Shown here in pieces: positions 1 to 64,000 of a DNA stretch of 64,000 nucleotides. How positions within the stretch are numbered: position 1 is the stretch's first letter; each line of letters begins with the position of its first letter. The notes beneath the pieces are model-generated. The model did not search any database. It saw nothing but the letters and a program-made list of their open reading frames with translations, and had not been told where the DNA came from. A program made the position numbers and the translations under genes. The DNA is from a virus. The stretch spans positions 1 to 64,000 of IMG/VR virus record IMGVR_UViG_3300006104_000016. One strand, given 5' to 3'.

Positions 1-232
1 TCAAGAACTTGGCTAATATAGTATTACCTGCAGCTGTAGCAGCATCAATTGCAGCTTGTTTTTTGGCCGCATAAATTGCTTGTTTACGAGTGTATTCAGT
101 ATTCTCTATTGTTTGAACGTGAGAAGAGTATCCTATACCTGAAAAAGAAGGAGATTTAAATTGAAACGTCTGTTCTGCATATGCGCTACTTGACAGTATC
201 GTCAGTATGAGAATTCTTATTGTTTTCTTCAT
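1..232 (-). CDS. csgF: CsgF-like curli assembly protein, 3' end outside the window
   Basis: The gene runs off the left edge; 77 codons are visible. It opens with a signal peptide (basic MKK, hydrophobic core, ...SSSAYA cleavage site). The mature protein begins with TFQFKSPSFSG, which matches the TFQF(R/K)NPNF(G/S)G start of CsgF, the protein that couples the CsgG outer-membrane pore to curli subunits. A QAIYAAKKQAAIDAA helix follows. CsgF/CsgG-like genes are known from marine T4-like phages. The start at 232 lies 47 nt inside the upstream membrane-protein gene, but the signal peptide supports it. Whether a csgG gene follows cannot be seen. Confidence 0.75.
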   Translation of the reverse strand, partial: MKKTIRILILTILSSSAYAEQTFQFKSPSFSGIGYSSHVQTIENTEYTRKQAIYAAKKQAAIDAATAAGNTILAKFL

Positions 233-467
233 CTTTAATTTCTCGCATCATTAATACTACATTAAGTTTTTGATTTAATCTAATCAAATCATTATCTAGC
301 ATTCTAATACGGTCAATCAAAGCAATCACTATCTTTTCAGTTTCATTTAATACTGGTTCTGTTTCTTCTGTTGCCCACTTCCAAACATAAAAAATAAGAT
401 AACCCATACCGCAAGCAGCGATAATAGGAAATCCATATTTACTAATTAAATCTGCTAATTCTTCCAT
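186..467 (-). CDS. Small membrane protein, BhlA/UviB holin-like (copy 2)
   Basis: 93 residues. A single membrane segment (about residues 10-30, YGFPIIAACGMGYLIFYVW) is followed by a charged, probably helical region. This one-helix-plus-coiled-tail layout resembles BhlA/UviB-type holin-like peptides. It is a paralogue of the gene at 1254-1532: both have GFPI-AAC-GGY/GMGY in the membrane segment and a later IVIALIDR/IIIALDNR helix. It starts in a TAATG overlap with the lipase stop codon, so translation is probably coupled. Function is inferred from architecture only. Confidence 0.6.
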   Translation of the reverse strand: MEELADLISKYGFPIIAACGMGYLIFYVWKWATEETEPVLNETEKIVIALIDRIRMLDNDLIRLNQKLNVVLMMREIKDEENNKNSHTDDTVK

Positions 468-1252
468 TAAATTTTATCCTGTGGATGCTCAACACCTTGA
501 GACCAATCATATAGATTTAAAACATAATGACCTATAGCATGGTTATCAAGTAAACTGAATTTTTTATTTTTAACACCTCTGATAAAGCCACGCCATACAT
601 CTTTAGTCAATTGCCATCCACTAAAACTTCTCAAATTGCCCCAATGGTTCATGTAATACATTCCACCAAAATGTTTATAAGGCCAAACAGGAACACGAGG
701 AACCATATCTGTATTGTTTACAAATCTAAAATGTAATACACCTGTGTTTGTAATGCCTTCAATATACTCATGTGTTCCAACTCTTGGACTTCCATAAGTA
801 AATAATGCTTGAGCACTTGGTAAATTTTCATCTCTTTGTAGTTTATAAGCTACAATAGTTGCCATCGCTGCACCTAAACTATGACCGGTACACCAGATGG
901 TTCTTTTCTTACCTAATTCTTTTAACATTGGTTCTAATGTTGGCCAAATATTATCTACACTATGTTTAAAACCATAATGAACTAAACCTTTGCCTGTTGA
1001 ACTTGGAACAGGATTAGCTTCTAAATCTGCCGCTAAATCTCTCCAATCAGTTGGTTGTGTGCCTCGGCAAACAACGATTGCATCTTCATCATTAGTCAAT
1101 AAATAAGCTTGACTTCCATTGCAATCAAAGAACTCACTTCTAAAACCTAACTCATCAAATTTGGGTTTTGAATCGAATGGATCCGAATATGCTAAATTGC
1201 TTAATACAGCAAATAAATGAGCTTGTTTTGGAAAAGGCATTACTTTAATCAT
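467..1252 (-). CDS. Class 3 (alpha/beta-hydrolase) lipase-like protein
   Basis: 261 residues. The serine-hydrolase nucleophile elbow GHSLG is at about residues 123-127. A NNTDMVPRVP segment fits the catalytic Asp region of fungal-type class 3 lipases, and NHAIGHY near the C-terminus can supply the His. The start at 1252 is chosen because AAAGGA lies six bases upstream on the minus strand; a longer reading from 1294 would bury 41 nt in the previous gene. No signal peptide is seen, so export would need help. It lies between two holin-like membrane proteins and before csgF, suggesting membrane disruption or envelope modification late in infection. The substrate is unknown. Confidence 0.75.
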   Translation of the reverse strand: MIKVMPFPKQAHLFAVLSNLAYSDPFDSKPKFDELGFRSEFFDCNGSQAYLLTNDEDAIVVCRGTQPTDWRDLAADLEANPVPSSTGKGLVHYGFKHSVDNIWPTLEPMLKELGKKRTIWCTGHSLGAAMATIVAYKLQRDENLPSAQALFTYGSPRVGTHEYIEGITNTGVLHFRFVNNTDMVPRVPVWPYKHFGGMYYMNHWGNLRSFSGWQLTKDVWRGFIRGVKNKKFSLLDNHAIGHYVLNLYDWSQGVEHPQDKI

Positions 1253-1253
1253 T

Positions 1254-1532
1254 TTAATCCTTTCTAGCGTCGTTTTTGCCATCTGCTCTAGCAATACGAT
1301 CCAAATCAGGACGAACTTTTAAAGCGTTAGACATTAAAGTATCAATTCTAATAATATCATGATTCATGGTTTTAACTCTATTGTCCAAAGCTATAATTAT
1401 ACCATTTAAGCCCTTGACTCTTGAGAGAACTCCTGCGAGGATAAACTTTACAGTTAAAAAGATGAAATAACCACCAGCACAAGCAGCGGCTATTGGAAAA
1501 CCCAAATCGGCAATTAACTTAAATATATCCAT
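1254..1532 (-). CDS. Small membrane protein, BhlA/UviB holin-like (copy 1)
   Basis: 92 residues and first gene of the minus-strand operon. One N-terminal membrane segment (GFPIAAACAGGYFIFLTVKF) is followed by a charged helical tail. It is a paralogue of the gene at 186-467. Its stop codon is one base from the lipase ATG. A late-type promoter motif lies upstream at 1578-1585. Holin-like function is inferred from architecture and from the lipase neighbour. Confidence 0.6.
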   Translation of the reverse strand: MDIFKLIADLGFPIAAACAGGYFIFLTVKFILAGVLSRVKGLNGIIIALDNRVKTMNHDIIRIDTLMSNALKVRPDLDRIARADGKNDARKD

Positions 1533-1538
1533 ATTAAC

Positions 1539-1567
1539 TTGACATTCATGAATGATTATTGTATAAT
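1539..1567 (+). promoter_or_regulatory. Consensus sigma70 promoter for the replication operon
   Basis: TTGACA at 1539-1544, a 17-nt spacer, then TATAAT at 1562-1567. All twelve consensus bases match. It reads into the gene at 1602 and the gp43 operon. An AGGAG ribosome-binding site precedes 1602. Confidence 0.8.
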
Positions 1568-1577
1568 CCTTGATAAG

Positions 1578-1585
1578 TATTTATA
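1578..1585 (-). promoter_or_regulatory. T4 late-type promoter for the lipase/csgF operon
   Basis: The minus strand reads TATAAATACTTAT, very close to the T4 late-promoter consensus TATAAATACTATT. It faces the minus-strand operon beginning at 1532 and gives a leader of about 40 nt. It lies back to back with the sigma70 promoter at 1539-1567. Confidence 0.6.
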
Positions 1586-1601
1586 TAACTAGGAGAGTCA
1601 A

Positions 1602-1913
1602 ATGGAAGTAATTGCATTCAAATTAATCACAGGTGAAGACGTTTTAGGCGAAGTAGAAAGTCAGTCTGAAACAGAATTCGTTGTTTTAAATCCAGTAGGT
1701 ATTTCAATTGTTCGAGGACAAGATGGTAAACCAAACGTAGGTTTTTCGCCTTTTCCACTCCATGCAGAACAAAAGAAAGATGCCACAGTCATTTTAAGTA
1801 AAAGAAACGTAGTATATAACTATGTTCCAGCAGAAGACTTTATCACAAACTATAAACAAATATTTGGGGCAGGTTTAGTTGTTCCACCACAAAAGAAAAT
1901 CATCACAGGATAA
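1602..1913 (+). CDS. Small conserved phage protein, possibly Sm-like fold
   Basis: 103 residues beginning MEVIAFKLITGEDVLGEV. The short beta-strand pattern with alternating hydrophobics and the GEDVLGEVE turn look like an Sm/Lsm-type barrel. Similar proteins precede DNA polymerase in marine T4-like phages, as far as I recall. The gene ends in a TAATG overlap with gp43, so the two are translationally coupled. A role in RNA binding or gp43 autoregulation is only a guess from position. Confidence 0.6.
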   Translation: MEVIAFKLITGEDVLGEVESQSETEFVVLNPVGISIVRGQDGKPNVGFSPFPLHAEQKKDATVILSKRNVVYNYVPAEDFITNYKQIFGAGLVVPPQKKIITG

Positions 1914-4444
1914 TGAGTAACTTTTACACTAATGTTCAAAGTTTTGGCAATAACATTCTCTATCGAGGTGTTATGGATGGCAAAAGAGTAAAACAGAGAA
2001 TTGAATATTCTCCATCTCTTTTTGTTCCATCCAAACGTATAACAAACTTCACAACACTTGAAGGTGATTACCTCGACCAAAAAGTATTTGGTACCATGAA
2101 AGACGCTAGAGATTATATCAAACAATTCGATGGTGTGTCAAATGGTCCTAAAATATATGGTAATACAAAATATGAGTATGCGTTTATTGCCGACCAACAC
2201 AAAGGTATGGTTGAATGGGACCAAGATAAGATATCAATTGCAGTAATCGATATTGAAGTTGGTTCTGAAAATGGTTTCCCAGACCCATACGAAGCAAATG
2301 AACCTATTATTGCTATTGCTGTTAAGTATCTCAATGGCGAAATGTATGTCTTTGGTCTTGGTGCATATGAAACTCAAGGTAAAGAAATCTATGTTAAATG
2401 CCGTGATGAATATACATTGTGTAAAAGATTTATGGAACTATGGACAAGAAAATGTCCAGATATCGTAACTGGATGGAATACAAAATTCTTTGATATACCA
2501 TACATCATCAATCGATTTAGAAGAATACTTGGTGAAGATGAGGCAAAGAAACTTTCTCCATGGAATTATATTGGTGAAAGAAAAACTGTTGTGAACAATC
2601 GTCAGATGATTGCCTATGATATTCTTGGTGTTTCTTCTTTAGACTACATTGAACTATACAGATGGTATGCTCCTGGTGGCAAGTCACAAGAATCCTATAA
2701 ACTTAATTCTATTGCATCAGTTGAACTTGGTGAAGAAAAGATATCATATGATGAATATGATTCTCTACATGATTTATACAAAATGAACCATCAAAAGTTT
2801 ATTGAATATAATATCAAAGACGTAGAACTTATTGTTTCATTGGAAGACAAATTAAAACTCATTGAACTTGGTTTAACTTTGGCATATGATACAAAATCAA
2901 ACTATGATGATATCTTTGCACAAACTAGAATGTGGGATTCATTAACATATTCTTATTTGCTTGAAAAGAACATCATTGTTCCACCTAAAGTTGTTAAAGA
3001 TAAAGATTCAGCATTTGAAGGCGCATATGTAAAAGACCCACAAGTAGGCAAGCATGATTATATCGCCAGCTTTGACCTAAATTCACTCTACCCCCACCTC
3101 ATGATGCAATTCAATATCTCACCTGAAACACTTATTGATCCAGAAGATTATACAGATGAGATGAGAGAAGTGTTATCTCAAGGTGTTAATGTTGATAAGT
3201 TATTATATAAAAAGATTGATACATCAAAACTCCAAAACGCAACACTTACTCCAAATGGTCAATTCTTTAGAACTGATATGATGGGTTTCTTACCAAAGAT
3301 GATGGAAGAAATGTATGAAGATAGAAAGAAATTTAAAAAATTAATGTTAAAGGCGAAACAAGATTATGAAGACGAAACAGATGACACGAAAAAGTATGAA
3401 ATTGAAAAACGAATTGCAAGATACGATAATCTTCAACTTGCTAAGAAAGTTTCTCTTAATAGTGCTTACGGTGCTCTTGGTAGTCAGTATTTTAGATTCT
3501 ACGATTTACGCATGGCTTTGGGAGTAACAACATCTGGTCAATTAGCAATTCGTTGGATTGAAAACAAACTCAATGACTATATGAACAAGTTATTACAAAC
3601 TGAAACAGATTATGTTATTGCTTCAGATACAGATTCAATTTATCTTAAACTTGGTCCTATCGTTGATAAATTCTGTAAAGATAAGTCGATTGAACAAACT
3701 ATTCAATTCATGGATAAAATCTGTGAAGATAAGATTCAGCCATACATTGATAAGTCTTATGGCGAACTAGCAGATTATCTCAAGGCATATTCCCAAAAGA
3801 TGCAAATGAAACGAGAAGCGTTGGCTAACAAAGGTATTTGGACTGCTAAGAAACGATACATTCTCAATGTGTTTAATAACGAAGGTGTTGCTTATAAAGA
3901 ACCAAAGATGAAAGTCATGGGTCTTGAGATGATTAAGTCATCAACACCATCTGCCATTAGAACAAAGATGGCAGAAGCAATTAAACTTATGATGATTGGC
4001 TCTGAAAACGATATACATGAGTTTATTAAAAAGTTTAAAGAAGATTTCAAAAAGTTACCACCAGAAGAGATTTCTTTTCCTCGTGGCATCAATGGTTTAA
4101 ATAAATACTCTGATGCTGTGACTTTATATAAATCAGGAACACCGATTCATGTAAAGGGAGCAATCTTATATAATAACTTTATTAAACAAAATAAACTAAC
4201 AAAAAAATACAATCTCATACAAGAAGGCGAAAAGATAAAGTTTGCTTATTTGAAAATGCCTAATCACTTTAAGGATACTGTTATATCCTATCCTAGCAGA
4301 TTACCTAAAGAATTAAATTTACATGATTATATTGATTATGATATGCAATTTGAAAAAGCATTCATAGAGCCAATTAAAATCATTCTTGATTGTATGGGTT
4401 GGACAACAGAAAAGATTAACACTTTGGAGGATTTCTTCTCATGA
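1913..4444 (+). CDS. gp43: DNA polymerase, family B (T4 gp43 type)
   Basis: 843 residues. The proofreading exonuclease motifs are visible: ExoI with DIE near residue 112, ExoII (VTGWNTKFFDIPYI) and ExoIII (YNIKDVELI). Polymerase motif A is DLNSLYP (about residue 390), motif B KKVSLNSAYG, and motif C SDTDSIY (about residue 571). The C-terminus ends NTLEDFFS, a plausible sliding-clamp-binding tail like that of T4 gp43. It is slightly shorter than T4 gp43 (898). It replicates the phage genome with clamp, helicase gp41 and primase gp61. The next gene starts inside its stop codon (ATGA). Confidence 0.97.
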   Translation: MSNFYTNVQSFGNNILYRGVMDGKRVKQRIEYSPSLFVPSKRITNFTTLEGDYLDQKVFGTMKDARDYIKQFDGVSNGPKIYGNTKYEYAFIADQHKGMVEWDQDKISIAVIDIEVGSENGFPDPYEANEPIIAIAVKYLNGEMYVFGLGAYETQGKEIYVKCRDEYTLCKRFMELWTRKCPDIVTGWNTKFFDIPYIINRFRRILGEDEAKKLSPWNYIGERKTVVNNRQMIAYDILGVSSLDYIELYRWYAPGGKSQESYKLNSIASVELGEEKISYDEYDSLHDLYKMNHQKFIEYNIKDVELIVSLEDKLKLIELGLTLAYDTKSNYDDIFAQTRMWDSLTYSYLLEKNIIVPPKVVKDKDSAFEGAYVKDPQVGKHDYIASFDLNSLYPHLMMQFNISPETLIDPEDYTDEMREVLSQGVNVDKLLYKKIDTSKLQNATLTPNGQFFRTDMMGFLPKMMEEMYEDRKKFKKLMLKAKQDYEDETDDTKKYEIEKRIARYDNLQLAKKVSLNSAYGALGSQYFRFYDLRMALGVTTSGQLAIRWIENKLNDYMNKLLQTETDYVIASDTDSIYLKLGPIVDKFCKDKSIEQTIQFMDKICEDKIQPYIDKSYGELADYLKAYSQKMQMKREALANKGIWTAKKRYILNVFNNEGVAYKEPKMKVMGLEMIKSSTPSAIRTKMAEAIKLMMIGSENDIHEFIKKFKEDFKKLPPEEISFPRGINGLNKYSDAVTLYKSGTPIHVKGAILYNNFIKQNKLTKKYNLIQEGEKIKFAYLKMPNHFKDTVISYPSRLPKELNLHDYIDYDMQFEKAFIEPIKIILDCMGWTTEKINTLEDFFS

Positions 4445-5427
4445 TATTTTTCACATTTTTAGCTGCATTCTTATTATCAAGTATAGCAGCTTATTATTCA
4501 GTCATAGGTTTAGCAAAGATATTCGTTGGTGCTTTTTGGCCAATCGTATTCATGGGTTCAGTTTTAGAATTTGCTAAATTAGTAACCGCTTCATGGTTAT
4601 ATCGTAATTGGAAAACAGCACCAGTATTATTAAGAACATATTTAACTATTGCTGTTTTAATTCTAATGCTAATCACATCAATGGGTATTTTTGGTTTCTT
4701 AGCAAAAGCACATATTGATTCTACAATTTCAACTGGTGAAAATACTGTTGAATTAAGAACATTAAACCAACAAGAAAAGATTACACATGATAGATTAGAC
4801 TATCTTCTTGCTCGTGCTAAAGACCCATCAACAGCAAGTAATAAACTTGATAGACAAATTCAAGAAACACAAAAAGAATTATCATCAATCAATAAACAAA
4901 GATTGCCATTATTAAGTCAAGAGAATAAACAACTTGCCGATATTGGTCCAATCAAATATGTTTCCGAATTAATTTACGGTACAGATGATATAAATGGTGT
5001 AGATAAGGCTGTCCGCTTGGTAATCATGATAATAATGGTTGTATTTGACCCCTTAGCTGTGTTATTATTGGTAGCTGCTAATATGGGAATAGCGGCAAAG
5101 AAAGAAGAAGAAAAGCCAGAAGGTTGGAAACAAGTTTGGCAACCGGTAAGTGAAGACCCATGGCATGATGAACCTAAAGAACAAGTAAAAGAACCGGAAG
5201 TAGAGAAACAAAACGATACAATTGAAGTTGAAAAAAAGAATGTAGCAAAAATAGATACACCTGAGCCGTCTATTGTAATAGATGGTGCTTCAGGTGAAAC
5301 TATTCCGCCATTATACGAAACAAGAATGGTTCATAATGGCCACGGAAGATTTGAAGAGCAATCAGTTCCAATTCAAACATATGATGAGAAAGTTGAATTG
5401 GCTTTTAAGGAAAAAAAGGAGAAGTAA
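4441..5427 (+). CDS. Polytopic membrane protein with central coiled coil
   Basis: 328 residues. Three hydrophobic segments lie within the first ~95 residues. A charged, coiled-coil-like stretch follows (about 100-175), then a fourth membrane helix (LVIMIIMVVFDPLAVLLLVAA, about 195-215) and a long acidic/lysine-rich tail. It overlaps gp43 by four bases. I believe similar proteins occur in marine T4-like phages, but I know of no assigned function. Anchoring replication complexes to the membrane is possible but unsupported. Confidence 0.7.
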   Translation: MIFFTFLAAFLLSSIAAYYSVIGLAKIFVGAFWPIVFMGSVLEFAKLVTASWLYRNWKTAPVLLRTYLTIAVLILMLITSMGIFGFLAKAHIDSTISTGENTVELRTLNQQEKITHDRLDYLLARAKDPSTASNKLDRQIQETQKELSSINKQRLPLLSQENKQLADIGPIKYVSELIYGTDDINGVDKAVRLVIMIIMVVFDPLAVLLLVAANMGIAAKKEEEKPEGWKQVWQPVSEDPWHDEPKEQVKEPEVEKQNDTIEVEKKNVAKIDTPEPSIVIDGASGETIPPLYETRMVHNGHGRFEEQSVPIQTYDEKVELAFKEKKEK

Positions 5428-5428
5428 A

Positions 5429-5761
5429 ATGAAGAAGTTGTTGATTGGTTTATTATTAGTGTCAAGCACAGCAATGGCACATGAACACGGTGGTTTCCGT
5501 GGTGGTTATGGCGGATATCATGGTGGTTATCATGGAGGTTATCATAATGGCGGTATGGGTTGGGTTGGACCAGCATTAATTGGTGGAGTAATTGGTTATG
5601 AATTAGCACAACCAAGATATTATGCACCTCCGGTAGTTATAGCACCATCTACACCATCTGTAGCGTGTCCATATCCATACCAAGCGATATATAATACAGT
5701 AATACAATATGATGCTTACGGAAGAAGTTATACAACACAACAATTCGTAGGATGTAGATAA
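5429..5761 (+). CDS. Secreted Gly/His-rich protein with glycine-zipper segment
   Basis: 110 residues. A signal peptide (MKKLLIGLLLVSSTAMA) is followed by a mature start rich in HGG/GGY repeats, then a glycine-zipper-like GPALIGGVIGYELAQ segment and a C-terminal half with two cysteines, ending QQFVGCR. The start at 5429 follows an AAGGAGAAG ribosome-binding site; earlier starts in the frame lack the signal peptide. A paralogue lies on the opposite strand at 46363-46656. The His-rich repeats could bind metal, and the zipper could insert into membrane. Confidence 0.7.
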   Translation: MKKLLIGLLLVSSTAMAHEHGGFRGGYGGYHGGYHGGYHNGGMGWVGPALIGGVIGYELAQPRYYAPPVVIAPSTPSVACPYPYQAIYNTVIQYDAYGRSYTTQQFVGCR

Positions 5762-5784
5762 TAATTAAATTTGAAAGGTAGATT

Positions 5785-6867
5785 ATGAGTATTCTTGACA
5801 AGATTAAGAAAAATAGTAGTATCAAAGAAGCCGCCATTTTATCAAAGTCTAAATTTTTTACAGACAAAGATATGATACCAACTTCGGTGCCGATTATCAA
5901 TGTGGCACTATCTGGTAAATTAGATGGCGGTTTAACACCAGGTCTTACAATGTGGGCAGGCCCATCAAAACACTTTAAGACCGCATTTTCACTTTTGATG
6001 GCTAAATCTTACTTGGACAAATATCCTGATGCTGCCTTATTATTCTATGATTCAGAGTTCGGTTCCCCACAATCTTATTTCGAGTCCTTCGGCATTGATC
6101 CAAATCGTGTGCTTCATACTCCTCTTACAGATATTGAGGAATTAAAATTTGACATTATGCAACAATTATCTAATCTTGAAAGAGATGATAGATTAATTAT
6201 TGTTATTGATTCTATTGGTAATCTTGCTTCAAAGAAAGAAGTTGAAGATGCACTAGAACAAAAATCTGTTGCTGATATGTCAAGAGCAAAACAAGTTAAA
6301 TCATTATTCAGAATGGTTACACCACATTTAAATCTTAAAAATATTCCAATGATTGTTGTCAATCACACATATAAAGAAATTGGTATGTTCCCTAAAGATA
6401 TCGTTGGTGGTGGAACAGGTTCATATTATTCTGCTGATAATATCTTTATTCTAGGTCGTCAGCAAGAAAAAGAAGGCACGGAAGTGATTGGTTATAACTT
6501 TATTATTAATGTGGAGAAATCAAGATATGTTAAAGAAAAAAGTAAGATACCTGTTACCGTTTCGTTTGAAGGTGGCGTTAGCCGTTGGTCAGGTTTACTT
6601 GACCTTGCGCTTGAAGGCAACTTCGTTGTTAAACCTTCAAATGGTTGGTATTCGCAGGTTGATACGGAAACCGGTGTTGTGGAAGAGAAGAAATACCGTA
6701 TAAAAGAAACTGACACTAAAGAATTTTGGATGCCAATTTTAACAAATAAGAAGTTCCGTGAATTTGTTGAAAACAAATATAGAGTGGCATCAGCAGAAAT
6801 TATGCAAGGTGGTCATGAAAATCTTTTTGCTGAAATTAAAACAACTAACGGAGCAGATGATGATTGA
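5785..6867 (+). CDS. uvsX: UvsX, RecA-like recombinase
   Basis: 360 residues. The Walker A motif is GPSKHFKT (about residues 59-66), the altered P-loop typical of T4 UvsX (GPSKxFKS/T). Walker B is LIIVIDSIGNL, and a RecA-core loop-2 region with GGGTGSYYSADNI follows. It forms filaments on single-stranded DNA and drives strand exchange for repair and recombination-dependent replication. It lies between gp43 and gp41. The next gene starts 11 nt before its stop. Confidence 0.95.
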   Translation: MSILDKIKKNSSIKEAAILSKSKFFTDKDMIPTSVPIINVALSGKLDGGLTPGLTMWAGPSKHFKTAFSLLMAKSYLDKYPDAALLFYDSEFGSPQSYFESFGIDPNRVLHTPLTDIEELKFDIMQQLSNLERDDRLIIVIDSIGNLASKKEVEDALEQKSVADMSRAKQVKSLFRMVTPHLNLKNIPMIVVNHTYKEIGMFPKDIVGGGTGSYYSADNIFILGRQQEKEGTEVIGYNFIINVEKSRYVKEKSKIPVTVSFEGGVSRWSGLLDLALEGNFVVKPSNGWYSQVDTETGVVEEKKYRIKETDTKEFWMPILTNKKFREFVENKYRVASAEIMQGGHENLFAEIKTTNGADDD

Positions 6868-7183
6868 AGGCGTTGATTACTGCTTCATCTACCCAAAAGA
6901 AGATGAAAAGTCGGTACATATAAAGTTTCTAGACGGTCCTTATAAAGATACCTTATTCAAATATGGTAAGGTTAAATTTGAGGAAAAGAATGAGCAAATG
7001 TATTTACTTTTTGGCTACGATGTGTTAGAATCCAAGGTAGATAAACCTAGGAAGTTAGAAAAAGATGAAACATTTAAAAACTATATTGGTGATTTGCTTG
7101 TTGAAATCATGTCATCAAACATTGAGCAGGATATAACTGATGAAACTGGAACAAACGATATTAAAGAATCTGATTTACAATGA
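6857..7183 (+). CDS. Small conserved protein between uvsX and the helicase gene
   Basis: About 108 residues. Two adjacent ATGs (6857 and 6860) precede IEGVDYCFIYPKEDEK; either could be used. The protein is acidic with a beta-rich N-terminal half. It overlaps uvsX by 11 nt and the gp41 gene by 44 nt. Its position suggests a replication or recombination accessory role. I do not recognise a family. Confidence 0.7.
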   Translation: MMIEGVDYCFIYPKEDEKSVHIKFLDGPYKDTLFKYGKVKFEEKNEQMYLLFGYDVLESKVDKPRKLEKDETFKNYIGDLLVEIMSSNIEQDITDETGTNDIKESDLQ

Positions 7184-8507
7184 AGACTACTTACGAAAAG
7201 TATTACCATTTCTAAAGGCGGAATATTTTGCTGACAAATCAGAAAAGATTCTTTTTGAAGAAACGGAAAAATTTACTACCTCGTATAATGCCGCACCGAC
7301 TATCGAGGCGCTTTCAATCGCTGTTAAGGAGAAATCAGCACTCACAGCTGAAGAAGTTGAGAAATCTGAAAATCTTCTCAGCGAGATTCGCAAAGATAGC
7401 CAAGATAAAACGGAGATACAATGGCTAATTGATAAGACTGAAAAGTTTTGTCAAGAGAAAGCCGTCTATAATGCCGTTCTAAATTCAATTACTATTCTTG
7501 ACGGCAAAGATAAAACTCACGATAAAGGCGCAATACCTCAAATTCTTGCTGATGCACTATCAGTATCTTTCGACAGAAATGTTGGTCATGATTATTTGGA
7601 GAACTCCGATGAACGATTTGAATTCTATCATAGAAAAGAAGAAAGAATTCCATTTGATTTGGAATACTTTAACAAAATTACGAATGGCGGTCTACCGTCA
7701 AAGACACTCAATATTGCTTTGGCTGGAACAGGAGTCGGTAAGAGCTTGTTTATGTGCCATGTTGCTGCTTCTTGCATGGTTCAAGGTAAGAATGTTCTTT
7801 ATATCACTTTAGAAATGGCGGAAGAAAAGATTGCTGAACGAATTGATGCTAATCTTCTCAACGTAACACTAGATGATTTGAAAGAATTACCTAAAGACAT
7901 CTATGATAAGAAAGTATCCAAAGTCAGAGATATGACTACAGGCAAACTTATCATTAAAGAATATCCGACCGCTTCAGCATCTGCTATTCATTTCAGGACA
8001 TTATTAAATGAACTCAATCTTAAAAGGAATTTTATTCCTGATATTATCTTTATTGATTATCTTAATATTTGTTGTTCCGCTAGAATCAAACCTGGCGCCT
8101 CAATCAACTCTTACACATATGTTAAAGCCATTGCTGAAGAATTACGTGGTCTTGCCGTAGAAACTAATGTGCCGATTGTTTCAGCAACTCAAACGACAAG
8201 AAGTGGTTATACAAGTTCCGATCCAGGCCTTGAAGATACTTCCGAATCATTTGGTTTACCAGCAACTGCCGATTTGATGTTTGCTTTGATTGCTTCAGAA
8301 GAACTTGATGAACTTGGCCAAATTATGGTTAAACAATTAAAAAATCGATATGCTGATCCAACACATTATAAGAGATTTACAGTTGGTATTGACCGTGCTA
8401 AAATGAAACTCTATGATATTGAACAATCTGCTCAAACAGGTCTTGCTGATGCTGGTCATGGTCATCAAAAACCACAAACGAAGAAATTTGAAGGCTTTAA
8501 AGTATGA
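7140..8507 (+). CDS. gp41: Replicative DNA helicase (DnaB-like, T4 gp41 type)
   Basis: 455 residues. The N-terminal helical domain begins MKLEQTILKNLIYNEDYL, matching the start of gp41-type helicases. The RecA-like core has Walker A GTGVGKSLF (about 196-203) and Walker B DIIFIDYLNI. The hexameric helicase unwinds the fork and works with primase gp61, encoded at 30081. The start at 7140 overlaps the previous gene by 44 nt, but a shorter start would remove the conserved first helix. Confidence 0.95.
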   Translation: MKLEQTILKNLIYNEDYLRKVLPFLKAEYFADKSEKILFEETEKFTTSYNAAPTIEALSIAVKEKSALTAEEVEKSENLLSEIRKDSQDKTEIQWLIDKTEKFCQEKAVYNAVLNSITILDGKDKTHDKGAIPQILADALSVSFDRNVGHDYLENSDERFEFYHRKEERIPFDLEYFNKITNGGLPSKTLNIALAGTGVGKSLFMCHVAASCMVQGKNVLYITLEMAEEKIAERIDANLLNVTLDDLKELPKDIYDKKVSKVRDMTTGKLIIKEYPTASASAIHFRTLLNELNLKRNFIPDIIFIDYLNICCSARIKPGASINSYTYVKAIAEELRGLAVETNVPIVSATQTTRSGYTSSDPGLEDTSESFGLPATADLMFALIASEELDELGQIMVKQLKNRYADPTHYKRFTVGIDRAKMKLYDIEQSAQTGLADAGHGHQKPQTKKFEGFKV

Positions 8508-9616
8508 TAAGTTTACATAGAGAAGATGCTTTACATTGTTCTAAAGTGTTCCAAGATTACTTCGATAATTTTGAGAATATAGAACAATACATGAGAGATG
8601 AAAAACTAAAGCATGTAGAAAGTATTCCATCATCTTTATTTCCGCCAGAAGATGATTTGTTTTCAGACTTTTCTATGCATCCAAATGATATGGATATCGA
8701 AGTTTGTGAATTACCAAATGAAACATGGGAAACACTTTTGGCAATAACATCATCTCATGTTAATAAAGCACCAGTTGGCAGAAATATACAATTGGCAGTT
8801 AGAGAGAAAAACACAGGAAAGATACTAGGATTCATTCGTTTAGGTTCTCCAGTCATTTATATGAGACCAAGAAATGAAATGCTAGGACAAGTGTTCTCGC
8901 AAACAACGGAGGGTGCTAAACTCTTTAATGACAGCAGTATTATGGGTTTTGTGATTGTTCCATCTCAACCATTTGGTTTCAATTATCTAGGTGGTAAATT
9001 ACTAGCTGCCATTTGCACATCACATACCGTTAGAGAGATATGTAATAAAAAATATGGTATGAATCTGTGTCTATTTGAAACTACCAGTCTTTATGGTAGT
9101 AGTAAAGCGGTATCTCAATATGACGGTATGAAACCATTCATTCGATTTAAAGGTTTAACTGATTCGGATGTTGTACCAATGATGCACGGTGAAAGATATA
9201 ATGACTTAAAGACTTTTGTTGAAAGCAAAGTTGGTGACATATTAGAAGGTGAAGAATCATCTACTAGTAGAAAGTTAAGAACATTTACCAAGATTATTGC
9301 TATGACTAAAGCTGCATTAAAAGGAACACCAGAAGGTGATACATTCTTGAAGACGATTGAGAATGCTAAAAGTCTAACAGAAAAGAAAAGATATTTTGTT
9401 TCAGACTATGGTTTTAAGAATATGGTTGATTTTGTCAATGGCAAAGCAGATACATTAATACCTGGTGAAAACTACGAAAAGCATGAATTAAACAATATTA
9501 TTGCTTGGTGGAAGAATAAGGCATCTAATCGTTATGATACATTGAAAGCGGAAGGTCGATTAAGAACAGAACTCGAAGTTTGGACATCTGGTAAAGACAT
9601 ACAAATTATTAGATAA
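8504..9616 (+). CDS. DUF4338/DruA-like protein in the replication operon
   Basis: 370 residues. The order KILGFIRLGSPV ... RPRNEMLG ... SIMGFVIVPSQPFGFNYLGGKLLAA ... LCLFETTSLYG fits, by eye, the DUF4338 domain (DruA of Druantia defence islands and phage/transposon relatives). Its ATG overlaps the gp41 stop by four bases. The C-terminal ~130 residues (lysine-rich, DTLKAEGRLRTELEVW) look helical and may bind DNA. The biochemical role of the family is not known to me. The alternative is an unrelated conserved T4-like protein. Confidence 0.55.
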   Translation: MISLHREDALHCSKVFQDYFDNFENIEQYMRDEKLKHVESIPSSLFPPEDDLFSDFSMHPNDMDIEVCELPNETWETLLAITSSHVNKAPVGRNIQLAVREKNTGKILGFIRLGSPVIYMRPRNEMLGQVFSQTTEGAKLFNDSSIMGFVIVPSQPFGFNYLGGKLLAAICTSHTVREICNKKYGMNLCLFETTSLYGSSKAVSQYDGMKPFIRFKGLTDSDVVPMMHGERYNDLKTFVESKVGDILEGEESSTSRKLRTFTKIIAMTKAALKGTPEGDTFLKTIENAKSLTEKKRYFVSDYGFKNMVDFVNGKADTLIPGENYEKHELNNIIAWWKNKASNRYDTLKAEGRLRTELEVWTSGKDIQIIR

Positions 9617-9625
9617 ATAAGGCTT

Positions 9626-10876
9626 ATGGCAGATAAAACCACACTATCGGAATCATCTCAAGCACTCTTTTGTGCTTTGGCAGATTATGTCTTATTGACT
9701 AGCGGTAAAAAAGGTGTATCTGATTTATTTAATATTGATTTATATAAGTCATATGAGGTGTTTGCTAAATATTGGGACAGTTTATACAAAACTAAATCAA
9801 TAGAATCTATTTTTCACTCGCATGTAGAATCACCTGCTATATCATATAAAGATATAGTTAAGTTTTTAAAAGAAAATCCTGATTGGTTTATTTCTTCTGT
9901 TCTCATAGCAAAAAAACTTATAGAAGATATTGATAAAGTTATTACAAATTTTAAAGGTATAAAAAAACCTAAAGCAGCAGAAATATGGTTTGTTCGTGGT
10001 GATAAACCAGTAATGAAAAATATTGAAGAGCTTTTTAAGAAAGCTAATGAAACACAAAAAGAATTTAATAAAACAAAAGGTGCTAAAAAAGGCGCTGTCT
10101 TTGCAAACCTTAACAAATGGTCACCTGCTGATATTTACTTTGCTTCAGATTTAGCAAGAGATAATATTGAAGAGGCTGTAAAAAATAATTCTGGTAAAGA
10201 TAAAAAAGGATATAGTTTTGCTGATTTAAATGTATTGATTAGTGATTTGATTGATGGTGGGCAATTACTTCCATTATCACTAAAAAAACAAACTAAACAA
10301 GTTGTATTACAAAAAGTTAATTTTGATAGAAAACAAGAGTTAGATGAAATTAAAAAATTCTCATTTAATGGAACAAATAACTTTAAAAAGTATACACCAA
10401 AATCACCTCAACCTAGATATTTGAGTATCTATCTAGATAAAACTGATAAGAAAAAAACTATTATTATGAGGCATGATCCATCATCAAATGCTTTCAAAGC
10501 TGAATTTGTGGTATCTGGTGGAGAAGCGAGAGGAGGCTCAGTAAGTTCATCCGATGTATTTTATTCACTATTTGCTTTAATAGATGAGCAATTTGCTAGT
10601 AAATTTTATTCAACGCTTGAAAAAGTTAAAAAAGAATTTAACAAAAAAGTTAAAGATATGGGAGAAAATCCTGGCAAATCAAACAAAAAGTTAAAAGAAG
10701 CATACGATAATATTAGAGAAGAATATAGTGCTTTAATTGTAACCAATGTTCTTATACCAGAGATAGTTAGTTTTTTAGATAAAGATAAAAATAGAAGTGA
10801 CAAATTTGTTCGATTGATGTACCAATATGTCACATCTAGAACAGAAGAATCCAGTAAATTTGTAATAGCAAAATAA
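9626..10876 (+). CDS. Conserved phage protein of unknown function
   Basis: 416 residues, very lysine-rich. It alternates predicted helices with a central basic region (KKGYSFADLNVLISDLIDGG) and a LSIYLDKTDKKKTIIMRHDP beta segment. It lies between the DUF4338-like gene and two smaller unknown genes, all closely spaced, so it is in the replication operon. No catalytic motif was recognised. Codon use is strongly A/T-ending, as in its neighbours. Confidence 0.65.
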   Translation: MADKTTLSESSQALFCALADYVLLTSGKKGVSDLFNIDLYKSYEVFAKYWDSLYKTKSIESIFHSHVESPAISYKDIVKFLKENPDWFISSVLIAKKLIEDIDKVITNFKGIKKPKAAEIWFVRGDKPVMKNIEELFKKANETQKEFNKTKGAKKGAVFANLNKWSPADIYFASDLARDNIEEAVKNNSGKDKKGYSFADLNVLISDLIDGGQLLPLSLKKQTKQVVLQKVNFDRKQELDEIKKFSFNGTNNFKKYTPKSPQPRYLSIYLDKTDKKKTIIMRHDPSSNAFKAEFVVSGGEARGGSVSSSDVFYSLFALIDEQFASKFYSTLEKVKKEFNKKVKDMGENPGKSNKKLKEAYDNIREEYSALIVTNVLIPEIVSFLDKDKNRSDKFVRLMYQYVTSRTEESSKFVIAK

Positions 10877-10877
10877 T

Positions 10878-11330
10878 ATGACACTAGACGATATACAACA
10901 TTCAGTTTACCATGGCCAAAAAGGCGTAGAACAGGCATTTAAAATTGTCGAGGCTTATATCGAAAAGAAAAAAGAAGATTTGCCTGATGTTAGTCGAGCA
11001 TTAAGAATTGCTAAAAAGAAATTAGAAGACATTCCGCCTGGCGTTATCAATCAAATTTCTGTTACAGAAAGATATAGAGATTACTTTAAAAAGATTTTAC
11101 CTGAAGGTAAGATAAATGACACTAAGGCTGAAGGCGTAAAGTTGTTAGATAGAATTAGAGAAGATTTAAATCATAGAATACTTGATGCTAAAGAACCATC
11201 AACAAAAAGAAATCGTGAATATGAAAAGAATGAGATTACTAAATTCTTCCGTAATAACTTTAGTTCCATCGTGGATTTATTAGACCTATATAATTTACTA
11301 CATGATATTAAAATAGAGATAAACAAATAA
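10878..11330 (+). CDS. Conserved helical protein of unknown function
   Basis: 150 residues, almost entirely predicted helical with alternating Lys/Glu. It starts one base after the previous stop codon and ends in a TAATG overlap with the next gene, so it belongs to the same transcript. No motif was recognised. Confidence 0.65.
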   Translation: MTLDDIQHSVYHGQKGVEQAFKIVEAYIEKKKEDLPDVSRALRIAKKKLEDIPPGVINQISVTERYRDYFKKILPEGKINDTKAEGVKLLDRIREDLNHRILDAKEPSTKRNREYEKNEITKFFRNNFSSIVDLLDLYNLLHDIKIEINK

Positions 11331-11608
11331 TGGCATTAATTGATTTTGATAAGTTAGCAAAACAATATGAATCTGATAATGATTATGGATTTTCAGCAGT
11401 ATCAGAAGAAGAATATAATTCTGTCATAAAGAATACAGCACAAACAGCAGATGATTATAAAGCAAGATTGAATGAAGTTGAAAAAATTATTATTCCTTTC
11501 CTTACAAAACTCCATTCTACAGGCGATAAAGAATACATATATTGGCCTAACAGAACACCTATCATAGAGAAACAAATAGAACGAATTTTAAAACTAACTA
11601 GAGATTAA
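11330..11608 (+). CDS. Small conserved phage protein
   Basis: 92 residues beginning MALIDFDKLAKQYE. The C-terminal part (IIPFLTKLHSTGDKEYIYWPNRTPIIEKQIERI) is of a kind often seen in T4-like phage proteins, where a work-up ending in an R-helix binds a partner. No function is known to me. It overlaps the previous stop by one base and closes the replication-gene run before the glycosylation cluster. Confidence 0.6.
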   Translation: MALIDFDKLAKQYESDNDYGFSAVSEEEYNSVIKNTAQTADDYKARLNEVEKIIIPFLTKLHSTGDKEYIYWPNRTPIIEKQIERILKLTRD

Positions 11609-11610
11609 TT

Positions 11611-12327
11611 ATGAGTGCTACCGTGATTATACCTATAACAGGTAATCCTGTTTGTAGGAATGCTATTGAATCTGCTTTAAATCAAACTTACCCAACAACA
11701 GTTTATGTTGTAATTGATGGTCAAGAATTTAAAGGTCCATCTAGTGTTATTGTAAGTGATTATCTTGGTAACAAAAATCTAAAAGTTTGTTATTTACCAA
11801 TCAATGTTGGTGCCAATGGTTTCTATGGCCATCGAGTCTATGCTGCATTCAGTCATCTAATAGATACAGAATATGTATTATATCTTGACCAAGATGTATC
11901 ATTAAAACCTAATCACGTTAAATCTTGTATCGATACTATTAAAGAAAAAGACCTAGACTGGTCATACTCATTACGAGAAATCTATGACAAAGATGGAAAT
12001 TATTCATGTCGAGATGATTGTGAATCACTAGGTAAATGGCCTGTTTTTAGTGGAGATTATAATCACATAGATACTAATTGTTATTGTATCAAAACAAGTG
12101 TAGCAACAAAAATAGCATCAGCATGGCATGGCGGTTGGGGTCAAGATAGAATATTCTTTCAAGCTATGGCACAACACTTTCCTAAATTTGATTGCACAGG
12201 TGAGTATACAGTAAAATATCAAGTTGATGGTAATGCAGGTTCAGTAAAGAAAGAATTCTTTGAATACGGTAATAATATTATGACAAACAAATATAATGGA
12301 GATTTCCCATGGCGCAAAAAGATTTAA
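11611..12327 (+). CDS. Glycosyltransferase family 2 (GT-A)
   Basis: 238 residues. It starts with a GT2 N-terminus (TVIIPITGNPVCRNAIESALNQTY). The metal-binding DxD-type motif is in YLDQDVSLKPNHV (about residue 90), and a WGQDRIFFQAM segment follows near the acceptor site. It would transfer a sugar from a nucleotide sugar to an unknown acceptor. It is the first gene of a contiguous cluster of sugar-processing genes ending at 19289. Confidence 0.8.
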   Translation: MSATVIIPITGNPVCRNAIESALNQTYPTTVYVVIDGQEFKGPSSVIVSDYLGNKNLKVCYLPINVGANGFYGHRVYAAFSHLIDTEYVLYLDQDVSLKPNHVKSCIDTIKEKDLDWSYSLREIYDKDGNYSCRDDCESLGKWPVFSGDYNHIDTNCYCIKTSVATKIASAWHGGWGQDRIFFQAMAQHFPKFDCTGEYTVKYQVDGNAGSVKKEFFEYGNNIMTNKYNGDFPWRKKI

Positions 12328-13151
12328 TCATTGGTGCATTTACAAACTATAACTACAATCAATTAAAACCTTGGTGTGAATCAATTGATAAGTGTGGTTT
12401 TACAGGCGATAAAATTTTAGTTGTTGGTAAAACTGATAATAATACAATAATAGAATTAGAAAAAAGAAACTTTATATTAATCCCTATGCCGGATTTAGAT
12501 AATGTTCCTATTCATGTAGCAAGATTTTTAGCCATCTATGATTATCTACAAGCAACATGGACGAATTATAGATATGTCGTAACAACAGATGTCAAAGATG
12601 TTTACTTTCAAACAAACCCAATTGATTTTATTGAAAGTGGAAACCATAAACTTGTTATTGCTTCAGAAGGATTAAAATATGAAGATGAATCTTGGGGTGA
12701 TGAAAATCTCAAACAAGCATACGGTCCATATGTTTATGAATTATTCAAAGATAAAGAAATCTTTAATGTTGGAACATTTGGTGGTCAAGCAGAATATGTA
12801 AAAGATATGGTGTTTCATATTTTCACCAACGGAGTTAATAGACCTATTCCAATTGTCGACCAAGCAGTATTCAATGTGTTAATCAATACACAACCATTTA
12901 AAGATATAGTTTTTAAGACAGTCGATTGGGCTTGTGAAGCCGGCACAGTTGCTGACCCTTCAAAGATTAACAGATTTAGACCAAATTTATTATGTGATGA
13001 ACCAACAGTAAAAGATGGTATCGTGTATTACAAAGATAAACCATTTGCTATTGTTCATCAATATGATAGAGTTCCACAATGGAAAGAGTTTGTTCGTGTA
13101 ACATATGGACAAGATGATGAATCACAGATGTTTGTTTACAGGACTGCATAA
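12309..13151 (+). CDS. Putative glycosyltransferase (GT-A-like)
   Basis: 280 residues. RYVVTTDVKDVYFQ supplies a DxxD motif in the right place for a GT-A sugar-nucleotide-binding site, and a GTFGGQAEYV ... VDQAVFNVL segment resembles the later part of GT-A transferases that act on surface glycans. It overlaps the previous gene by 19 nt and the next by one base (TAATG). The donor sugar is unknown. Confidence 0.6.
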   Translation: MAQKDLIIGAFTNYNYNQLKPWCESIDKCGFTGDKILVVGKTDNNTIIELEKRNFILIPMPDLDNVPIHVARFLAIYDYLQATWTNYRYVVTTDVKDVYFQTNPIDFIESGNHKLVIASEGLKYEDESWGDENLKQAYGPYVYELFKDKEIFNVGTFGGQAEYVKDMVFHIFTNGVNRPIPIVDQAVFNVLINTQPFKDIVFKTVDWACEAGTVADPSKINRFRPNLLCDEPTVKDGIVYYKDKPFAIVHQYDRVPQWKEFVRVTYGQDDESQMFVYRTA

Positions 13152-13966
13152 TGAGTAAAATTTCAATAGTAACGGCTTTCTTTGATATTGGTCGTGGTGA
13201 ATGGACACCAGATAAAGGACTACCGCATTATTTGCATAGAACAACTGATACTTATCTAGAAAGATTTAGTAATCTATGCAAATTGGAAAATGACATTACT
13301 GTTTTCACGTCAGATGATTTAAAACATAAGGTAATTGATATATGTAAAGACCGTTTAGACACAACAAAAATTATTCCAATTGATGTGAATAGTCATTTTT
13401 CTAATATGAGAGATTTAATCATTAATGTTCAAAAAGATCCTGAATTCCAAAAGAAAGTTAATCCTCAACAAGTAAGAAATCCAGAATATTGGAATCCTGA
13501 TTATGTTCTTGTGACTAATCTGAAAGCATACTTTGCAAATATGGCTGTCAAATATAATTATACACAAAATGATATGGTTGCATGGATTGATTTTGGTTAT
13601 TGCCGTAGTGAAAATAATATTCCTGCTAGTAAAATATGGGAATATGATTTTGATGAAACAAAAATTCACCTATTCAATTACAAACCATATGATGATAAAC
13701 CAATAGACCACGCTGTTCTTAATAATGATGTTTATATCTTGGGTGCAAAAGTGGTGGCTCATAAAGATATGTGGCAAAAAATGTCCGACCTAATGACACA
13801 ATCTTTTGTTGATTTACAAGAAAAAGGTTTAGTTGATGATGACCAAGGTCTATGGCTACAGTCATATATAAATGAACCTAAGGTATTTGAATTGCATCAG
13901 ATTCCTGACCATCAGCTTGGTCACGATCCATTTGTATTGTTTAATAAATTTAATAATAAAGTTTAA
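13151..13966 (+). CDS. HtrL/YibB-WlaTC-family glycosyltransferase-like protein
   Basis: 271 residues. The N-terminus ISIVTAFFDIGRGEW is characteristic of the HtrL/YibB (WlaTC) family of lipopolysaccharide-cluster proteins. WIDFGYCR provides the conserved acidic/aromatic core motif, and a VYILGAKVVAHKDMW and DDQGLWLQSY region follows. Family members lie in LPS or lipooligosaccharide loci and are thought to be glycosyltransferases. Confidence 0.75.
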   Translation: MSKISIVTAFFDIGRGEWTPDKGLPHYLHRTTDTYLERFSNLCKLENDITVFTSDDLKHKVIDICKDRLDTTKIIPIDVNSHFSNMRDLIINVQKDPEFQKKVNPQQVRNPEYWNPDYVLVTNLKAYFANMAVKYNYTQNDMVAWIDFGYCRSENNIPASKIWEYDFDETKIHLFNYKPYDDKPIDHAVLNNDVYILGAKVVAHKDMWQKMSDLMTQSFVDLQEKGLVDDDQGLWLQSYINEPKVFELHQIPDHQLGHDPFVLFNKFNNKV

Positions 13967-13967
13967 T

Positions 13968-14591
13968 ATGATTGATAATTATGAATTGATAGAACCTGGA
14001 CATTGGTTTCAAAGTAAACCTACCGGTGAAATTATGAAGTATGATACTAACTATATGCAGTATTATACTAAAATGGACTTTAGTATGTCCAAATTACGTT
14101 TTGATTTACTTTCAAAATATGTTAAGTTTGATTCTATATGTGACTTTGGTTATGGTGATGGAGCATTTCTGAAGTATGCTCACATGAATGGTAAGAAATG
14201 TTTTGGACATGATATATCAAACTATCCTCTCCCAAATGATGTGGAGTTTGTGGCTAATGTCAAAGATGTTGAAGTTGATGTCATTACATTCTTTGATTCT
14301 ATTGAACATATTCCTTCTCCAAATATCCATGAGTTTCTCGGTTCAATTAACACAAAATATGTTATGATATCATTACCATGGATGCACGAAAGAATGGGTG
14401 CTGAATGGTTTAGAACATGGAAACACCGTAAAGAAAATGAACACTTCCATCATTTTGATTCTCATGGATTAATTACATTGATAGACAAAGCAGGATTCAT
14501 ACCAATGTATATCTGTAATCATGAGGATGAAATTCGTAAACCGGTTTCATACCTTCCAAACATTTTAACTATTATTGCAAAAAAGAGATAA
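13968..14591 (+). CDS. SAM-dependent methyltransferase (class I)
   Basis: 207 residues. Motif I is ICDFGYGDGAFLKYA, followed by an acidic motif (CFGHDIS) and the ITFFDSIEHIPSP motif of type-11/12 methyltransferases. The start at 13968 is used; the 32 preceding codons in frame overlap the previous gene and look unlike coding sequence. It probably methylates a sugar intermediate, judging from the cluster. The substrate is inferred only. Confidence 0.75.
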   Translation: MIDNYELIEPGHWFQSKPTGEIMKYDTNYMQYYTKMDFSMSKLRFDLLSKYVKFDSICDFGYGDGAFLKYAHMNGKKCFGHDISNYPLPNDVEFVANVKDVEVDVITFFDSIEHIPSPNIHEFLGSINTKYVMISLPWMHERMGAEWFRTWKHRKENEHFHHFDSHGLITLIDKAGFIPMYICNHEDEIRKPVSYLPNILTIIAKKR

Positions 14592-14593
14592 TC

Positions 14594-15337
14594 ATGCAAG
14601 TATATCTTAGCTCAACTGCCAACTTAGGTGATTTTTTAAATGGCTTTCCTGTTTTGTCTGGTCTTTATAAACAATATGGAAAATTTGACCTCATTGTTAA
14701 AAGAGATTTGAATAAATTTAAAGGTATCAAAGAGTTTTTGAATTATCAAGATATCTTTTCTTCAGTTGAGTTTGATAGTGATGTTTTTGTGTATGGCAGT
14801 ATCATTAACCTCAGTTCTTGGACTAGAGAAGAACAAAGTAATCCAAATCGACCAATTGAAACTTGTCGTTATGAAAACTGGTTGAGAGATAACTATCCTA
14901 ATTTAGAATTTGAAGTTGATGATGATGTAGAAATTAAAGTACCTGAATTAGATATTGAAATTGAAGATGCTTATTACTGTGGTGACCGATGGGATGCACC
15001 AGGCACAGATGATAGAAGAGCAACTGCTGTTCTATCTCATTTAAAAGATTTTAAATTCTTATCGTATGAAAATTCATTATTGACTAACGCATACATCATT
15101 AAAAATCTAAAGAAACCTTTCATTACTAATTTTACTGGTGTGGCCGTTCTTGCAGACTTATTAAATGTTTCCTCTTATGTTGTATGGAAAGCAGAAGATT
15201 GGAATCCTGAATTCAGAAAAGGTGATAATTGTTATTGGGATAATGGTAAAGATATTAATCAAGTATTTAAAAAACATTTCTATTTGGACCGTAAATCTAA
15301 ACTAGTGCATAATAATGAATTAGAAAGTTTATTGTGA
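14594..15337 (+). CDS. Glycan-cluster protein, possibly GT-B-like (GT9-like half)
   Basis: 247 residues. The N-terminus VYLSSTANLGDFLNGFPVLSGLYKQYG resembles the GD-L---P-L--L--- start of family 9 (heptosyltransferase-like) GT-B enzymes. A later FITNFTGVAVLADLLNV segment could be the second Rossmann domain. The following gene is also GT9-like. Only weak motif support; it could be an inactive paralogue. Confidence 0.5.
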   Translation: MQVYLSSTANLGDFLNGFPVLSGLYKQYGKFDLIVKRDLNKFKGIKEFLNYQDIFSSVEFDSDVFVYGSIINLSSWTREEQSNPNRPIETCRYENWLRDNYPNLEFEVDDDVEIKVPELDIEIEDAYYCGDRWDAPGTDDRRATAVLSHLKDFKFLSYENSLLTNAYIIKNLKKPFITNFTGVAVLADLLNVSSYVVWKAEDWNPEFRKGDNCYWDNGKDINQVFKKHFYLDRKSKLVHNNELESLL

Positions 15338-16044
15338 TTATCAATATTATTGAAGGAGTGTTTGGTGGTCCACTTCGTAATGGTGATTTAATTGGTGTTG
15401 CAAATGTTATAGCACATTTAAGAAAACAAACACCAGAAATTAAGTTTCATATGAAACAAGGCTCAGTTAATTCTGCCGATTATGTGCAGAAGTTTTACCA
15501 GTTTATGTTAAAGAATACAGATTATTTTTCTACTGAACCTGGTGATAAAGAATTAGCGTGGCGAAGAGTCAATCTTTGGGATTTCCGTGATATCATTGGT
15601 GACAATGTTATTATACCAAATAATGAACCTATGCAAAAGAAGATTGTAGTTTGTCCAATCTTTGATGCTCCATATAATGTATATCGTAATTGGCCTCGCC
15701 ACGTCTTTGAGGAAATTATTGCAAAGTATTCAACGAATGAATATAAGGATTATGAAAAGGTAATTTGTGTGCATGACCATTTTGCCAAAGCCTGTGAGTT
15801 TGAAGGCTGGAGATACTCTACCAATTTTGACCAAAATTTATACCACATTATGACTGCCGAAACATTCATTGGTGGTGACACAGGTACTAGCCATTTTGCT
15901 TGGTCGCTTGACAGAGCACCAGCAAATCTGTTATACTATAATTCTGGTCGGGGTTTAATGCATTGTTTACCATTCTATCTTTTAGAAGGCAAAGGTAAAA
16001 TAGTTAAGTATTGGCTAGATTTAGAAGGAACAACATGGCAGTAA
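15334..16044 (+). CDS. Heptosyltransferase-like (GT9) glycosyltransferase
   Basis: 236 residues with a GTG start that overlaps the previous stop (GTGA). The C-terminal half carries KIVVCPIFDAPYNVYRNWP and FIGGDTGTSHFAWSL, matching the GGDTG--H-A motif of GT9 enzymes. At 236 residues it is shorter than typical GT9 (about 330-350), so the N-terminal domain is compact or reduced. It would add a sugar to a surface glycan or lipid-linked acceptor. Confidence 0.65.
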   Translation: MIINIIEGVFGGPLRNGDLIGVANVIAHLRKQTPEIKFHMKQGSVNSADYVQKFYQFMLKNTDYFSTEPGDKELAWRRVNLWDFRDIIGDNVIIPNNEPMQKKIVVCPIFDAPYNVYRNWPRHVFEEIIAKYSTNEYKDYEKVICVHDHFAKACEFEGWRYSTNFDQNLYHIMTAETFIGGDTGTSHFAWSLDRAPANLLYYNSGRGLMHCLPFYLLEGKGKIVKYWLDLEGTTWQ

Positions 16045-17414
16045 AGTTAGTTATATTTGACCTTGATGGTGTTTTAATGGACAGTAGAGAGCTACATTAT
16101 GAAGCTCTCAATCGTGCTATACATACAGTAACCGATTCATACAACTATATTATTACCCGTGAAGAACATTTATCAAAATATGACGGACTAAACACTACAA
16201 AAAAATTACAGATGCTTACTCAAGAAAAAGGTTTGCATATTGATTGGTATGATGAAATTTGGAAAGAAAAACAAAAACAAACATTTGATTTAATTCATAC
16301 AGCACCAAAGAATCCTGATATTCTTAAAATAATGCATAATCTGAATTCTAAAGGATGGAAGATTGCAGTAGCGTCCAACAGTATTCGTGAAACAGTAAAG
16401 ACATCTTTATTATGTATGGATATTTTAAATTATGTTGATTATTATGTAAGCAACGAAGATGTGTTTAATCCAAAACCATTTCCTGAAATGTATTGGAAAT
16501 GTATGACAATGATGAAAGCTCTACCTAAAGATACTATCATTGTGGAAGATTCACATATTGGCCGTGAAGGCGCATTTAACTCTGGTGCACATTTGTATCC
16601 AGTAAAAGATGCTTATGATTTGAATGTGGAAGATTTTTTAAGCTATATTGAAGAATTTGAAGATAGTGGTCGTATAAAATCCATACCTTGGAGAAATAAG
16701 AAGATGAATGTATTGATTCCTATGGCAGGTGCCGGTAGTAGATTTGCTTCAGCAGGTTATACTTTCCCTAAACCATTGATTGAAGTCAAAGGTAAACCAA
16801 TGATTCAAGTTGTAGTGGATAATCTAAATGTAGATGCACATTTTATTTTTATTTGCCAAAAAGAACATTACGAGAAATATAATTTACAATCAGTTTTAAA
16901 TTTGATTGCGCCCGGTTGTGATATTATACAAGTTGATGGTTTGACCGAAGGCGCTGCATGTACCACGTTACTAGCTAAAGAATTAATTAATAGTGACGAA
17001 CCTCTATTGATGGCAAACTCTGACCAGTTTGTTGAATGGAATTCAAATGAATGTTTATATGCCTTTACTGCTGATTCTATCGATGGAGGCATTATTACTT
17101 TTGAAGCCACTCATCCTAAATGGTCTTATGCTAAGTTAGGTGAAGATGGTTTTGTATCTGAAGTTGCAGAGAAGAAACCTATTTCTAATATGGCAACAGT
17201 TGGTATCTATTATTGGAAAAAAGGTTCTGACTATGTTAAGTATGCAGAACAGATGATTGAAAAGAATATTCGCACTAATAATGAATTTTATGTTTGTCCT
17301 GTATTCAATGAAGCTATTGGTGATGGCAAAAAGATTCGTGTTAAAAATATTAAGAAAATGTGGGGTATTGGTACTCCAGAAGATTTAAATTACTTTTTGG
17401 AGCATTACAAATGA
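16035..17414 (+). CDS. Fused HAD phosphatase and sugar-nucleotidyltransferase
   Basis: 459 residues in two domains. Residues ~1-215 are a HAD hydrolase (motif I FDLDGVLMDS; VASNS for motif II; NPKPFPEMY and IIVEDSHIG for motifs III/IV). Residues ~224-459 are a nucleotidyltransferase (NVLIPMAGAGSRF ... FPKPLIEVKGKPMI; acidic pair in MANSDQFVEW). Together they could remove a sugar phosphate and activate a sugar to NDP-sugar. The start at 16035 has AGAAGGA upstream. An internal ATG near 16704 follows GGAG, so a separate nucleotidyltransferase might also be made. Confidence 0.8.
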   Translation: MAVKLVIFDLDGVLMDSRELHYEALNRAIHTVTDSYNYIITREEHLSKYDGLNTTKKLQMLTQEKGLHIDWYDEIWKEKQKQTFDLIHTAPKNPDILKIMHNLNSKGWKIAVASNSIRETVKTSLLCMDILNYVDYYVSNEDVFNPKPFPEMYWKCMTMMKALPKDTIIVEDSHIGREGAFNSGAHLYPVKDAYDLNVEDFLSYIEEFEDSGRIKSIPWRNKKMNVLIPMAGAGSRFASAGYTFPKPLIEVKGKPMIQVVVDNLNVDAHFIFICQKEHYEKYNLQSVLNLIAPGCDIIQVDGLTEGAACTTLLAKELINSDEPLLMANSDQFVEWNSNECLYAFTADSIDGGIITFEATHPKWSYAKLGEDGFVSEVAEKKPISNMATVGIYYWKKGSDYVKYAEQMIEKNIRTNNEFYVCPVFNEAIGDGKKIRVKNIKKMWGIGTPEDLNYFLEHYK

Positions 17415-18124
17415 AAACAGCGGTAATGATTGTTGGAAATTATAGAACTTGGAACGAAACAAAGCCAAGTTTTCTAAAACAATTTGGAGATATTGATACA
17501 TTTATTTGTTCATACGATTTACGATATGGATATCATCCTAGAGGATGGGGTGTGACTGATACACAAGATGAACTTATTACCGAACAGACATGGATTGAAG
17601 GATTATCTGACGTAAATGTTAAATTGGCAAACATTGAACAATTTTCTCAAGTAGACGAAATAATTAAGAATGAACTGCGAGAAATTAAATTGAACATACC
17701 AGAAAATGCTTATCAGTCGTATGGTCAATATCGTAAGTTTAAAATTGCAACAGAAATGGTTCAACATTACGAGAACCAAAACAATTTTAAGTATGATATT
17801 TTAGTCCGCACTCGATTTGATTTGGTGTATCAAGACGAACCTATTATATTAGATATTCAAGAAAATGAAATGGGTTATCATCACGGTACTAGCCCAGCTG
17901 ATGCTTTACCTGGTGACCAATTCTTTTTCACTTCAAGAGATAACATGATTAAGATGTCCGATTTTATGTTTAATGAGTTTTATAATCCTATCTACGAAGA
18001 TAGTCATCTATGTCCTCCACATGGCATATTACAAAACGCACTTAAACATAATAATATAACCAAATTGGTCCGTAATTCAATTAAACATCTATTAAGAAAG
18101 AATGGAACAGAACTAGTGCTATGA
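17411..18124 (+). CDS. Putative glycosyltransferase of the surface-glycan cluster
   Basis: 237 residues starting MKTAVMIVGNYRTWNETKPSF, chosen because the longer in-frame reading lies inside the previous gene. ILVRTRFDLVY resembles the RxRxD motif in small families of capsule- and LPS-associated transferases, and GDQFFFTSRDNM a later conserved patch. It overlaps both neighbours by four bases. Confidence 0.55.
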   Translation: MKTAVMIVGNYRTWNETKPSFLKQFGDIDTFICSYDLRYGYHPRGWGVTDTQDELITEQTWIEGLSDVNVKLANIEQFSQVDEIIKNELREIKLNIPENAYQSYGQYRKFKIATEMVQHYENQNNFKYDILVRTRFDLVYQDEPIILDIQENEMGYHHGTSPADALPGDQFFFTSRDNMIKMSDFMFNEFYNPIYEDSHLCPPHGILQNALKHNNITKLVRNSIKHLLRKNGTELVL

Positions 18125-18822
18125 CAAATCTATACAACGACAATTCCGATATCCAAAAAAATCAAAATATGTATGACAGTTACAATAACTTTATGTTTAG
18201 TAATGATAGAGTTGTGTTTAATAAGTTATACAGTAAAATGTATTTCTATGAAATGACAAAACATCTACCTGGCGATATTGTTGAGTGTGGAGTTTTCAAA
18301 GGTTCAGGAATCTTGGCATGGTTAAAAATATTGGCCATGAACGAACCTAATAGTATCAAGAAAGTAATGGGTTATGATTTTTTTGATCCAAGTTTTGTTG
18401 ATGATATGAAAACTGGTGTAGATAAAGATACAATGAAGCAAGTTTTTACAAGAGATAAAAATTTAATTGTAGATGATGTTTCGTATGAAGGAATTCAAAA
18501 TAAAATTATTAATGCTGGTTTTGATTCATCAAAGTTTGAGTTGATTAAAGGTGATATCATTGAAACCTCACAAAATACAGTAGAAGAAAAACCAGGTTTA
18601 AGAATCAGTATATTGTATTTGGATATGGACCTAGATAAACCAACATATGCAGCACTCAAAACATTTTGGAATAATATTGTAACTGGCGGAGTAATTGTAT
18701 TTGATGAATATGCTTATCATAGTTGGAGTGAATCGAATGGTGCAGATGATTTTATTAAAGAAATGGGTCTAACATTACATACAACCGGTATTAAAGCGCC
18801 AACCGCTTATATTATAAAATGA
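18121..18822 (+). CDS. TylF-like O-methyltransferase
   Basis: 233 residues. VECGVFKGSGILAWL, then LYLDMDLDKPTYAAL and GGVIVFDEYAYHSW, is the pattern of the TylF/MycF (macrocin O-methyltransferase) family, with acidic residues that bind Mg2+. These enzymes methylate sugar hydroxyls, which suits the cluster. Confidence 0.75.
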   Translation: MTNLYNDNSDIQKNQNMYDSYNNFMFSNDRVVFNKLYSKMYFYEMTKHLPGDIVECGVFKGSGILAWLKILAMNEPNSIKKVMGYDFFDPSFVDDMKTGVDKDTMKQVFTRDKNLIVDDVSYEGIQNKIINAGFDSSKFELIKGDIIETSQNTVEEKPGLRISILYLDMDLDKPTYAALKTFWNNIVTGGVIVFDEYAYHSWSESNGADDFIKEMGLTLHTTGIKAPTAYIIK

Positions 18823-19289
18823 AATATATTGCACATCGTGGTCTTTTTGATGGTCCAGATAAAGATAAAGAAAATAGTCCTACTCAAATCAATCAAGCTT
18901 TAATTAAAGGATTTGATGTTGAAGTTGATGTTTGGTTTGTAGATAATCAATGGTATCTTGGCCATGATAGTCCAACATACAAAGTTGAATATAGTTTTTT
19001 AGAAGATTCTAGATTTTGGATTCACGCAAAAAATTTAGATGCTCTATATGTATTGGGTGCCGATTCAAAATTAAATTTCTTTTGGCATCAAGAAGATAAC
19101 TTCACTTTAACTTCTAAAGGTTATATTTGGACTTATCCAGATAAACCATTAACCAAGAATAGTATTTGTGTTTTACCTGAATGGAACAATGATATCTCTA
19201 AAGGATATAATCCTGATTGTTATGGAATTTGTTCGGATTTTGTATCTATTATTACCAAAACTCAATTTTCCGATATCTATATATCATAG
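18819..19289 (+). CDS. Short glycerophosphodiester phosphodiesterase-like protein
   Basis: 156 residues. The GDPD catalytic signature is present: AHRG near the N-terminus, ENSPTQ, EVDVW (acid pair), LGHDSP and IHAKN. It is shorter than typical GDPD (about 240), with the second half of the barrel reduced. In this context it may act on glycerophosphate-linked glycans or lipids. It is the last gene of the glycan cluster. Confidence 0.7.
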   Translation: MKYIAHRGLFDGPDKDKENSPTQINQALIKGFDVEVDVWFVDNQWYLGHDSPTYKVEYSFLEDSRFWIHAKNLDALYVLGADSKLNFFWHQEDNFTLTSKGYIWTYPDKPLTKNSICVLPEWNNDISKGYNPDCYGICSDFVSIITKTQFSDIYIS

Positions 19290-19330
19290 CCAACAATTCT
19301 AGCGTTCCAAAAGCAAAAGCATCAAAGTTG

Positions 19331-19338
19331 TATAAATA
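19331..19338 (+). promoter_or_regulatory. T4 late-type promoter upstream of the capsid-interior gene run
   Basis: TATAAATA in TTGTATAAATAGGTAATC, in the 96-nt gap before the gene at 19386. It matches the eight-base core of T4 late promoters. Downstream genes look like virion components, fitting late expression. Confidence 0.55.
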
Positions 19339-19385
19339 GGTAATCGTTACAGGCAACCATAGTGTGTTGCAGTCAGAAAGATTTA

Positions 19386-20567
19386 ATGATAACATTCAAG
19401 ACGTTTTTAAAAGAAGAATACGAGCCATCACCAGAAGGCAAACTTAAGCACATTCATCATGCTGAAGACAGGCCTTTATTACATGGTGGCAAAGGTTTTA
19501 CTCACGCCTTCAATGCATTAAATCAAGCGCACGAACACATAAAATCTGGCGGTCACAGTTCAGCATTAACAATGAAATATGATGGTTCGCCTGCTGTTGT
19601 TTTTGGTCATCATCCAGAAACAGGTAAATTCTTTGTAGCATCCAAATCAGCATTCAATAAAAATCCAAAGTTGAATTATACCCATAAGGATATAGAAAAG
19701 AATCACGGCCATGCGCCTGGTCTTATGGACAAACTCCATGACGCTTTAAATCATCTCAAAAAAGTATCACCTAAAACAGGCGTTTATCAAGGTGATATGA
19801 TGTTTGGTTCAACTGATAAAAAAGAAACTAAAAACGGTGTTTCTTTCACTCCTAATACCATTACATATACAGGAAAAGGTGAAGAAGCAAATAAGATTAG
19901 AAAATCTAAAATGGGTGTTATTGTTCACACACAATATCATGGTGACAATATTGCTTCAATGAAAGCAGACCCACATCCAGATTTACATAACTTCGCACAA
20001 CATCCAGATGTATGGCACAAATCAGCCAATCACGATACTAAACAAGTCCATTATTCAGAAAATGACCAAAAAGAATTTAATTCTCATATGGCCGCAGCAA
20101 AAGCAATACATGATGAACATAAATCAACAATGTATAAAGCTACACAACCACATCAAGGAGATGCTGGGCATTTAGCAACATATATAAATCATACAGTCAG
20201 AACAGGTGAAACTCCATCTGCTGAAGGACTTAAAAAGCATATAGCTAGTAAGTATAAAAAAGAGATTGATAAGTTAAAAACACCAGCAGCACAATCTCGT
20301 AAAGCAAGTGAAGCTAATAAGCATGCAGACCATATAGATAACAATAAAGAACACTATAATAATTTGTTGAAAATGCATCATCATTTACAGCAAGCAAAAG
20401 ATATATTAGTTAATAATTTAAACCAACATGAGGGCGGTTTAGAACACCATATTGGTAAAAAGAGAACAAATCCAGAAGGGTTTGTTATCAATCATGCTGG
20501 TGAACCAACAAAATTAGTTAATAGAGCAGAATTTAGTAAAGCCAACCTTTTAAAAGTGAGAAAATGA
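19386..20567 (+). CDS. Nucleotidyltransferase/ligase-fold protein with capsid-targeting-like N-terminus
   Basis: 393 residues. It opens MITFKTFLKEE, which fits the T4 capsid-targeting pattern with a cleavable L-K-E at 8-10. LTMKYDGSPAVVFG carries the KxDG motif I of the DNA/RNA ligase superfamily (Lys near residue 64), TGVYQGDMMF may be motif III, NPEGFVI motif IV and KLV motif V. The family may be DUF6267 of T4-like phages. The C-terminal half is His/Lys-rich helical. The start at 19386 follows AGAAAG; an earlier GTG lacks this. Enzyme activity is inferred from motifs only. Confidence 0.65.
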   Translation: MITFKTFLKEEYEPSPEGKLKHIHHAEDRPLLHGGKGFTHAFNALNQAHEHIKSGGHSSALTMKYDGSPAVVFGHHPETGKFFVASKSAFNKNPKLNYTHKDIEKNHGHAPGLMDKLHDALNHLKKVSPKTGVYQGDMMFGSTDKKETKNGVSFTPNTITYTGKGEEANKIRKSKMGVIVHTQYHGDNIASMKADPHPDLHNFAQHPDVWHKSANHDTKQVHYSENDQKEFNSHMAAAKAIHDEHKSTMYKATQPHQGDAGHLATYINHTVRTGETPSAEGLKKHIASKYKKEIDKLKTPAAQSRKASEANKHADHIDNNKEHYNNLLKMHHHLQQAKDILVNNLNQHEGGLEHHIGKKRTNPEGFVINHAGEPTKLVNRAEFSKANLLKVRK

Positions 20568-22480
20568 AGACCTTTTTAGAATTAGTAGAAGAAAAACAAT
20601 CGACACATAAACCTGTGGTGGTAGGTTTTGGTCGTATGAATCCTCCTACATCAGGTCATCTAAAACTTATTGATAAGGTTAGAGAAATAGCAGATAAAAA
20701 CAAAGCTAAACATAAAGTTATTGTTACTCATACACAAGATTCAAAAAGAAATCCATTATCAGGCCAACAAAAACTTAAACATTTAAAAAGATATTCACCT
20801 GGTACTAATTTTGAAACATCTTCAAAAGACCATCCAACTATATTACATCATGCTGCTAAATTGCATGCTCAAGGACACGACCATTTGATTATGGTTGCTG
20901 GTTCTGATAGAGTTAAAGAATATCAGGACTTATTACACAAATACAATGGTAAAGAAGGACAACACGGTTACTTCAATTTCAAAAAGATAGAAGTTAAGTC
21001 AGCAGGCCATCGTGATCCAGATTCGGAAGGTGCAGAAGGTATGTCTGGTACAAAGATGAGAGAACACGCTAAGAACAATGATTTCTCATCATTTAGACAA
21101 GGTGTTCCATCTCATGTTCCTGACCATCACGCTAGAGAATTAATGAAAGATGTTCGTAGAGGCATGGGTCTTAATGAACAATTCGATAGAGGTATGTTTA
21201 AAGCAATATTTGTGACTGGTGGTCCAGGTTCAGGTAAAGATATTGTTATTCGTGAAGCTATTGCTGAATCAAAGATTACTGAATTAAACTTTACACAAGT
21301 GGTAGATATTCTTAACGATAAACAAAAACTTGCTATGAAATCAATGAATCCTAGAAATGAAGCAGTCAGAACAAGAGGTCCATTAATTATCAACGGTCCA
21401 GCTGATGATTTAGAAAAAATCAATCATATCAAAGAAGAATTAGAAGAACTTGGTTACGAAACCATGATGATTTTTGTCAATACAACTAACGAAGTATCTA
21501 AAGAAAGAAATACTTTACTATCCAGAATGATGGTTGAATCTATTAGACAGGATAAGTGGAGTAAATCTCAAGAAAATACTAAATATTTCATTGAGGCATT
21601 TAACAACTTTGTTGCCTTTGATAATACAGGTTATATTGATACAAAAGAAGAAGATATCAATGACATCTATCAATCAACAAAGATATTTTTAGATGCTAAG
21701 GCGATAAACGAAACAGTTGATGATTGGTATTTGAGAAACATTAACTTGAATGAAAAAGTTAATGAATTATTCAATGAAAAAGATGCCAAAGGTATTCAAC
21801 TTAAAACTGTAGGTAAATATAATGCTTTCTATAAAGCAAAAGGTCCTGCAGATATTAAAAGAGATAATCGCACAAGTAGATTTAGTGTTACAAGTGACAA
21901 TACACTAAAAGGTGACCAAATTAAAGGTAATGTATTACCTAGAAAAGACCCAAACGGTCAAGGTCATTCGGGTGGTTCTTGGTCTGGTGCTTATAATGAA
22001 GCAGCACCAACATTAACTTGGAATAAACCACCAAAAGAACCAAACTTTAATTATGACAATGATAAGAACAAGAAGTTAAAAAGAGGTAATAGTTCATTAA
22101 GTGCTGGTCGAGTGACTCAACCACCAGGCTTAGGAAGAACATACGATACAAGAGCAGGTGGTCAAGGTGCCGCAGCAGGTGCCGGACTTGGCGACCAAAC
22201 ATATAGCGAAGATAGAGAATATAGTAACGCAAGTCAGAACGGTACAGCAATGCTAGGTGCTAAATTAGAACCTAATCCATTAGCAGAAAAGAAACCGTTT
22301 AATAAATTTAGAAAAAGCATTAAAGAGTTTAATGGCTTTCAAAATGATGTAGAATCTGGTGTTGGTGGTGTCTTGGGCGGTTCAGACAATAAAGAACGTA
22401 TGGACAGTTATAAAGACCCTATTAGACATATACAAAATGACTATTCATTAAAGAAGAAGAAGAAAAATGCTAAAATTTAA
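20564..22480 (+). CDS. NMNAT-like cytidylyltransferase fused to P-loop kinase domain
   Basis: 638 residues. The N-terminal domain (about 17-200) has GRMNPPTSGH (HxGH-type nucleotidyltransferase motif, here TSGH at 29-32) and GMSGTKMREHA, equivalent to the ISxTxxR motif. The second domain has Walker A GGPGSGKD (about 219-226) and NTLLSRMMVESIRQDKW. The C-terminal ~200 residues are Gly/Asn-rich and low complexity. The fusion recalls NadR (NMN adenylyltransferase plus ribosylnicotinamide kinase). The start MKTFLELVEE fits the capsid-targeting pattern. It overlaps the previous gene by four bases. Confidence 0.75.
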   Translation: MKTFLELVEEKQSTHKPVVVGFGRMNPPTSGHLKLIDKVREIADKNKAKHKVIVTHTQDSKRNPLSGQQKLKHLKRYSPGTNFETSSKDHPTILHHAAKLHAQGHDHLIMVAGSDRVKEYQDLLHKYNGKEGQHGYFNFKKIEVKSAGHRDPDSEGAEGMSGTKMREHAKNNDFSSFRQGVPSHVPDHHARELMKDVRRGMGLNEQFDRGMFKAIFVTGGPGSGKDIVIREAIAESKITELNFTQVVDILNDKQKLAMKSMNPRNEAVRTRGPLIINGPADDLEKINHIKEELEELGYETMMIFVNTTNEVSKERNTLLSRMMVESIRQDKWSKSQENTKYFIEAFNNFVAFDNTGYIDTKEEDINDIYQSTKIFLDAKAINETVDDWYLRNINLNEKVNELFNEKDAKGIQLKTVGKYNAFYKAKGPADIKRDNRTSRFSVTSDNTLKGDQIKGNVLPRKDPNGQGHSGGSWSGAYNEAAPTLTWNKPPKEPNFNYDNDKNKKLKRGNSSLSAGRVTQPPGLGRTYDTRAGGQGAAAGAGLGDQTYSEDREYSNASQNGTAMLGAKLEPNPLAEKKPFNKFRKSIKEFNGFQNDVESGVGGVLGGSDNKERMDSYKDPIRHIQNDYSLKKKKKNAKI

Positions 22481-23162
22481 ACAATATCTTGACGAAGTTA
22501 AGAAACCTACAGGTGCCTTAAAAAAGGCTTGTTGGAAAGGTTATACAGCAATTGGTACTAAACAAAAGAATGGTAGAACAGTACCAAACTGTGTACCTGA
22601 AGAAGTAGAACAAGTAAATGAAATAGACAAAGAAACAGTTAAGAGATATTTGGATAAAGTTACAACAGACCAATTAAAAAAGACTGGCTATCAACCTGAT
22701 ATGTATGGTAAATTAGTACCAAAAAGACAAAAAGGTGTTGATAACGCATTTAAGAGATTACAAGTTAAGCCTACAACAGAAGAACTTGAAGAATTGTTTG
22801 ATATTTTAGAAGAAGTAGTTGATGGCATCGCAGAAGAAAGTAATATTGATCCAGATATTCTTTGGGAAAATCTTGAAGATGTTTCAGATGAAGAACTATA
22901 CGAAACTGCCGCTTGGCGCAGAAAAGAAGGTAAAAGTCCTACAGGTGGTTTAAATGCAAAAGGAATTGCTTCTTATCGTAGAGAGAATCCAGGATCTAAA
23001 TTAAAAAAGGCCGTTACAGGCAAAGTAAAACCAGGAAGTAAAGCCGCTAAACGCAGAAAATCATTCTGTGCTAGAATGGGTGGAATGCCTGGACCAATGA
23101 AAAAACCAGATGGTAAACCAACAAGAAAAGCACTCGCATTACGCAAGTGGAAATGCAGATAA
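22467..23162 (+). CDS. Probable virion protein with Cys/Arg-rich C-terminus
   Basis: 231 residues beginning MLKFKQYLDE (capsid-targeting-like). An early segment KKACWKGYTAIGTKQKNGR-VPNC is common in T4-like phage virion proteins. The C-terminal third (AAWRRKEGKSPTGGLNAKGIASYRR ... KSFCARMGGMPG ... LRKWKC) resembles a DUF6321-type domain. Very basic at the C-terminus, so it may contact DNA inside the head. Overlaps the previous gene by 14 nt. Confidence 0.6.
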   Translation: MLKFKQYLDEVKKPTGALKKACWKGYTAIGTKQKNGRTVPNCVPEEVEQVNEIDKETVKRYLDKVTTDQLKKTGYQPDMYGKLVPKRQKGVDNAFKRLQVKPTTEELEELFDILEEVVDGIAEESNIDPDILWENLEDVSDEELYETAAWRRKEGKSPTGGLNAKGIASYRRENPGSKLKKAVTGKVKPGSKAAKRRKSFCARMGGMPGPMKKPDGKPTRKALALRKWKCR

Positions 23163-23175
23163 AGGAGAAATAAAA

Positions 23176-25197
23176 ATGTTTCAAAAAGATAAAGTAACCC
23201 AATCAATGATTGATGCCGTTAACCAAGTATTAGGAGAGGCTAAAGTTGAACCAGCTAAACCTGATCCAGAGGCTATTGCTCGTAAAAAGAAACTAGACGC
23301 ATTACGAGATAAACAAGATGCTGAAAAGGCAGAAAAAGGACATTCTCCATCTGCTACCCGTAAGGTTGCTGGTCATGCTTACGGTGGTGCTAAACAAAAA
23401 GATGATGAAATGGATGAAGAAGTTAAATTAGATGAAGCTGAAATGGATGAATCTGGCTTACGCATGGCTGCACATGCTGCTCACAAAGCAGGCCAATCAC
23501 ATTTTGAATTCAAAGGCAAAAAATATCCAGTTAAGGTTACAGAAGATGGTAAAGTTGATTGTGACTATGCTAAAGTTAAAGATATTGCTAGAAAAGAAGT
23601 TAAGGGTCATGAAAAATCAATGCATAAAGAAGAATTATCTTTTGCTAAGAAATTAAAATCAATGTTAGAAGCAAAAGGTCCTTTAGCAGGTGCTCCTGAC
23701 GTATTCACCGATAACAATCTTGGTGAAGAAGAAATGTCTGATGCTCAAATGAAGAAAAGAGAAAAAATTGTAATGAGCATGAAAGATAAAACTGCTCAGT
23801 TTAAAGCAAAGTATGGTAAAAATTGGAAAAATGTAATGTATGCTACTGCTACTAAGCAAGCGATGAAAGAAGATGCAGACATTACTAAACCTAATACAGA
23901 AAATAAAGGTGAAACAAAAGAAAGACAAAAGATTACTACTAATCCAGGTCCTGTAGATATCAAAACAGATGACAAATTAGGTAAACCTACTCCACAAGCT
24001 TATTTCACATCTAAAGAATTAGAGCAAGTAACACAAGAAGAAGTTATGGGTGAATTAAAACATTTACGCCATAAAGAAAAAGGAGAGCATAAAAAGAGAG
24101 TGTCTGATTTTAAAAAACATCACGACAAACATCAAGTAGATGATGGATGTGACCATTATCAAGAAGATATTGAATTTGATTTAATCGATGAAGGTAAAGA
24201 TGATGGTGATTATACTCATGTTGCTCACTACGAAGACAATGATGGTAACTGGATGGCTAAATTATTAATCGATGCTGAACATGACGGTCATGCTATTGAA
24301 ACAGCAAACAAAGCTATGGGTAAAGGTCCATTTGCTGGTTTAAGAGTTCGTAAGATTGAACGAGTAATGAAAGTTCATGACGGTAGAATGCAAGAAGAAG
24401 TAGAACAACTTGATGAGTTGGATCCAAAAACTTTAGCATCATATGCTAAGAAAGCCTCTCATGATGCTCGTATTAAACAAACAGTAGCTAGAGATTTTCT
24501 TGCTAAATCTAATACAGCTAGAAGTCCAAGAAAAAAAGAAACATGGTCTAGTCTTTCTAAAAAGTACCAAAGTGGTGCATGGAAAAGAGAAAAAGGCCAT
24601 GATTTAGCTATTGATAAGTTAGCTAAAGAAGATGTAGAATATATTGATGAAGGCAAGATGAAAGATATCTACACTTCAATGATGATGCATGCTGATAAAA
24701 AAGGTTATAAGAGCCATAAAGAATTTACACCAGCTGATTATACTGCTGTAGGTAAAGAACATGGTATTTCAGGTAAAGATTTAGCAGTAATTGCTGGTCA
24801 TAAAACAGCATCACAAGTTGCTAAAGAAGAAACTGAAGTTGAAATCAATGAAGGCAAAATGAAAGATATCTACACTTCAATGATGAACCATGCTGATAAA
24901 AAAGGATACAAAAGTCATAAAGAATTTACTTCAGCAGACTACAATGCAGTAGGCAAAGAACATGGCATTTCAGGTAAAGATTTAGCAGTTATTGCTGGTC
25001 ATAAAACAGCATCACAAGTTGCTAAAGAAGAAGCAGAAGGTTCATGGCAAAAAGAATCACCATGGAAAAAATCACCTGGTACTGTAACAGATAAGTCTGG
25101 TGCTAAACATACACCAATGTCTAGAGTTAAAGATATTGCTAAACAAGCACTAAAAAAAGTAAAACAAGAAACAATGATGGGTAAAATTTCTAACTAA
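23176..25197 (+). CDS. Large repetitive probable virion or core protein
   Basis: 673 residues, rich in Lys, Glu, Asp and His with short DEAEMDES-like acidic patches. The C-terminal third holds a tandem 61-residue duplication (each copy starts EGKMKDIYTSMM and ends TASQVAKEE). Several L-x-E/L-G-E sites could be cut by a prohead protease. The start at 23176 follows AAAGGAGAAA. It is flanked by probable virion genes. A scaffold or internal protein is likely; no enzyme motif was seen. Confidence 0.6.
   Translation: MFQKDKVTQSMIDAVNQVLGEAKVEPAKPDPEAIARKKKLDALRDKQDAEKAEKGHSPSATRKVAGHAYGGAKQKDDEMDEEVKLDEAEMDESGLRMAAHAAHKAGQSHFEFKGKKYPVKVTEDGKVDCDYAKVKDIARKEVKGHEKSMHKEELSFAKKLKSMLEAKGPLAGAPDVFTDNNLGEEEMSDAQMKKREKIVMSMKDKTAQFKAKYGKNWKNVMYATATKQAMKEDADITKPNTENKGETKERQKITTNPGPVDIKTDDKLGKPTPQAYFTSKELEQVTQEEVMGELKHLRHKEKGEHKKRVSDFKKHHDKHQVDDGCDHYQEDIEFDLIDEGKDDGDYTHVAHYEDNDGNWMAKLLIDAEHDGHAIETANKAMGKGPFAGLRVRKIERVMKVHDGRMQEEVEQLDELDPKTLASYAKKASHDARIKQTVARDFLAKSNTARSPRKKETWSSLSKKYQSGAWKREKGHDLAIDKLAKEDVEYIDEGKMKDIYTSMMMHADKKGYKSHKEFTPADYTAVGKEHGISGKDLAVIAGHKTASQVAKEETEVEINEGKMKDIYTSMMNHADKKGYKSHKEFTSADYNAVGKEHGISGKDLAVIAGHKTASQVAKEEAEGSWQKESPWKKSPGTVTDKSGAKHTPMSRVKDIAKQALKKVKQETMMGKISN
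24649..24831 (+). repeat. Tandem 183-nt coding repeat, copy 1
   Basis: First copy of a 61-codon unit inside the gene at 23176; the second lies 201 nt further on. The two are nearly identical at protein level (for example KKGYKSHKEFT and GISGKDLAVIAGHKTASQ). Confidence 0.85.
24850..25032 (+). repeat. Tandem 183-nt coding repeat, copy 2
   Basis: Second copy of the 61-codon unit. It is separated from copy 1 by an 18-nt linker. Differences are mostly synonymous third-position changes, so the duplication is not very recent or is maintained at protein level. Confidence 0.85.
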
Positions 25198-25207
25198 AGA
25201 GAACAAC

Positions 25208-26407
25208 ATGGCTAAAACACTAAAAGATGTAATTAAAAAGAATATTGCACCAGCAAGCAGATTTGGAAAAAATCCATCTGATCCTTGGTCAGTAAAATCT
25301 AATATCAATGAAACAGCTATGCTAGATAAATTCTTATCATCTAGAGGAATTAATCCTAAATTTGCTGCCGTTGATACAAAAGATGCTTATGCTAAATCTA
25401 ATGAATTTAAGAAATGGTTAAGAGACCATCAATCAGGCACTCAAATGGAAGATATGACAACTAGCCGATATGCTGGTGATGCTCGTTCTAAAGATGTTCA
25501 TTCACCTACAGCACAAAGAGAAAAAGATTTAGAAAAGGTTAGTAAACATCACGAAATTAAACCTGTTCATACAAATTCATCAAAGGTTGTTACTATGAAA
25601 AAACCAACAAGTGAAGCAGCTCATCCTGATGAAAAGACCACAGATATGCTTCGTGGTCGTGTCAAAGGTGGTAAACCAAACGAGTTTAAGAGTTATAAGA
25701 TTAGAATTTCTAAAGAAGAAGTTGAATACACTACAGAAATAGCAGCTTCAGTAATGGCTTCAAAATTAAATAAAGACGCAGATGAAAATCGCACTAGCAT
25801 TGATGCTGAAGAATTGACTACAGACACTTTAGCTGGTAGAGTTAAAGGCGGTAAAGCTAATGCTGTATTATCATATAAAATTAGATTATCTCATGCTAAA
25901 GGTGAAGATGCTGATACTTTAGATGTAACAAAAGAACCAGAAGATTCTAGTTTTCCACACAGAGAACAGTTTGAAATACAAGAAGACTTAATAGGTGATA
26001 CAAAATCAGCAACAATTTCACCAGCAGATGGAGCAAACGGTGGCGCAGAATCTGTTACAAAAAAATTATCTAGAAAAGCTCAATTAATTTTAGGTGTAGT
26101 TAAAAAAAGAGCTATGAAAGAAGATATGCATGATTGGGAAAAAGAAGATAAATCTGTAGCATCTTATGGTAAAAAACCTAAATTTGAAAAGCAAGAAGAT
26201 AAGAATGCAGAAAATAATAATGGTGAAAAGAAATCTGAAGCTGCAGGCACATTATCTGGCGGTACTACACTAACAGGTGAGAAAAGAGATACAGTAGAAC
26301 TTGATCCATTGATGAGAAGTCGTCCTAATCAACCAGATCCAACAAAGAAGAAAGACGACAAAAAAGATGACAAGAAAGACAAGCCTAAAGAAGCACCAAG
26401 AGGCTAG
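25208..26407 (+). CDS. Low-complexity probable virion protein
   Basis: 399 residues, rich in Lys, Asp, Glu and Ser. An internal degenerate repeat is visible (TTDMLRGRVKGGKPNEFKSYKIRIS and TTDTLAGRVKGGKANAVLSYKIRLS). The C-terminus is an almost pure Lys/Asp tail (KKKDDKKDDKKDK). It lies between the repetitive protein and the probable decoration protein. Disordered packing or scaffolding role is inferred; no family was recognised. Confidence 0.6.
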   Translation: MAKTLKDVIKKNIAPASRFGKNPSDPWSVKSNINETAMLDKFLSSRGINPKFAAVDTKDAYAKSNEFKKWLRDHQSGTQMEDMTTSRYAGDARSKDVHSPTAQREKDLEKVSKHHEIKPVHTNSSKVVTMKKPTSEAAHPDEKTTDMLRGRVKGGKPNEFKSYKIRISKEEVEYTTEIAASVMASKLNKDADENRTSIDAEELTTDTLAGRVKGGKANAVLSYKIRLSHAKGEDADTLDVTKEPEDSSFPHREQFEIQEDLIGDTKSATISPADGANGGAESVTKKLSRKAQLILGVVKKRAMKEDMHDWEKEDKSVASYGKKPKFEKQEDKNAENNNGEKKSEAAGTLSGGTTLTGEKRDTVELDPLMRSRPNQPDPTKKKDDKKDDKKDKPKEAPRG

Positions 26408-26411
26408 ATTA

Positions 26412-26419
26412 GATAAATA
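26412..26419 (+). promoter_or_regulatory. T4 late-type promoter (GATAAATACTTA)
   Basis: GATAAATA within GATAAATACTTAAC, 38 nt before the ATG of the probable structural gene at 26458 and just after the previous stop. One base differs from the TATAAATA core. An AAAGGAGAAAAG ribosome-binding site follows. Confidence 0.5.
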
Positions 26420-26457
26420 CTTAACATAACTAACCCGAGGTTAAAAGGAGAAAAGAA

Positions 26458-27081
26458 ATGCCAACATGGGGAAATACCGATACTGGTAATCAAAAACCAA
26501 AGTTTGACTATTTACGTCAAACAAGAGAAGTTTTACAATTTATAGTTTCATCTGGTAATACAGCAGGAAATAACGTAATTAGAGTTAGTTACAACGATGG
26601 CGCACAAAACAATGTAGCCAATGCTGGTGTAACTTCAGGTCAATATGTTTATTTCATGGCAAACGGATTTGCACTACCTGGCGGCACAGCAGGTAATGGT
26701 TATCCAGGTTTCTTTGCATCAAATACAACAGTAGCATCAGTTAGTGGTAACACAATTACATTAACACAAAACTTATTCAATACAGTAAACGTAGGTTTTG
26801 GTGTTGAATTTGACAATGCTATCAATTATGGAACAACAGCAGGTGCAAATACTTATTTCCTAGATACTATTTTAGTTACAGCATCTCGCACAGCAAATGG
26901 TAATAACGCAATTGCAAACGTAGGTAATATGACTGCTGGTTGGGTTCATATTCAAAAGAAAGTGAACAGCGACGGTACAGTTCGTTACTTAAAAGAAACA
27001 TTAGTTGCTTTAGCGAATGCTACTGCTTCAAATACAAGTTCAGGTAACACAAGCTTTGGTTCTATTGTAACTGGTTTATAA
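26458..27081 (+). CDS. Probable abundant virion structural protein
   Basis: 207 residues beginning MPTWGNTDTGNQKPKFDYL. Rich in Asn, Gly, Thr and Ala with repeated beta-strand patterns (NTITLTQNLFNTVNVGF), typical of outer-surface or tail structural proteins. Similar proteins occur in T4-like aquatic phages to my recollection. It has its own late-type promoter and a strong ribosome-binding site, suggesting high expression. It ends in a TAATG overlap with the next gene. Confidence 0.6.
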   Translation: MPTWGNTDTGNQKPKFDYLRQTREVLQFIVSSGNTAGNNVIRVSYNDGAQNNVANAGVTSGQYVYFMANGFALPGGTAGNGYPGFFASNTTVASVSGNTITLTQNLFNTVNVGFGVEFDNAINYGTTAGANTYFLDTILVTASRTANGNNAIANVGNMTAGWVHIQKKVNSDGTVRYLKETLVALANATASNTSSGNTSFGSIVTGL

Positions 27082-27563
27082 TGATTAAGTTTCATGATTT
27101 CGTTGTTGAGGAATTAAATTTTCCTGTAATAACTCTTGATAAAGAGAAAGTAGACCTTGATAAGGAATCTACTCGCAACGAAATCAATAGAAACCTATCA
27201 TCTGAATTAGTTACTAATTTTATTAATCCTTATGCTGGCTGGTTAAAAGTTGGAAAAGTATTAACACTCTATAACATTACATTACCTAAGGTAATATTTA
27301 AAAATGATATAGAAGGCGAAGAAGTTGTTGCTATAACACAATTTGGTGCAGACCTTTCGGGTAAGGAATCTGCACCACAATTGCCTTATGAAGAAGAATA
27401 TTATTTGTATTATAGTTATGAAGTTGTTGAATCTGGTTTATATGAAGCTTATGCTGTTATTGTAAACGGTGATGAATTAGAAAATATGCTTGAAGCTGAT
27501 GACGAAGATGATGATGACATTGACGTTTTAGGACCTAAAAGCGAATTAGATTATAGAAAATAG
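27081..27563 (+). CDS. Virion-associated candidate with capsid-targeting-like start
   Basis: 160 residues. It starts MIKFHDFVVEE, again fitting M-x-x-F-x-x-(F/Y/L)-(L/V/I)-x-E. The C-terminus is strongly acidic (EADDEDDDDIDVLG). The middle has alternating beta-strand patterns. No further motif. Late expression and virion association are inferred from neighbours and the N-terminus. Confidence 0.6.
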   Translation: MIKFHDFVVEELNFPVITLDKEKVDLDKESTRNEINRNLSSELVTNFINPYAGWLKVGKVLTLYNITLPKVIFKNDIEGEEVVAITQFGADLSGKESAPQLPYEEEYYLYYSYEVVESGLYEAYAVIVNGDELENMLEADDEDDDDIDVLGPKSELDYRK

Positions 27564-27575
27564 TTAAATTATATT

Positions 27576-27962
27576 ATGATTGATAATTTGACAGAAGAAA
27601 ACTTTTTGATATATGCTATGAAGTGCTATAATGCACCTAATTACATTATGTCAGAATTTGAAGGAGATATTAAGAGAACAAAATATCTTAAACGATTATT
27701 TCGTAGATATAAAACCAATAAATCTCTTAAAGAACGATTAATTCTAAATCATATTATTTTGTTGAATAATGTTTTTGGTCCAAAAGTGACCGCAAGAATA
27801 TTATTCTACAAGATAGATGAACGAGATTATGATATATTGAAAACATTTTTATTGTATGTAAATATATTACCAGACTTAATAGAAGGTATTAATGGCAAAT
27901 CAATTAATACATCTGAAATACCTGTAGACATGACTGTTGCTGAAAAATTAAGGAATCTATGA
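27576..27962 (+). CDS. Conserved T4-like phage protein of unknown function
   Basis: 128 residues, helical, with hydrophobic helices (ERLILNHIILLNNVFGPKVTARILFYKI) that look like a small globular protein. It overlaps the next gene by four bases. Similar proteins occur beside late genes in aquatic T4-like phages; no function is known to me. Confidence 0.6.
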   Translation: MIDNLTEENFLIYAMKCYNAPNYIMSEFEGDIKRTKYLKRLFRRYKTNKSLKERLILNHIILLNNVFGPKVTARILFYKIDERDYDILKTFLLYVNILPDLIEGINGKSINTSEIPVDMTVAEKLRNL

Positions 27963-28150
27963 AATCATTTAAAGAATATATCAAAGAAATGGGTGCAGGT
28001 GCTGTAGGTAGTGCTGGTCCAACTAATGTAGTTGGCGGTGGTGCAATTGCAGGTACAGGCGGTAAAGGCGGAGAACCTGGCGTTGATTTAAGAAAAAGGA
28101 AAAGAAATACACATAATCCAGTTATGATGGGTATTGGTAGAAGGAAATAA
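27959..28150 (+). CDS. Small Gly-rich protein with capsid-targeting-like start
   Basis: 63 residues. It begins MKSFKEYIKE, the closest match of the window to the T4 peptide MKTYQEFIAE. The remainder is Gly/Ala/Val-rich, then a basic RKRKRN tail. If cleaved after residue 10, a small basic peptide of about 53 residues would remain in the head. Confidence 0.6.
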   Translation: MKSFKEYIKEMGAGAVGSAGPTNVVGGGAIAGTGGKGGEPGVDLRKRKRNTHNPVMMGIGRRK

Positions 28151-28152
28151 TT

Positions 28153-28734
28153 ATGTTCTTTCCTGAGTTTCTATCATATAATTGGATATTAGGTTACATA
28201 CCTACTTGGGTTCCTATAGCAATTATTTGTTTTGGTGTCTTTCTAGCTATTCTAGAAATGACTTTTGAAATGTTGCAACTTATTCCTTACGGTTATAGGT
28301 TGCCTTTAAGAATAATCACTATTGTGATTCTTGCTCACGGTATCTATATAAAAGGACGCCAAGATGCAATTGTTCATGCTGAAGAAGAATTGAAGAAAAC
28401 TGTAGCTGAACAAAAAGATGTAACTAATAAGGTACAACAAGATTTTACTAGACAACTTAATGATGTGAGAGCTAAAAATGAAGCACTTAAAAAAACTATT
28501 AATACCAAAGACGATACTATGTGTGATTTGCCTAAGTCTTTTGTCGAGTTGCACGACAGCGCTGCTAAAGGCACCGTTCCCGACACCTCCAAAAGAATTG
28601 ATGGTACCTCCTCCGGAGTTGCACTCTCTACAGCAGAACAAACAGTAGTAGAAAATTATAGTTTATATAATCAAATAGCAGAACAATTAAAAGCTTTACA
28701 ATATTGGGTAGATGAACAAAGGAAATTACACTAA
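28153..28734 (+). CDS. Rz-like spanin candidate
   Basis: 193 residues. Two membrane segments (about 19-38 and 51-66) are followed by a coiled-coil region rich in Glu/Lys/Gln (about 75-125) and a C-terminal YNQIAEQLKALQYWVDEQ segment, like the end of Rz-type inner-membrane spanins. It directly precedes the GH19 endolysin with a one-base overlap. It would disrupt the outer membrane at lysis. An extra N-terminal helix is unusual for Rz. Confidence 0.6.
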   Translation: MFFPEFLSYNWILGYIPTWVPIAIICFGVFLAILEMTFEMLQLIPYGYRLPLRIITIVILAHGIYIKGRQDAIVHAEEELKKTVAEQKDVTNKVQQDFTRQLNDVRAKNEALKKTINTKDDTMCDLPKSFVELHDSAAKGTVPDTSKRIDGTSSGVALSTAEQTVVENYSLYNQIAEQLKALQYWVDEQRKLH

Positions 28735-29342
28735 TGACACTTGAGCAATTAAAAAAAATACTAGTGGGAAATACTTCAGTTGATGGATGGTTTGAATCAC
28801 TCAACAAATTTTTACCACAATACGGAATTAATACAAATAAAAGAATTGCAGCCTTTATTGGTGAATGTTCAGTTGAATCTGCTAATTTTACAAGAATTAA
28901 AGAGAATTTAAATTACAAAGCAGAATCATTAGTTAAAGTGTGGCCTTCACATTTTGCTACATTAGATATTGCTAAACAATACGAACACAATCAAGAAAAG
29001 ATTGCTAATCGTGCTTACGCTGGTCGTATGGGTAATGGTGACGAATCTAGTGGTGATGGTTGGAAATTTGCAGGTAAAGGTTTAATTCAAATTACAGGCA
29101 AAGTTAATTATGAAAAATTTGCTGAATCAATAGGTAAAGATATTGAAGAATTACCAGAATACTTATTGACATTTGATGGTGCTACAGAATCGGCTTGCTG
29201 GTTTTGGAAGACACACAATTTAAATGCTTTAGCTGATACCGGTGACATTGATAAAATATCAAAAGTTATCAATGGTGGTACTTTAGGATTAGAAGAAAGA
29301 CGAACAAACTATCAACATGCTTTGAATATATTAGGAGGTTAA
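28734..29342 (+). CDS. Endolysin, GH19 chitinase-like lysozyme
   Basis: 202 residues, without signal peptide. GECSVESANFTRIKENLNY carries the first catalytic Glu of GH19-type phage lysozymes, and AGRMGNGDESSGDGWKFAG then KGLIQITGKVNYEKF give the hallmark G-(R)G-(I/L)Q(I/L)TG region. It cleaves glycan bonds in peptidoglycan. Being unexported, it needs a holin. Two holin-like genes follow. Confidence 0.9.
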   Translation: MTLEQLKKILVGNTSVDGWFESLNKFLPQYGINTNKRIAAFIGECSVESANFTRIKENLNYKAESLVKVWPSHFATLDIAKQYEHNQEKIANRAYAGRMGNGDESSGDGWKFAGKGLIQITGKVNYEKFAESIGKDIEELPEYLLTFDGATESACWFWKTHNLNALADTGDIDKISKVINGGTLGLEERRTNYQHALNILGG

Positions 29343-29343
29343 T

Positions 29344-29622
29344 ATGGCAATGCCAGATTTTATTACACATTTGGTTACAGGTAAAGACAATAAGACACAC
29401 GATATTGCTCGTTGGTCTTGGTTATTAACAACATTGGTTGTTATTGTTGGTGCAGGTTATAACGCTTACACATCAAATCTATTTGGTCTAAAAGATTTTG
29501 CACAAGCAATCGGTATGTTAGCTGGTGCTCATGGTGCAGCTGTATGGGCGAAAAAAGATACTGAACCAGAAGCACCAGAACCTGATGCAGTACCAGATGC
29601 AGAACCTGATCCAGAAAAATAA
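29344..29622 (+). CDS. Holin-like membrane protein
   Basis: 92 residues with two hydrophobic segments (about 25-42 and 49-68) and a Pro/Glu/Asp-rich tail (EPEAPEPDAVPDAEPDPEK). Size and position right after the endolysin suit a holin. It overlaps the next gene by one base (TAATG). Confidence 0.55.
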   Translation: MAMPDFITHLVTGKDNKTHDIARWSWLLTTLVVIVGAGYNAYTSNLFGLKDFAQAIGMLAGAHGAAVWAKKDTEPEAPEPDAVPDAEPDPEK

Positions 29623-30041
29623 TGGATAACAACGATTTACTTGGTACTAAAATAGATGTAGGTGTGCTGAAAGAACAAGTAAGCACACTTACTCAACTTT
29701 GTTCCAAGATGGATACCGTGATTTCGAGATTAAACGAACAACACGACAGACATATCGCAAAGGTTTATACCGACATGGAACATAGAAGATTAGAAACAGA
29801 AGCCGATGTAAAAGAAATTCATGATAGAATTGATACTGTTCTTGATAAGGTACAAAATACAGAATTAAGAATCATGGAAGAAATTAAAGGGCTTCGTAAA
29901 TGTATTCAAGACCATCAATCTAAAGAAAAAGAACAATTAGACAAACTTCTACAATGGAAATGGATGATTGTTGGTGGTATCATTGTAGTATCATGGTTAT
30001 TATCTCACGGATTAGAAATTCTATCACAAATTTCAAAATAA
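29622..30041 (+). CDS. Coiled-coil protein with C-terminal membrane anchor (XhlA-like)
   Basis: 139 residues. Long coiled-coil region (about 10-110) followed by a single C-terminal membrane segment (WMIVGGIIVVSWLLS). The tail-anchored coiled-coil layout resembles XhlA-type hemolysin/holin accessory proteins. Last gene of the lysis cassette. Function inferred. Confidence 0.55.
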   Translation: MDNNDLLGTKIDVGVLKEQVSTLTQLCSKMDTVISRLNEQHDRHIAKVYTDMEHRRLETEADVKEIHDRIDTVLDKVQNTELRIMEEIKGLRKCIQDHQSKEKEQLDKLLQWKWMIVGGIIVVSWLLSHGLEILSQISK

Positions 30042-30042
30042 C

Positions 30043-30071
30043 TTGACATCCAAGTAGTTTTATAGTATTAT
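30043..30071 (+). promoter_or_regulatory. Sigma70 promoter for the primase operon
   Basis: TTGACA at 30043-30048, 17-nt spacer, TATTAT at 30066-30071 followed by CCTT. It lies just after the lysis cassette and 10 nt before the primase ATG at 30081, so the leader is very short. Confidence 0.65.
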
Positions 30072-30080
30072 CCTTACATT

Positions 30081-31094
30081 ATGAGTATTTTTATTGACAG
30101 ACAATTCCTGCTTCGTGCATCGCCAAAATTAATAAGGTTTACCAAAAAGAAGGACGACCTTTATAATTTCAGATGTCCTCTATGTGGCGATTCTACAAAA
30201 AACAAAACTAAATCTCGTGGCTATGTGTTTAGAAAGAAGAATGATTATTTCTATATGTGCCATAATTGTGGTGTTAGTACCACATTCTACAATTTTCTAA
30301 AGCAAGTTGATCCATCTCTTGTTGCTGAATACACAATGGAAAGATATAAAAATGGAGAAACAGGCAACAACAATTATCCAAAACCACAATTTGAAGAATT
30401 CAAAACGGCAACACCAACATTTAAAAAATCAATCAATTTACCATCCATCGATTCATTACCAGATGAACATTTTGCCAAAAAATATGTTATTGGCAGACAA
30501 ATACCAAAACACTTTCACACACAACTATATTATGCGGAAGACTTTAAATCATTTGTAAAAGATTTGGGTTTAGAAAAAGATTTAATTGATAATGATAAAC
30601 GATTGGTCATTCCATTTTATGATAAAGATAAAAATCTAATTGCTTTCCAAGGAAGAGCATTAGGTGAATCTAAATTAAGATATATTACTTGTAAACTTCA
30701 AGATAATAATAAAAAGGTGTATGGTCTTGATAGAGTAATTAATGATTTACTACCAATCTATGTTGTAGAAGGTCCAATTGATTCATTGTTTATAGACAAC
30801 TGTGTAGCAACTGCGGATTCTAATCTGGAATCAATTTTGGACACATTTGACAAGAGTAAAGTCGTATTGATATATGATAATGAACCAAGAAATAAAGAAA
30901 TTGTAAAGAAGATGGAGAAATCAATTGACGAGCATTTCAATGTCGTTATTTGGCCAAAATATATAACAGAAAAAGATGTTAATGATATTATCAAATCTGG
31001 ATTTACACAAGATGAATTGCTAGATATTATTAAAGACAATACTTTCCAAAACCTACGAGCAAAAATGGAGTTTGTAAATTGGAAAAAGAACTAG
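30081..31094 (+). CDS. gp61: DNA primase (T4 gp61 type)
   Basis: 337 residues. Zinc-finger cysteines C32/C35 (CPLCGD) and C60/C63 (CHNCG) are at the N-terminus. The Toprim-type core has IYVVEGPIDSLF (catalytic Glu) and VVLIYDNEPRN (acidic). It synthesises RNA primers on the lagging strand with helicase gp41. The next gene begins 16 nt before its stop. Confidence 0.92.
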   Translation: MSIFIDRQFLLRASPKLIRFTKKKDDLYNFRCPLCGDSTKNKTKSRGYVFRKKNDYFYMCHNCGVSTTFYNFLKQVDPSLVAEYTMERYKNGETGNNNYPKPQFEEFKTATPTFKKSINLPSIDSLPDEHFAKKYVIGRQIPKHFHTQLYYAEDFKSFVKDLGLEKDLIDNDKRLVIPFYDKDKNLIAFQGRALGESKLRYITCKLQDNNKKVYGLDRVINDLLPIYVVEGPIDSLFIDNCVATADSNLESILDTFDKSKVVLIYDNEPRNKEIVKKMEKSIDEHFNVVIWPKYITEKDVNDIIKSGFTQDELLDIIKDNTFQNLRAKMEFVNWKKN

Positions 31095-31564
31095 CTAATT
31101 GGATAAAAAGAATCTCCGAGAAAAGAGATGAACTTGGTGGATTTCAAATATGTCCATTTGCTAAAAAAGCATTTCAAGATAAAAAAGTTTTTGTAACCGA
31201 GTTTAATGAAGAACCGGAATCATATATACTCTCATACATAAAAACTTTTAATTCTATTTATGATTTTGAGCTAATTATTTTTGTTAATACGATTAATAAA
31301 TTCACGAATGATGAGCTATTAGATTTAATAAGTAAGCTACAGGCAAAAAGAGATGACTTAATCTTTTTAAAAGACCATCCAGCAGATCCTGGTTTTATTA
31401 ATGGAGTAAACACAGGTAATGGTCATTATCCAATAATACTTGCCCAATCAAGAGATAAATTATTAAGTGCTCGTGAGAGTTTAAAGAAAACAAAATATTA
31501 CGATTACTGGTCAGAAGAATACAAAAACGAAATTTGGAAATACGGAGAAAAGGCGAATACATGA
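31079..31564 (+). CDS. Conserved protein downstream of primase (TTG start)
   Basis: 161 residues. The TTG at 31079 has TGGAG nine bases upstream. Conserved-looking patches are GGFQICPFAKKA near the N-terminus and KDHPADPGFINGVNTGNGHYPI in the second half; the family is common in marine T4-like phages beside nucleotide-metabolism genes as far as I recall. No function known. It overlaps nrdA by four bases. Confidence 0.65.
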   Translation: MEKELANWIKRISEKRDELGGFQICPFAKKAFQDKKVFVTEFNEEPESYILSYIKTFNSIYDFELIIFVNTINKFTNDELLDLISKLQAKRDDLIFLKDHPADPGFINGVNTGNGHYPIILAQSRDKLLSARESLKKTKYYDYWSEEYKNEIWKYGEKANT

Positions 31565-33351
31565 ACTATCTAGGAATTGAAATTGATTTACAACGAGATA
31601 AATTATTTGATGAGTTGGGAATAAAAAGATTAAAAGAATCATACATGAGAGAAGATGAAGAATCTCCACAACACAGATTCGCATTTGTATCTAAATCATT
31701 TGCATCAAATCCAGAACACGCACAAAGATTATATGATTATGCTTCAAAGCATTGGTTATCATATGCTACTCCTATTTTATCTTTTGGTCGTTCTAAAAAA
31801 GGAATGCCAATTTCATGTTTCTTAAATTATATTGAAGATACATCACAAGGTCTAGTAGATAATCTATCTGAAACAAATTGGTTATCAATGTATGGTGGCG
31901 GTGTTGGTATCGGTTTTGGTATTCGCTCTGCTGATGATAAATCAACTGGTGTTATGCCTCATCTTAAAATCTATGATGCGTCCTCACTAGCCTATCGTCA
32001 AGGAAGAACACGAAGAGGTTCTTATGCTGCCTATCTAAACATATCTCATCCTGATATCATTCCGTTCTTGGAGATGAGAAAACCTACAGGTGATCCAAAC
32101 GTAAGATGTTTGAATCTTCACCATGGAATAAATATTACCAATGACTTCATGACTCTTGTTGAAAAGTCAATGTTAGACCCTAATGTAGATGATTCTTGGG
32201 AATTAAAAGATCCACATTCAGGTGAAGTCAGAGAAGTAGTTTCAGCAAAGATGCTGTGGCAAATGATTATTGAATTACGGATGCACACAGGTGAACCATA
32301 CATTCACTATATTGACACCAGTAATGAACATTTACCTCAATGGTTAAAAGATAAAGGATTAAAAGTCCACCAATCAAATCTTTGCTCTGAAATCATATTA
32401 CCAACAAATGAACAACGAACAGCTGTATGTTGTTTATCATCACTTAATTTGGAGACCTATGATGAGTGGAATAAAGATGCCAATTTCTTGCATGACGTTG
32501 CTGAAATGTTGGATAATGTTCTTACATATTTTATTGATAACGCTCCTGACACTATTAGTCGTGCTAGATACTCCGCTCAGCGAGAGAGAAGTATTGGTAT
32601 TGGTGCTCTTGGATGGCATGCTTATTTACAGCGCAATGGTATTGCTTTTGAGGGCGTTATGGCGAAAGTTGCTAACAATAGGATCTTCAAACATATCAGA
32701 GAAGGATTAGATAATGCAAATAAAAAATTGGGTAAAGAACGTGGAGAAGCACCTGACGCCGAAGGTACGGGTAACCGCTTTAGTCATCTTATGGCTATTG
32801 CTCCTAACGCTAGTAGTTCAATCATTATGGGTAACACTAGCCCTAGTATTGAGCCTTATCGTGCTAATGCATATAGACAAGATACTTTAAGCGGTTCATT
32901 CTTAAATAAGAACCGTTGGTTAGATGAATTACTCATCAGAGTATCAAAAGATAAACCAGAAAATTGGTATGATGACACATGGTCATCTATTATTGCTAAT
33001 GATGGTTCAGTCCAACATTTAGAATGGATGTCGGAGAATGATAAAGCAGTATTCAAGACAGCAATGGAAATTGACCAACGCTGGGTTATTGAATTAGCTG
33101 CTGATAGACAACAATATATTGACCAAGCTCAATCACTAAACTTATTCTTTAGACCTGATGCTAACATTAAATATGTTCATGCTATACATTTCATGGCATG
33201 GAAAAAAGGATTAAAGACTTTATACTATTGCCGTTCAGAAAAGATTGGTAAAGCAGATAAAGTATCTAAACGAATTGAAAGACAAGTTATTAAAGAAATT
33301 GATATGACGCAAATCGCTCAAGGAAATGATTGTATAGCTTGTGAAGGTTAA
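31561..33351 (+). CDS. nrdA: Ribonucleotide reductase class I, large subunit
   Basis: 596 residues, shorter than E. coli NrdA (761) because the N-terminal ATP-cone regulatory domain is absent. Active-site features are visible: PISCFLNYIED (first redox Cys), SNLCSEI (radical Cys), AVCCLSSLNLE (second redox Cys), KTLYYCRSEK (radical-transfer Tyr pair) and a C-terminal CIAC pair. It makes dNDPs with NrdB, encoded at 34419. The start at 31561 follows GGAGAAAAGG; a longer ATG at 31534 lacks one. Loss of the ATP cone would remove dATP inhibition. Confidence 0.93.
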   Translation: MNYLGIEIDLQRDKLFDELGIKRLKESYMREDEESPQHRFAFVSKSFASNPEHAQRLYDYASKHWLSYATPILSFGRSKKGMPISCFLNYIEDTSQGLVDNLSETNWLSMYGGGVGIGFGIRSADDKSTGVMPHLKIYDASSLAYRQGRTRRGSYAAYLNISHPDIIPFLEMRKPTGDPNVRCLNLHHGINITNDFMTLVEKSMLDPNVDDSWELKDPHSGEVREVVSAKMLWQMIIELRMHTGEPYIHYIDTSNEHLPQWLKDKGLKVHQSNLCSEIILPTNEQRTAVCCLSSLNLETYDEWNKDANFLHDVAEMLDNVLTYFIDNAPDTISRARYSAQRERSIGIGALGWHAYLQRNGIAFEGVMAKVANNRIFKHIREGLDNANKKLGKERGEAPDAEGTGNRFSHLMAIAPNASSSIIMGNTSPSIEPYRANAYRQDTLSGSFLNKNRWLDELLIRVSKDKPENWYDDTWSSIIANDGSVQHLEWMSENDKAVFKTAMEIDQRWVIELAADRQQYIDQAQSLNLFFRPDANIKYVHAIHFMAWKKGLKTLYYCRSEKIGKADKVSKRIERQVIKEIDMTQIAQGNDCIACEG

Positions 33352-33440
33352 TGAATAACAAATATGTATGGTGGATTATGAGAGCAGTTGAGATGATAAC
33401 CTGTATTCATATTATTGTGAATATATGGTGGCACTGGTAA
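33351..33440 (+). CDS. 29-residue hydrophobic microprotein
   Basis: The ATG overlaps the nrdA stop (TAATG), and its own stop overlaps the next ATG (TAATG). Rich in Trp, Ile and Met (MNNKYVWWIMRAVEMI ... NIWWHW), with a single membrane-compatible segment. Translational coupling at both ends supports expression, but its length keeps confidence moderate. Confidence 0.45.
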   Translation: MNNKYVWWIMRAVEMITCIHIIVNIWWHW

Positions 33441-33670
33441 TGAAAAAATTTGATATTAAATGGATAGCATTAACAATATTCATCATAGCAGGAACATCAG
33501 TAGCATTAAAAATGCCATGGTTGAAATGGTCTTTTCCTGGTTTTGTTATTGCTCATGGAATATTAGTGTATGACTTTGCAAGAACACACAAGAATCTTCC
33601 TTTATTATTACAGAATTCTTATTTCTTTATAGTAAACATAATAGCAACATATATTTGGTTTTTTAAATGA
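33440..33670 (+). CDS. Small three-helix membrane protein
   Basis: 76 residues with three hydrophobic segments. The middle contains ILVYDFARTHKNLPLLLQNSYF, which has a PQ-loop-like or YgjV-like feel (short charged loop then L--QN). The ATG at 33440 overlaps the preceding microprotein stop; an ATG at 33425 would add five residues. It overlaps the phosphoesterase gene by four bases. Function unknown. Confidence 0.6.
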   Translation: MKKFDIKWIALTIFIIAGTSVALKMPWLKWSFPGFVIAHGILVYDFARTHKNLPLLLQNSYFFIVNIIATYIWFFK

Positions 33671-34419
33671 AAAAAAAACATTACAAAAGCATATTCATTT
33701 CTGATATACATTTAGGTACAAAAGATTGTAAAGCCGAATATGTTAATAACTTCCTAAAACACCACACATGCGATAACCTATATCTTATAGGTGATATTAT
33801 TGATGCATGGAAGATACAACAGAATAAATGGAGATGGAAACAAAGCCATTCTAATGTTGTTCGTAGAATATTAGGTCATGCTAAAAGAGGAACAAAGGTT
33901 ACATACATAACAGGAAATCATGATGAGTTTTTACGACCAATGATTCCATACGGTCTAAACTTTGGTGTAATTGATATAGTAAATCAAGCAGAACACATTG
34001 GTATTGACGGTAAACACTATTTGGTTATACATGGTGATATGTTTGATGGTATTACAAGACTAGCACCTTGGATTTGTTTTCTTGGTGATAAAGCCTATGA
34101 TTTTGTATTAGACCTTAATAATAAATTCAATTGGTTTAGACATAAATTAGGATTTGGTTATTGGTCTTTGAGTCAGTATTTAAAACATAAAGTTAAGAAA
34201 TCAATGGACTTTATGTTTCATTTTGAAGATAACTTAGCACAGTATTGCAAGAAAAGAGGATTTGATGGCGTTATTTGTGGTCATATTCATAAACCAGAAA
34301 TTAAAAGAGTTAATGATATGGTATACATGAACGATGGTGATTGGGTCGAGAGCTGTTCAGCACTTGTTGAACATTTAGATGGTAAATGGGAAATAGTTTT
34401 TTGGCAAAAGGAAATTTAA
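33667..34419 (+). CDS. LpxH-like metallophosphoesterase
   Basis: 250 residues. All calcineurin-type metal motifs are seen: SDIHLG, LIGDIIDAW, TGNHDEF, VIHGDMFD and CGHIHKPE. The spacing and overall sequence resemble UDP-2,3-diacylglucosamine diphosphatase (LpxH) and close relatives, which act in lipid A synthesis at the membrane. It lies between nrdA and nrdB with TAATG coupling to nrdB. Another phosphodiester substrate cannot be excluded. Confidence 0.75.
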   Translation: MKKKHYKSIFISDIHLGTKDCKAEYVNNFLKHHTCDNLYLIGDIIDAWKIQQNKWRWKQSHSNVVRRILGHAKRGTKVTYITGNHDEFLRPMIPYGLNFGVIDIVNQAEHIGIDGKHYLVIHGDMFDGITRLAPWICFLGDKAYDFVLDLNNKFNWFRHKLGFGYWSLSQYLKHKVKKSMDFMFHFEDNLAQYCKKRGFDGVICGHIHKPEIKRVNDMVYMNDGDWVESCSALVEHLDGKWEIVFWQKEI

Positions 34420-35402
34420 TGGATAGCAAAGTAAAAGATTTAGCATCAAATAGAACATATTTTAAGCCTTTCAATTATCCATGGGCTTATGACGCATGGT
34501 TAAAGCACGAACAATCACATTGGTTACATACAGAAGTACCAATGATGGAAGACGTGAAAGACTGGAAAAAGAAATTAACAAACGAAGAAAAACAATTCTT
34601 AACACATATTTTTAGATTCTTTACACAAGGTGACATTGATGTTGCAGGTGGCTATGTTAAGAATTATTTGCCATACTTTCCACAACCAGAAGTTAGAATG
34701 ATGTTGATGGGCTTTGCAGCTCGTGAAGCACTTCATGTTGCAGCTTACTCACATCTGATTGAAACTTTAGGTTTACCTGAAACAACATACAATGAATTTT
34801 TAGAATATGCTGAAATGAAAGAGAAACATGATTATGTTTTAGATATATCAGCACAGAATACCACAAAAGAAAATACCGCAACACATATTGCTGTGTTTTC
34901 AGCATTTACAGAAGGTATGCAATTGTTTTCATCATTCATTATGCTATTGAACTTTCCACGTCATGGTAAAATGAAAGGCATGGGCCAAATTGTTACATGG
35001 TCTATTGTAGATGAAACACAACATTGTGAATCCATGATTAAATTATTCAGAACATATATAGAAGAAAATCGTGAAATATGGACAGACGATTTAAAGAGCA
35101 GAATTTACACCATTGCTGAAAGAATGGTTGAACTTGAAGATAAGTTTATTGACCTAGCATTTGATATGGGTCAAATGGAAGAATTAACATCAGAAGATGT
35201 TAAGAAGTATATTCGTTATATAGCAGACCGCCGATTAATCTCATTAGGTTTAAAAGGTGTGTTTAAAGTGAAAAGGAATCCTTTACCATGGGTAGAGGAG
35301 ATGATTAACGCACCAACGCACACCAACTTCTTTGAGAACAGAGCAACAGATTACGCAAAAGGCGCATTGTCTGGTGATTGGAGTGATGTTTGGGCTCATT
35401 AA
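34419..35402 (+). CDS. nrdB: Ribonucleotide reductase class I, small subunit
   Basis: 327 residues. Diiron ligands are visible: HTEVPMMEDV (acidic), AAREALHVAAYSH (Glu, His, with the radical-forming Tyr), SAFTEGMQLF (Glu) and VDETQHCESM (Glu/His). The presence of the Tyr argues for a normal Tyr radical. Start at 34419 is chosen because AAAAGGAAA precedes it and the longer frame overlaps the phosphoesterase. Partner of NrdA at 31561. Confidence 0.93.
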   Translation: MDSKVKDLASNRTYFKPFNYPWAYDAWLKHEQSHWLHTEVPMMEDVKDWKKKLTNEEKQFLTHIFRFFTQGDIDVAGGYVKNYLPYFPQPEVRMMLMGFAAREALHVAAYSHLIETLGLPETTYNEFLEYAEMKEKHDYVLDISAQNTTKENTATHIAVFSAFTEGMQLFSSFIMLLNFPRHGKMKGMGQIVTWSIVDETQHCESMIKLFRTYIEENREIWTDDLKSRIYTIAERMVELEDKFIDLAFDMGQMEELTSEDVKKYIRYIADRRLISLGLKGVFKVKRNPLPWVEEMINAPTHTNFFENRATDYAKGALSGDWSDVWAH

Positions 35403-35411
35403 GGAACTCAA

Positions 35412-35600
35412 ATGACAAACAAAACTTTAGTAGGCGAATGCCTTAACTGTGATTCATCTTACGGCATTCAATTCGTAAATGAATTAGTATCAAAAGAACT
35501 ACCAGAATATTGTCCATTCTGTGGTGAAGTAATCGAAGATATTCAAGAAGAATATATAGATGAAGAAACTACAGAAGATGATGACGGACAATGGGACTAA
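35412..35600 (+). CDS. Small zinc-ribbon-like protein
   Basis: 62 residues. Two Cys pairs (GECLNCDSSYG and EYCPFCGEV) could hold a zinc ion; the tail is very acidic (EEYIDEETTEDDDG). It begins 9 nt after nrdB and overlaps the next gene by 10 nt. Function unknown; a glutaredoxin- or RNR-assisting role would be a guess. Confidence 0.65.
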   Translation: MTNKTLVGECLNCDSSYGIQFVNELVSKELPEYCPFCGEVIEDIQEEYIDEETTEDDDGQWD

Positions 35601-36031
35601 ATTGGCAATATAAAGGTAAAGACTTTACAGAAGAGCAGATAGAAGATAATTACGGATTTGTATATCTTATAACAAATATAACAAACAATAAGAAATACAT
35701 TGGTAAAAAATTCTTCTATTCTGCTAAAACAAAACAAGTAAAAGGCAAAAAGAAAAAGTATAAAGCTTTTTCCGATTGGCAAACTTACTATGGAAGTAGT
35801 GACATATTGAAGCAAGATGTGTTACAATTAGGTCTTGAAAATTTTAGTAGAGAGATTATTCACCTATGTAAATCAAAAGGTGAATGTAGTTATCTGGAAA
35901 CTAAAGAACAATTTATTCGTGATGTAATATTAAGTGATGATTACTATAATACATGGATAATGTGTCGAGTTAGAAAATCACATATAAAGGATTACATTGA
36001 GCGATATACCAGAAACATTGAGAGAATTTAA
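35591..36031 (+). CDS. GIY-YIG-type endonuclease-like protein
   Basis: 146 residues. YGFVYLITNITNNKKYIGKK gives the two GIY-YIG strands (here FVY and KYIGK), followed by a basic loop (KQVKGKKKKYK), WQTYYGSS and later an acidic ETKEQF that may be the catalytic Glu. T4-like phages carry such domains in homing enzymes (Seg). Here it sits next to nrdB, a common homing target, but no insertion signs are visible. Confidence 0.65.
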   Translation: MGLNWQYKGKDFTEEQIEDNYGFVYLITNITNNKKYIGKKFFYSAKTKQVKGKKKKYKAFSDWQTYYGSSDILKQDVLQLGLENFSREIIHLCKSKGECSYLETKEQFIRDVILSDDYYNTWIMCRVRKSHIKDYIERYTRNIERI

Positions 36032-36368
36032 AAAAGGCGACCATGATGCCTTTTATTTTGTAGCATCACCTAAAGAAAAGGATGGTAGCTCAACTATTCA
36101 TTTTGAAGGATTCATGTATAATAATCCAGGTGTGTATGAAACCTATGAATTAGGTCAAATGTATCAAATTATATTGTATAGAGAGGATAAAGAAGGCCTC
36201 ACTAAAGATTTAGATTTATTTGAAGGCATACTATTAGACCCATACTATTATGTTTCAAAATTATTATCAGGTGGTTGGTATGGTGTAGTAGCAAAGAAAT
36301 CAACTACATCACACGAATTTGTTGATGAAGCGTATGCAGCACTTAAAAAAACAGAGTTACCAGAATGA
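35997..36368 (+). CDS. Conserved protein of unknown function (TTG start)
   Basis: 123 residues. The TTG at 35997 has AAAGGA five bases upstream, a good ribosome-binding site. It overlaps the GIY-YIG gene by 35 nt. Beta-rich with a GGWYGVVAKK patch. I do not recognise a family. Confidence 0.55.
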   Translation: MSDIPETLREFKKGDHDAFYFVASPKEKDGSSTIHFEGFMYNNPGVYETYELGQMYQIILYREDKEGLTKDLDLFEGILLDPYYYVSKLLSGGWYGVVAKKSTTSHEFVDEAYAALKKTELPE

Positions 36369-36787
36369 CAGAAGAAATTAAAGAAGAATATTCAGGTCCA
36401 ACGATACAAGAAAGGACTGCCAACAAGACCCACGAACTATTGGGTGAAGTTGAAGGTCTATTTGATAATTATATCAAAGATTGGGCTGATATAAAGAATT
36501 ATTCTTTCCTATACAACATAGGCGTTAAACCTATGCACGCTAAAGCTATTGTATATCATGCTCAAGAACAAATTAAAGCATGGAACGAAGCATTGGTATC
36601 AGAAGACGAACAAATTAAAGAAGCGTATAGTTGTTATACCAAAACACAGATGCGTAAGTGTATAACATGGTGGGAAAAGATTATTGAAGATTGTAACCGC
36701 ATAATTGAAGATGGCAAATTTTTAAGAAAAGATAAGAAGTTTAGAAAGAAACTTACCGGTAAAGCTAAAATCAGGTTGACAAAGTAA
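36365..36787 (+). CDS. Conserved helical protein of unknown function
   Basis: 140 residues, helical and basic at the C-terminus (KDKKFRKKLTGKAKIRLTK). It overlaps the previous gene by four bases (ATGA). The rnh promoter begins inside its last codons. No family recognised. Confidence 0.6.
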   Translation: MTEEIKEEYSGPTIQERTANKTHELLGEVEGLFDNYIKDWADIKNYSFLYNIGVKPMHAKAIVYHAQEQIKAWNEALVSEDEQIKEAYSCYTKTQMRKCITWWEKIIEDCNRIIEDGKFLRKDKKFRKKLTGKAKIRLTK

Positions 36788-36804
36788 TAAAAGTATAGTA
36801 TCCT
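36776..36804 (+). promoter_or_regulatory. Sigma70 promoter for rnh
   Basis: TTGACA at 36776-36781, 17-nt spacer, TATCCT at 36799-36804. The -10 is only partly consensus. The -35 overlaps the end of the previous gene. The same TATCCT -10 recurs at 60706 and, on the minus strand, at 45775. Confidence 0.5.
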
Positions 36805-36833
36805 TGCTATATTGAATCTTATAGGATTATATT

Positions 36834-37682
36834 ATGATACTCGTGGACTTAAATCAGGTGCTGTTAGCAGGTCTTATGGCACAAATAGCAAATCAAAAGA
36901 ATACCAAGTTAGAAGAAAATCTAATTCGGCATATGGTATTAAACATCATCAGAACTCATGTTAAGAACTTCAAAGGTGAATATGGTGAAGTCATATTATG
37001 CTGTGATAATAGAAAGTATTGGCGTAAAGAAGTATTTCCATTCTACAAGGCAGGTCGTAAGAAGACCAGAGAGAAATCTGATTTAGATTGGCATTTAATC
37101 TTTGATATGTTATCTAAATTCAAAGAAGAACTTAAAACAAACTTTCCATATAAAGTGATTGATGTTGAAGGTGCTGAAGCAGATGACATCATTGGTACCT
37201 TGGTACCTAGATTTGCACCACATCAAAAGATATTGATATTATCAAGTGATGGTGACTTCTTGCAATTACAACAATATGGTGCAAATGTTAAACAATATAA
37301 TCCATCACAAAAGAAATATGTTAAATCAGATAACCCCATACTTGATTTAAAAGAAAAGGTTATTCGTGGTGATAAGGGTGATGGTATTCCTAATATGTTT
37401 TCTCCATCAGATTGTTTTGTCCGTGATTTAAGACAAAAACCTATCACTCAAAAAGTCATGGAGAAGTATTTGAATGAAAACGTGGAAGATTATTCTGAAA
37501 CTGATAAAGCCAACTATGCTAGAAATAGAACATTGATTGACTTAACAATGATACCTAAAGATGTCCAAGAACGTATCATAAATACATATGATGAAATTAA
37601 ACCAGCACCTAAAAGTAAATTGATAAATTATTTTATGGAACATAAACTAAAAAATCTAATGGAAGTAATTGAGGAGTTTTAA
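36834..37682 (+). CDS. rnh: Rnh, 5'-3' exonuclease/flap nuclease (T4 RNase H type)
   Basis: 282 residues. FEN-family acidic clusters are visible: MILVDLNQ, ILCCDNRKYWRKEVFPFYKAGR, VEGAEADDIIGTL, LSSDGDFLQL, and the helix-hairpin region RGDKGDGIPN. It removes RNA primers and flaps during lagging-strand synthesis, as T4 RNase H does. Length is near T4 Rnh (305). Confidence 0.9.
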   Translation: MILVDLNQVLLAGLMAQIANQKNTKLEENLIRHMVLNIIRTHVKNFKGEYGEVILCCDNRKYWRKEVFPFYKAGRKKTREKSDLDWHLIFDMLSKFKEELKTNFPYKVIDVEGAEADDIIGTLVPRFAPHQKILILSSDGDFLQLQQYGANVKQYNPSQKKYVKSDNPILDLKEKVIRGDKGDGIPNMFSPSDCFVRDLRQKPITQKVMEKYLNENVEDYSETDKANYARNRTLIDLTMIPKDVQERIINTYDEIKPAPKSKLINYFMEHKLKNLMEVIEEF

Positions 37683-38105
37683 ATGAAAAATATCTATGAA
37701 GTGCTTGATGAATTTGAAGAAGCCAACACCAAAGAAGAAAGAATGGCTGTCATACAAAAGAACCTATCACAAACTCTAGTTGGTGTCTTCCAATTAGCAT
37801 ATCATCCAGATTATCAATGGTATTACGATTCAATGCCAGAAGATTATATTGTACCTGATACATTACCTGGTATTTCACGCAATCAATTATCAACGGAAAT
37901 TCGTAAAATGTATCTCTTTAGAAAAGGAGATCCTGGTGCTGCTAATCTAACACCTGAAAAAAGAAAACAATTATTATTACAATTATTAGAATCTATTGAA
38001 CCTCGTGAAGCAGAAGTTATCATTGGCATCTTTAGAAAAGATTTAGGTGTAAGAGGTTTGACTTATGATTTTGTAAAAGAGGCATTCCCTAACCTTCTTC
38101 CATGA
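37683..38105 (+). CDS. Conserved T4-like phage protein (DUF6433-like)
   Basis: 140 residues. It begins MKNIYEVLDEFEEA and ends with an EPREAEVIIGIFRKDLGVRGLTYDFVKEAFP segment common to a small protein family of aquatic T4-like phages. It starts immediately after rnh with GGAG upstream. Function unknown. Confidence 0.6.
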   Translation: MKNIYEVLDEFEEANTKEERMAVIQKNLSQTLVGVFQLAYHPDYQWYYDSMPEDYIVPDTLPGISRNQLSTEIRKMYLFRKGDPGAANLTPEKRKQLLLQLLESIEPREAEVIIGIFRKDLGVRGLTYDFVKEAFPNLLP

Positions 38106-38207
38106 AAGCCAAGGAGTAATATCCAAATATACCAAAAGATTATTGATTTTATCTCTATTTTTAGGTATAAGTAGGTATGCTCCGTTTTGATGATAATAAT
38201 ACCAAAT

Positions 38208-38225
38208 AGCTCTTGACAAAGAGCT
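38208..38225 (+). repeat. Perfect inverted repeat over the -35 of the 38.2-kb promoter
   Basis: AGCTCTT at 38208-38214 and AAGAGCT at 38219-38225 are exact complements around GACA. The palindrome contains the TTGACA box, so a DNA-binding protein or an RNA hairpin could control this promoter. Confidence 0.65.
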
Positions 38226-38241
38226 AAATCTATGATATAAT
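38213..38241 (+). promoter_or_regulatory. Perfect-consensus sigma70 promoter
   Basis: TTGACA at 38213-38218, 17-nt spacer, TATAAT at 38236-38241 with an upstream TG (extended -10) and downstream GGT. It reads into 38272. The rest of the 166-nt gap after 38105 shows no gene. Confidence 0.8.
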
Positions 38242-38271
38242 GGTAGTATAAAAATGATGAAGGATTATACT

Positions 38272-38589
38272 ATGATTATACACATGAGAACACCCAAGTC
38301 TAAACCAAAGAAACCAAACAAACAAAAACACGAACAATATGTAGCATGGTTAAAATCTCATGCTCCAAAACAGATTGTTGCCACTCGTGAACTCAAAAAA
38401 ATCCCACCATTTCGTAGAGAAACACCACACTATCCATCTTTAAATATGGAAGTTGGTGTAGCTACAAAGAAAGCCCCTGTTCAATATACAGGTGATGCCA
38501 TGTTAGGTGTTGCTACTATGCACAAGAGTAATAGTGTTCCTGTATTTCAACAAAAAGACGCTGAAGACATTTCAAGGATGCGAAGATGA
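38272..38589 (+). CDS. Small basic protein, unknown function
   Basis: 105 residues beginning MIIHMRTPKSKPKKPNKQK; very basic N-terminus. The start at 38272 is preferred over 38254 because AAGGA lies eight bases upstream. It overlaps the next gene by four bases. No motif recognised. Confidence 0.55.
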   Translation: MIIHMRTPKSKPKKPNKQKHEQYVAWLKSHAPKQIVATRELKKIPPFRRETPHYPSLNMEVGVATKKAPVQYTGDAMLGVATMHKSNSVPVFQQKDAEDISRMRR

Positions 38590-39263
38590 TAGCCTATAAA
38601 CCAAGTAGTAATATTATTCATTTTGAATTTGATACTCGCAAAGAGATTACTACAACCTTTTTCCGTATTCAAGAATATTATGAATCACCATTAGAAGGCC
38701 TAGTAGGCAAAAAGTTTTCGGTATATGATTTCTTAATTGAATCTATGGATAACATGGGTAATTTAAATTACTTCAATTTTTGGACAGGCTTTAACTTTCC
38801 GGATTATATTCTTAAAGAATGGATTAAATTAAATCCACAAAAAGAATGGACACCTAAAGAAAAAGAACTAATTGATAAAATCAAAGAGAAGGTCAATTGG
38901 AATGAAAAGTTTTATGTCATTGGTTCATTAAAGACGGATAAGACTGCATATAGGCATGAAATGGCGCATGCTCATTATTATACTGAAACCTTATATAAGG
39001 TTGATATGGACATTTTAACACATAGGCTATTGAGTAAGCATAAGAAACAATACCAAATCATTCGTAAGCATTTAATAAAACTTGGTTATAATACCAAAGT
39101 TATTATGGATGAAATTCAAGCATACCTATCTACCGAACCAAAGAAATTTTTAATTGAAGAATTTGGTATCAATTATGAAGAATTATCACCACTTATTAAA
39201 AGATACCAAAAGACATTCAAACAATACCGTGAGCAATCATATGAGCTTGAGGTATACCAATAG
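38586..39263 (+). CDS. HExxH-containing (metallopeptidase-like) phage protein
   Basis: 225 residues. KTAYRHEMAHAHYYTETLYK contains HEMAH, a zinc-metallopeptidase-type motif, with a possible third ligand further on (DEIQAYLS). The rest is helical and basic. It is upstream of the VWA/HExxH protein and separated from it by a hairpin and a promoter. Peptidase function is inferred from the motif alone. Confidence 0.55.
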   Translation: MIAYKPSSNIIHFEFDTRKEITTTFFRIQEYYESPLEGLVGKKFSVYDFLIESMDNMGNLNYFNFWTGFNFPDYILKEWIKLNPQKEWTPKEKELIDKIKEKVNWNEKFYVIGSLKTDKTAYRHEMAHAHYYTETLYKVDMDILTHRLLSKHKKQYQIIRKHLIKLGYNTKVIMDEIQAYLSTEPKKFLIEEFGINYEELSPLIKRYQKTFKQYREQSYELEVYQ

Positions 39264-39283
39264 TTGTTGTAAAAAAACAACAA
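39264..39283 (+). terminator. Stem-loop before the 39.3-kb promoter
   Basis: TTGTTGT (39264-39270), six A, then ACAACAA (39277-39283) form a 7-bp hairpin directly after the stop codon of the 38586 gene. No T-run follows, so termination would be weak. Confidence 0.4.
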
Positions 39284-39299
39284 ATGCCAAATAAAGTGC

Positions 39300-39328
39300 T
39301 TGACTGGCAAGTATTCTTGTAGTATAAT
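39300..39328 (+). promoter_or_regulatory. Sigma70 promoter for the VWA protein gene
   Basis: TTGACT at 39300-39305, 17-nt spacer, TATAAT at 39323-39328 followed by GGT. Belongs to the GCTTGACT...TATAATGGT module seen throughout 38-63 kb. Confidence 0.75.
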
Positions 39329-39355
39329 GGTCTCATATTAATTAGAAAGGTTTAT

Positions 39356-41467
39356 ATGGAACTAGTGCAGTCAAAATCACTTCTTGCCAAGTTAATGGCA
39401 ACAGAAAATCTTATCGTAGAGCAACGCAATGTTGATACGGCATCTTTTGATGTTAAGAACCGTGTTTTAACCGTACCTGTGCTTGATAAGAATATATCAG
39501 GTTACCTATATGACCTTTTCATGGGTCACGAAGTAGGCCATGCTTTATACACACCTAGCGAAGGTATGTTAAAAGCTAATGAACTTGAAATACCAATGTC
39601 ACTTATGAATGTCCTTGAAGATGTTCGTATCGAAAGAAAAATCAAAAACAAATATCCTGGTATTCGTAGCTCTTTTGTAAAAGGTTATCAAGACCTAATT
39701 AAAAAAGATTTCTTTGGTATCAATGATGTTGATGTTAATGAAATGAATTTTATTGACCGTATCAATATGTTTTCAAAAGGCGGTCCAACACTTGGTATCA
39801 AATTCAATGATGATGAACAATCATTACTTAAAAAAGTAGAATCAACCGAATCTTATGATGATGTTATCGAAGTGGCTAAAGAAGTCATGGAATACATGAA
39901 GATGCAAAAAGAAGCCAAAGATAAACTTAAAATGGAAATGGATGATAACGAAGAATACGAAGAAGACAATGATGAAGATGGTAATTCTGATGACGCATCC
40001 AATTATGATTTAGAAGGTGAAGGTAATGACGAAGTGAACCAAAACGATCCTGACCAATCAGGCAAACCTTTAGATGATAAAGCAGGTACATCAGCAGGTT
40101 CTGAATATTCATCACATACTGATGAAAACTATATGAAGAATCAAAAGAAACTATTTGCTTCTGATGGTTCATCATACTATTACGGTAACATTCCTGATTA
40201 TGACTTAACAAAATGTATTATTGGTCATAAAGCATTATGGGATAGATATCGTAAATACCAAGAAAAAATGGAATATGAAAGTCGTGGTATCAATATGGAC
40301 AAGTATCAAAAGATCCGTAAAGATGCTGCTAAGGTTGTATCATATCTTGCTAAAGAATTTGAACTTAAAAAGAATGCTGAACAATTAAAACGAGCATCTA
40401 TTGCCAAAACAGGCGAACTTAACATGAGTAGAATTTTCTCATATAAGTTTAGTGAAGATATATTCAAAAAGGCAACTATTGTTCCTGATGGTAAATCTCA
40501 CGGTCTTGTAATGTTCCTTGATTGGTCTGGTTCAATGGCTAATCATTTAGAAAGTACCGTAAAACAAGTAATTAATCTAGCATTATTCTGCCGTAAGGTA
40601 AGTATTCCTTTTGAAGTATATACCTTTACATCAGAATATGATGATTATGATGCCAATACAACATATGGCGGTTATCGTCCTACACCTAAAGTTGGTGATA
40701 TCGCTTGTGAGAGAATGAACCTATTGAATATCTTATCAAGTAAAATGTCATCAGCAGAATTTACTTATGCTGGTGCTGCTCTTGCTAAAATGTCAGCTGG
40801 TAGATTCTCTAATAGACCTAGATTCTTTGAATTAGGCGGTACACCATTTAGTGAATGTATTATGGCTGCTATGAAGTTAGTGCCACAATTTCAAAAAGAT
40901 TATAAACTTCAAATTGTGAATACCGTGTTCTTAACAGATGGTGATGGCCATGCATTGAATCGTGTGGTTAATGAAATGAATGAGCATGGCGGTTTCAGAG
41001 CAGATGCATACGATCCTGCAAACGGTGATGATTTCAGAAGTCAAAAAATGGTGATTGTTGATCCTGTTACCAAAAATCAAGAATATGCTCCTGATAGATA
41101 TGGTCGTGAATTAACAACTACATATATAAAGATGCTTAAAGCTAGAACAAATTCTAATATCGTAGGTTTCTATATTCTTAATGGTAGAGAGTTTAATCGC
41201 AATTCATATGATTTCTTTTCAGCCGCTGCTGACCATGATAAGATTAGATTAAACTTCCGTAAGAATAAGTATGCTATAGCGACATCAGCAGGATATGATG
41301 AGTATTATTTACTCCGAGCTGAAGGTATGGATACTGATGATGATGTAGAATTTGTGGTTAAAGAAAATGCTACAACAAGAGGTTTAGTATCAGCGTTTAG
41401 TAAGTATGCTGGTAATAGATTATCTAACCGTGTAGTGCTAAATAGATTTATTGAAATGATTGCATAG
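39356..41467 (+). CDS. VWA-domain protein with HExxH motif (CobT-like)
   Basis: 703 residues. MGHEVGHALYTPSEG (H58, E59, H62) is a metallopeptidase motif, followed by an EDVRIERKIKNKYPG patch. A highly acidic linker (about 195-240) follows. A C-terminal VWA domain begins with the MIDAS motif FLDWSGSMA (about residue 388). In aquatic T4-like phages such proteins are often labelled CobT, and the AAA protein at 54700 CobS. A MoxR-VWA chaperone/remodelling pair is more likely than cobalt chelation. The true substrate is unknown. Confidence 0.75.
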   Translation: MELVQSKSLLAKLMATENLIVEQRNVDTASFDVKNRVLTVPVLDKNISGYLYDLFMGHEVGHALYTPSEGMLKANELEIPMSLMNVLEDVRIERKIKNKYPGIRSSFVKGYQDLIKKDFFGINDVDVNEMNFIDRINMFSKGGPTLGIKFNDDEQSLLKKVESTESYDDVIEVAKEVMEYMKMQKEAKDKLKMEMDDNEEYEEDNDEDGNSDDASNYDLEGEGNDEVNQNDPDQSGKPLDDKAGTSAGSEYSSHTDENYMKNQKKLFASDGSSYYYGNIPDYDLTKCIIGHKALWDRYRKYQEKMEYESRGINMDKYQKIRKDAAKVVSYLAKEFELKKNAEQLKRASIAKTGELNMSRIFSYKFSEDIFKKATIVPDGKSHGLVMFLDWSGSMANHLESTVKQVINLALFCRKVSIPFEVYTFTSEYDDYDANTTYGGYRPTPKVGDIACERMNLLNILSSKMSSAEFTYAGAALAKMSAGRFSNRPRFFELGGTPFSECIMAAMKLVPQFQKDYKLQIVNTVFLTDGDGHALNRVVNEMNEHGGFRADAYDPANGDDFRSQKMVIVDPVTKNQEYAPDRYGRELTTTYIKMLKARTNSNIVGFYILNGREFNRNSYDFFSAAADHDKIRLNFRKNKYAIATSAGYDEYYLLRAEGMDTDDDVEFVVKENATTRGLVSAFSKYAGNRLSNRVVLNRFIEMIA

Positions 41468-41475
41468 GAGAAATA

Positions 41476-41700
41476 ATGGTGGAATTATCAAAATTTTATT
41501 CGGATGACGAAAGACGCCGAGCAGAGGTAGAATATACAGGTAATGGTTTTCTTATTAATTTTTATCTTGATGAGAAACTAATTCAAAAACGAACAACATA
41601 TTCAGAAGACGATGCTGAAATGATTGCTGAAGATTTTGTTCTAGGTCAAGCTGGCCCTAGTTTATTAAATGAAAATTTAGTTGGCCCAGCTGATTGTTAA
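41476..41700 (+). CDS. Small unknown protein
   Basis: 74 residues, acidic, beta-then-helix pattern (GFLINFYLDEKLIQKRTTYSEDDAEMIAEDFV). It starts 8 nt after the VWA gene with GGAGAAATA upstream. Unknown function. Confidence 0.6.
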   Translation: MVELSKFYSDDERRRAEVEYTGNGFLINFYLDEKLIQKRTTYSEDDAEMIAEDFVLGQAGPSLLNENLVGPADC

Positions 41701-41701
41701 T

Positions 41702-41956
41702 ATGACACAAACTACCGAAATATTAAATATCACACAAGAAGAATGTGCTGAAGTTATTCAAGCGATATCTAAAATACATAGATTTGGATTCGACATACAT
41801 AATGCTAAAGAAAATTTAGAACATGAGATTGGTGATGTCCTTTGTATGATTGATTTATTGGTAGAGAATTGTATTGTATCAGATTCTAATATTAATGAAG
41901 CAAGAAAAGCAAAAAGAGAAAAATTAAAACTTTGGTCAAAGATTAAGAACCTATGA
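41702..41956 (+). CDS. Short MazG-like NTP pyrophosphohydrolase
   Basis: 84 residues beginning MTQTTEILNITQEE. EECAEVIQAISKIHRFG ... ENLEHEIGDVLCMIDLL gives the ExxE...ExxD metal-binding helices of the MazG/dUTPase-2 superfamily. MazG-like proteins in phages may act on dNTPs or alarmones. Overlaps the next small ORF by four bases. Confidence 0.7.
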   Translation: MTQTTEILNITQEECAEVIQAISKIHRFGFDIHNAKENLEHEIGDVLCMIDLLVENCIVSDSNINEARKAKREKLKLWSKIKNL

Positions 41957-42075
41957 ACCCACATGATTTATTAAAATTCTTACAGACGATATATTGTTTT
42001 ACTTCTGAAAGTAATCCAATTAAGCCGGTCATAAAACAAAAGATTGATGAACTAAAGAGAGTAGTGTTTCAATGA
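41953..42075 (+). CDS. 40-residue small ORF
   Basis: MNPHDLLKFLQTIY ..., coupled to its neighbours at both ends (ATGA overlaps). No motif. Included because it fills the gap between the MazG-like and epimerase genes without overlap problems. Confidence 0.5.
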   Translation: MNPHDLLKFLQTIYCFTSESNPIKPVIKQKIDELKRVVFQ

Positions 42076-42902
42076 AGAAAGTTTTGATTACAGGTTCATC
42101 TGGCTATATTGGACAACATTTAGTTTCTTTATTGCGCCATAGAGGTGATATTGAACTTCATCTGTTAGATAAAGAAATTGTACCAAAGAGTAAACGATAT
42201 TTGATTGATATTCGTTCAAGTGATATGATAAGGCATTCTGCTGCAAGATTAGAACACTATGACACAATCGTTCATTTAGCTGCATTGGTTCGTGTAGGCG
42301 ATTCTGTAAGACAACCTATATTGTATTATGATACTAATATCAATGGTACAACAAACATAATTAAAGAGTTGAGTTATAACAATTTTGTTTTTGCATCTAC
42401 AGGTGCCGCTTCAAATCCAAATTCACCTTATGGTTATTCAAAGAGAGTGGCAGAAGATATAGTTGCCGGATATTGTGATAACTATACCACTTTTAGATTT
42501 TATAATGTTATTGGTTCAGAACATGGAATTCAACCTACTAATCCCGATGGATTGTTCCATAATCTCATCCAAGCGACCAGGACAGGTGAGTTTAATCTCT
42601 ATGGTAATGACTATGATACTAAAGACGGTACTTGTGTGAGAGAGTATGTCCATGTTATGGATATTTGCCTTTCTATCATCAAAGCCATTGATAAACCATC
42701 AAATAAGATAGAAAACCTTGCCTATGGAGACACTAGGACGACCTTGGAGATAGTTAATGAGTTTAAACGTATACATAATACTGATTTTAAAATAAACTAT
42801 CAACCAAGACGACCAGGTGATTTAGAAAAATCTTACCTAGATAATCCATCGACATATATGGAAAGGAATTACACATATGAAGAAATGTTACGGTATAATT
42901 AG
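42072..42902 (+). CDS. NAD-dependent sugar epimerase (GalE-like)
   Basis: 276 residues. Rossmann motif ITGSSGYIGQH, VHLAALV, FASTGAAS, catalytic YGYSK and the RFYNVIGSEHG and REYVHVMDIC patches are those of UDP-glucose 4-epimerase-type SDRs. Shorter than GalE (338). It may supply a sugar nucleotide for the transferases at 11.6-19.3 kb. Which sugar cannot be told. Confidence 0.85.
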   Translation: MKKVLITGSSGYIGQHLVSLLRHRGDIELHLLDKEIVPKSKRYLIDIRSSDMIRHSAARLEHYDTIVHLAALVRVGDSVRQPILYYDTNINGTTNIIKELSYNNFVFASTGAASNPNSPYGYSKRVAEDIVAGYCDNYTTFRFYNVIGSEHGIQPTNPDGLFHNLIQATRTGEFNLYGNDYDTKDGTCVREYVHVMDICLSIIKAIDKPSNKIENLAYGDTRTTLEIVNEFKRIHNTDFKINYQPRRPGDLEKSYLDNPSTYMERNYTYEEMLRYN

Positions 42903-43179
42903 ACGTATTAGATTGACTTTTTACTTAATTTTTGTTAGGATAGCACGAATGTTTTGGATGAATTTAGATACTACAGAATCGCTTCAAGAAGAATACAAGG
43001 ATATTCATAGGGCTTTGTATGGTTTTGCACCACAACCAGATAAAGACTATTCTGCTAGACAATGGAGTAATACAAGATGGTTAAAGTTACAGATTAAAAA
43101 GACACACCATGTCATTAAGAAGTTAAAGAAGACACCAGAAGGTAGAAGTAAGTTAATACAACGAAATATATTTTTTTAA
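42877..43179 (+). CDS. Small basic protein with N-terminal membrane segment
   Basis: 100 residues. A basic/hydrophobic start (RLTFYLIFVRIARMFW) is followed by a basic helical tail. It overlaps the epimerase gene by 26 nt; AAAGGA lies 11 nt before the ATG. Unknown function. Confidence 0.5.
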   Translation: MKKCYGIIRRIRLTFYLIFVRIARMFWMNLDTTESLQEEYKDIHRALYGFAPQPDKDYSARQWSNTRWLKLQIKKTHHVIKKLKKTPEGRSKLIQRNIFF

Positions 43180-43194
43180 AATTTAAGGATTATT

Positions 43195-43518
43195 ATGTTA
43201 AGACCGATTGGCGATAAAATTATTGTAAAACTGATTGAAAGAAACTTAAAGACACAATCTGGTATTATCCTATCATCTAATGACCCAGCCGAGGCACAAA
43301 AAGGCCGTGTGGTTGCTGTAGGTAATACTGTTAAAGAGGTTAGAGTAGGTGATGCTATTCTTCCTAACTGGCAAACTGCTTCACAAACTAAATTTGAAGA
43401 CGAAGACTATTGGATTGTCACCGAAGAAAATGTGGTTATGATATTTGATGATTTTGTTGAAGAAACTGATATCGTAAGACACGAAGACAACCTACGAGCA
43501 TTCCCTAAACTACACTAA
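43195..43518 (+). CDS. GroES-like co-chaperonin (T4 gp31-like)
   Basis: 107 residues. LRPIGDKIIVKLIERNLKTQSGIIL is the Cpn10 start with the mobile loop; KGRVVAVGNTVKEVRVGDAIL and a C-terminal EENVVMIFDD strand complete the fold. It likely caps host GroEL to fold phage proteins, as T4 gp31 does for the major capsid protein. Confidence 0.85.
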   Translation: MLRPIGDKIIVKLIERNLKTQSGIILSSNDPAEAQKGRVVAVGNTVKEVRVGDAILPNWQTASQTKFEDEDYWIVTEENVVMIFDDFVEETDIVRHEDNLRAFPKLH

Positions 43519-43519
43519 T

Positions 43520-43708
43520 ATGAAAAAAATAGCTGATTGGGACAAAAAAAGACTTTCTGAACTAGCAGAAATCGGAAAATGCGGCTGTGGAAAGACAAAA
43601 GACCCAAATGGATGGTGCGATAGCTCTCATTCTACGCTAACCAAAGAAGAAATCGATAAACTAAACAAGAATTCACTAGTCAAAACTAAAAAATATGTTT
43701 CAATCTAA
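43520..43708 (+). CDS. Miniature CDGSH-like iron-sulfur protein
   Basis: 62 residues. KCGCGKTKDPNGWCDSSHS closely follows the CxCxx(S/T)xxxPxCDGSH pattern that binds a 2Fe-2S cluster through three Cys and one His (Gly is Ser here, and one extra residue precedes the last Cys). The cluster is inferred. It begins one base after the co-chaperonin gene stop. The redox role is unknown. Confidence 0.55.
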   Translation: MKKIADWDKKRLSELAEIGKCGCGKTKDPNGWCDSSHSTLTKEEIDKLNKNSLVKTKKYVSI

Positions 43709-43868
43709 ATTCCTTACAGTTTTTCCAGCGTTTCCAACGATTTTCCTATTCCTCCTACTTACCGGATGCTCATCTCTTGAGAAAACGTGCATAACCTCAA
43801 AGGATTCCAGTCAAATTCAGACTGGAGAATTTGTCCGTTGCACTCCGGGATTCAAAAAAGACTTTTAA
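43695..43868 (+). CDS. Small predicted lipoprotein
   Basis: 57 residues. A hydrophobic stretch ends in LLLTGCSS, a good lipobox with Cys25 as the lipidation site; the mature part holds two further Cys (KTCIT and VRCTPG). It overlaps the preceding gene by 14 nt; no strong ribosome-binding site. Could be an outer-membrane spanin partner or an exclusion lipoprotein. Confidence 0.55.
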   Translation: MFQSKFLTVFPAFPTIFLFLLLTGCSSLEKTCITSKDSSQIQTGEFVRCTPGFKKDF

Positions 43869-43879
43869 AAGACAAAAAT

Positions 43880-44143
43880 ATGACTTCCAAACACATTTCT
43901 AACACATTTTCTATACAACTTACAGATATCCAGATGGAATGCATCATCGTGGGAGAACTCCAAAGACAACTCGAAGTCGCTCTCAAGTATAAAGAAGACA
44001 AGGAAGAGATAAAACTCGCTATGTCCTTAAAAGATGTCTTACAATTTTACATGGAACCAGATGCTTACAAGAAATATATCAAAAAATTAGACTGTAAGCA
44101 TATTCATAAGTATGATTCATCAAGATTTGTGATTGGCTTGTGA
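43880..44143 (+). CDS. Small unknown protein
   Basis: 87 residues starting MTSKHISNTFSIQL. Helical with two Cys near the C-terminus (DCKHIHK). The longer frame from 43787 overlaps the lipoprotein gene and lacks a ribosome-binding site. No family recognised. Confidence 0.5.
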   Translation: MTSKHISNTFSIQLTDIQMECIIVGELQRQLEVALKYKEDKEEIKLAMSLKDVLQFYMEPDAYKKYIKKLDCKHIHKYDSSRFVIGL

Positions 44144-44161
44144 TAATTTGGAGAAGAATAT

Positions 44162-44380
44162 ATGATTGTTATGTGCATAGTTTTCTTTATCATGGGTATC
44201 CTGATAGGTATTAATGTAACCCATGATTGGAAAAGTAAAGATAGGCAGAAATTATTTGAAAAAATAGATGATGAAGTCCGTCATGAACTGTATATCAAGA
44301 CAAATCAAGTGGTATCTCTACAAGAAGATGTGAGTTTTTTAAGAAAGCGACTTAAATTTCTAGAGGATAAAAATGGATAA
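44162..44380 (+). CDS. Small membrane-anchored coiled-coil protein
   Basis: 72 residues. N-terminal membrane segment (VMCIVFFIMGILIGINV) then a charged coiled coil. GGAGAAG precedes the start. Overlaps the next gene by eight bases. Unknown function. Confidence 0.55.
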   Translation: MIVMCIVFFIMGILIGINVTHDWKSKDRQKLFEKIDDEVRHELYIKTNQVVSLQEDVSFLRKRLKFLEDKNG

Positions 44381-44633
44381 TTTTAATATATTCAATTATA
44401 ATCTACCTTGGCCTCTGATATCCGCCTTTTTTATTGTATGTGTTGTGTATATTTTATGGCTTGAACACGATAAAAAAGATGCTATGATAAAAGAAGAAGT
44501 TCCTAAGTTTCCTGGTGGTACTTTTGCTTACTTACTATCAGATTATAAGAGATGGAAGAGAAATCTGATAAAATATGATGGTTGGACTAAAGAAGAGATT
44601 GAAAGAGGATACAGATGGACAAAATTAAAATAG
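44373..44633 (+). CDS. Small single-pass membrane protein
   Basis: 86 residues. One membrane segment (PLISAFFIVCVVYILWLE) with a soluble C-terminal half (PKFPGGTFAYLLSDYKRWKR). Overlaps the next gene by 19 nt. Unknown function. Confidence 0.55.
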   Translation: MDNFNIFNYNLPWPLISAFFIVCVVYILWLEHDKKDAMIKEEVPKFPGGTFAYLLSDYKRWKRNLIKYDGWTKEEIERGYRWTKLK

Positions 44634-44914
44634 GTAAAGATGACGTATTATTGGGATTAATCGTTATATTAATAGCGATGATTTGGTACTATGGCTCAGA
44701 ATATCATAATAATTATATTGATGAAGTGACTAGAATAGACTCCGTGGTAAAGTCTGTAGATGAATTAGAAACTAAACTGATAATGTCTAATGAAGTGATT
44801 CAAACGCTCAAGGTTCAATTAGCCGATAAAGACTTGGAGATTATAGACCTCCAGGAAAAAATTAAGGGAACACGAAAACCCTCCGGAAAAAATTTCGATT
44901 CCACAAAAAAATAG
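44615..44914 (+). CDS. Small membrane-anchored coiled-coil protein
   Basis: 99 residues. N-terminal membrane segment (VLLGLIVILIAMIWYYG) followed by a heptad-like region (about 40-85). Last plus-strand gene before the convergent minus-strand island. AAGAGGATAC precedes the ATG. Unknown function. Confidence 0.5.
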   Translation: MDKIKIGKDDVLLGLIVILIAMIWYYGSEYHNNYIDEVTRIDSVVKSVDELETKLIMSNEVIQTLKVQLADKDLEIIDLQEKIKGTRKPSGKNFDSTKK

Positions 44915-44946
44915 GCTAGAAAAAAAGTTACTGAATTCAGAGTCCG

Positions 44947-44966
44947 ACCATGGATGGCTTTTTTTT
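44947..44966 (+). terminator. Weak terminator candidate at end of the plus-strand block
   Basis: A short CCAT/ATGG stem followed by C and eight T. It would end transcription of the 41-44.9 kb genes near where opposing transcription also stops. The stem is only 4 bp. Confidence 0.3.
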
Positions 44967-44998
44967 ATAGGACACATAGCGATTCTTAAGCCGCCTCC

Positions 44999-45028
44999 AA
45001 AAAAAAGAGGTGCCCCAATGGACACCTC
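44999..45028 (-). terminator. Rho-independent terminator of the minus-strand island
   Basis: On the minus strand GAGGTG (45028-45023), a 10-nt loop, CACCTC (45012-45007), then eight T. It lies 33 nt after the stop codon at 45061. Confidence 0.75.
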
Positions 45029-45060
45029 CGGAGAGTGGCGCTGACTAGACGCCGATAAAA

Positions 45061-45192
45061 CTATTTGAACTGCTCGAATGAGCTCGTTGATTTGAACTCA
45101 GCGAATTCATCATGCTGAAACCACCTAGAGTCCGATACAGCATATTTTATTACCAATCCTAATACAATACCAATTAATAGTCCTTTAAGCAT
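45061..45192 (-). CDS. 43-residue membrane-anchored microprotein
   Basis: MLKGLLIGIVLGLVIKYA is a membrane segment; an acidic/aromatic tail (RWFQHDEFAEF) follows. It overlaps the 45185 gene by eight bases and is followed by the terminator at 45028. AAAATG context with upstream GAGG. Too short for routine calling. Confidence 0.55.
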   Translation of the reverse strand: MLKGLLIGIVLGLVIKYAVSDSRWFQHDEFAEFKSTSSFEQFK

Positions 45193-45481
45193 TTTCTACC
45201 TCCCTAATTATTGATTCAACCTTGTCCACTGCTCTTCTATCATACCCGCCAATGTGCCAGTCATAATAGTGCCTAGGGGTATCACCGTATTCCTTCCAGT
45301 CGTATATGGTCACCACCGTGCCATCGATTTCTAGCACCCATTCACAGGTCACCTTATCGGATGGGTCCTCATCTGGACCGTAGGATGGTTCACCGAAGGC
45401 TGCCACCAGTGTATCATAGTCCGTATAGACTTCGCCTTGGAGGGAAGTGCCTCCTGCTGAAGATAGCTTTTCGATTCTCAT
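45185..45481 (-). CDS. Conserved small phage protein
   Basis: 98 residues starting MRIEKLSSAGGTS (AAAGGAG upstream at a good distance). The segment DKVTCEWVLEIDGTVVTIYDWKE and HYYDWHIGG is of a type found in many unrelated phages, without known function. Its start overlaps the previous stop (ATGA). Confidence 0.65.
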   Translation of the reverse strand: MRIEKLSSAGGTSLQGEVYTDYDTLVAAFGEPSYGPDEDPSDKVTCEWVLEIDGTVVTIYDWKEYGDTPRHYYDWHIGGYDRRAVDKVESIIREVENA

Positions 45482-45747
45482 ACAGGCTCCTTTCTGGATT
45501 CCATCAAGTTGAACATGATGCATTTAGCACGATTGAGGAACTGTCTAGCTTGATTCGCTTGGTCTGGAGATACCCAGCCGTCCTCGTTGAATTCAGCGCT
45601 GATGATTTCCTGTGCATCTGATAGGATACCAGCTGCGAACATGAGCTCTGTGCCTGGGAAGGCTTGCTCTTTTACCATTCTCATAAGGGACGCTTTAGAG
45701 CATCCGTAAGCTTGTAATTCCCAATCTAATTTTTCTTTTTCAGTCAT
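45478..45747 (-). CDS. Small helical protein, unknown function
   Basis: 89 residues starting MTEKEKLDWELQAYGCSK, with AAAAGGAG upstream; the longer frame from 45795 would run through the promoter. Helical throughout. First gene of a short operon with 45185 and 45061. Confidence 0.6.
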   Translation of the reverse strand: MTEKEKLDWELQAYGCSKASLMRMVKEQAFPGTELMFAAGILSDAQEIISAEFNEDGWVSPDQANQARQFLNRAKCIMFNLMESRKEPV

Positions 45748-45774
45748 ATTTTTCTCCTTTTTAATTGTATGGCT

Positions 45775-45802
45775 AGGATAACACATCCATGCCAAAAGTC
45801 AA
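45775..45802 (-). promoter_or_regulatory. Sigma70 promoter for the 45478 gene
   Basis: On the minus strand TTGACT (45802-45797), 16-nt spacer, TATCCT (45780-45775). Begins right after the stop codon of the upstream gene. Confidence 0.65.
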
Positions 45803-45808
45803 GCATTA

Positions 45809-46138
45809 TTAAGCGATTTCTGCTAAATAATCTCGATAATCAATGGTGGGTTCGGCATAGCGGATCTCGCCTTCGTATTCGAGCTGGCTCTTTTCAAATG
45901 GAGACATCCAGTCATCCGCTTGGAGGGAGTATCCGATAATGTCTGAGCGGAAGAAATTGTTATTCTCCTCGATGTCCAAGCGAACCATCTCCACAACCTC
46001 AGCTGGGTCCACGCCTTGTGGAATGTTAGTGATTTTGTAGGATTGACCACCCTTCATTTTCCAGCGGTAGTCACCAGTGAAACCTTGGTGGGCGGCATAA
46101 TTTTCTTGGTCTTGCGTATCGATTACTAACATACTCAT
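45809..46138 (-). CDS. Small acidic protein, unknown function
   Basis: 109 residues starting MSMLVIDTQDQENYAAH, with AAGGAG eight bases upstream. The YRWKMKGGQSYKI patch and acidic tail give no family. Single-gene transcription unit between two promoters. Confidence 0.6.
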   Translation of the reverse strand: MSMLVIDTQDQENYAAHQGFTGDYRWKMKGGQSYKITNIPQGVDPAEVVEMVRLDIEENNNFFRSDIIGYSLQADDWMSPFEKSQLEYEGEIRYAEPTIDYRDYLAEIA

Positions 46139-46166
46139 TTTTTTATCTCCTTATCAATTATGTTCC

Positions 46167-46194
46167 ATTATACAGAAAATGGATGGAATGTCAA
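46167..46194 (-). promoter_or_regulatory. Sigma70 promoter for the 45809 gene
   Basis: Minus strand: TTGACA (46194-46189), 16-nt spacer, TATAAT (46172-46167), then GGAAC. Confidence 0.75.
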
Positions 46195-46274
46195 GCAGAA
46201 TTTTAGCCCCCTATGGAAGACGACCAGGGGTGGATTAGAAGACCAGATTAATTGCTGCCTTACCAATGGTGTCC

Positions 46275-46302
46275 ATTATACAGAAACCAATGAAAAAGTC
46301 AA
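46275..46302 (-). promoter_or_regulatory. Second, upstream sigma70 promoter in tandem
   Basis: Minus strand: TTGACT (46302-46297), 16-nt spacer, TATAAT (46280-46275), then GGAC. No gene lies between it and the next promoter at 46194. Confidence 0.7.
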
Positions 46303-46327
46303 GCGAAATCTAGGGGGCCTAGGGGGC

Positions 46328-46355
46328 TTGACTTTATTGCCAGATGTGATATAAT
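46328..46355 (+). promoter_or_regulatory. Plus-strand promoter antisense to the 46363 gene
   Basis: TTGACT (46328-46333), 16-nt spacer, TATAAT (46350-46355). It fires into the 3' end of the minus-strand gene at 46363-46656, with no plus-strand gene for 1.4 kb. Divergent from the promoter at 46275-46302. Confidence 0.65.
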
Positions 46356-46362
46356 AGGGGGC

Positions 46363-46656
46363 TTAATTACAGCCCAAATACTGCTGAAACGGAACCACTC
46401 CACCGAATCCGTTTGGAGCCCATACGGTCTGATAGATGGGGCGGCAACCTCGACCGAACTGGCCAACGTAGGGATTAGCATTGTATCCATAAGAGCGATT
46501 AAGCTCATATCCTACGATGCCCCCTATAATAGCTGGAGCGATCCAATTGTTACCACCGCCATGATGGTACCCACCGCCATATCCGCCTCTGAACCCATCG
46601 TGAGCCTGAGCCCCGATGGAGACTGATAATAATAGAACTGCTAATAATTTGCTCAT
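46363..46656 (-). CDS. Secreted Gly/His-rich protein, paralogue of the 5429 gene
   Basis: 97 residues. Signal peptide (MSKLLAVLLLSVSIGAQA), then GFRGGYGGGYHHGGG, a glycine-zipper-like APAIIGGIVGYELN segment and a C-terminal part with two Cys ending QQYLGCN. Shares this whole layout with the protein at 5429. ATGA overlap with the upstream gene, GAGGAG ribosome-binding site. Metal binding or membrane insertion is inferred only. Confidence 0.7.
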   Translation of the reverse strand: MSKLLAVLLLSVSIGAQAHDGFRGGYGGGYHHGGGNNWIAPAIIGGIVGYELNRSYGYNANPYVGQFGRGCRPIYQTVWAPNGFGGVVPFQQYLGCN

Positions 46657-46856
46657 GCTTTAATCTCCTCTGCTTCCATATCATGATACCACACTTCCCT
46701 AGTTTCCCATCCGTCTTCCTCATAGAGGACATTTGGATCTCCACTAGAATTCATTACTATTTCCATTGCCTCTTCAGCAGAGTCAGCCTCGATTGTATGA
46801 ACCTCGGTCTCGATAAACTCTACCAATTTTGGTAGCCTTACTGTAAACTTAGCCAT
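46653..46856 (-). CDS. Small acidic protein, unknown function
   Basis: 67 residues starting MAKFTVRLPKLVEFIETEVHTIEADSAEE-like text with an acidic tail; a small beta-helix-beta fold is likely. GGAG precedes the start, and the end is coupled to the secreted protein gene. Confidence 0.6.
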   Translation of the reverse strand: MAKFTVRLPKLVEFIETEVHTIEADSAEEAMEIVMNSSGDPNVLYEEDGWETREVWYHDMEAEEIKA

Positions 46857-46857
46857 T

Positions 46858-46944
46858 TTATTTTCTCTCCAAAATATAGAGCCCGATGGTTATTATTACT
46901 AGTCCGATCCAGAGCCCTATTAAAAGTGTTATTAAATTATTCAT
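46858..46944 (-). CDS. 28-residue membrane microprotein
   Basis: A single hydrophobic helix (MNNLITLLIGLWIGLV ... LERK). The stop codon is one base from the next start. The ATG lies only about three bases after the expected transcription start of the 46981 promoter, so translation would be nearly leaderless; this lowers confidence. Confidence 0.45.
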   Translation of the reverse strand: MNNLITLLIGLWIGLVIITIGLYILERK

Positions 46945-46953
46945 AGTGTAGCC

Positions 46954-46981
46954 ATCCTAACATATCCATACCAAAAGTCAA
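46954..46981 (-). promoter_or_regulatory. Sigma70 promoter of the microprotein/secreted-protein operon
   Basis: Minus strand: TTGACT (46981-46976), 16-nt spacer, TAGGAT (46959-46954). Confidence 0.6.
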
Positions 46982-46989
46982 GCATTATT

Positions 46990-47313
46990 TTAGCGGTATA
47001 GATAGCCACCTGCCCAATCAGCGATTTCCTTCAATAATTCTAGATCCTTAACGATATTGAAACGGACACCCTTGGCAGGGGCTTTAAAGCTAGCTGCCTT
47101 ATAGATATCGCCAGTCGCCTTCTCCACGAAGCAGTGGACAGAGCCTGAAAACTTAACCAATTGGCCTGTCTCCACATCATAGTCATGGCGGACAAGCTTA
47201 TAAAAGCGCTTGCCTTCTTGGATATCAATCTTCAATACATTATGAGTCCACTTGGCAGCATAATTGTCCTCGATAACCTCACCTAAAACCTTACAAAATC
47301 CTAAAACCGTCAT
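46990..47313 (-). CDS. Conserved small phage protein
   Basis: 107 residues starting MTVLGFCKVLGEVIEDN, six codons inside the longer frame, because AAGGAG lies just upstream. The CFVEKATGDIYKAASFKAPAKG-type segment is very common in phages of many kinds; its function is unknown. Own promoter at 47341-47368. Confidence 0.7.
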   Translation of the reverse strand: MTVLGFCKVLGEVIEDNYAAKWTHNVLKIDIQEGKRFYKLVRHDYDVETGQLVKFSGSVHCFVEKATGDIYKAASFKAPAKGVRFNIVKDLELLKEIADWAGGYLYR

Positions 47314-47340
47314 ATTTTTCTCCTTATTCATTATGTTACC

Positions 47341-47368
47341 ATTATATCAGAACTGGCAAAAAAGTCAA
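47341..47368 (-). promoter_or_regulatory. Sigma70 promoter for the 46990 gene
   Basis: Minus strand: TTGACT (47368-47363), 16-nt spacer, TATAAT (47346-47341), then GGT. Confidence 0.75.
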
Positions 47369-47371
47369 GCA

Positions 47372-47557
47372 TTAATTGAAATAATCGCCAGGGCTACAAT
47401 AGTATGAATTTTCAAGCATAGGCATATCCATCCAAGCATATGGCCCCATGTTTAAGGCATCCATAACCTGACGGTTCATCCATTGCATGGCTGAGCCAGC
47501 ATCGGGTGCCTCCACATCATAGATGTTATTCAATACATGAAAGTGGTATAATTGCAT
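47372..47557 (-). CDS. Small unknown protein
   Basis: 61 residues starting MQLYHFHVLNNIYDV; aromatic and Met-rich. AAAGGAGATAAAAA precedes the start. Own promoter at 47586-47613. No family recognised. Confidence 0.55.
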   Translation of the reverse strand: MQLYHFHVLNNIYDVEAPDAGSAMQWMNRQVMDALNMGPYAWMDMPMLENSYYCSPGDYFN

Positions 47558-47585
47558 TTTTTATCTCCTTTGTCATTATGTTACC

Positions 47586-47613
47586 ATTATACATGATTCC
47601 TACCAAAAGTCAA
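47586..47613 (-). promoter_or_regulatory. Sigma70 promoter for the 47372 gene
   Basis: Minus strand: TTGACT (47613-47608), 16-nt spacer, TATAAT (47591-47586), then GGT. Divergent from the plus-strand promoter at 47638; the two form a 10-bp inverted repeat. Confidence 0.75.
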
Positions 47614-47637
47614 GCATTTTTTAGCCCCAAATAGTGC

Positions 47638-47665
47638 TTGACTTTCCCCTTGGATATGATATAAT
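47638..47665 (+). promoter_or_regulatory. Upstream tandem promoter for the GP88-like gene
   Basis: TTGACT (47638-47643), 16-nt spacer, TATAAT (47660-47665), then GGT. No ORF lies between it and the next promoter. Confidence 0.7.
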
Positions 47666-47726
47666 GGTTCCACACCGCCCCTGCGTGCTAGCTCCAATAT
47701 GACCGTTTTATGACCAAAAATAGTGC

Positions 47727-47754
47727 TTGACTTTCCTGCCAATTAGTGTAGAAT
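47727..47754 (+). promoter_or_regulatory. Downstream tandem promoter for the GP88-like gene
   Basis: TTGACT (47727-47732), 16-nt spacer, TAGAAT (47749-47754), then GGT. Confidence 0.65.
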
Positions 47755-47781
47755 GGTACTTGAATTAATAAGGAGATATAA

Positions 47782-48498
47782 ATGTTATTGACTAGAGGCA
47801 ATCCAAAAATCATGAAGGGCGAAAAGAAGGGCTACCTAACCAGTATCCTCCATTTAGCACCTGCTGACTTATCAGGCCACCAAACCTGTCCTAAGGCAAC
47901 CGCAGGCTGTAAAGCTGCTTGCTTGAATACAGCAGGCCGTGGTGGTATATTCAAGAAGGGCGAAAATACCAATGTAATTCAGCAAGCCCGTATCCGTAAA
48001 ACCAAGCGCTTTTTTGAAGCTCGTGAGCAATTCATGGAAGAGCTAGCACTTGAAATACAGAGCACCATCAAATATGCTGAAAAGAAGGGATTAATCCCTG
48101 TATTCCGTTTAAACGGCACCAGTGATATCGCATGGGAGAAAATCAGAGTAGGACAATACCGCAACATGATGGAAGCATTTCCTACTGTCCAATTCTATGA
48201 TTACACCAAAATAGTCGGTCGCACTGTACCATTCAATTATAACCTAACCTTTTCTGCTGCTGACGGAAACGACCACGATGTTTACCGTGCTATCGAGCAA
48301 GGTTATAATGTAGCAGCAGTATTTGATAAGGGCTTACCAGAGCAGTACCTAGGTCTCCCTGTGATTAATGCTGATGACACCGACCTTCGCTTCCTTGATC
48401 CTAAGGGTGTTATTGCCGGTCTCAAGGCGAAGGGCAAGGCTAAGAAGGACACCAGTGGTTTTGTCAAGAAAACCATACCAATCGCACTAGCTGCTTAA
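47782..48498 (+). CDS. GP88-like Cys-rich phage protein
   Basis: 238 residues. TCPKATAGCKAACLNTAGRG gives a C-x6-C-x3-C cluster near residue 36, then a conserved FRLNGTSDIAWEK patch and a beta-alpha series (VQFYDYTKI, YNLTFSAA) that could be a TIM-like barrel. It resembles the Gp88-type proteins of many phages. The Cys cluster could bind metal or Fe-S. Function unknown. Confidence 0.65.
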   Translation: MLLTRGNPKIMKGEKKGYLTSILHLAPADLSGHQTCPKATAGCKAACLNTAGRGGIFKKGENTNVIQQARIRKTKRFFEAREQFMEELALEIQSTIKYAEKKGLIPVFRLNGTSDIAWEKIRVGQYRNMMEAFPTVQFYDYTKIVGRTVPFNYNLTFSAADGNDHDVYRAIEQGYNVAAVFDKGLPEQYLGLPVINADDTDLRFLDPKGVIAGLKAKGKAKKDTSGFVKKTIPIALAA

Positions 48499-48506
48499 TC
48501 AAATAG

Positions 48507-48540
48507 AAGTCAGGCACCCCAAAAAGTGCTTGACTTTTTT
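48507..48540 (+). terminator. Terminator fused to the next promoter
   Basis: AAGTCAGGCAC (48507-48517), 8-nt loop, GTGCTTGACTT (48526-48536), then TTTT. An 11-bp stem (one G-U pair) plus T-run: rho-independent. Its 3' arm contains the TTGACT box of the promoter at 48530. Confidence 0.65.
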
Positions 48541-48557
48541 ATTGGATCGTGTATAAT
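48530..48557 (+). promoter_or_regulatory. Upstream tandem promoter, overlapping the terminator
   Basis: TTGACT (48530-48535), 16-nt spacer, TATAAT (48552-48557), then GGT. The 70 nt to the next promoter encode nothing obvious. Confidence 0.7.
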
Positions 48558-48627
48558 GGTATTTACCGGTTGGAGAGGAGAGCAGAGGTTGCGTGCTATT
48601 CTTATAGTATAGTCCGCTCGAAAGTGC

Positions 48628-48655
48628 TTGACATTTTTGCCATTTCATGTATAAT
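48628..48655 (+). promoter_or_regulatory. Downstream tandem promoter for the 48682 ORF
   Basis: TTGACA (48628-48633), 16-nt spacer, TATAAT (48650-48655), then AGC. Confidence 0.7.
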
Positions 48656-48681
48656 AGCAGTTTAATAATAAGGAGATAAGA

Positions 48682-48828
48682 ATGACTATAACACGGAACC
48701 CAAATACGGGTGTTATAGAGGTGTCCGATATCATTAATAATCAATTGGTATCCATGCGCTTCTATTTTTGTGATAAGAAGTCAGCAGTAGCAGGCTTCAA
48801 GGAATATGTAAAGGCTATCACAAAATAA
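48682..48828 (+). CDS. 48-residue small protein
   Basis: Starts MTITRNPNTGVIEV with AAGGAGATAAG upstream and two promoters before it. Ends with a basic helix (VAGFKEYVKAITK). Good start signals for its size; function unknown. Confidence 0.6.
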   Translation: MTITRNPNTGVIEVSDIINNQLVSMRFYFCDKKSAVAGFKEYVKAITK

Positions 48829-48831
48829 TAT

Positions 48832-48960
48832 CAGAGGTGCTCGGAAGTTCCTCAGGATACCTCTGGAACTTTCGGTATCGTGCTGAGAAACTAACACCAA
48901 TACAGGAGCACTGGCCAGCGAAGGCCATGGCGAGGTATTACACGCAGGCGCCTCGCTAAG
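48832..48960 (+). ncRNA. Candidate structured non-coding RNA
   Basis: By eye richer in GC than the genes around it, with many complementary segments: CAGAGGT/ACCTCTG (48832-48838/48859-48865), AAGTTCC/GGAACTT (48845-48851/48865-48871), GTGCTC/GAGCAC (48837-48842/48906-48911), TGGCC/GGCCA (48912-48916/48923-48927) and GCGAGG/CCTCGC (48930-48935/48951-48956). The first three compete with each other, so more than one fold is possible. No convincing ORF. The family is not recognised. Confidence 0.45.
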
Positions 48961-49045
48961 TCCGTGAGGTATCATTGAGGTACTTGAGGTAAGACTATTG
49001 AGGTACTATACAGGTTTTAATGAGGTAAAAGTATCCAAATAATGC
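48961..49045 (+). other. Non-coding stretch with GAGGTA repeats
   Basis: GAGGTA recurs at 48966, 48977, 48986, 49000 and 49022 (plus 48932 upstream), irregularly spaced. Each looks like a Shine-Dalgarno sequence, yet none precedes a start codon here. Confidence 0.5.
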
Positions 49046-49073
49046 TTGACATTCTATCCAAATATGATATAAT
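49046..49073 (+). promoter_or_regulatory. Sigma70 promoter for the 49106 operon
   Basis: TTGACA (49046-49051), 16-nt spacer, TATAAT (49068-49073), then GGT. Confidence 0.75.
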
Positions 49074-49105
49074 GGTAACATTAATAATAAGTGAGGTAAA
49101 GTAAT

Positions 49106-49285
49106 ATGACTGGTAAGACTATTTTTGAGGTAAAGAGGTTATCTACTGATGCACCAGAGGTAACGGTTCAATTGGATTATGATGAGTTGGAGTATATGTT
49201 TTATGCTATACGGAACATTGATCCAGATTATTATAATGAGGATATCGTTAATAAGATAGGAAGGTTATTTGATTATGATAGTTGA
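49106..49285 (+). CDS. 59-residue small acidic protein
   Basis: Starts MTGKTIFEVKRL with GAGGT eight bases upstream; mostly acidic with a helical second half (LEYMFYAIRNIDPDYYNED). Overlaps the next gene by 11 nt. Unknown function. Confidence 0.6.
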   Translation: MTGKTIFEVKRLSTDAPEVTVQLDYDELEYMFYAIRNIDPDYYNEDIVNKIGRLFDYDS

Positions 49286-49655
49286 TAAGATGCCGGCAGG
49301 TAAGTATTATGTGGGAGACCTATGCTATGTTATGCACAATGAATGGGACGAAGCATGTAATATAATGTTCGATCCAACCAATGGTGACCCAGGCGAAGGT
49401 GTATTTTCATTAAAAGATGGTCGTAAGTTTGCTATCTTTGGTACAGCTTATGGTGATGGTGTTTACAATGACCAAGAAGGTCGTGAATATGCTGTGGATT
49501 CTGGTTCAATCGGTTGTATCAAGGTTGAGGATATCAATCAGGACGAAATCCGTGAGGACTTAGGCAATATCATTGATTTTCCTAATGACTTCTATGTTAT
49601 TAAAAAGAACGGTGGCGAATTGATTTTTGGTAGAGTATGGATCGATACCGAATAG
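49275..49655 (+). CDS. Conserved small phage protein
   Basis: 126 residues starting MIVDKMPAGKYYVGDLCYV (GGAAGG upstream). The AGKY-VGDLCYV ... KFAIFGTAYGDGVY ... GSIGCIKVEDI pattern is a family common in phages and plasmids of unknown role. Beta-rich. Confidence 0.7.
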   Translation: MIVDKMPAGKYYVGDLCYVMHNEWDEACNIMFDPTNGDPGEGVFSLKDGRKFAIFGTAYGDGVYNDQEGREYAVDSGSIGCIKVEDINQDEIREDLGNIIDFPNDFYVIKKNGGELIFGRVWIDTE

Positions 49656-49667
49656 GCTAAATAATGC

Positions 49668-49695
49668 TTGACTTTTGGTATGGATGTGATATAAT
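49668..49695 (+). promoter_or_regulatory. Sigma70 promoter for the 49723 operon
   Basis: TTGACT (49668-49673), 16-nt spacer, TATAAT (49690-49695), then GGT. Confidence 0.75.
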
Positions 49696-49722
49696 GGTTG
49701 TATTGAAATTAGGGAGGTAAGT

Positions 49723-49968
49723 ATGGTAGCGTTTTCATTGAATACTAGAACTGGTGAGACCAGAAACTTGGATGACGGTTCGCTTCGTAAGATAGAACTA
49801 ACCGAGGTTGAGGTAAAGACTATTTTAGAACTGGTTAGAAGTGAGATATTTTTAAACGGTGATAGAATGCCAATGGACAAGTTGGAAGTGCTTGACGATA
49901 TTATACAGGCGCTTGCTTACGAGGAAGAACCCGAAGGCAATTGGACTAATTCTTATTATAGACCATAG
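49723..49968 (+). CDS. Small acidic helical protein
   Basis: 81 residues starting MVAFSLNTRTGETR (GGGAGGTAA upstream). ELTEVEVKTILELVRSE is a clear amphipathic helix. Unknown function. Confidence 0.6.
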   Translation: MVAFSLNTRTGETRNLDDGSLRKIELTEVEVKTILELVRSEIFLNGDRMPMDKLEVLDDIIQALAYEEEPEGNWTNSYYRP

Positions 49969-49976
49969 GAGTGAAT

Positions 49977-50201
49977 ATGAACTTAAAACCATTTAGAGTA
50001 GAAGGTGAAGAAGCCCGTTATAAGAATATACCAATACGCCGATTGGATGAGGTAAGGGCTTATTTCAAATCTCAAGGTAAAAAAATTCGGGTGAGGTTCA
50101 GAGGTAGCAGAACTAACCCGTTGGATCGAAGGTCGCCTAACCAAAGGTACCAAGATTGCGTAAGAATGTTTGCCGATAGATTTTCGGTATACATGAGGTA
50201 A
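49977..50201 (+). CDS. Small basic protein
   Basis: 74 residues, strongly basic (KKIRVRFRGSRTNPLDRRSPNQRYQDC), perhaps nucleic-acid binding. The ATG at 49977 follows AGGAG; an upstream GTG is less favoured. Same operon as 49723. Confidence 0.6.
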   Translation: MNLKPFRVEGEEARYKNIPIRRLDEVRAYFKSQGKKIRVRFRGSRTNPLDRRSPNQRYQDCVRMFADRFSVYMR

Positions 50202-50217
50202 AGTACCAAAATAATGC

Positions 50218-50245
50218 TTGACTTTTATAGTGGAAAGTGTATAAT
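50218..50245 (+). promoter_or_regulatory. Sigma70 promoter for the 50297 gene
   Basis: TTGACT (50218-50223), 16-nt spacer, TATAAT (50240-50245), then GGT. Confidence 0.75.
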
Positions 50246-50296
50246 GGTACATTGTAGTATGAGTAGTTTATTATTAATTTTGAGGAGTATTATATT

Positions 50297-50671
50297 ATGG
50301 CAACATTAAAAATCAGAAAAGGCAAAACTAATCGCCACGAGAAAATCACGCAAGTGCTTTTATCTGGCAAAGTAGTATCGCCTGACGAAATCAAAGCAGT
50401 ATTCAAAGGCACAGACCAAGAAGCGGTGTTATATCGCTTATCAACCAATATTTACAATATTCGCCGTGACGGTGGCATTGTTAAGGTTGTAAAAGATGGT
50501 CGTAAGGTGACTGGTTATCAATTGGTTAATCCAGATGCTTTTGATGCTAACGGTCGTTACAAGCAAGTTAAAGCTAAGGTTACAACAACCGCTAAGGTTG
50601 AGGTAAAGGCTGCTGAACCTGCTAAGGTAAAACCAGTAGCACAAGACAAAAAAGTAGCTCTCGCTGCTTAA
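50297..50671 (+). CDS. Small winged-helix-like basic protein
   Basis: 124 residues. Residues ~1-75 alternate helices and strands with IRRDGGIVKVVKDGRKVTGYQLV as a possible wing, followed by an Ala/Lys/Val-rich tail (KAKVTTTAKVEVKAAEPAKVKP). May bind DNA and act as a regulator. Family not recognised with certainty. Confidence 0.55.
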   Translation: MATLKIRKGKTNRHEKITQVLLSGKVVSPDEIKAVFKGTDQEAVLYRLSTNIYNIRRDGGIVKVVKDGRKVTGYQLVNPDAFDANGRYKQVKAKVTTTAKVEVKAAEPAKVKPVAQDKKVALAA

Positions 50672-50683
50672 TGTTAAGACTTT

Positions 50684-50717
50684 TGGCAGCTCAGTCATTA
50701 AAGAAACTGCCATTTTT
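50684..50717 (+). terminator. Terminator after the 50297 gene
   Basis: TGGCAG (50684-50689), 17-nt loop, CTGCCA (50707-50712), then five T. Loop is long, so a modest terminator. Confidence 0.5.
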
Positions 50718-50779
50718 AAAGCACATTCCAATCCAATTTCTTGGTAGCAAAGGCTTAATGCCGAGTGTGCTTTAAAAAT
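50712..50779 (+). repeat. Perfect 14-bp inverted repeat with 40-nt loop
   Basis: Positions 50712-50725 (ATTTTTAAAGCACA) are exactly complementary to 50766-50779. The loop holds a smaller stem (CTTGG...CCGAG). It lies in the leader of the 50801 gene and may be an RNA hairpin or protein-binding site. Confidence 0.7.
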
Positions 50780-50800
50780 AAACTAAACGGGAGAAGTAAA

Positions 50801-51205
50801 ATGGCTTACATGAATCAATCTAAAAAGAAAGTAATTGCAGAGAACTTGAAACCTATACTCAAGAAGTATGGCATCAAAGGTTCATTATCGGTTAGAAACC
50901 ATAGCACGATTAAACTATCAATTAAAGAAGGCTCGATTGACTTTCTATCTAACATTAAAGCAAATACAGGCAACGATTATCGCTTTCATTTGGATGCTGG
51001 TTATGTTGATGTGAACCCTTATTGGTATCATCAGCACTTTTCTGGCAAGGCGAAAGAATTTTTAGAGACCGTATTCAAAGCGATGAAGTCAGCTGATTGG
51101 TATGATGAAAGTAATGCTCAAATAGATTATTTTAATACTGCCTATTATGTTGATGTGAATATCGGCGATTGGAAGAAACCTTATAAATTAGTGGAGGGCA
51201 ATTAA
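50801..51205 (+). CDS. Conserved protein of unknown function
   Basis: 134 residues starting MAYMNQSKKKVIAENLKPIL (GGGAGAAG upstream). KYGIKGSLSVRNHSTIKLSIKEGSIDF and the later NIGDWKKPYKLVEGN resemble a phage/plasmid protein family, often linked to antirestriction or LPD-type domains, but I cannot name it. Starts 22 nt after the inverted repeat. Confidence 0.55.
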   Translation: MAYMNQSKKKVIAENLKPILKKYGIKGSLSVRNHSTIKLSIKEGSIDFLSNIKANTGNDYRFHLDAGYVDVNPYWYHQHFSGKAKEFLETVFKAMKSADWYDESNAQIDYFNTAYYVDVNIGDWKKPYKLVEGN

Positions 51206-51206
51206 G

Positions 51207-51743
51207 ATGCCAAATTGGTGCTCAAATAGTGTTAGCATTACAGCAACACCTGAAAAGATGGACAGGTTAGAAACTTTTCTAAAGAATGGTGAAGGCAAGA
51301 ATTGGTTTGATTTCTTTATGCCATGCCCACAAGAATTGGTTGATGTAGAATCACCTAACCGTAATGAGGCATTAGCCGCTGAGATGCAAGAGAAGTATGG
51401 TGCACCTGATTGGTATAGCTGGTCAGTCAGTAATTGGGGAACAAAATGGAATGCCGATGCTAATAATTGGCGTAGAGAAGGTGACACCATAACCTTTAGT
51501 TGTGAAACGGCATGGGCACCACCAACGAACTTATATCATTGGATGTTTGAACATGGCTGGGATGTTTCTGCTACATACATTGAAGAAGGTATGTCATTTG
51601 TCGGTGAATACTATGACGGTCAGGACGCATCGTATGAACTTGATTATGAGGACTTGAGTAATATACCTCAGCATCTGGTTGAAGATTTCAATCTAGAACA
51701 AATAGCTGAGGATTGGAAAGAAATGATGGCGGAGGATCAATAA
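51207..51743 (+). CDS. YubB/Api92-like ferredoxin-fold protein
   Basis: 178 residues. The start MPNWCSNSVSIT is the hallmark of YubB/Api92-like (DUF1281) proteins of phages and plasmids; the W-rich centre (WSVSNWGTKWNAD) and YEL-Y-D region fit too. Function of the family is unknown. Starts one base after the preceding stop and overlaps the next gene (TAATG). Confidence 0.8.
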   Translation: MPNWCSNSVSITATPEKMDRLETFLKNGEGKNWFDFFMPCPQELVDVESPNRNEALAAEMQEKYGAPDWYSWSVSNWGTKWNADANNWRREGDTITFSCETAWAPPTNLYHWMFEHGWDVSATYIEEGMSFVGEYYDGQDASYELDYEDLSNIPQHLVEDFNLEQIAEDWKEMMAEDQ

Positions 51744-51937
51744 TGAAAGATATAGAATGGGCATTGGCAATAACAGCAGCAGTAGTATTAGTAGTATTAT
51801 GCTTATGTTGGTCATTGGTTGTTATATGGGCATGGGATACAATCTTTCCTGCCTTGTATATTGATTATACATGGCGAAATTGGTTAGCAGTATCAATTCT
51901 AATCAGTATATTTAAAAACTATACAATCAAAAAATAA
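51743..51937 (+). CDS. Small membrane protein
   Basis: 64 residues starting MKDIEWALAITAAVVLV; two hydrophobic segments flank a WDTIFPALYIDYTW loop. The TAATG overlap and GGAGG support the start. Unknown function. Confidence 0.6.
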   Translation: MKDIEWALAITAAVVLVVLCLCWSLVVIWAWDTIFPALYIDYTWRNWLAVSILISIFKNYTIKK

Positions 51938-52110
51938 CCTAATTACAGGTAGGTTAAGGCCTGTAACCAGAGCAGACTGGATCGAGTTAATCGACCGTAA
52001 CGAGCCAATTGGACTACCGAGTTTGGTAAGCAATCTCTGCGATACTTGGCAGGAGGGCGGCTAAATACTGCCCGATATCTTATTGGCTAATAATAGAATT
52101 GGAAAACATT
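51938..52110 (+). other. Non-coding gap with small hairpins
   Basis: No ORF or promoter found. Short self-complementary pieces are seen (CAGG...CCTG, TACC/GGTA near 52015-52030, GGGC...GCCC near 52055). By eye less AT-rich than neighbours. Not a tRNA. Ends at the phosphoesterase start. Confidence 0.4.
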
Positions 52111-52872
52111 GTGAAGTTAGCGATTGCAAGTGATTTACATTTAGAACATAGAGACCTCACATTAAATAATGATGAGAATGCTGATGTATTGATTTTAGCT
52201 GGCGATATATGTTCAGCAAAGCATTTTAAAATAGATTTTTTTGAAGATATATCAAAAAAGTTTAGAGATATTGTATATGTGGTTGGTAATCACGAGCATT
52301 ATAATTATCTATACAATGACACGGTAAAAGATATCACAGATAAGTTAAAACACTTGGATAATATTCGTGTTCTTAATAATCAAGCGGCCAAAATTGGTGA
52401 TATTAATTTTATTGGTTCAACCATGTGGACTAATATGAATAATTCTGATAAGTATACAATGGAATTAATTAAGCCTTCAATGCCTGATTGGAGAATTATT
52501 AAATACTTTGATGGTGAAAATTATATTAAGTATTCACCTGAACAATCAGTTAAAGAACATAATAAGAGTATAGATTTTATTGCAACAATGCTTGAAAGTT
52601 TATCAGGTAAAAAAGTTGTTATAACACACCATTCACCTAGCCGTAATTCTGTTCACCCACGATATGAAAATGACAGCATAATGAACGGTGGTTTTCATAG
52701 TAATCTGGATTATCTTATGAACTTATTTAAAGATGTTAAGTTATGGGTTCATGGGCACACTCACGATCCTTTCGATTATACAATTAGTGAAACAAGAGTG
52801 ATTTGTAACCCAAGAGCTTATCCAAAAGAATATCAACATGACCTATTTAAATTGAAATATATAGAAGTATAA
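52111..52872 (+). CDS. Calcineurin-like metallophosphoesterase
   Basis: 253 residues with a GTG start giving MKLAIASDLHLEHRD; an in-frame TTG at 52099 is possible. Metal motifs: SDLHLEH, ILAGDIC, VVGNHEHY, ITHHSPS and HGHTHDPF. No similarity to the LpxH-like protein beyond motifs. It may cleave cyclic nucleotides, DNA or a signal molecule; the substrate is unknown. Confidence 0.8.
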   Translation: MKLAIASDLHLEHRDLTLNNDENADVLILAGDICSAKHFKIDFFEDISKKFRDIVYVVGNHEHYNYLYNDTVKDITDKLKHLDNIRVLNNQAAKIGDINFIGSTMWTNMNNSDKYTMELIKPSMPDWRIIKYFDGENYIKYSPEQSVKEHNKSIDFIATMLESLSGKKVVITHHSPSRNSVHPRYENDSIMNGGFHSNLDYLMNLFKDVKLWVHGHTHDPFDYTISETRVICNPRAYPKEYQHDLFKLKYIEV

Positions 52873-52885
52873 TTAAGAAAAACAA

Positions 52886-53002
52886 ATGAATGATTATCAA
52901 ATAAAAGCATTTACAAATAGACTTAATAAATTAGGCATAGATGTAACTTTTGCTGCCAATTATCCTTGGATATACTTTGATAATTGTAAGGAGAAAAAAT
53001 AA
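52886..53002 (+). CDS. 38-residue small phage protein
   Basis: MNDYQIKAFTNRLNKLGIDV ... NYPWIYFDN: the NRL-KLGI- and NYPWIY-D patches are typical of short phage proteins of unknown function. Weak ribosome-binding site; its stop is adjacent to the next ATG. Confidence 0.55.
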   Translation: MNDYQIKAFTNRLNKLGIDVTFAANYPWIYFDNCKEKK

Positions 53003-53647
53003 ATGTTTATATACCAAAATCGACCAAAAGACAATTGGTTATCACCTTACACTATCGTTGAGAAGATAATCTTCTGGCGAGAGATTGAATACAAAGAACC
53101 AATGGTAAAATTTTGGCATGATGTATTAGAACCATTCTGTAATGCCCTTTTTGCTGTTAGAAACTTTATCAACCGTGATATTCGATATGTCAAGATTGAT
53201 CCATGGGATACATGGTCAATGGATAATACTTTGACCCATATCATTCTGCCTATGCTTATTCAGTTAAAGAAAACGAAACACGGTGCGCCTCATATTGATG
53301 ATGTTGATGTGCCATCAAACTTACGAAGCACAACGAAGTCCGCACAAAAGGCTAAAAAGAATATCTTGGCTGAAGCTGGCGATGGTAATTGGTTTAAGCG
53401 TTGGGATTATGTTTTATCTGAAATGATTTGGGCTTTCACCGAATTAAACAAAGAAGATTGGGCTGACAAATTTTGGTCAGGTAATATTGACCATATATGG
53501 ATTGATTTGCCTGATGGTGGTGCTAAATTGAAAAAAGGTCCTAAGCATACACTTAAATTTGATAAAAAAGGCCACGATAAACATTGGGCTCGTATTCAAA
53601 ATGGTTTAAGATTGTTTGGTAAATATTATACAGCATTATGGGATTAA
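53003..53647 (+). CDS. Conserved phage protein of unknown function
   Basis: 214 residues. IRYVKIDPWDTWSMDNTLTHIILPMLIQLKKTKHGAPHIDD and RWDYVLSEMIWAF are highly characteristic of a widespread phage protein without known role. AAGGAG precedes the start. Mixed charge, no membrane segment. Confidence 0.7.
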   Translation: MFIYQNRPKDNWLSPYTIVEKIIFWREIEYKEPMVKFWHDVLEPFCNALFAVRNFINRDIRYVKIDPWDTWSMDNTLTHIILPMLIQLKKTKHGAPHIDDVDVPSNLRSTTKSAQKAKKNILAEAGDGNWFKRWDYVLSEMIWAFTELNKEDWADKFWSGNIDHIWIDLPDGGAKLKKGPKHTLKFDKKGHDKHWARIQNGLRLFGKYYTALWD

Positions 53648-53660
53648 TTAAGGAGAAAAT

Positions 53661-53846
53661 ATGAGTAACCGTTATATCGTAGTAAAGAATGAACAATTAG
53701 AAGATTTTCAAAACGAATGTTCACAAAAGTTGGAAGATGGTTATGTGCCATTAGGTGGTTTAGTTGTTAATAACGGCATCTATATGCAATCGTTTGAAAA
53801 ACTACAAGACATGATGTTGAATGAACATTTTACAGGAAGTTATTAA
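53661..53846 (+). CDS. DUF1737-like small protein
   Basis: 61 residues. YIVVKNEQLEDFQNECSQKLEDGYVPLGGL fits the DUF1737 pattern (V-L---V---I--G--P-GG). AAGGAGAAAAT precedes the start. Function unknown. Confidence 0.65.
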   Translation: MSNRYIVVKNEQLEDFQNECSQKLEDGYVPLGGLVVNNGIYMQSFEKLQDMMLNEHFTGSY

Positions 53847-53852
53847 AAAAAT

Positions 53853-54017
53853 ATGATACTTAAAACATTCAGTAAGGGAATAAAAACTGCCAATGTAACA
53901 AAATACGGAGGCGAGATTGAAGTAATGTATTATATCAAAGAAGAATTTCAAAGAAGTGAATTATTCTATAAACAAGTAGATGCAGAAGAAGAAGCGGAGA
54001 AATGGATAAATGAGTAA
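53853..54017 (+). CDS. 54-residue small protein
   Basis: Starts MILKTFSKGIKTAN; acidic C-terminus (VDAEEEAEKWINE). Overlaps the next gene by eight bases. Unknown function. Confidence 0.55.
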   Translation: MILKTFSKGIKTANVTKYGGEIEVMYYIKEEFQRSELFYKQVDAEEEAEKWINE

Positions 54018-54195
54018 ACCAGAATTAAAACAAATCATTATTGATTCATTAGCATACGAAAAAGAAAGTATTCTACAATACAAGCATGCTGTGTTAAATG
54101 GTATTGAAGACTTTGACCATCCAGTTTTAGCAGACGCTGAAATAGTGCCAGCTTTAGAAAAGGTATTAGACCACTATAAAAAATACGCTAAATAA
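54010..54195 (+). CDS. Small helical protein
   Basis: 61 residues, helical (LKQIIIDSLAYEKESILQYKHAVL). GGAG precedes the start. Unknown function. Confidence 0.55.
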   Translation: MSKPELKQIIIDSLAYEKESILQYKHAVLNGIEDFDHPVLADAEIVPALEKVLDHYKKYAK

Positions 54196-54214
54196 AAAAG
54201 AAAAGGAAAAAACT

Positions 54215-54394
54215 ATGGCTAATATGGCAAGACCTGAAAAAATGAATGTGTATTATATCATGACAGAACAAAATGGCAAACCTGTATATCATGATGGTCC
54301 GTATTACAGTAGAGCAGAGGCAGAATCGGTTATGTCATTTGAAGACAGACCAGTTAAGTTAGCAAAACAAATTATTGATGTAGAGATATTATGA
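54215..54394 (+). CDS. 59-residue small protein
   Basis: Starts MANMARPEKMNVYYI (AAAAGGAAAA upstream); GKPVYHDGPYYSRAEAES is a recognisable turn-then-helix. Overlaps the next gene by four bases (ATGA). Unknown function. Confidence 0.55.
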   Translation: MANMARPEKMNVYYIMTEQNGKPVYHDGPYYSRAEAESVMSFEDRPVKLAKQIIDVEIL

Positions 54395-54627
54395 TTTCAC
54401 CAGAATTACTTGAAGAAGTTTTTGTTGCCTACGCAGGCGAGAACTTTAGATACCCACCAGACCCGTTTGACCAATCCTACGAAGGTCTAATGTTTAAAGA
54501 ATCCTACGATATCATTCGAGAGGACTTTATCTATTCAAAATTACTTACCAATTACCTACGATATTGGTTTACCATTCGAGCATTAATACCAGATGGTAGT
54601 GATTATTATAATGATGGTACATATTAG
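54391..54627 (+). CDS. Small acidic protein
   Basis: 78 residues, aromatic-rich (YAGENFRYPPDPFDQSYEG), no motif. Coupled to the previous gene. Confidence 0.55.
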   Translation: MISPELLEEVFVAYAGENFRYPPDPFDQSYEGLMFKESYDIIREDFIYSKLLTNYLRYWFTIRALIPDGSDYYNDGTY

Positions 54628-54636
54628 CATTTGGTA

Positions 54637-54664
54637 TTGATTTTTTCTCCAGTTGTGTTATAAT
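54637..54664 (+). promoter_or_regulatory. Sigma70 promoter for the AAA ATPase gene
   Basis: TTGATT (54637-54642), 16-nt spacer, TATAAT (54659-54664), then GGTCTCA, nearly identical downstream to the promoter of the VWA gene at 39323. Confidence 0.7.
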
Positions 54665-54699
54665 GGTCTCACAATTAAATATGAGAGGCAAATAACATT

Positions 54700-55857
54700 A
54701 TGAACAAAAACGCAAAACAATTTATTATGGCAGCAGAAAGTTTATTTGGTACAAATGCCGTTTTAGACCGTGATATGATTTCTAAAGTGGTAGATGAAGC
54801 AGATGTGCCATATCCTTACTGGTTGGTAACTAAATCAGAATATCGAACTGGTCGTGGTGAGTATAAGTTACCATCATCAGGCGAAAAAGTGGTTAAGAAA
54901 CAAGTTGCCGAACCACAACCAAACTTTCAAGAACCTGCTACAGTTGATATGGCTGTGGTAGCTTTCAGACAACCTAAATTGATTGATGAATCTGAACCAG
55001 CTATTCCTGTGGTATATAAAGATTATGTACCATTTGGTTTTTTCAAAGACTTAAAAGGTATTATCAATTCAAAATTATTCTATCCTGTATTTGTTACCGG
55101 TCTTTCTGGTAACGGTAAAACATTAATGGTTGAACAAGTATGTGCTGAATTGAACCGTGAATGTATCCGTGTTAATATCTCAATCGAAACAGATGAATCA
55201 GACTTACTTGGCGGTCCTACTTTAGTAAACGGTAATGTGGTTAATCGTGACGGTCCAGTTTTGACTGCTATGAAACGTGGTGCTGTATTACTCATTGACG
55301 AAGTAGACCGTGGTTCAAATAAACTTATGTGTTTACAAGGCATTTTAGAAGGCAAACCATATTACAATAAAAAATCTGGTGAAGTAGTTTTACCTAAAGA
55401 TGGCTTTACTATCATCGCTACTGCTAATACAAAAGGTCGTGGTTCAGATGAAGGTAAGTATCTATCACAAATTCTTGATGACGCTTTCTTGGAAAGATTC
55501 CCAATTACAGTTGAACAAGAATATCCTGATGTTAAAACAGAAAAGAAAATCTTAACACCTTTAATCAAAGATTCAGAATTTGTGGACAATCTATGCCAAT
55601 GGGCAGATGTGGTTCGCCAATCATTTGACCAAGGTGCTACAGACGAAATCATTTCAACCCGTAGATTGGTTCATATCGCTAAGGCTTATGAAATCTTTAA
55701 CGATAGAATGAAAGCAATAACATTATGTGTGAACCGCTTTGATGAGGAAACTAAAAATGCTTTCCTTGACTTGTATGCTAAAGTTGATGCTAAAGTAGAA
55801 TCACCATTGAATGCTGAAGCACCAAAATCTGATGTAATCGGTGAGGAAACTCTATAA
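54700..55857 (+). CDS. MoxR/CobS-like AAA+ ATPase
   Basis: 385 residues. N-terminal ~115 residues are variable; the AAA+ core has Walker A GLSGNGKTLM (about 133-142), Walker B VLLIDEVDRG (about 196-205), sensor ATANTKGRG and an arginine-finger region LERFPI. MoxR-type ATPases work with VWA-domain partners; the VWA/HExxH protein at 39356 is the obvious candidate, and both have similar promoters. Often labelled CobS in phages. Confidence 0.85.
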   Translation: MNKNAKQFIMAAESLFGTNAVLDRDMISKVVDEADVPYPYWLVTKSEYRTGRGEYKLPSSGEKVVKKQVAEPQPNFQEPATVDMAVVAFRQPKLIDESEPAIPVVYKDYVPFGFFKDLKGIINSKLFYPVFVTGLSGNGKTLMVEQVCAELNRECIRVNISIETDESDLLGGPTLVNGNVVNRDGPVLTAMKRGAVLLIDEVDRGSNKLMCLQGILEGKPYYNKKSGEVVLPKDGFTIIATANTKGRGSDEGKYLSQILDDAFLERFPITVEQEYPDVKTEKKILTPLIKDSEFVDNLCQWADVVRQSFDQGATDEIISTRRLVHIAKAYEIFNDRMKAITLCVNRFDEETKNAFLDLYAKVDAKVESPLNAEAPKSDVIGEETL

Positions 55858-55937
55858 TGTTTTTCCTTATCGGTTTTATCGTATTGCTATTGATTGCAGC
55901 TTATATTGATTGTGATTATTTCAATGACAAGCGATAG
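55857..55937 (+). CDS. 26-residue membrane microprotein
   Basis: MFFLIGFIVLLLIAAYIDCD...: one hydrophobic helix. Starts in a TAATG overlap with the AAA ATPase stop and overlaps the next gene by 14 nt. Confidence 0.4.
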   Translation: MFFLIGFIVLLLIAAYIDCDYFNDKR

Positions 55938-56223
55938 CATTAAAGAGTTAATTAGACGCAGGAGAGGACAGATGTTGCTTCACTCCTGCCTTTATTATGA
56001 ATTGGATTCTCCTGTAATATCAGACCATCAATGGCAAGATTGGGCTAATGAGTTAGAGAAATTACAGAATGATAATCCAGATTGCAAGAAGATAGGTTAC
56101 TTTGATTGGGAGTTTAGAGATTGGTCTGGTACAACAGGCGCACACCTTAATCACCGACACCCTGTCATCTATGCAAAAGCAAAAAGATTAATTGAATTGG
56201 AGAAAATGTATGGCAAAAAGTAA
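55924..56223 (+). CDS. LigA domain Ia-like stand-alone protein
   Basis: 99 residues starting MTSDSIKELIRRRRGQML. LLHSCLYYELDSPVISDHQWQDWANELEKLQNDNPDC matches the YY-LD-P-ISD--YD-L--EL--LE pattern of domain Ia of NAD+-dependent DNA ligase, the part that binds the NMN moiety. No adenylation domain follows. Such fragments occur in phages. Function as a ligase part or as a separate NAD-binding module is unproven. Confidence 0.6.
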   Translation: MTSDSIKELIRRRRGQMLLHSCLYYELDSPVISDHQWQDWANELEKLQNDNPDCKKIGYFDWEFRDWSGTTGAHLNHRHPVIYAKAKRLIELEKMYGKK

Positions 56224-56587
56224 AGAACCGTTTGATATGTATGATTTAGAACAAAACATTTTAAAATGTTGGAATCTGGTCGATGAAGTTGAAGAGCTTG
56301 CCAATAATTTACATGATGGTGAAATCAATGAAGACCAAGCAATAACAACATTGTATGCTTTGAGCACATCATATCGAATAAGATTTGAAAAGTTGTTCAG
56401 TAAGTATGAACAAGGTTGTAAAGAATGGTTAGCATCTGATTGGAAACCATTTGAAGGTATGAAACCAACTGATTTTGTAAAAAAAGGTGATGTAAACAAT
56501 TATGATTCTCCTTATGTCCCAACAGGATTAGAATCACCTAAAGAACTTAAAGAAATTCTTAAACAACAAAAGAAAGATAAAAAATGA
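56210..56587 (+). CDS. Small unknown protein
   Basis: 125 residues starting MAKSKEPFDMYDLEQN (GGAGAAAATGT upstream). Helical N-terminal half; Pro/Lys tail. Overlaps both neighbours. Unknown function. Confidence 0.55.
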   Translation: MAKSKEPFDMYDLEQNILKCWNLVDEVEELANNLHDGEINEDQAITTLYALSTSYRIRFEKLFSKYEQGCKEWLASDWKPFEGMKPTDFVKKGDVNNYDSPYVPTGLESPKELKEILKQQKKDKK

Positions 56588-56808
56588 TTATTAAATTAAC
56601 CAATGCAGCACCAGAACACAAAGGCAAAATTCTTTTGGTCAATGTGAATCACATTCTAACCGTGTTTGAAACTGATGTTGTGGTTGGCACAAAGAAAGTT
56701 GAAACCGTAACCAACATCTATTCAACAACACAACAAGGTTGGATGGTTAAAGAACCAATTGCAACCGTTCATAAACTAATTGCAGCAGCATATAAGAAAG
56801 CACAATAA
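56584..56808 (+). CDS. Small phage protein, flagellin-regulator-like fold
   Basis: 74 residues, beta-rich: MIIKLTNAAPEHKGKILLVN...TNIYSTTQQGWMVKE. Common in phages, unknown role. Overlaps the next gene by one base (TAATG). Confidence 0.55.
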   Translation: MIIKLTNAAPEHKGKILLVNVNHILTVFETDVVVGTKKVETVTNIYSTTQQGWMVKEPIATVHKLIAAAYKKAQ

Positions 56809-57038
56809 TGAAATATATCGCTAAACCGAACCTGAATAATAATAATGGTAGAAAAGAATTTGATGATGCTTACCAAGCGGTAAAGTATCTCAATGAAACA
56901 CTAACGGACAAGGGTGTGGACGCAAAATTTGAGTATACATTTGTTCTTCCAAGCACTTCCAAGACACAATTAAAGCATGCCGTAGATGAATATGTCGGTA
57001 TTGGTAAATTAATCGTCCTAGACGATTCCACGAGCTAA
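56808..57038 (+). CDS. Small unknown protein
   Basis: 76 residues, mixed (FDDAYQAVKYLNETLTDKG). Followed directly by the 57047 promoter. Confidence 0.55.
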   Translation: MKYIAKPNLNNNNGRKEFDDAYQAVKYLNETLTDKGVDAKFEYTFVLPSTSKTQLKHAVDEYVGIGKLIVLDDSTS

Positions 57039-57046
57039 AATAGTGC

Positions 57047-57074
57047 TTGACTTTTGGTCCAGATGTGTTATAAT
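57047..57074 (+). promoter_or_regulatory. Sigma70 promoter for the 57097 operon
   Basis: TTGACT (57047-57052), 16-nt spacer, TATAAT (57069-57074), then GGT. Confidence 0.75.
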
Positions 57075-57096
57075 GGTATGTTAAAGTGAGGAAATT

Positions 57097-57261
57097 ATGG
57101 AAAATATTGATATAGAAAGTTTAATTTATTATGATGATGTGGTAAAATGTTTTATGTTACCACTTCAAAATAAAATAATCCCATTGTGTGCTGATGGTAT
57201 TTACGAAGCAGTTATTGAAGCAAAAATGATAACCAATAATGGTTACTCAAGAAATTATTAG
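57097..57261 (+). CDS. 54-residue small protein
   Basis: Starts MENIDIESLIYYDDVV with GTGAGGAAA upstream. No motif. Unknown function. Confidence 0.55.
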   Translation: MENIDIESLIYYDDVVKCFMLPLQNKIIPLCADGIYEAVIEAKMITNNGYSRNY

Positions 57262-57270
57262 GAGAATATT

Positions 57271-57423
57271 ATGGAAGTAATCAAAATTAAATTTTTACCG
57301 TTATTAGCAGCATTGATTGGATTTATTTTAATCTTTTTAGCTGATTGGCGTATAGGCTTAGGTGCTTTATTATTAGCAGTATCGGTTTTTGTATCAGCAA
57401 TGGAAGATGAAGATGCTGAATAA
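57271..57423 (+). CDS. 50-residue membrane protein
   Basis: MEVIKIKFLPLLAALIGFIL...: two hydrophobic segments around a short ADWRIG loop, acidic C-terminus. GGAGAATATT precedes the start. Unknown function. Confidence 0.55.
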   Translation: MEVIKIKFLPLLAALIGFILIFLADWRIGLGALLLAVSVFVSAMEDEDAE

Positions 57424-57670
57424 TTTAACAGATGAACAATTGAATACTATTTCAATTGATATCGATACCTTTATAGCTGATATGATTGATAAACATGAGA
57501 TTGATAATGCTTTAAATGTTATTGCTATCATTACAGCAAGAATAGTTATGTTTGCTGAAGCTGCAGGTTGTGAAAAAGAAGCATCAATGCTTTTATCTAA
57601 AGCAATTGAAACTATTCAATCATTACCTGATATCAGAAAACAAAAACCTCATCTTCATGTGGTGCACTAA
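57413..57670 (+). CDS. Small helical protein
   Basis: 85 residues. ATG at 57413 (or 57407) follows GGAAG. Helical (FIADMIDKHEIDNALNVIAI). Overlaps the membrane protein gene by 11 nt and the next by one base. Unknown function. Confidence 0.55.
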   Translation: MLNNLTDEQLNTISIDIDTFIADMIDKHEIDNALNVIAIITARIVMFAEAAGCEKEASMLLSKAIETIQSLPDIRKQKPHLHVVH

Positions 57671-57939
57671 TGAATAATGCCTTTATGCGCAAGATAGTAT
57701 CAGACGAGTTAAGGGAAACTTTAATCTTTGGTGGTATTGTAGATAATTATCATTGTAAAACTAAAGAAGTTGATAGCAAAGGTAAAACTAGATATCGATT
57801 TGAAACAATGATTGGTGATATTTTGGTCTATGGCCCAAAATCGATATATATTATGGGTAATAAGTTTGATTCTTTGGCAAAAGCAAAACAAGAAGTTTGC
57901 CGTCATGTAAGTTGGAAAAGGTTATTCTATGAAAGTTAA
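57670..57939 (+). CDS. Small unknown protein
   Basis: 89 residues, beta-rich centre (GKTRYRFETMIGDILVYGPKSIYIMG). Overlaps both neighbours. Unknown function. Confidence 0.55.
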   Translation: MNNAFMRKIVSDELRETLIFGGIVDNYHCKTKEVDSKGKTRYRFETMIGDILVYGPKSIYIMGNKFDSLAKAKQEVCRHVSWKRLFYES

Positions 57940-58060
57940 AAAATTAATTAGAAAAATGTATCGTGCTTGTGTTAGACACAATACCAAAAAAGAAAAAAAA
58001 CTTTGGTTCAAAATCTTGCGTAAAAGTTTACAGCATAAACATACAGAATTGGTTAAATAA
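57929..58060 (+). CDS. 43-residue basic small protein
   Basis: Very basic (MKVKKLIRKMYRACVRHN...KKLWFKILRKSLQHKHTELVK); the LWFKLLRKSL-HKHTELVK ending is typical of a small phage family. Stop overlaps the next ATG. Confidence 0.55.
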   Translation: MKVKKLIRKMYRACVRHNTKKEKKLWFKILRKSLQHKHTELVK

Positions 58061-58305
58061 TGCTTTCTTTTTATCGTTATCTACAGGCGAAAAAACATCT
58101 TGCGCTTCAAAATGAAACCATTAGAATGTATGCTGATGATTATACAAGAGGCACAATGAATGATATGCTTCAAGCACAAAAAGAAATGATTGAATTTGAA
58201 GTTGAATATTATCGTATGAAGTCGGTAAGATTGGGTTATATTGTATTGACATTATCTATTATTGGTGTTATACTGTATGGTTCATATAAGTATGGAGTAT
58301 TATAA
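58060..58305 (+). CDS. Small protein with C-terminal membrane anchor
   Basis: 81 residues; one C-terminal membrane segment (LGYIVLTLSIIGVILYGSY). TAATG overlaps at both ends. Unknown function. Confidence 0.55.
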   Translation: MLSFYRYLQAKKHLALQNETIRMYADDYTRGTMNDMLQAQKEMIEFEVEYYRMKSVRLGYIVLTLSIIGVILYGSYKYGVL

Positions 58306-58568
58306 TGGTAACAACAGTTAAAAATGTATCAAGATGGATTGCATCGAACTTGTTAATTATTGGAATATTTCTTGCAATTATTCTTTTAAATATAGCTTAT
58401 TATTTAATACCTAAAGGTGGTTTCAATGGCACCTTTGAAAAAGGTATTCAAAATCATTTAGTATGGTCGGTCAATAATGAATGTTATTTTGTCAAGCCAC
58501 TAAATACAACAGATGTTTTATTGGTCAGGTTATCTGATTGTGATAAAACAGAAACAAGAGGAAGATAA
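58305..58568 (+). CDS. Small protein with N-terminal membrane segment
   Basis: 87 residues; membrane segment LLIIGIFLAIILLNIAYYL, then a soluble region with two Cys (NECYFVKP and LSDCDK). Coupled to both neighbours. Unknown function. Confidence 0.55.
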   Translation: MVTTVKNVSRWIASNLLIIGIFLAIILLNIAYYLIPKGGFNGTFEKGIQNHLVWSVNNECYFVKPLNTTDVLLVRLSDCDKTETRGR

Positions 58569-58732
58569 TGGGTTCAAATTATAATATGTCAAAATCTACC
58601 AAAAGGTTACTATCAAGTCTTAAAGGTGAGAAAAGAGCAATTTGGAAAAAGATGATGATGTCAGCTGAGATGTCAGCAGCAAAAATGAAATTCGTTAAAC
58701 TTAAAGATATTATTAAACCTGAAGGAGAGTAA
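58568..58732 (+). CDS. 54-residue basic, Met-rich protein
   Basis: Starts MGSNYNMSKSTKRLL; repeated Lys and Met (KKMMMSAEMSAAKM). Starts in a TAATG overlap. Similar short basic proteins lie in phage accessory regions; unknown function. Confidence 0.5.
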   Translation: MGSNYNMSKSTKRLLSSLKGEKRAIWKKMMMSAEMSAAKMKFVKLKDIIKPEGE

Positions 58733-58733
58733 A

Positions 58734-58997
58734 ATGGCGTTATTTATTGAAGTAGAATCAGTTGAGAAAAATTGTAAAGTAATTTTAAATTTAGATGAAG
58801 TGATTGAGATTGCTCCACTCCGTGATGGTGGTTGTGCATTATTCATTTCTGATTCAGCTGCTGTAGGCGGCAAAACATCAATCAAGGTCAGAGATTCTTA
58901 CGACCAATTCAAACAATTCGCAATGCAAACTGTATCATCAGAAGATATTGCAAAGAGAATTAAGAGTTTAAAAGCACAAGCAGGCACATTGGAATAA
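58734..58997 (+). CDS. Small beta-rich protein
   Basis: 87 residues starting MALFIEVESVEKNCKVILN (GGAGAG upstream). Pattern resembles the 56584 protein (strand, LN-DEVIEI, strand). Unknown function. Confidence 0.55.
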   Translation: MALFIEVESVEKNCKVILNLDEVIEIAPLRDGGCALFISDSAAVGGKTSIKVRDSYDQFKQFAMQTVSSEDIAKRIKSLKAQAGTLE

Positions 58998-59006
58998 ACT
59001 AAATAA

Positions 59007-59030
59007 TAAGGTAAATTAACTCATACCTTA
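59007..59030 (+). promoter_or_regulatory. Small hairpin at the ribosome-binding site of the PurD-like gene
   Basis: TAAGGTA (59007-59013) pairs with TACCTTA (59024-59030); the 3' arm touches the AGGA ribosome-binding site before the ATG at 59040. It could tune translation. Confidence 0.4.
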
Positions 59031-59039
59031 GGAATTTAA

Positions 59040-60359
59040 ATGCTTATTCTCGTTCTTGATCCACCAGCATTAACTTTAGACTGGTGCTTACGCTGTGTTG
59101 CTGCCGGACACACAGTCAAATTGTATACCAAAGGCTCAAGGTCTTCCCATATAGGTGAAGGCCTTGTAGACAAGATTACCAATTGGCGCAAGTATATGGA
59201 TGTTGCCGATTTGATATTCTCATCAGATAACCTCGAAATGATGGATGAAATTGATGAGTATATTAAGAAAGGTTATCCTATATTTGGACCAGGTAAACGA
59301 GCAGCTAAACTAGAATTAGACCGTATGTATGGTCAAAAAGTAATTGAAGACTTTGGTGGTAAAGTTATACCATCACACCCATTCAGTAATTATGATGCAG
59401 CCATTCAATTCGTAAAAGAACATGGTGGTCGTTGGGTTTCTAAACCAATAGGTGAAGAAGAAGACAAGACATTATCATATGTTGCCAAAGATGAGGCAGA
59501 TATGATTGGTTTCTTAATGAAACATAAAGAAAAAGGTGGCGGTACCGGTAAGTTTATTCTACAAGAATTTAGACCTGGTATTGAACTATGTGTGACTGGT
59601 ATATTTGGCCCAGCAGGTTGGATGCCATTCTTTGCAGAAGGTTTTGAACATAAGAAACATATGAACAAAGACCTTGGTGTAAACACAGGAGAGATGGGAA
59701 CAGTTATCCGTTACACCAAACAATCTAAACTAGCAGATATGCTACTCAAACCAATGGCAGACACCTTACACAAGATTGGTTATGTTGGTATGCTAGATAT
59801 GAATTGTATCATTGATGAGAAAGATGGTACACCATGGCCAATGGAATGGACAGCAAGACCTGGATATCCTATGTGGAATATTCAACAACCTTTACATAAA
59901 GGTGACCCAGCAGAATGGATTTTAGATTGTGTTAAAGGTAAAAACACATTAGAAGTGGATTTTAAAACTTGTGTTGGTGTTGTAATGGCAAATTCAGATT
60001 TCCCACACAACAAAAACGAAGAAGAATCATACCTAGACTTCCCTGTTTTAACAGAGAAAGCAGAAGGTGATGATTATAAATTTATTCATCCTTGTGAAGT
60101 GAAACTATCAAAGACAGTTAAAATGGTCGATGGTGTGTTAGATGAAGAAGCCTATGAATGGGGAACAGCAGGTAGTTATATTGTTGTTTGCACAGGAGTA
60201 GGTGATACAGTATCAGAGGCAAAAGATAAAGCTTATGATATTGTCGATAAAGTTAAGTTTGGTAACGATGAACATCATAGAACCGATATCGGTGATAAAT
60301 GTGATGATGCATTGAAAAAATTACACAAACTTGGTTATTGTAAAGATTGGAAATATTAA
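59040..60359 (+). CDS. PurD-like ATP-grasp ligase
   Basis: 439 residues. N-terminal ~90 residues form a Rossmann-like domain but lack the GSGGREHA start of cellular PurD (here MLILVLDPPALTLDWC). The ATP-grasp core shows FILQEFRPGIEL, NTGEMGTVIRY, GYVGMLDMNCII and PMEWTARPGYP (metal-binding Glu/Arg). Cellular PurD joins glycine to phosphoribosylamine in purine synthesis. Given the divergence, it may ligate an amino acid to another acceptor. It lies alone among small genes. Confidence 0.75.
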   Translation: MLILVLDPPALTLDWCLRCVAAGHTVKLYTKGSRSSHIGEGLVDKITNWRKYMDVADLIFSSDNLEMMDEIDEYIKKGYPIFGPGKRAAKLELDRMYGQKVIEDFGGKVIPSHPFSNYDAAIQFVKEHGGRWVSKPIGEEEDKTLSYVAKDEADMIGFLMKHKEKGGGTGKFILQEFRPGIELCVTGIFGPAGWMPFFAEGFEHKKHMNKDLGVNTGEMGTVIRYTKQSKLADMLLKPMADTLHKIGYVGMLDMNCIIDEKDGTPWPMEWTARPGYPMWNIQQPLHKGDPAEWILDCVKGKNTLEVDFKTCVGVVMANSDFPHNKNEEESYLDFPVLTEKAEGDDYKFIHPCEVKLSKTVKMVDGVLDEEAYEWGTAGSYIVVCTGVGDTVSEAKDKAYDIVDKVKFGNDEHHRTDIGDKCDDALKKLHKLGYCKDWKY

Positions 60360-60377
60360 TTAATTAAGGAGAAAATT

Positions 60378-60680
60378 ATGGCAGATGATATTCAACAAGC
60401 AACACCTGAAGTGACAGCAACACCAGCACCTGAAGCTACACCAGCACCAGCTGCACCAGAAGCACCAGCATTTCATGCAGGACTATCTAATGTTTCTAAT
60501 GATATTGTTGGTTATATTAATAATGAATTAGTAAAACATAAAGAATTGCTTACCATCGTTAATGCTCTCAAAAAGAATGTTAATACATTACAAGGTGAAT
60601 TAAACACAGCAGGAGATAAATTACTTGCTGAAGAAAGAACACTTTGGGAAAAGATTAAACATATTTTTGCTAGAAAATAA
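60378..60680 (+). CDS. Pro/Ala-rich N-terminus plus coiled coil
   Basis: 100 residues: low-complexity Ala/Pro/Thr/Glu start (about 5-35), then a coiled coil (VNALKKNVNTLQGELNTAG). AAGGAGAAAATT precedes the start. Unknown function. Confidence 0.55.
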   Translation: MADDIQQATPEVTATPAPEATPAPAAPEAPAFHAGLSNVSNDIVGYINNELVKHKELLTIVNALKKNVNTLQGELNTAGDKLLAEERTLWEKIKHIFARK

Positions 60681-60682
60681 AC

Positions 60683-60711
60683 TTGACATAACAGCAGTAT
60701 TGTGTTATCCT
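60683..60711 (+). promoter_or_regulatory. Sigma70 promoter for the 60719 operon
   Basis: TTGACA (60683-60688), 17-nt spacer, TATCCT (60706-60711) with an upstream TG (extended -10). Very short leader before the ATG at 60719. Confidence 0.55.
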
Positions 60712-60718
60712 TTACATT

Positions 60719-61282
60719 ATGAATATATTTTACCTAGATAAAGACGAAACCGTTTGTGCGCAAATGCACAACGATAAACATTGTATAAAAATGATTTTAG
60801 AATATTCCCAGCTTTTATCCACGGCCCACCGTGTATTAGATGGCCAAGAAGTAACTGTAAAATCAAAAACTAATCGTAATGTTAAGCGTTGGATTCTATC
60901 TGATGACCGTGAAACTATTTTGTATTCAGCAACACACATCAACCATCCATCCGCTATCTGGTGTCGCCATAGTAATTCAAACTATATCTGGTTAAGTAAA
61001 CTACTCAAAGAACTATGTAAAGAATATACCTATCGTTATGGTAAAGTCCATAAGTGTGAACAGATAGGACTAGTTGATAAGTTATTTTGGAACACACCAA
61101 AGAATATACCTAATGCTAACTTTACCGAACCAACACCAGCTATGCCTGATGCGGTGAAGATAGCAGGAAATTCTTTGGCGTCCTACAGAAATTACTATAT
61201 AAACAATAAAACACATCTTGCTTCATGGCAAGGAAAAATTAATTCTAGACCAATTCCGGAGTGGTATAATGCCCAACTATGA
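60719..61282 (+). CDS. Conserved phage protein, possible DNA-repair glycosylase relative
   Basis: 187 residues. MNIFYLDKDETVCAQMHNDKHCIKMILEYSQLLSTAHRVLDG is highly characteristic of a T4-like phage family sometimes placed near pyrimidine-dimer glycosylases (DenV-like). I could not confirm catalytic residues, so treat the activity as unproven. A NYIWLSKLLKELCKEYTYRYG helix follows. Confidence 0.65.
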   Translation: MNIFYLDKDETVCAQMHNDKHCIKMILEYSQLLSTAHRVLDGQEVTVKSKTNRNVKRWILSDDRETILYSATHINHPSAIWCRHSNSNYIWLSKLLKELCKEYTYRYGKVHKCEQIGLVDKLFWNTPKNIPNANFTEPTPAMPDAVKIAGNSLASYRNYYINNKTHLASWQGKINSRPIPEWYNAQL

Positions 61283-61544
61283 GTTTAAGAATACAGAAAC
61301 AGATGAGATATTTGAAAAGAAAATGTCTTATACAGAATTAGACCAATACTTAATTGATAATCCTACACACATTAGGCATCATTCAGGCACACCTATTCTA
61401 TCTGACGGTATGAGATTAAATACACCTGGCACAGGTAAGGCTGATTCTACATTTGAGAAGTATGTTATTGGTAGAATGAAAGAACAAGTTGGTCAAAACA
61501 CAATCAAAGATGGTCACAAAACAAAAGCACCTAGAGAATGGTAA
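61269..61544 (+). CDS. Small FmdB-like protein without Cys
   Basis: 91 residues starting MPNYEFKNTETDEIFEKKM, which resembles the start of FmdB-type zinc-ribbon proteins (MP-YE--C) but lacks the cysteines. Conserved in T4-like aquatic phages to my recollection. Overlaps the previous gene by 14 nt and the next by seven. Confidence 0.6.
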   Translation: MPNYEFKNTETDEIFEKKMSYTELDQYLIDNPTHIRHHSGTPILSDGMRLNTPGTGKADSTFEKYVIGRMKEQVGQNTIKDGHKTKAPREW

Positions 61545-62194
61545 CATTTAATTATTGTCCGCCAAAAGTATTACCCAATTTAGAATCTGAAACCACATCT
61601 AAAGGTAGATTTTATATCTCACCTAATGGTCAGAAGTTACCATCAATCACAACTGTATTAGGTGCTTTAAAGAAAGAATCTATACAGAGATGGCGTGATA
61701 GGGTTGGTCATGATGTTGCTAATGCTATATCAAAGAAAGCATCTAATCGTGGTACCAATGTTCATACACTATGCGAGAGATATCTTAATAATGAACCATT
61801 AGGTGAAATTATGCCTGATGCTCAAGAAATGTTTTTATCTATTAAGCCATATCTCAATCGTATAGATAACATTAGATATCAAGAACAGGCATTATGGTCA
61901 GAGAAGTTAGGTGTAGCAGGTCGTGTTGATTGTATTGCTGACTTTGAATTAGATTTATCAGTCATTGACTTTAAAACATCTAAACGAGTTAAAGATTTAG
62001 AAGAAATTCAAGATTACTTTTGGCAAACAGCAGCATATGCCTTAATGTATGAAGAATTGATAGGTGAACCAATAAATAATTTGGTCATTATCATGGCAGT
62101 AGAAAATGGTGGACCTTTTATCTACAAGCAAAAAACGGAAGACTATATAGAAGGTCTTGTGAAGGCAATTAATTTTTATAAAGGAAAAATATGA
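61538..62194 (+). CDS. PD-(D/E)XK exonuclease (Cas4/MGME1-like)
   Basis: 218 residues. Motifs: SITTVLGAL, RGTNVHTLCERYL, GVAGRVDCIADFE (Asp) and LSVIDFKTSKR (D-x-K), with QTAAYALMYEEL as the following helix. This order fits MGME1/lambda-exonuclease-like nucleases of T4-like aquatic phages. It would process DNA ends during recombination or degrade host DNA. Confidence 0.8.
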   Translation: MVTFNYCPPKVLPNLESETTSKGRFYISPNGQKLPSITTVLGALKKESIQRWRDRVGHDVANAISKKASNRGTNVHTLCERYLNNEPLGEIMPDAQEMFLSIKPYLNRIDNIRYQEQALWSEKLGVAGRVDCIADFELDLSVIDFKTSKRVKDLEEIQDYFWQTAAYALMYEELIGEPINNLVIIMAVENGGPFIYKQKTEDYIEGLVKAINFYKGKI

Positions 62195-62655
62195 AAAAGT
62201 TATTATTCGTAGCATTATTATCAGCAGGCATTGCTCACGCTGATATTTTACCAAATGCAAAAGTAACACCAGGTAAACCTGATCCAAAATTAACAGCAGC
62301 AGTTATTTGTGCTAAAGGATTTACAACAACTACAGTTAGAAATGTAACCGAAGCAACAAAGAAACAAGTATATGCTAATTATAATGTAAAAAATCATGAA
62401 GGCTATTGCTCAGGTAAAGAAGGTTGTGAAGTTGACCATCTTATCTCATTAGAACTTGGTGGTTCAAATGATGTTGCTAATTTATGGCCTCAACCATTTG
62501 ATGGTGATAAAAATGCTCATCAAAAAGATAAATTAGAAAATCAATTACACGCTTTAATGTGTGCTGGTAAAATATCACAAGCAGATGCACAAAAAGCAAT
62601 TTCAACAAACTGGATTGATGCATATAAAAAATATGTAGATCCAAAGGCTAAGTAA
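62191..62655 (+). CDS. Secreted HNH nuclease
   Basis: 154 residues. Signal peptide (MKKLLFVALLSAGIAHA). HNH-type region: CEVDHLISLELGGSNDVANLWPQ with DH as the catalytic core and Asn as third ligand residue, plus KNAHQKDKLENQLHALMC. Two Cys upstream (YCSGKEGC) may form a disulphide. Overlaps the exonuclease gene by four bases. It would act in the periplasm or outside the cell. Confidence 0.75.
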   Translation: MKKLLFVALLSAGIAHADILPNAKVTPGKPDPKLTAAVICAKGFTTTTVRNVTEATKKQVYANYNVKNHEGYCSGKEGCEVDHLISLELGGSNDVANLWPQPFDGDKNAHQKDKLENQLHALMCAGKISQADAQKAISTNWIDAYKKYVDPKAK

Positions 62656-62656
62656 T

Positions 62657-62731
62657 ATGGCAACACCAAATAAACCACAAAAACCTGCACCAACCATACC
62701 TTCTAAAACTGGTGTACCACCTAAAAATTAA
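62657..62731 (+). CDS. 24-residue Pro-rich peptide
   Basis: MATPNKPQKPAPTIPSKTG...; begins one base after the previous stop and ends just before a promoter. Low information; could be non-coding. Confidence 0.35.
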   Translation: MATPNKPQKPAPTIPSKTGVPPKN

Positions 62732-62733
62732 GG

Positions 62734-62762
62734 TTGACAAACTTGAGAAAGTGTTATATAAT
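62734..62762 (+). promoter_or_regulatory. Perfect-consensus sigma70 promoter
   Basis: TTGACA (62734-62739), 17-nt spacer, TATAAT (62757-62762), then GGTTC. Reads into the 62790 ORF. Confidence 0.8.
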
Positions 62763-62789
62763 GGTTCATAATAAAAAAGGAGAAATGGT

Positions 62790-62933
62790 ATGAAAAAGTT
62801 AGCATTAGCATTAATGATTGCTTTCGGTTTCGCTACTTTCGCTTCTTTAGCAGCTGATAAAGCTCCTGCTAAACCTGCAAAAGCACCCGCGGTTAAATCT
62901 GCTGCAAAACCTGCACCAAAAGCTGCAAAGTAA
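62790..62933 (+). CDS. 47-residue secreted Ala/Lys/Pro-rich protein
   Basis: Signal peptide (MKKLALALMIAFGFATFASLA) then a mature tail of AKPAKAPAVK-type repeats, resembling histone H1 tails. AAAAAAGGAGAAATGGT precedes the start. Behind a perfect promoter and followed by a terminator, so a self-contained, probably strongly expressed unit. Confidence 0.6.
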   Translation: MKKLALALMIAFGFATFASLAADKAPAKPAKAPAVKSAAKPAPKAAK

Positions 62934-62954
62934 TATAAATAAAGATATAAGGTT

Positions 62955-62985
62955 TGGGAGAACCTATAAAATCTCCCATTTTTTT
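62955..62985 (+). terminator. Rho-independent terminator
   Basis: TGGGAGA (62955-62961), 10-nt loop, TCTCCCA (62972-62978), then seven T. A TATAAATA late-type core lies just before it at 62934-62941, but no late gene is obvious. Confidence 0.8.
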
Positions 62986-63010
62986 ACACACACACAAAAG
63001 GAGAAATACT

Positions 63011-63274
63011 ATGAGCATGACCCCGTATGAAATTCGTCTTGAGCTATTAAAAATGGCAAAAGATATGTTGTTAGATGACTTTCACTCACAAAAGGATATC
63101 TTACAACAACAATGGCAAACTGAAGTTGCGGCGGCACAAATTGCCGGCACAACATCACCAAATCATCCAGATTTGCCTAATTTTCCAACCGAAGATGCAA
63201 TTATTAAAAAAGCAGAAGTGCTTAATAATTTCGTTTCACAAACTCCACAACCTGAAGTAAAAATCAAAAAGTAA
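63011..63274 (+). CDS. Conserved small T4-like phage protein
   Basis: 87 residues starting MSMTPYEIRLELLKMAKDMLLDDF, a start I recognise from aquatic T4-like phages; otherwise a Pro/Gln-rich linker and basic end. AAAAGGAGAAATACT precedes the ATG; the longer frame from 62954 runs through the terminator. Unknown function. Confidence 0.65.
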   Translation: MSMTPYEIRLELLKMAKDMLLDDFHSQKDILQQQWQTEVAAAQIAGTTSPNHPDLPNFPTEDAIIKKAEVLNNFVSQTPQPEVKIKK

Positions 63275-63294
63275 AATCGTAATTGGAGATTATC

Positions 63295-63320
63295 TTGGCG
63301 CCTGTTTTAATGGGCGCCAA
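63295..63320 (+). terminator. Strong hairpin without T-run
   Basis: TTGGCGCC (63295-63302) and GGCGCCAA (63313-63320) form a perfect 8-bp stem with a 10-nt loop. CATTATT follows, so termination is uncertain; an RNA-stability role is possible. Confidence 0.45.
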
Positions 63321-63344
63321 CATTATTCAAAAAGGAGAAATATC

Positions 63345-63875
63345 TTGAGAAAGAATAATTCAGTAGTATCAGCAGTAGTAATAGTATTATGTTTATCAAT
63401 ATTCATGTATACTATGCCAAGTTTTAGTAAATCAGTAAGTAGAGAAATACAATCAATTCAAGTTGAAAGTGAATACACTAAAGAAATGGATTGCCTTGCT
63501 AAAAACATTTATTATGAGGCAGGCCATGAATCGTTTGAAGGTAAGTTAGCAGTTGCTCAAGTGACGCTAAACCGAACCAAAGAACCTGAATTCCCTAGTA
63601 GCATCTGTGGTGTTGTTTATCAAAAGAAAACAACCTATGGTGAAACTGTATGTCAATTTACATGGACATGCTTTAAAGTAAATACTAAATTAGATGAATA
63701 TACATGGCAAGAAGCGAAGTATATTGCTCATATAGCCTTGACAAAGCCAACATCACATGATATGATTAAAAAATCAAATGCTTTGTTTTATCATGCTGAC
63801 TATGTTAATCCACATTGGAATAAACATGGCATTATTACAAAGATTGGCCATCACATATTTTATGCAAGTATATAA
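63345..63875 (+). CDS. SleB-type cell-wall hydrolase
   Basis: 176 residues with a TTG start (AAAGGAGAAATATC upstream). N-terminal membrane/signal segment (VVSAVVIVLCLSIFMYTM), then CLAKNIYYEAGHESFEGKLAVAQVTLNR and PSSICGVVYQ, the SleB/Hydrolase_2 pattern with the catalytic Glu in YYEA. It would cleave peptidoglycan from the periplasmic side, distinct from the cytoplasmic GH19 endolysin. Confidence 0.8.
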   Translation: MRKNNSVVSAVVIVLCLSIFMYTMPSFSKSVSREIQSIQVESEYTKEMDCLAKNIYYEAGHESFEGKLAVAQVTLNRTKEPEFPSSICGVVYQKKTTYGETVCQFTWTCFKVNTKLDEYTWQEAKYIAHIALTKPTSHDMIKKSNALFYHADYVNPHWNKHGIITKIGHHIFYASI

Positions 63876-64000
63876 TGATAGAATTTGAAATTAAACCATA
63901 CGCAGGCGAATACCTAAAAGTTTTAAGAACAGAGTTTAATTCGCCTGACTCTGGTTTACCACCAAGAAATACTAAAGGTTTTAGTATACATGAAAGTGAA
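63875..64000 (+). CDS. Unknown protein, 3' end outside the window
   Basis: 42 codons visible, starting MIEFEIKPYAGEYLKVLRTEF in a TAATG overlap with the wall hydrolase stop. No family recognised. Confidence 0.5.
   Translation, partial: MIEFEIKPYAGEYLKVLRTEFNSPDSGLPPRNTKGFSIHESE

Follow-up and report, generated by a model that had tools for sequence, protein, structure and literature searches.

Five neighbouring genes of a T4-like aquatic phage (IMG/VR record IMGVR_UViG_3300006104_000016) encode proteins of five unrelated families that share a ten-residue N-terminal tag, which we interpret, with a probability of about 0.87, as a T4-type capsid targeting sequence (CTS) that would load its cargo into the head for delivery with the DNA. 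The window analysed here comprises positions 1–64 000 of the record, which is itself a fragment of 71.4 kb. The initial annotation had proposed capsid loading of a protein set including an NMNAT/P-loop enzyme and a ligase-fold protein; this proposal is supported by the tag statistics, sequence conservation, a scan of genome collections, the virion proteomes of related phages and a late promoter and hairpin that precede the cluster. Features are listed in Table 1.

The five N-termini reported in that annotation were read directly in the sequence and all fit the strict tag pattern M-x-x-[FY]-x-x-[FYL]-[LIV]-x-E. This pattern occurs at five of the 106 predicted gene starts of the 71.4 kb record, these being the same five genes; the rest of the record contains no further match and none of its 376 internal Met codons begins one. 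Shuffling of the N-terminal residues gave a mean of 0.048 strict matches compared with the five observed, and a run of nine consecutive predicted genes contains all the tagged ones (P = 7e-5 if they were placed at random). As a positive control, a strict-pattern scan of T4 retrieved ipII, ipIII and 61.1, and the T4 internal protein III tag given in the initial annotation, MKTYQEFIAE, proved to be the start of both ipII and ipIII. A search of phage records found none nearly identical to this one.

Table 1. Features of the tagged gene cluster (window positions).
Feature	Positions	Strand	Remarks
T4-type late promoter	19331–19338	+	TATAAATA; 55 bp before the DUF6267 ATG
Leader hairpin	19353–19370	+	GCAAC-CATAGTGT-GTTGC; between the late promoter and the first cargo gene
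DUF6267 protein, predicted ligase-like nucleotidyltransferase	19386–20567	+	Pfam PF19782, E 9e-101
Tag of DUF6267 protein	19386–19415	+	MITFKTFLKE; strictly kept in relatives
NMNAT/cytidylyltransferase and P-loop kinase-like protein	20564–22480	+	PF01467, phrog_3041; disordered C-terminus
Tag of NMNAT/P-loop protein	20564–20593	+	MKTFLELVEE
DUF6321 protein, basic	22467–23162	+	PF19846, E 1e-22
Tag of DUF6321 protein	22467–22496	+	MLKFKQYLDE
Neighbouring repetitive protein	23176–25197	+	Start MFQKDKVTQSMIDAVNQVLGE; without the ten-residue tag
Untagged protein	26458–27081	+	Directly precedes DUF7207; same order in S-PM2 and S-SZBM1
Acidic 160-residue protein	27081–27563	+	No known family
Tag of acidic protein	27081–27110	+	MIKFHDFVVE
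63-residue basic protein	27959–28150	+	phrog_3286
Tag of 63-residue protein	27959–27988	+	MKSFKEYIKE

In T4, genetics assigns targeting to residues 4 and 7 of the tag and processing to residues 8 and 10 (PMC9026906). Reporter fusions have been made with the T4 IPIII tag. Among relatives of the DUF6267 protein the column entropies at positions 4, 7, 8 and 10 are 0, 0.75, 0.28 and 0 bits, respectively, and positions 2, 3, 5, 6 and 9 are variable (1.5–2.8 bits), so that the tag is conserved where T4 genetics predicts. Conservation is confined to these targeting and processing residues, which all five window proteins possess. All 76 distinct DUF6267 starts retrieved through the DNA pattern of the leader hairpin alone are tagged. 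The expectation that homologues would keep the ten-residue start holds in the window's clade and for the cyanophage cytidylyltransferase, but several cultured cyanophages encode an untagged DUF6267 protein. Cultured relatives such as the Melnitz phages and C48C1 have several tags. In T4, Asp at position 10 permits targeting and blocks processing (PMC9026906). A scan for Asp at this position found 81 stretches, of which about half of the 80 re-read have Glu at position 9 or 11; Glu10 is therefore not exclusive and the scan was rejected as a clean specificity control. Several NMNAT tags carry Lys or Ile at position 7.

For the DUF6267 gene, initiation at an in-frame GTG (19362) would lengthen the protein by eight residues; sequence conservation, the leader and the opening of many relatives' reading frames at the ATG favour the start at 19386. 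The protein contains ligase-type motifs (KxDG motif I, EG motif IV and a Lys-containing motif V, KxV), and in 48 sequences Lys64, Asp66, Gly67, Glu364 and Gly365 are invariant, as expected of an active nucleotidyltransferase, with Lys376 and Val378 at least 90% conserved. The structure model has a pLDDT of 88.9 and its best PDB matches are DNA ligases, although these are weak (E 0.04, TM 0.18). Homology to an RNA-ligase-like cargo protein (L297) was not supported, and a PDB sequence search with the DUF6267 and NMNAT profiles gave no credible match. The 20564 protein matches PF01467 (CTP_transf_like, with a TxGH-type motif) at 25.7 bits (cut-off 21) and phrog_3041 at E 1.7e-61, and its fold matches include NMNAT (1kku, 8aih), adenylate and polynucleotide kinases and ATP sulfurylase; it is predicted from sequence and model to be an enzyme with an NMNAT/cytidylyltransferase-like domain. 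Among its relatives Met1, Lys2 and Phe4 are invariant and Glu10 is at least 90% conserved. The tag is present on the cytidylyltransferase of eight cultured cyanophages (seven strict, one relaxed), and in the jumbo phages RaK2 and GAP32 the homologues begin with the enzyme domain itself.

Related DUF6321 reading frames have tags of their own, for example MKSFKQYLEE and MKTFKQFINE. The acidic protein has no match in phage records, and the strict tag is present in all four relatives found (36–100% identity, the window's own copy included). Among relatives of the 63-residue protein, eight of 18 have the strict tag and several others have Asp10 or a shifted form. T4 61.1 was considered as its orthologue, both being tagged with a weak alignment, but the two belong to different PHROGs and the likeness is therefore an analogy only. 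Relatives of the 23176 protein share the conserved start F-x-K-x-K-[IV]-[ST]-Q-S-M-I-D-A-V-x-x-[VI]-[LI], which may be an extended propeptide with h-x-E at its end. The 26458 protein is a possible counterpart of a cyanophage 'head/virion structural protein', by gene position rather than sequence homology. Sites of the form [LIV]-x-E occur at 3.9 per 100 in the DUF6321 protein (1.5 expected) and 2.4 in the NMNAT protein (1.1 expected), and the only one in the DUF6267 protein is the tag itself; with such mixed counts, internal sites were set aside as proof of processing.

The late promoter before the cluster is one of two plus-strand copies in the 64 kb window. NATAAATA lies 48–68 bp upstream in 35 of 49 relatives, compared with 2.3% of background windows, and most of the relatives without it have CTAAATA in that place. 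This conserved promoter sequence suggests that the tagged genes are expressed late, with the head genes. The leader hairpin is paired in 98.2% of cells across 35 relatives, with compensatory changes in four of its five pairs and 37 double-changed cells compared with 12.1 after shuffling. It matches no Rfam family above the gathering score, and occurrences elsewhere in the record do not exceed the shuffled expectation.

Virions of T4-like phages were already known to contain NMNAT-like proteins (PMC3037559, PMC9602691, PMC9146016, PMC10665884), with reports from cyanophages since 2010. Published mass spectrometry places a tagged NMNAT/cytidylyltransferase orthologue in virions of S-SM1, S-SZBM1 and S-CREM2, and an NMNAT in those of S-SCSM1. 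In S-CREM2 the strict tag marks three proteins, each an enzyme detected in the virion, and none of the 123 others (Fisher p 0.024), and the relaxed tag marks six virion proteins and two others (p 0.0085); the S-CREM2 authors cautioned that virion enzymes might be co-purified. The untagged DUF6267 protein of S-SZBM1 is not in that phage's proteome table, and two strictly tagged small S-SZBM1 proteins (∼105 and ∼165 residues) match no length in its 30-protein virion table. A gp21-like protease, which the initial annotation suggested looking for, is absent from the 71 kb fragment itself, but a gp21-type S77 protease is encoded in each of the 11 reference phages searched in full, among them T4, and in five of eight long contigs, two of which are relatives with the tagged cluster.

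A scan of the genome collection with one form of the tag found at least 120 sites in at least 56 unrelated protein families, compared with two sites for a scrambled control of the same composition. The families include adenylate kinase, SAM lyase, ADP-ribosyltransferase, HD hydrolase and RNA ligase. In some of the tagged proteins no enzyme domain could be recognised.

We propose that, late in infection, the TATAAATA promoter would drive a set of unrelated proteins sharing only a ten-residue amphipathic leader: the ligase-like DUF6267 nucleotidyltransferase, the NMNAT-like and P-loop kinase-like enzyme, and the basic DUF6321, acidic and small basic proteins. Residues 4 and 7 would bind the prohead scaffold core, as in T4 IPIII, and residues 8 and 10 would direct a gp21-type S77 protease to cut after Glu10, as in T4. 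The mature cargo would stay in the head beside the DNA and enter the next cell with it, where its likeliest use, the weakest step of the scheme, may be action in the first minute in the new host, for example in NAD or nucleic acid repair against host defence. Cleavage, injection and host function are inferred here.

The tag might instead direct packaging of proteins that act within the head, in DNA condensation, core assembly or head size, their enzyme folds being structural. Four of the five tagged proteins are basic (net charges +13, +17, +16 and +8; the acidic protein has −22), T4 internal proteins are basic and partly contact DNA (PMC9026906), and certain tagged proteins lack a recognisable enzyme domain; against this, the invariant DUF6267 residues are those expected of an active nucleotidyltransferase and the enzymes among the tagged families suit the host cytoplasm better, which makes a purely head-bound role doubtful. 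It is improbable that the proteins are transient prohead assembly factors that maturation largely removes, by digestion or expulsion, so that little is delivered: T4 gp22, gp67 and gp68 act in this way (PMC9026906) and the DUF6321 and NMNAT proteins exceed expectation in [LIV]-x-E sites, but the DUF6267 protein has none beyond its tag and homologues of the cytidylyltransferase, SAM hydrolase and kinase are present in finished cyanophage virions according to published proteomes. Chance, or a general compositional effect of Lys/Glu-rich amphipathic starts without targeting function, would suit a short and degenerate motif but is already contradicted by the shuffled and internal-Met counts, the scrambled DNA control and the selective conservation at functional positions.

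Recurrence of the label on dozens of unrelated proteins in wild phages, many of them enzymes, suggests that these phages probably inject ready-made enzymes alongside their DNA, and it is reasonably likely that in environmental T4-like phages the label constitutes a general system for loading enzymes and effectors to be injected, as a large repertoire of exchangeable cargo drawn from at least 56 families. Proteins injected with the DNA are at work before expression of the phage genes begins, and the absence of a common fold makes them difficult to find; if the general system is real, its readable label would make it possible to identify them in viral genomes by sequence alone. The label would likewise supply a sorting mechanism for the NMNAT, SAM hydrolase and kinase that virion proteomics reported without being able to distinguish them from contaminants, and what these enzymes do during the first minutes of infection could be put to the test.

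Like T4 IPI, IPII and IPIII (PMC3012670, PMC9026906), the window proteins have a ten-residue tag with Phe/Tyr at position 4, an aromatic residue or Leu at 7, an aliphatic residue at 8 and Glu at 10. Both systems place the tag on otherwise unrelated proteins and combine it with a late promoter and a gp21-type protease (here in relatives). The T-even internal proteins are small, whereas the window cargo consists of enzymes and DUF proteins encoded between helicase and primase genes, and its strongly acidic member is unlike the T4 proteins. Packaging and cleavage have been demonstrated in T4 and are predicted for the window's phage. The initial annotation knew of no such enzymes among T4-like internal proteins; this stands in part: no publication that connects the tag to such enzymes was found, and the published reports consulted on cyanophage NMNAT virion proteins do not name it, but the virion proteins themselves had been reported and injection of an enzyme is already known for T4 Alt. 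Alt, an ADP-ribosyltransferase, resembles the proposed window cargo in being an enzyme that enters the prohead core, undergoes processing by gp21 and passes into the host on ejection, but it is described with a propeptide of seven residues rather than ten (PMC9026906) and the enzyme classes differ. Also close is the virion-detected cyanophage cytidylyltransferase/NMNAT T4-GC190, which is homologous to that of the window (phrog_3041), shares its gene neighbourhood in several phages and is tagged in the eight sampled cyanophages as well as in S-SM1, S-SZBM1 and S-CREM2; the window differs in the fusion of the NMNAT domain to a P-loop kinase-like domain and in the tags on DUF6267, DUF6321 and two more neighbours.

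The window derives from a T4-like phage related to the Kyanoviridae. The cargo genes are preceded by DNA polymerase, UvsX and gp41 helicase and followed by gp61 primase and ribonucleotide reductase; this gene order, with DUF6267 and a cytidylyltransferase in the middle, recurs in S-PM2, HTVC008M, Melnitz-2, MED4-213 and S-SZBM1. Genes resembling glycosyltransferases, HAD/nucleotidyltransferases and methyltransferases form a block (11611–19289) that separates the replication genes from the cargo operon. Every predicted start in the whole 71.4 kb record was scanned for the strict T4-type capsid targeting sequence (CTS), M-x-x-[FY]-x-x-[FYL]-[LIV]-x-E (the tag). The five proteins for which the initial annotation had proposed a common N-terminal pattern all carry it, and they are the only ones among the 106 predicted genes to do so. 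No match occurs at 376 internal Met positions of the record, residue shuffling within the N-termini gave a mean of 0.048 strict matches with a maximum of 2 (400 trials), and the five starts fall inside nine consecutive predicted genes (P = 7e-5). The scan picks up known CTS proteins, since in the T4 genome it recovered ipII, ipIII and 61.1. T4 gene 61.1 (18966–19130) begins with the strict tag MKTFKEFIKE, so even T4 may have an internal protein that has gone unrecognised.

Tagged proteins and leader elements of the cargo operon
Feature	Position	Strand	Description
TATAAATA	55 bp before first cargo gene (19386)	+	T4 late promoter consensus; one of two + strand copies in the window
Leader hairpin, loop CAyAGnGT	19353–19370	+	Between late promoter and ATG of first cargo gene
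MITFKTFLKE	19386	+	N-terminus of DUF6267 protein (PF19782)
MKTFLELVEE	20564	+	N-terminus of NMNAT/cytidylyltransferase and P-loop kinase-like fusion
MLKFKQYLDE	22467	+	N-terminus of DUF6321 protein
MIKFHDFVVE	27081	+	N-terminus of acidic protein, no known family
MKSFKEYIKE	27959	+	N-terminus of basic 63-residue protein

In DUF6267, residues Lys64, Asp66, Gly67, Glu364 and Gly365 are invariant, as in covalent nucleotidyltransferases, and DNA ligases are matched weakly in the PDB (E = 0.04). Its predicted structure is confident (pLDDT 88.9), but residues 6–20 score under 50, as a flexible leader would. The fold of the 20564 protein matches ATP sulfurylase, adenylate kinases, polynucleotide kinases and NMNAT. 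The lysine-rich repetitive protein at 23176–25197 has a conserved start, MFxKxK[IV][ST]QSMIDAVNxV[LI]xE, which is possibly a longer propeptide, and contains near-duplicate segments after YIDE and INE.

Homologues retain the ten-residue start: 64 DUF6267 homologues from 80 IMG/VR loci carry the strict tag, and in each of the seven without it the start is unreadable because the ORF is partial or the match truncated. In an independent sample, retrieved solely through a DNA pattern in the leader, all 76 distinct DUF6267 starts are tagged. Column entropy in the DUF6267 relatives is 0, 0.75, 0.28 and 0 bits at positions 4, 7, 8 and 10 and 1.5–2.75 bits at positions 2, 3, 5, 6 and 9; T4 genetics assigns residues 4 and 7 to targeting and 8 and 10 to processing (PMC9026906). 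Met1, Lys2 and Phe4 are invariant in the NMNAT family, with Glu10 in at least 90%, and the tag is kept in four of four members of the 27081 family (window copy included), whose relatives share 36–50% identity. The untagged neighbours 25208, 26458, 27576 and primase lack the motif in their relatives too. Cultured phages with a tagged cytidylyltransferase are Syn9, P-SSM2, P-SSM4, S-RIM2, S-RIM14, S-MbCM6 and ACG-2014d; that of ACG-2014f bears a relaxed tag, and those of the jumbo phages RaK2 and GAP32 have none. C48C1 and DLP_6 have a tagged DUF6267, but the untagged protein of MED4-213, S-PM2 and S-SZBM1 opens with the domain itself; judged from these sequences, the tag thus behaves as a module that is acquired or lost.

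A DNA pattern for MK[ST]FK[EQ][FY]hxE matched at least 120 stretches in IMG/VR, against 2 for a scrambled pattern of equal composition. Among the matches listed, 130 ORFs were examined, 117 of them full-length, and the open frame upstream of the start had a median length of 7 codons; the mature parts of these 117 form at least 56 families without mutual BLAST matches. Pfam domains of tagged ORFs among the matches listed include adenylate kinase, S-AdoMet lyase, ART-PolyVal, HD_4, GNAT, RNA ligase, acid phosphatase, methyltransferase, lytic transglycosylase fold, CTP transferase, DUF6267 and DUF6321. Four compared sequences encode tagged candidates for injected effectors, which resemble an HD (SpoT-like) hydrolase (L212, 279–845), an ADP-ribosyltransferase (L207, 3736–4152), adenylate kinase (L255, 3506–4081) and a lytic transglycosylase fold (L248, 2397–2801). 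Two others, L276 (6502–9422) and L220 (2357–3913), each hold four adjoining tagged genes starting MKTFKQFI.E or MKTFKEY..E, suggesting cargo islands. The Asp10 variant of the tag occurs in 81 stretches; in T4, Asp at this position permits targeting and blocks processing (PMC9026906).

Of 49 relatives, 35 have NATAAATA 48–68 bp upstream (it occurs in 2.3% of 150 bp background windows), and most of the others have CTAAATA instead. The second + strand copy of TATAAATA, at 62934, has an ATG about 70 bases downstream, marking a further late-gene candidate. The hairpin lies in the leader of the window operon and in those of compared sequences L012–L091 and L382–L500. Its stem covaries: pairing holds in 98.2% of cells, and compensated double changes number 37 versus 12.1 in shuffles. 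Its 16-base pattern, which locates the cargo operon across viral contigs, has 118 sites in the collection, 104 upstream of DUF6267 and 111 with late-promoter-like sequence; several other sites precede different proteins with CTS-like starts. No Rfam family scored above gathering threshold, and a translational operator is one possibility.

Virion data come from related cyanophages. The cyanophage-core cytidylyltransferase T4-GC190 was detected in S-SM1 virions (PMC3037559), and S-SM1 encodes a single strictly tagged protein, a 387-residue homologue of the window NMNAT (E = 7e-37), which we take to be that protein. The same cytidylyltransferase was also detected in S-SZBM1 (PMC9146016) and S-CREM2 (PMC10665884) virions, and an NMNAT in those of S-SCSM1 (PMC9602691). 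The published list of 52 S-CREM2 virion proteins was compared with the genome, and 51 were matched to predicted genes. The strict tag marks three virion-listed proteins (SAM hydrolase, APH-like kinase and cytidylyltransferase) and no gene among the other 123 (Fisher p = 0.024), and the relaxed tag six listed versus two unlisted (p = 0.0085); the Cas9-annotated nuclease has a relaxed tag at residues 17–25. SAM hydrolase, this nuclease, a 78-residue protein and the kinase adjoin on the − strand (3837–13331) as a second tagged group, all virion-detected with strict or relaxed CTS-like starts. The untagged DUF6267 of S-SZBM1 is absent from its 30-protein virion table; as counter-evidence, two small tagged S-SZBM1 proteins fit no entry there.

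A gp21-like protease, named in the initial annotation as a check, is present in relatives. The tag, its selective conservation and modularity, the conserved late promoter and this protease in relatives are documented at the sequence level; tagged orthologues in virions and CTS function in T4 have been shown by others. The tag would bind the prohead core and be cleaved after Glu10, and the proteins would then be injected and act in the new host. Delivered early, the NMNAT and ligase-like enzyme could replenish NAD or mend nucleic acids that defence systems have attacked. NAD reconstitution pathways exist in phages (PMC12774641); a tie to the cargo locus is speculation.

The earlier statement that enzymes of these types were undescribed as internal proteins holds in part: NMNAT-like cyanophage virion proteins are known. 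Of the PubMed Central papers searched, none connects them with a CTS or describes the tag on DUF6267, DUF6321, SAM lyase and the other families. CTS-tagged internal proteins are already known from T-even phages, and a review considers the CTS perhaps a general route of protein uptake for T4-like phages (PMC9026906).

What the first reader, a model, noticed from the sequence alone, without database searches (positions are those of the whole stretch)
38208..62762. About nineteen near-identical sigma70 promoter cassettes between small genes
Seen: thirteen plus-strand and six minus-strand promoters follow (A/T)GC-TTGAC(T/A)-16/17-TATAAT-GGT. Most begin within a few bases of the stop codon of the gene before. 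Three carry a stem-loop (38208, 39264, 48507). Known: T4-type phages have mobile promoter-early stem-loop (PeSL) cassettes in their hyperplastic regions. Inference: an equivalent cassette system has spread here in a distantly related phage and may mediate gene shuffling by recombination between promoters.
Basis: partly seen in the sequence, partly recalled or inferred. Interest (0 to 1): 0.7.

Follow-up and report, generated by a model that had tools for sequence, protein, structure and literature searches.

The report
Repeated early promoters in T4-like phage
A freshwater T4-like phage carries about nineteen host-type start signals, fifteen of them closely alike and most placed before tiny genes; they look like the phage's own early-gene switches, and comparison with relatives does not show that genes are reshuffled at them.

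Summary
The promoters are real. The window is 64 kb of a 71.4 kb T4-like (cyanophage/Cr30-like) contig. Fifteen sites fit one long consensus, AAATARTGC-TTGACTTTT-12 nt-TATAATGGTA (0 expected), 14 of them within 45.8-50.2 kb. 'Near-identical' overstates it: mean flank/spacer identity is 55%. A distant phage contig (G001) has the same cassette down to leader and RBS, and the same scaffold: minus-strand block, divergent promoter pair, tandem promoters, gp88-like gene. Its minus-block genes are unrelated. Stem-loops are exceptional here, but in related contigs 91 of 435 promoters follow a TTGTTG/CAACAA hairpin (gene ends without promoters 20 of 2,460), a PeSL-like composite. Shuffling at promoters is not supported. 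Promoter junctions are better conserved than others (0.54 vs 0.36). Indel breakpoints lie near promoters no more often than random positions and less often than gene boundaries. In the closest relative a gene gain/loss sits at start codons, while cassette 57047 is vertically inherited. Best reading: a lineage-specific extended sigma70 early promoter-leader unit heading small early transcription units, kept alike mainly by selection, with some local copying.

The parts
38213..38241 (+). 17-nt-spacer promoter upstream of the 38272 gene; -35 lies inside a perfect hairpin AGCTCTT-GACA-AAGAGCT
39264..39328 (+). hairpin TTGTTGT...ACAACAA just after a stop codon, then the 17-nt-spacer promoter (39300-39328) of the CobT/VWA-like 'peptidase' gene; spacer type shared with orthologous promoters of relatives
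45775..45802 (-). family cassette with weak -10 (TATCCT), heads the 45478/45185 minus genes
46167..46194 (-). family cassette, heads gene 45809-46138
46275..46302 (-). family cassette, left arm of divergent pair 1; tandem to 46194 with noncoding DNA between
46328..46355 (+). family cassette, right arm of divergent pair 1; points into the 3' end of minus gene 46363-46656 (antisense)
46954..46981 (-). family cassette with -10 TAGGAT, heads the 46942-46363 minus genes
47341..47368 (-). family cassette with shared leader/RBS, heads gene 46990-47313 (DUF7717)
47586..47613 (-). family cassette, left arm of divergent pair 2, heads gene 47372-47557
47638..47665 (+). family cassette, right arm of divergent pair 2; drives a noncoding interval conserved in G001
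47727..47754 (+). family cassette (-10 TAGAAT) of the gp88-like gene 47782-48498
48507..48557 (+). composite terminator-promoter: AGAAGTCAGGCAC..GTGCTTGACTTTTTT stem just after the 48498 stop, its 3' arm being the -35 of cassette 48530
48628..48655 (+). family cassette, second of tandem pair 48530/48628
49046..49073 (+). family cassette, heads 49106/49275 genes
49668..49695 (+). family cassette 12 nt after a stop codon, heads gene 49723
50218..50245 (+). family cassette 16 nt after a stop codon, heads gene 50297, a gene that relatives keep directly after the CobS-like gene
54637..54664 (+). weak family-like promoter (TTGATT) of the CobS-like gene
57047..57074 (+). family cassette 8 nt after a stop codon; same position and near-identical in L437
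62734..62762 (+). 17-nt-spacer promoter, not of the family

Best explanation
The 19 sites are early promoters read by the host's housekeeping RNA polymerase. Fifteen share a lineage-specific extended consensus: an A-rich upstream element AAATARTGC, TTGACTTTT, a 16-nt spacer with a CC/GG step and TG before -10, and TATAATGGTA. Those that directly precede a gene usually continue into a leader (about ACATAAT..ATAAGGAG) ending at a start codon 26-29 nt after the -10. They form a promoter-leader-RBS expression unit that heads short transcription units of one to three small early genes, often beginning just after the previous stop codon. Shown: the sites, the consensus, the shared unit in a distant phage with different cargo, vertical inheritance at 57047 and at the peptidase promoter, and lack of breakpoint enrichment in relatives. 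Inferred: transcription early in infection by host sigma70, and that the units stay alike mainly by selection for one recognition sequence, helped by local copying of neighbouring units. Cargo genes turn over around them by other routes, for example microhomology at start codons.
For: Consensus and chance level. Leader: cross-phage identity 0.457 vs 0.292 shuffled; -10 to start codon 26-29 nt in 7 of 15 window family cassettes and 11 of 17 in G001 (within 22-33 nt, 9 of 15 and 13 of 17). Within-window identity 0.546, within-G001 0.555, window x G001 0.531: the two phages draw on one consensus, which fits selection better than a private burst of copying. At the peptidase promoter both phages carry TARTGC or AAAGTGC next to TTGAC but keep a locus-type 17-nt spacer, so the dialect was not imposed there by whole-cassette replacement. 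Local copying: spacers and leaders show more sub-family structure than column permutation allows (G001, two neighbouring cassettes with identical 16-nt spacers). Cassette 57047 is vertical in L437, and the 224-bp gene gain/loss there is not at a cassette. Promoter junctions are not breakpoints. Per-phage early-promoter logos upstream of novel ORFs are described for five T4-like phages (PMC1524935, passages).
Against: No transcript data. Host unknown: the correct 16-nt pattern gave 9 scattered hits in genome contigs and no candidate host. The leader ACATA motif is not explained by sigma70 or RBS needs. Cassette 57047 is more like its own paralogs (0.612) than its 9 orthologs (0.441), which cassette replacement would also give. 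Gene 50297 has moved relative to 67 of 67 relatives and has a different promoter here, as a cassette-borne move would give.
Confidence: 0.72

Rival explanations
1. PeSL-equivalent: the cassettes are mobile and serve as short homologies at which small genes are exchanged between co-infecting phages or rearranged within one phage.
For: G001 has the same slots with unrelated minus-block cargo. Window minus-block genes 45185, 45809 and 46990 lie only on the plus strand in other relatives (4, 9 and 3 loci). Gene 50297 moved and has a changed promoter. Copy-like sub-families. Hairpin+promoter composites in the clade.
Against: Promoter junctions more conserved. Breakpoints near promoters not above random and below gene boundaries. 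In the window's own variable region junctions without cassettes are as unconserved as those with. The left edge of the minus block (about 45.03-45.18 kb) has no cassette. Recent indel in L437 not at a cassette.
Confidence: 0.18
2. Stem-loops and inverted -35 pairs make these composite terminator-promoters that insulate neighbouring units; the T-run after TTGAC is kept because it completes a terminator.
For: 48507-48557 is a 13-bp stem followed by T6 right after a stop codon. Divergent pairs form long stems. In relatives 91 of 435 promoters follow a TTGTTG/CAACAA hairpin. TTGACTTT is more conserved here than in relatives.
Against: 12 of 19 sites show no hairpin at z below -2 in the -32..+14 window. 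Terminator-like sites in 44-64 kb are not in excess (13 vs 11.9).
Confidence: 0.3
3. MotA-type middle promoters: TGCTTGA is a Mot box.
For: TGCTT core preceded by A/T, as in the T4 middle consensus quoted in PMC1524935.
Against: The quoted spacing is 11-13 nt from box to -10; here 18 nt, and a full -35 hexamer is present. MotCF gave no hit, but its control was silent too.
Confidence: 0.04
4. Chance or compositional artefact of AT-rich DNA.
For: General sigma70-like matches are common in 44-64 kb (109 vs 85 expected).
Against: Strict and matrix searches: 13 vs 0.01 and 16 vs 0.0; conserved in L437 and G001.
Confidence: 0.01

Closest known systems
Early promoters of T4-like phages (T4, RB69, RB49, 44RR, RB43, Aeh1)
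   Same: Each phage has its own extended early consensus (A-rich UP region, -35, GT-rich before -10, TATAAT), used in front of conserved and novel small ORFs (PMC1524935, passages). T4 also has near-identical promoter pairs at distant loci: 31 sites, spacer copy test 0 of 1000 permutations.
   Different: T4 early-like sites are less alike on average (29 sites, mean 0.345's loose list; 15 window sites 0.502 by the same metric). The consensus here is TTGACT, not GTTTAC, and extends into a shared leader/RBS.
PeSLs, promoter-early stem-loops (Arbiol 2010; Comeau 2014)
   Same: Early promoters between small genes of plastic regions; some with stem-loops; related contigs have a recurrent hairpin+promoter composite.
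   Different: Most window sites lack the stem-loop; no link between promoters and gene-order breakpoints was found. The two papers are not held: I saw only titles and citing passages (PMC4503421; PMC3950731; PMC5348500 reference list).
HGTV-1 promoter/inverted-repeat motifs (haloarchaeal virus)
   Same: Most ORFs of one genome half preceded by one conserved promoter-like motif; compared with PeSLs by its authors (PMC3950731, passage).
   Different: Archaeal TATA-type motif with an inverted repeat; here bacterial sigma70 type, mostly without.
Morons
   Same: Small gene with its own promoter.
   Different: Lambdoid morons are described as flanked by promoter and terminator and of distinct %GC (PMC1524935, passage); here terminators are not in excess; %GC not tested.

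Membership tests
T4-type early promoter set | many host-type promoters in one genome sharing a phage-specific extended consensus | tested here: met
T4-type early promoter set | A-rich element just upstream of -35 | tested here: met
   columns -9, -8, -7 and -5 are A in 11, 10, 12 and 10 of 13 sites
T4-type early promoter set | located 5' to small novel ORFs in a T4-type genome | tested here: met
T4-type early promoter set | used early in infection by unmodified host RNA polymerase | not testable with these tools
   no transcript data, no isolate
PeSL | stem-loop (terminator) joined to each early promoter | tested here: not met
   7 of 19 with hairpin z below -2 in the -32..+14 window, five of them through an inverted -35 copy; 39264 hairpin lies outside that window
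PeSL | stem-loop+promoter composite present in the clade | tested here: met
   91 of 435 promoters in 110 related loci; random positions 10 of 2200; gene ends without promoter 20 of 2460
PeSL | gene-order breakpoints or module swaps at the elements | tested here: not met
   no cassette at the indel in L437
MotA middle promoters | Mot box 11-13 nt upstream of -10 | tested here: not met
   18 nt between TGCTTGA and TATAAT (consensus from PMC1524935)
MotA middle promoters | phage encodes MotA | tested here: inconclusive
   no hit in two incomplete contigs, control silent
Moron | promoter plus terminator around a foreign gene | tested here: inconclusive
   terminators 13 vs 11.9 expected; %GC not tested

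The most novel reading that the evidence does not exclude
Slot system: distantly related T4-type phages share one roughly 75-bp promoter-leader-RBS cassette and a common scaffold of slots (minus-strand block, palindromic divergent promoter pair, a promoter-driven noncoding RNA, gp88-like gene), while the small genes in the slots are unrelated. The cassette would then act as an exchange currency that lets single small early genes be swapped in ready for expression. The palindromic divergent pairs could act as inversion points.
Probability: 0.17. Interest if true: 0.65.

Novelty: new variant of a known kind. Interest (0 to 1): 0.42.

Why it matters
It gives an uncultured freshwater T4-type lineage a precise early-promoter signature, so early genes can be recognised from sequence alone. 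It also gives a quantitative test of the PeSL idea outside the classical T-evens: the stem-loop+promoter composite is present in this clade, yet promoter junctions are the stable ones rather than the breakpoints. The conserved slots with unrelated cargo point to regions where small early, possibly host-takeover, genes can be looked for.

Tried and rejected
(exact cassette scan of viral contigs, zero hits) was my error: the pattern fixed a 15-nt spacer; one search repeated the same wrong pattern. Repeated correctly: 47 stretches, some of them the window's own population.

Private homogenisation of promoters in this phage: rejected, because identity to G001 equals identity within the genome. Simple inversion between two inverted cassettes as origin of the minus block: not supported, no cassette at the left edge. 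Host identification by promoter pattern: nothing. Known structured RNA in 44-51 kb: only a sub-threshold snoRNA match. The inverted-35 composite is not a recognisable family: 69 stretches in viral contigs; of 72 matched places 17 have both -10 boxes within two mismatches, window-population loci among them. Pfam gave functions for few cargo genes. The hairpin at 39264 was missed because my fold window began at 39268; corrected.

Limits: survey loci are anchored on the peptidase and CobS-like genes, so conserved promoters are over-represented; junctions were scored only where the upstream gene had three or more homologs. Genes were called with a home-made caller. Rows dropped: the window population's own loci and near-duplicates (110 loci kept). 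One search lists the 101 junctions counted.
Full report
What the window is. Its proteins match UvsX, a gp43-type polymerase, a gp41-type helicase, primase, NrdA/B and exonuclease families. Nearest named relatives are cyanophages by polymerase (51%) and phages C48C1, DLP6, X1 and Cr30 by UvsX (58-67%). That the source is freshwater is inferred from recalled IMG sample numbers, not from a call. The record is 71,437 bases and has no DNA-level match in the phage collection for 44-64 kb. Contigs of the same population are 99.96-100% identical (L009, L010, L089, L090) and show no rearrangement at the cassettes.

The observation. TTGACN-(15-17)-TATAATGG occurs 13 times against 0.01 expected. A weight matrix from 13 sites finds 16 in the window and none in shuffles at 12 bits. 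Fourteen of the 15 strong sites lie within 4.4 kb (45.8-50.2 kb). Conservation runs from about -12 to +31 relative to the first base of the -35. Seven of 18 scorable sites are within 20 nt of a preceding stop. None of five named phage genomes (C48C1, DLP6, Cr30, X1, T4) has the strict pattern; C48C1 has 18 ordinary TTGACN-16/17-TATAAT promoters with varied spacers.

Relatives. Two protein scans gave 160 loci, and two more with window minus-strand genes gave 160. Relatives use the same general architecture, a 16-nt spacer, TG before -10 and GG after, but mostly other upstream sequence such as ACAACA. Their promoters are conserved by position: at the peptidase gene 77 of 85 loci have a promoter-like site, mostly TTGACG-GTAAGC/GTAGAC-17 nt, 51-52 nt before the start. 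After gene 56808 relatives have a promoter about 20 nt past the stop with its own spacer type (19 of 31 loci with a promoter); the window's 57047 is nearer to its paralogs (0.612) than to 9 orthologs (0.441).

A second phage with the same system. Contig 3300032236_000645 (G001) has 17 sites scoring on the window's matrix, several of them with off-consensus -10 boxes. It shows peptidase, a minus-strand block, a divergent promoter pair, tandem plus promoters and a gp88-like gene (65% identical) in the same order, and three further window genes (49275, 51207, 56808) follow in the same order. None of the six called minus-block genes of the window has a hit to G001 at E 0.05. Leaders are shared as well (cross identity 0.457 vs 0.292 shuffled). 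In a tree of 53 peptidases G001 is the deepest branch and the window pairs with L014. Strong-scoring sites number 15 in the window, 16 in G001, one each in L016 and L047, and none in the other 49. Many loci are short, and G001 sits on a long branch, so its place is unsure.

Selection or copying. Within-window, within-G001 and between-phage identities are 0.546, 0.555 and 0.531, so the family is not a private burst. Both phages have the dialect's upstream letters next to the peptidase -35 (AAAGTGC in the window, TTAGTGC in G001) while keeping a 17-nt spacer there. On the other side, spacers and leaders contain more close pairs than column permutation allows (and, for G001), so some neighbouring units are copies. 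T4 shows the same kind of near-identical pairs.

Stem-loops. Seven of 19 sites have a hairpin with z below -2 across -32..+14, against 10% of random positions. Two divergent pairs account for four of these, the composite at 48507-48557 for one, 38213 and 49668 for the rest. In 110 related loci, 91 of 435 promoters follow a TTGTTG/CAACAA-type hairpin within 48 nt, against 10 of 2,200 random positions and 20 of 2,460 gene ends without promoters; 96 of 195 such hairpins are followed by a promoter within 30 nt. The window keeps one such element next to a promoter, at 39264.

Shuffling test. (a) Junctions with a promoter are more conserved than those without (146 junctions, 0.536; 313 junctions, 0.363; p 5e-5). 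Hairpin+promoter junctions are highest: 0.637 (n 59), promoter only 0.436 (n 99), neither 0.340 (n 327), hairpin only 0.455 (n 21). (b) Of 404 ends of 101 indel junctions between related loci, 24 lie within 60 nt of a promoter; random positions give 19.0 (80 of 500 draws reach 24) and gene boundaries 37.4 (496 of 500); hairpins likewise show no excess, 8 of 404 against 7.7. (c) L437 is 88.8-98.5% identical to 55.4-61.2 kb: a 224-bp, one-gene difference lies exactly between start codons, and cassette 57047 is unchanged in place with a few substitutions. (d) In the window's own variable region adjacency to relatives is lost at nearly every junction, with or without cassettes. For shuffling speak the unrelated cargo in G001's slots, the minus-strand genes that are plus-strand in other relatives (4, 9 and 3 loci), and the move of gene 50297, which directly follows the CobS-like gene in 67 of 67 loci, usually behind a TTGCCA promoter where one was found (42 of 67).

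Literature. Searches. The two PeSL papers are not held; I saw their titles in reference lists and a citing passage which says that regions of intense shuffling have a high density of PeSLs (PMC4503421). PMC1524935 (passages) describes per-phage early promoter logos in five T4-like phages. PMC9004378 and PMC7029224 (passages) predict early promoters in a marine methylophage and in pelagimyophages without describing such an array in the passages I saw.

Verdict. The array is a real and well-defined early-promoter family with a shared leader, a new variant of the known T4-type early promoter sets. The clade has PeSL-like composites, but the claim that they mediate gene shuffling is not supported by the comparisons possible here.

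Noticed in passing
L012, L014, L015, L021, L025, L026, L028 and others: Recurrent TTGTTG-loop-CAACAA hairpin upstream of early promoters in related T4-type contigs (91 of 435 promoters), a PeSL-like composite.
   Followed up: yes
47666-47726; L346 4164-4242 and 4271-4378: Noncoding segment driven by the first of two tandem promoters carries CCACRCCRCCCCTGCGTGC in window and G001, and CCCCCTGCGTG again in G001; in viral contigs only these two populations match the 19-mer. Candidate small RNA; fold of the window copy not significant, z -3.1 in L346.
   Followed up: partly
46302/46194, 47638/47727, 48530/48628: Three tandem promoter pairs 89-108 bp apart with noncoding DNA between.
   Followed up: partly
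46296-46334 and 47607-47644: Two palindromic divergent promoter pairs (AAGTCAAGC..GCTTGACTT), possible inversion points.
   Followed up: partly
50297-50671 and 53003-53647: Genes that lie downstream of the CobS-like gene in 67 of 67 and 55 of 55 relatives lie upstream of it here.
   Followed up: yes
56583-56807 versus L437: One-gene gain/loss with exact junctions at AATGA start-codon microhomology.
   Followed up: yes
L260, L306, L198: Other phage contigs have their own promoter arrays with repeated identical spacers, e.g. about ten TTGACT-taaTtatttaattcaac-GATAAT in L260 and 26 promoters in 12 kb in L306.
   Followed up: no
48830-49040: About 200 bp without a called gene, with repeated TGAGGTA-like ribosome-binding-site sequences.
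   Followed up: no
58126-58568 versus L437: Identity drops to 0.65-0.75 inside a region otherwise mostly 0.84-0.99 identical, suggesting allelic exchange away from any cassette.
   Followed up: no
59040-60359: Protein with GARS-type ATP-grasp domains (Pfam GARS_A and GARS_C above cut-off), unusual in a phage early region.
   Followed up: no
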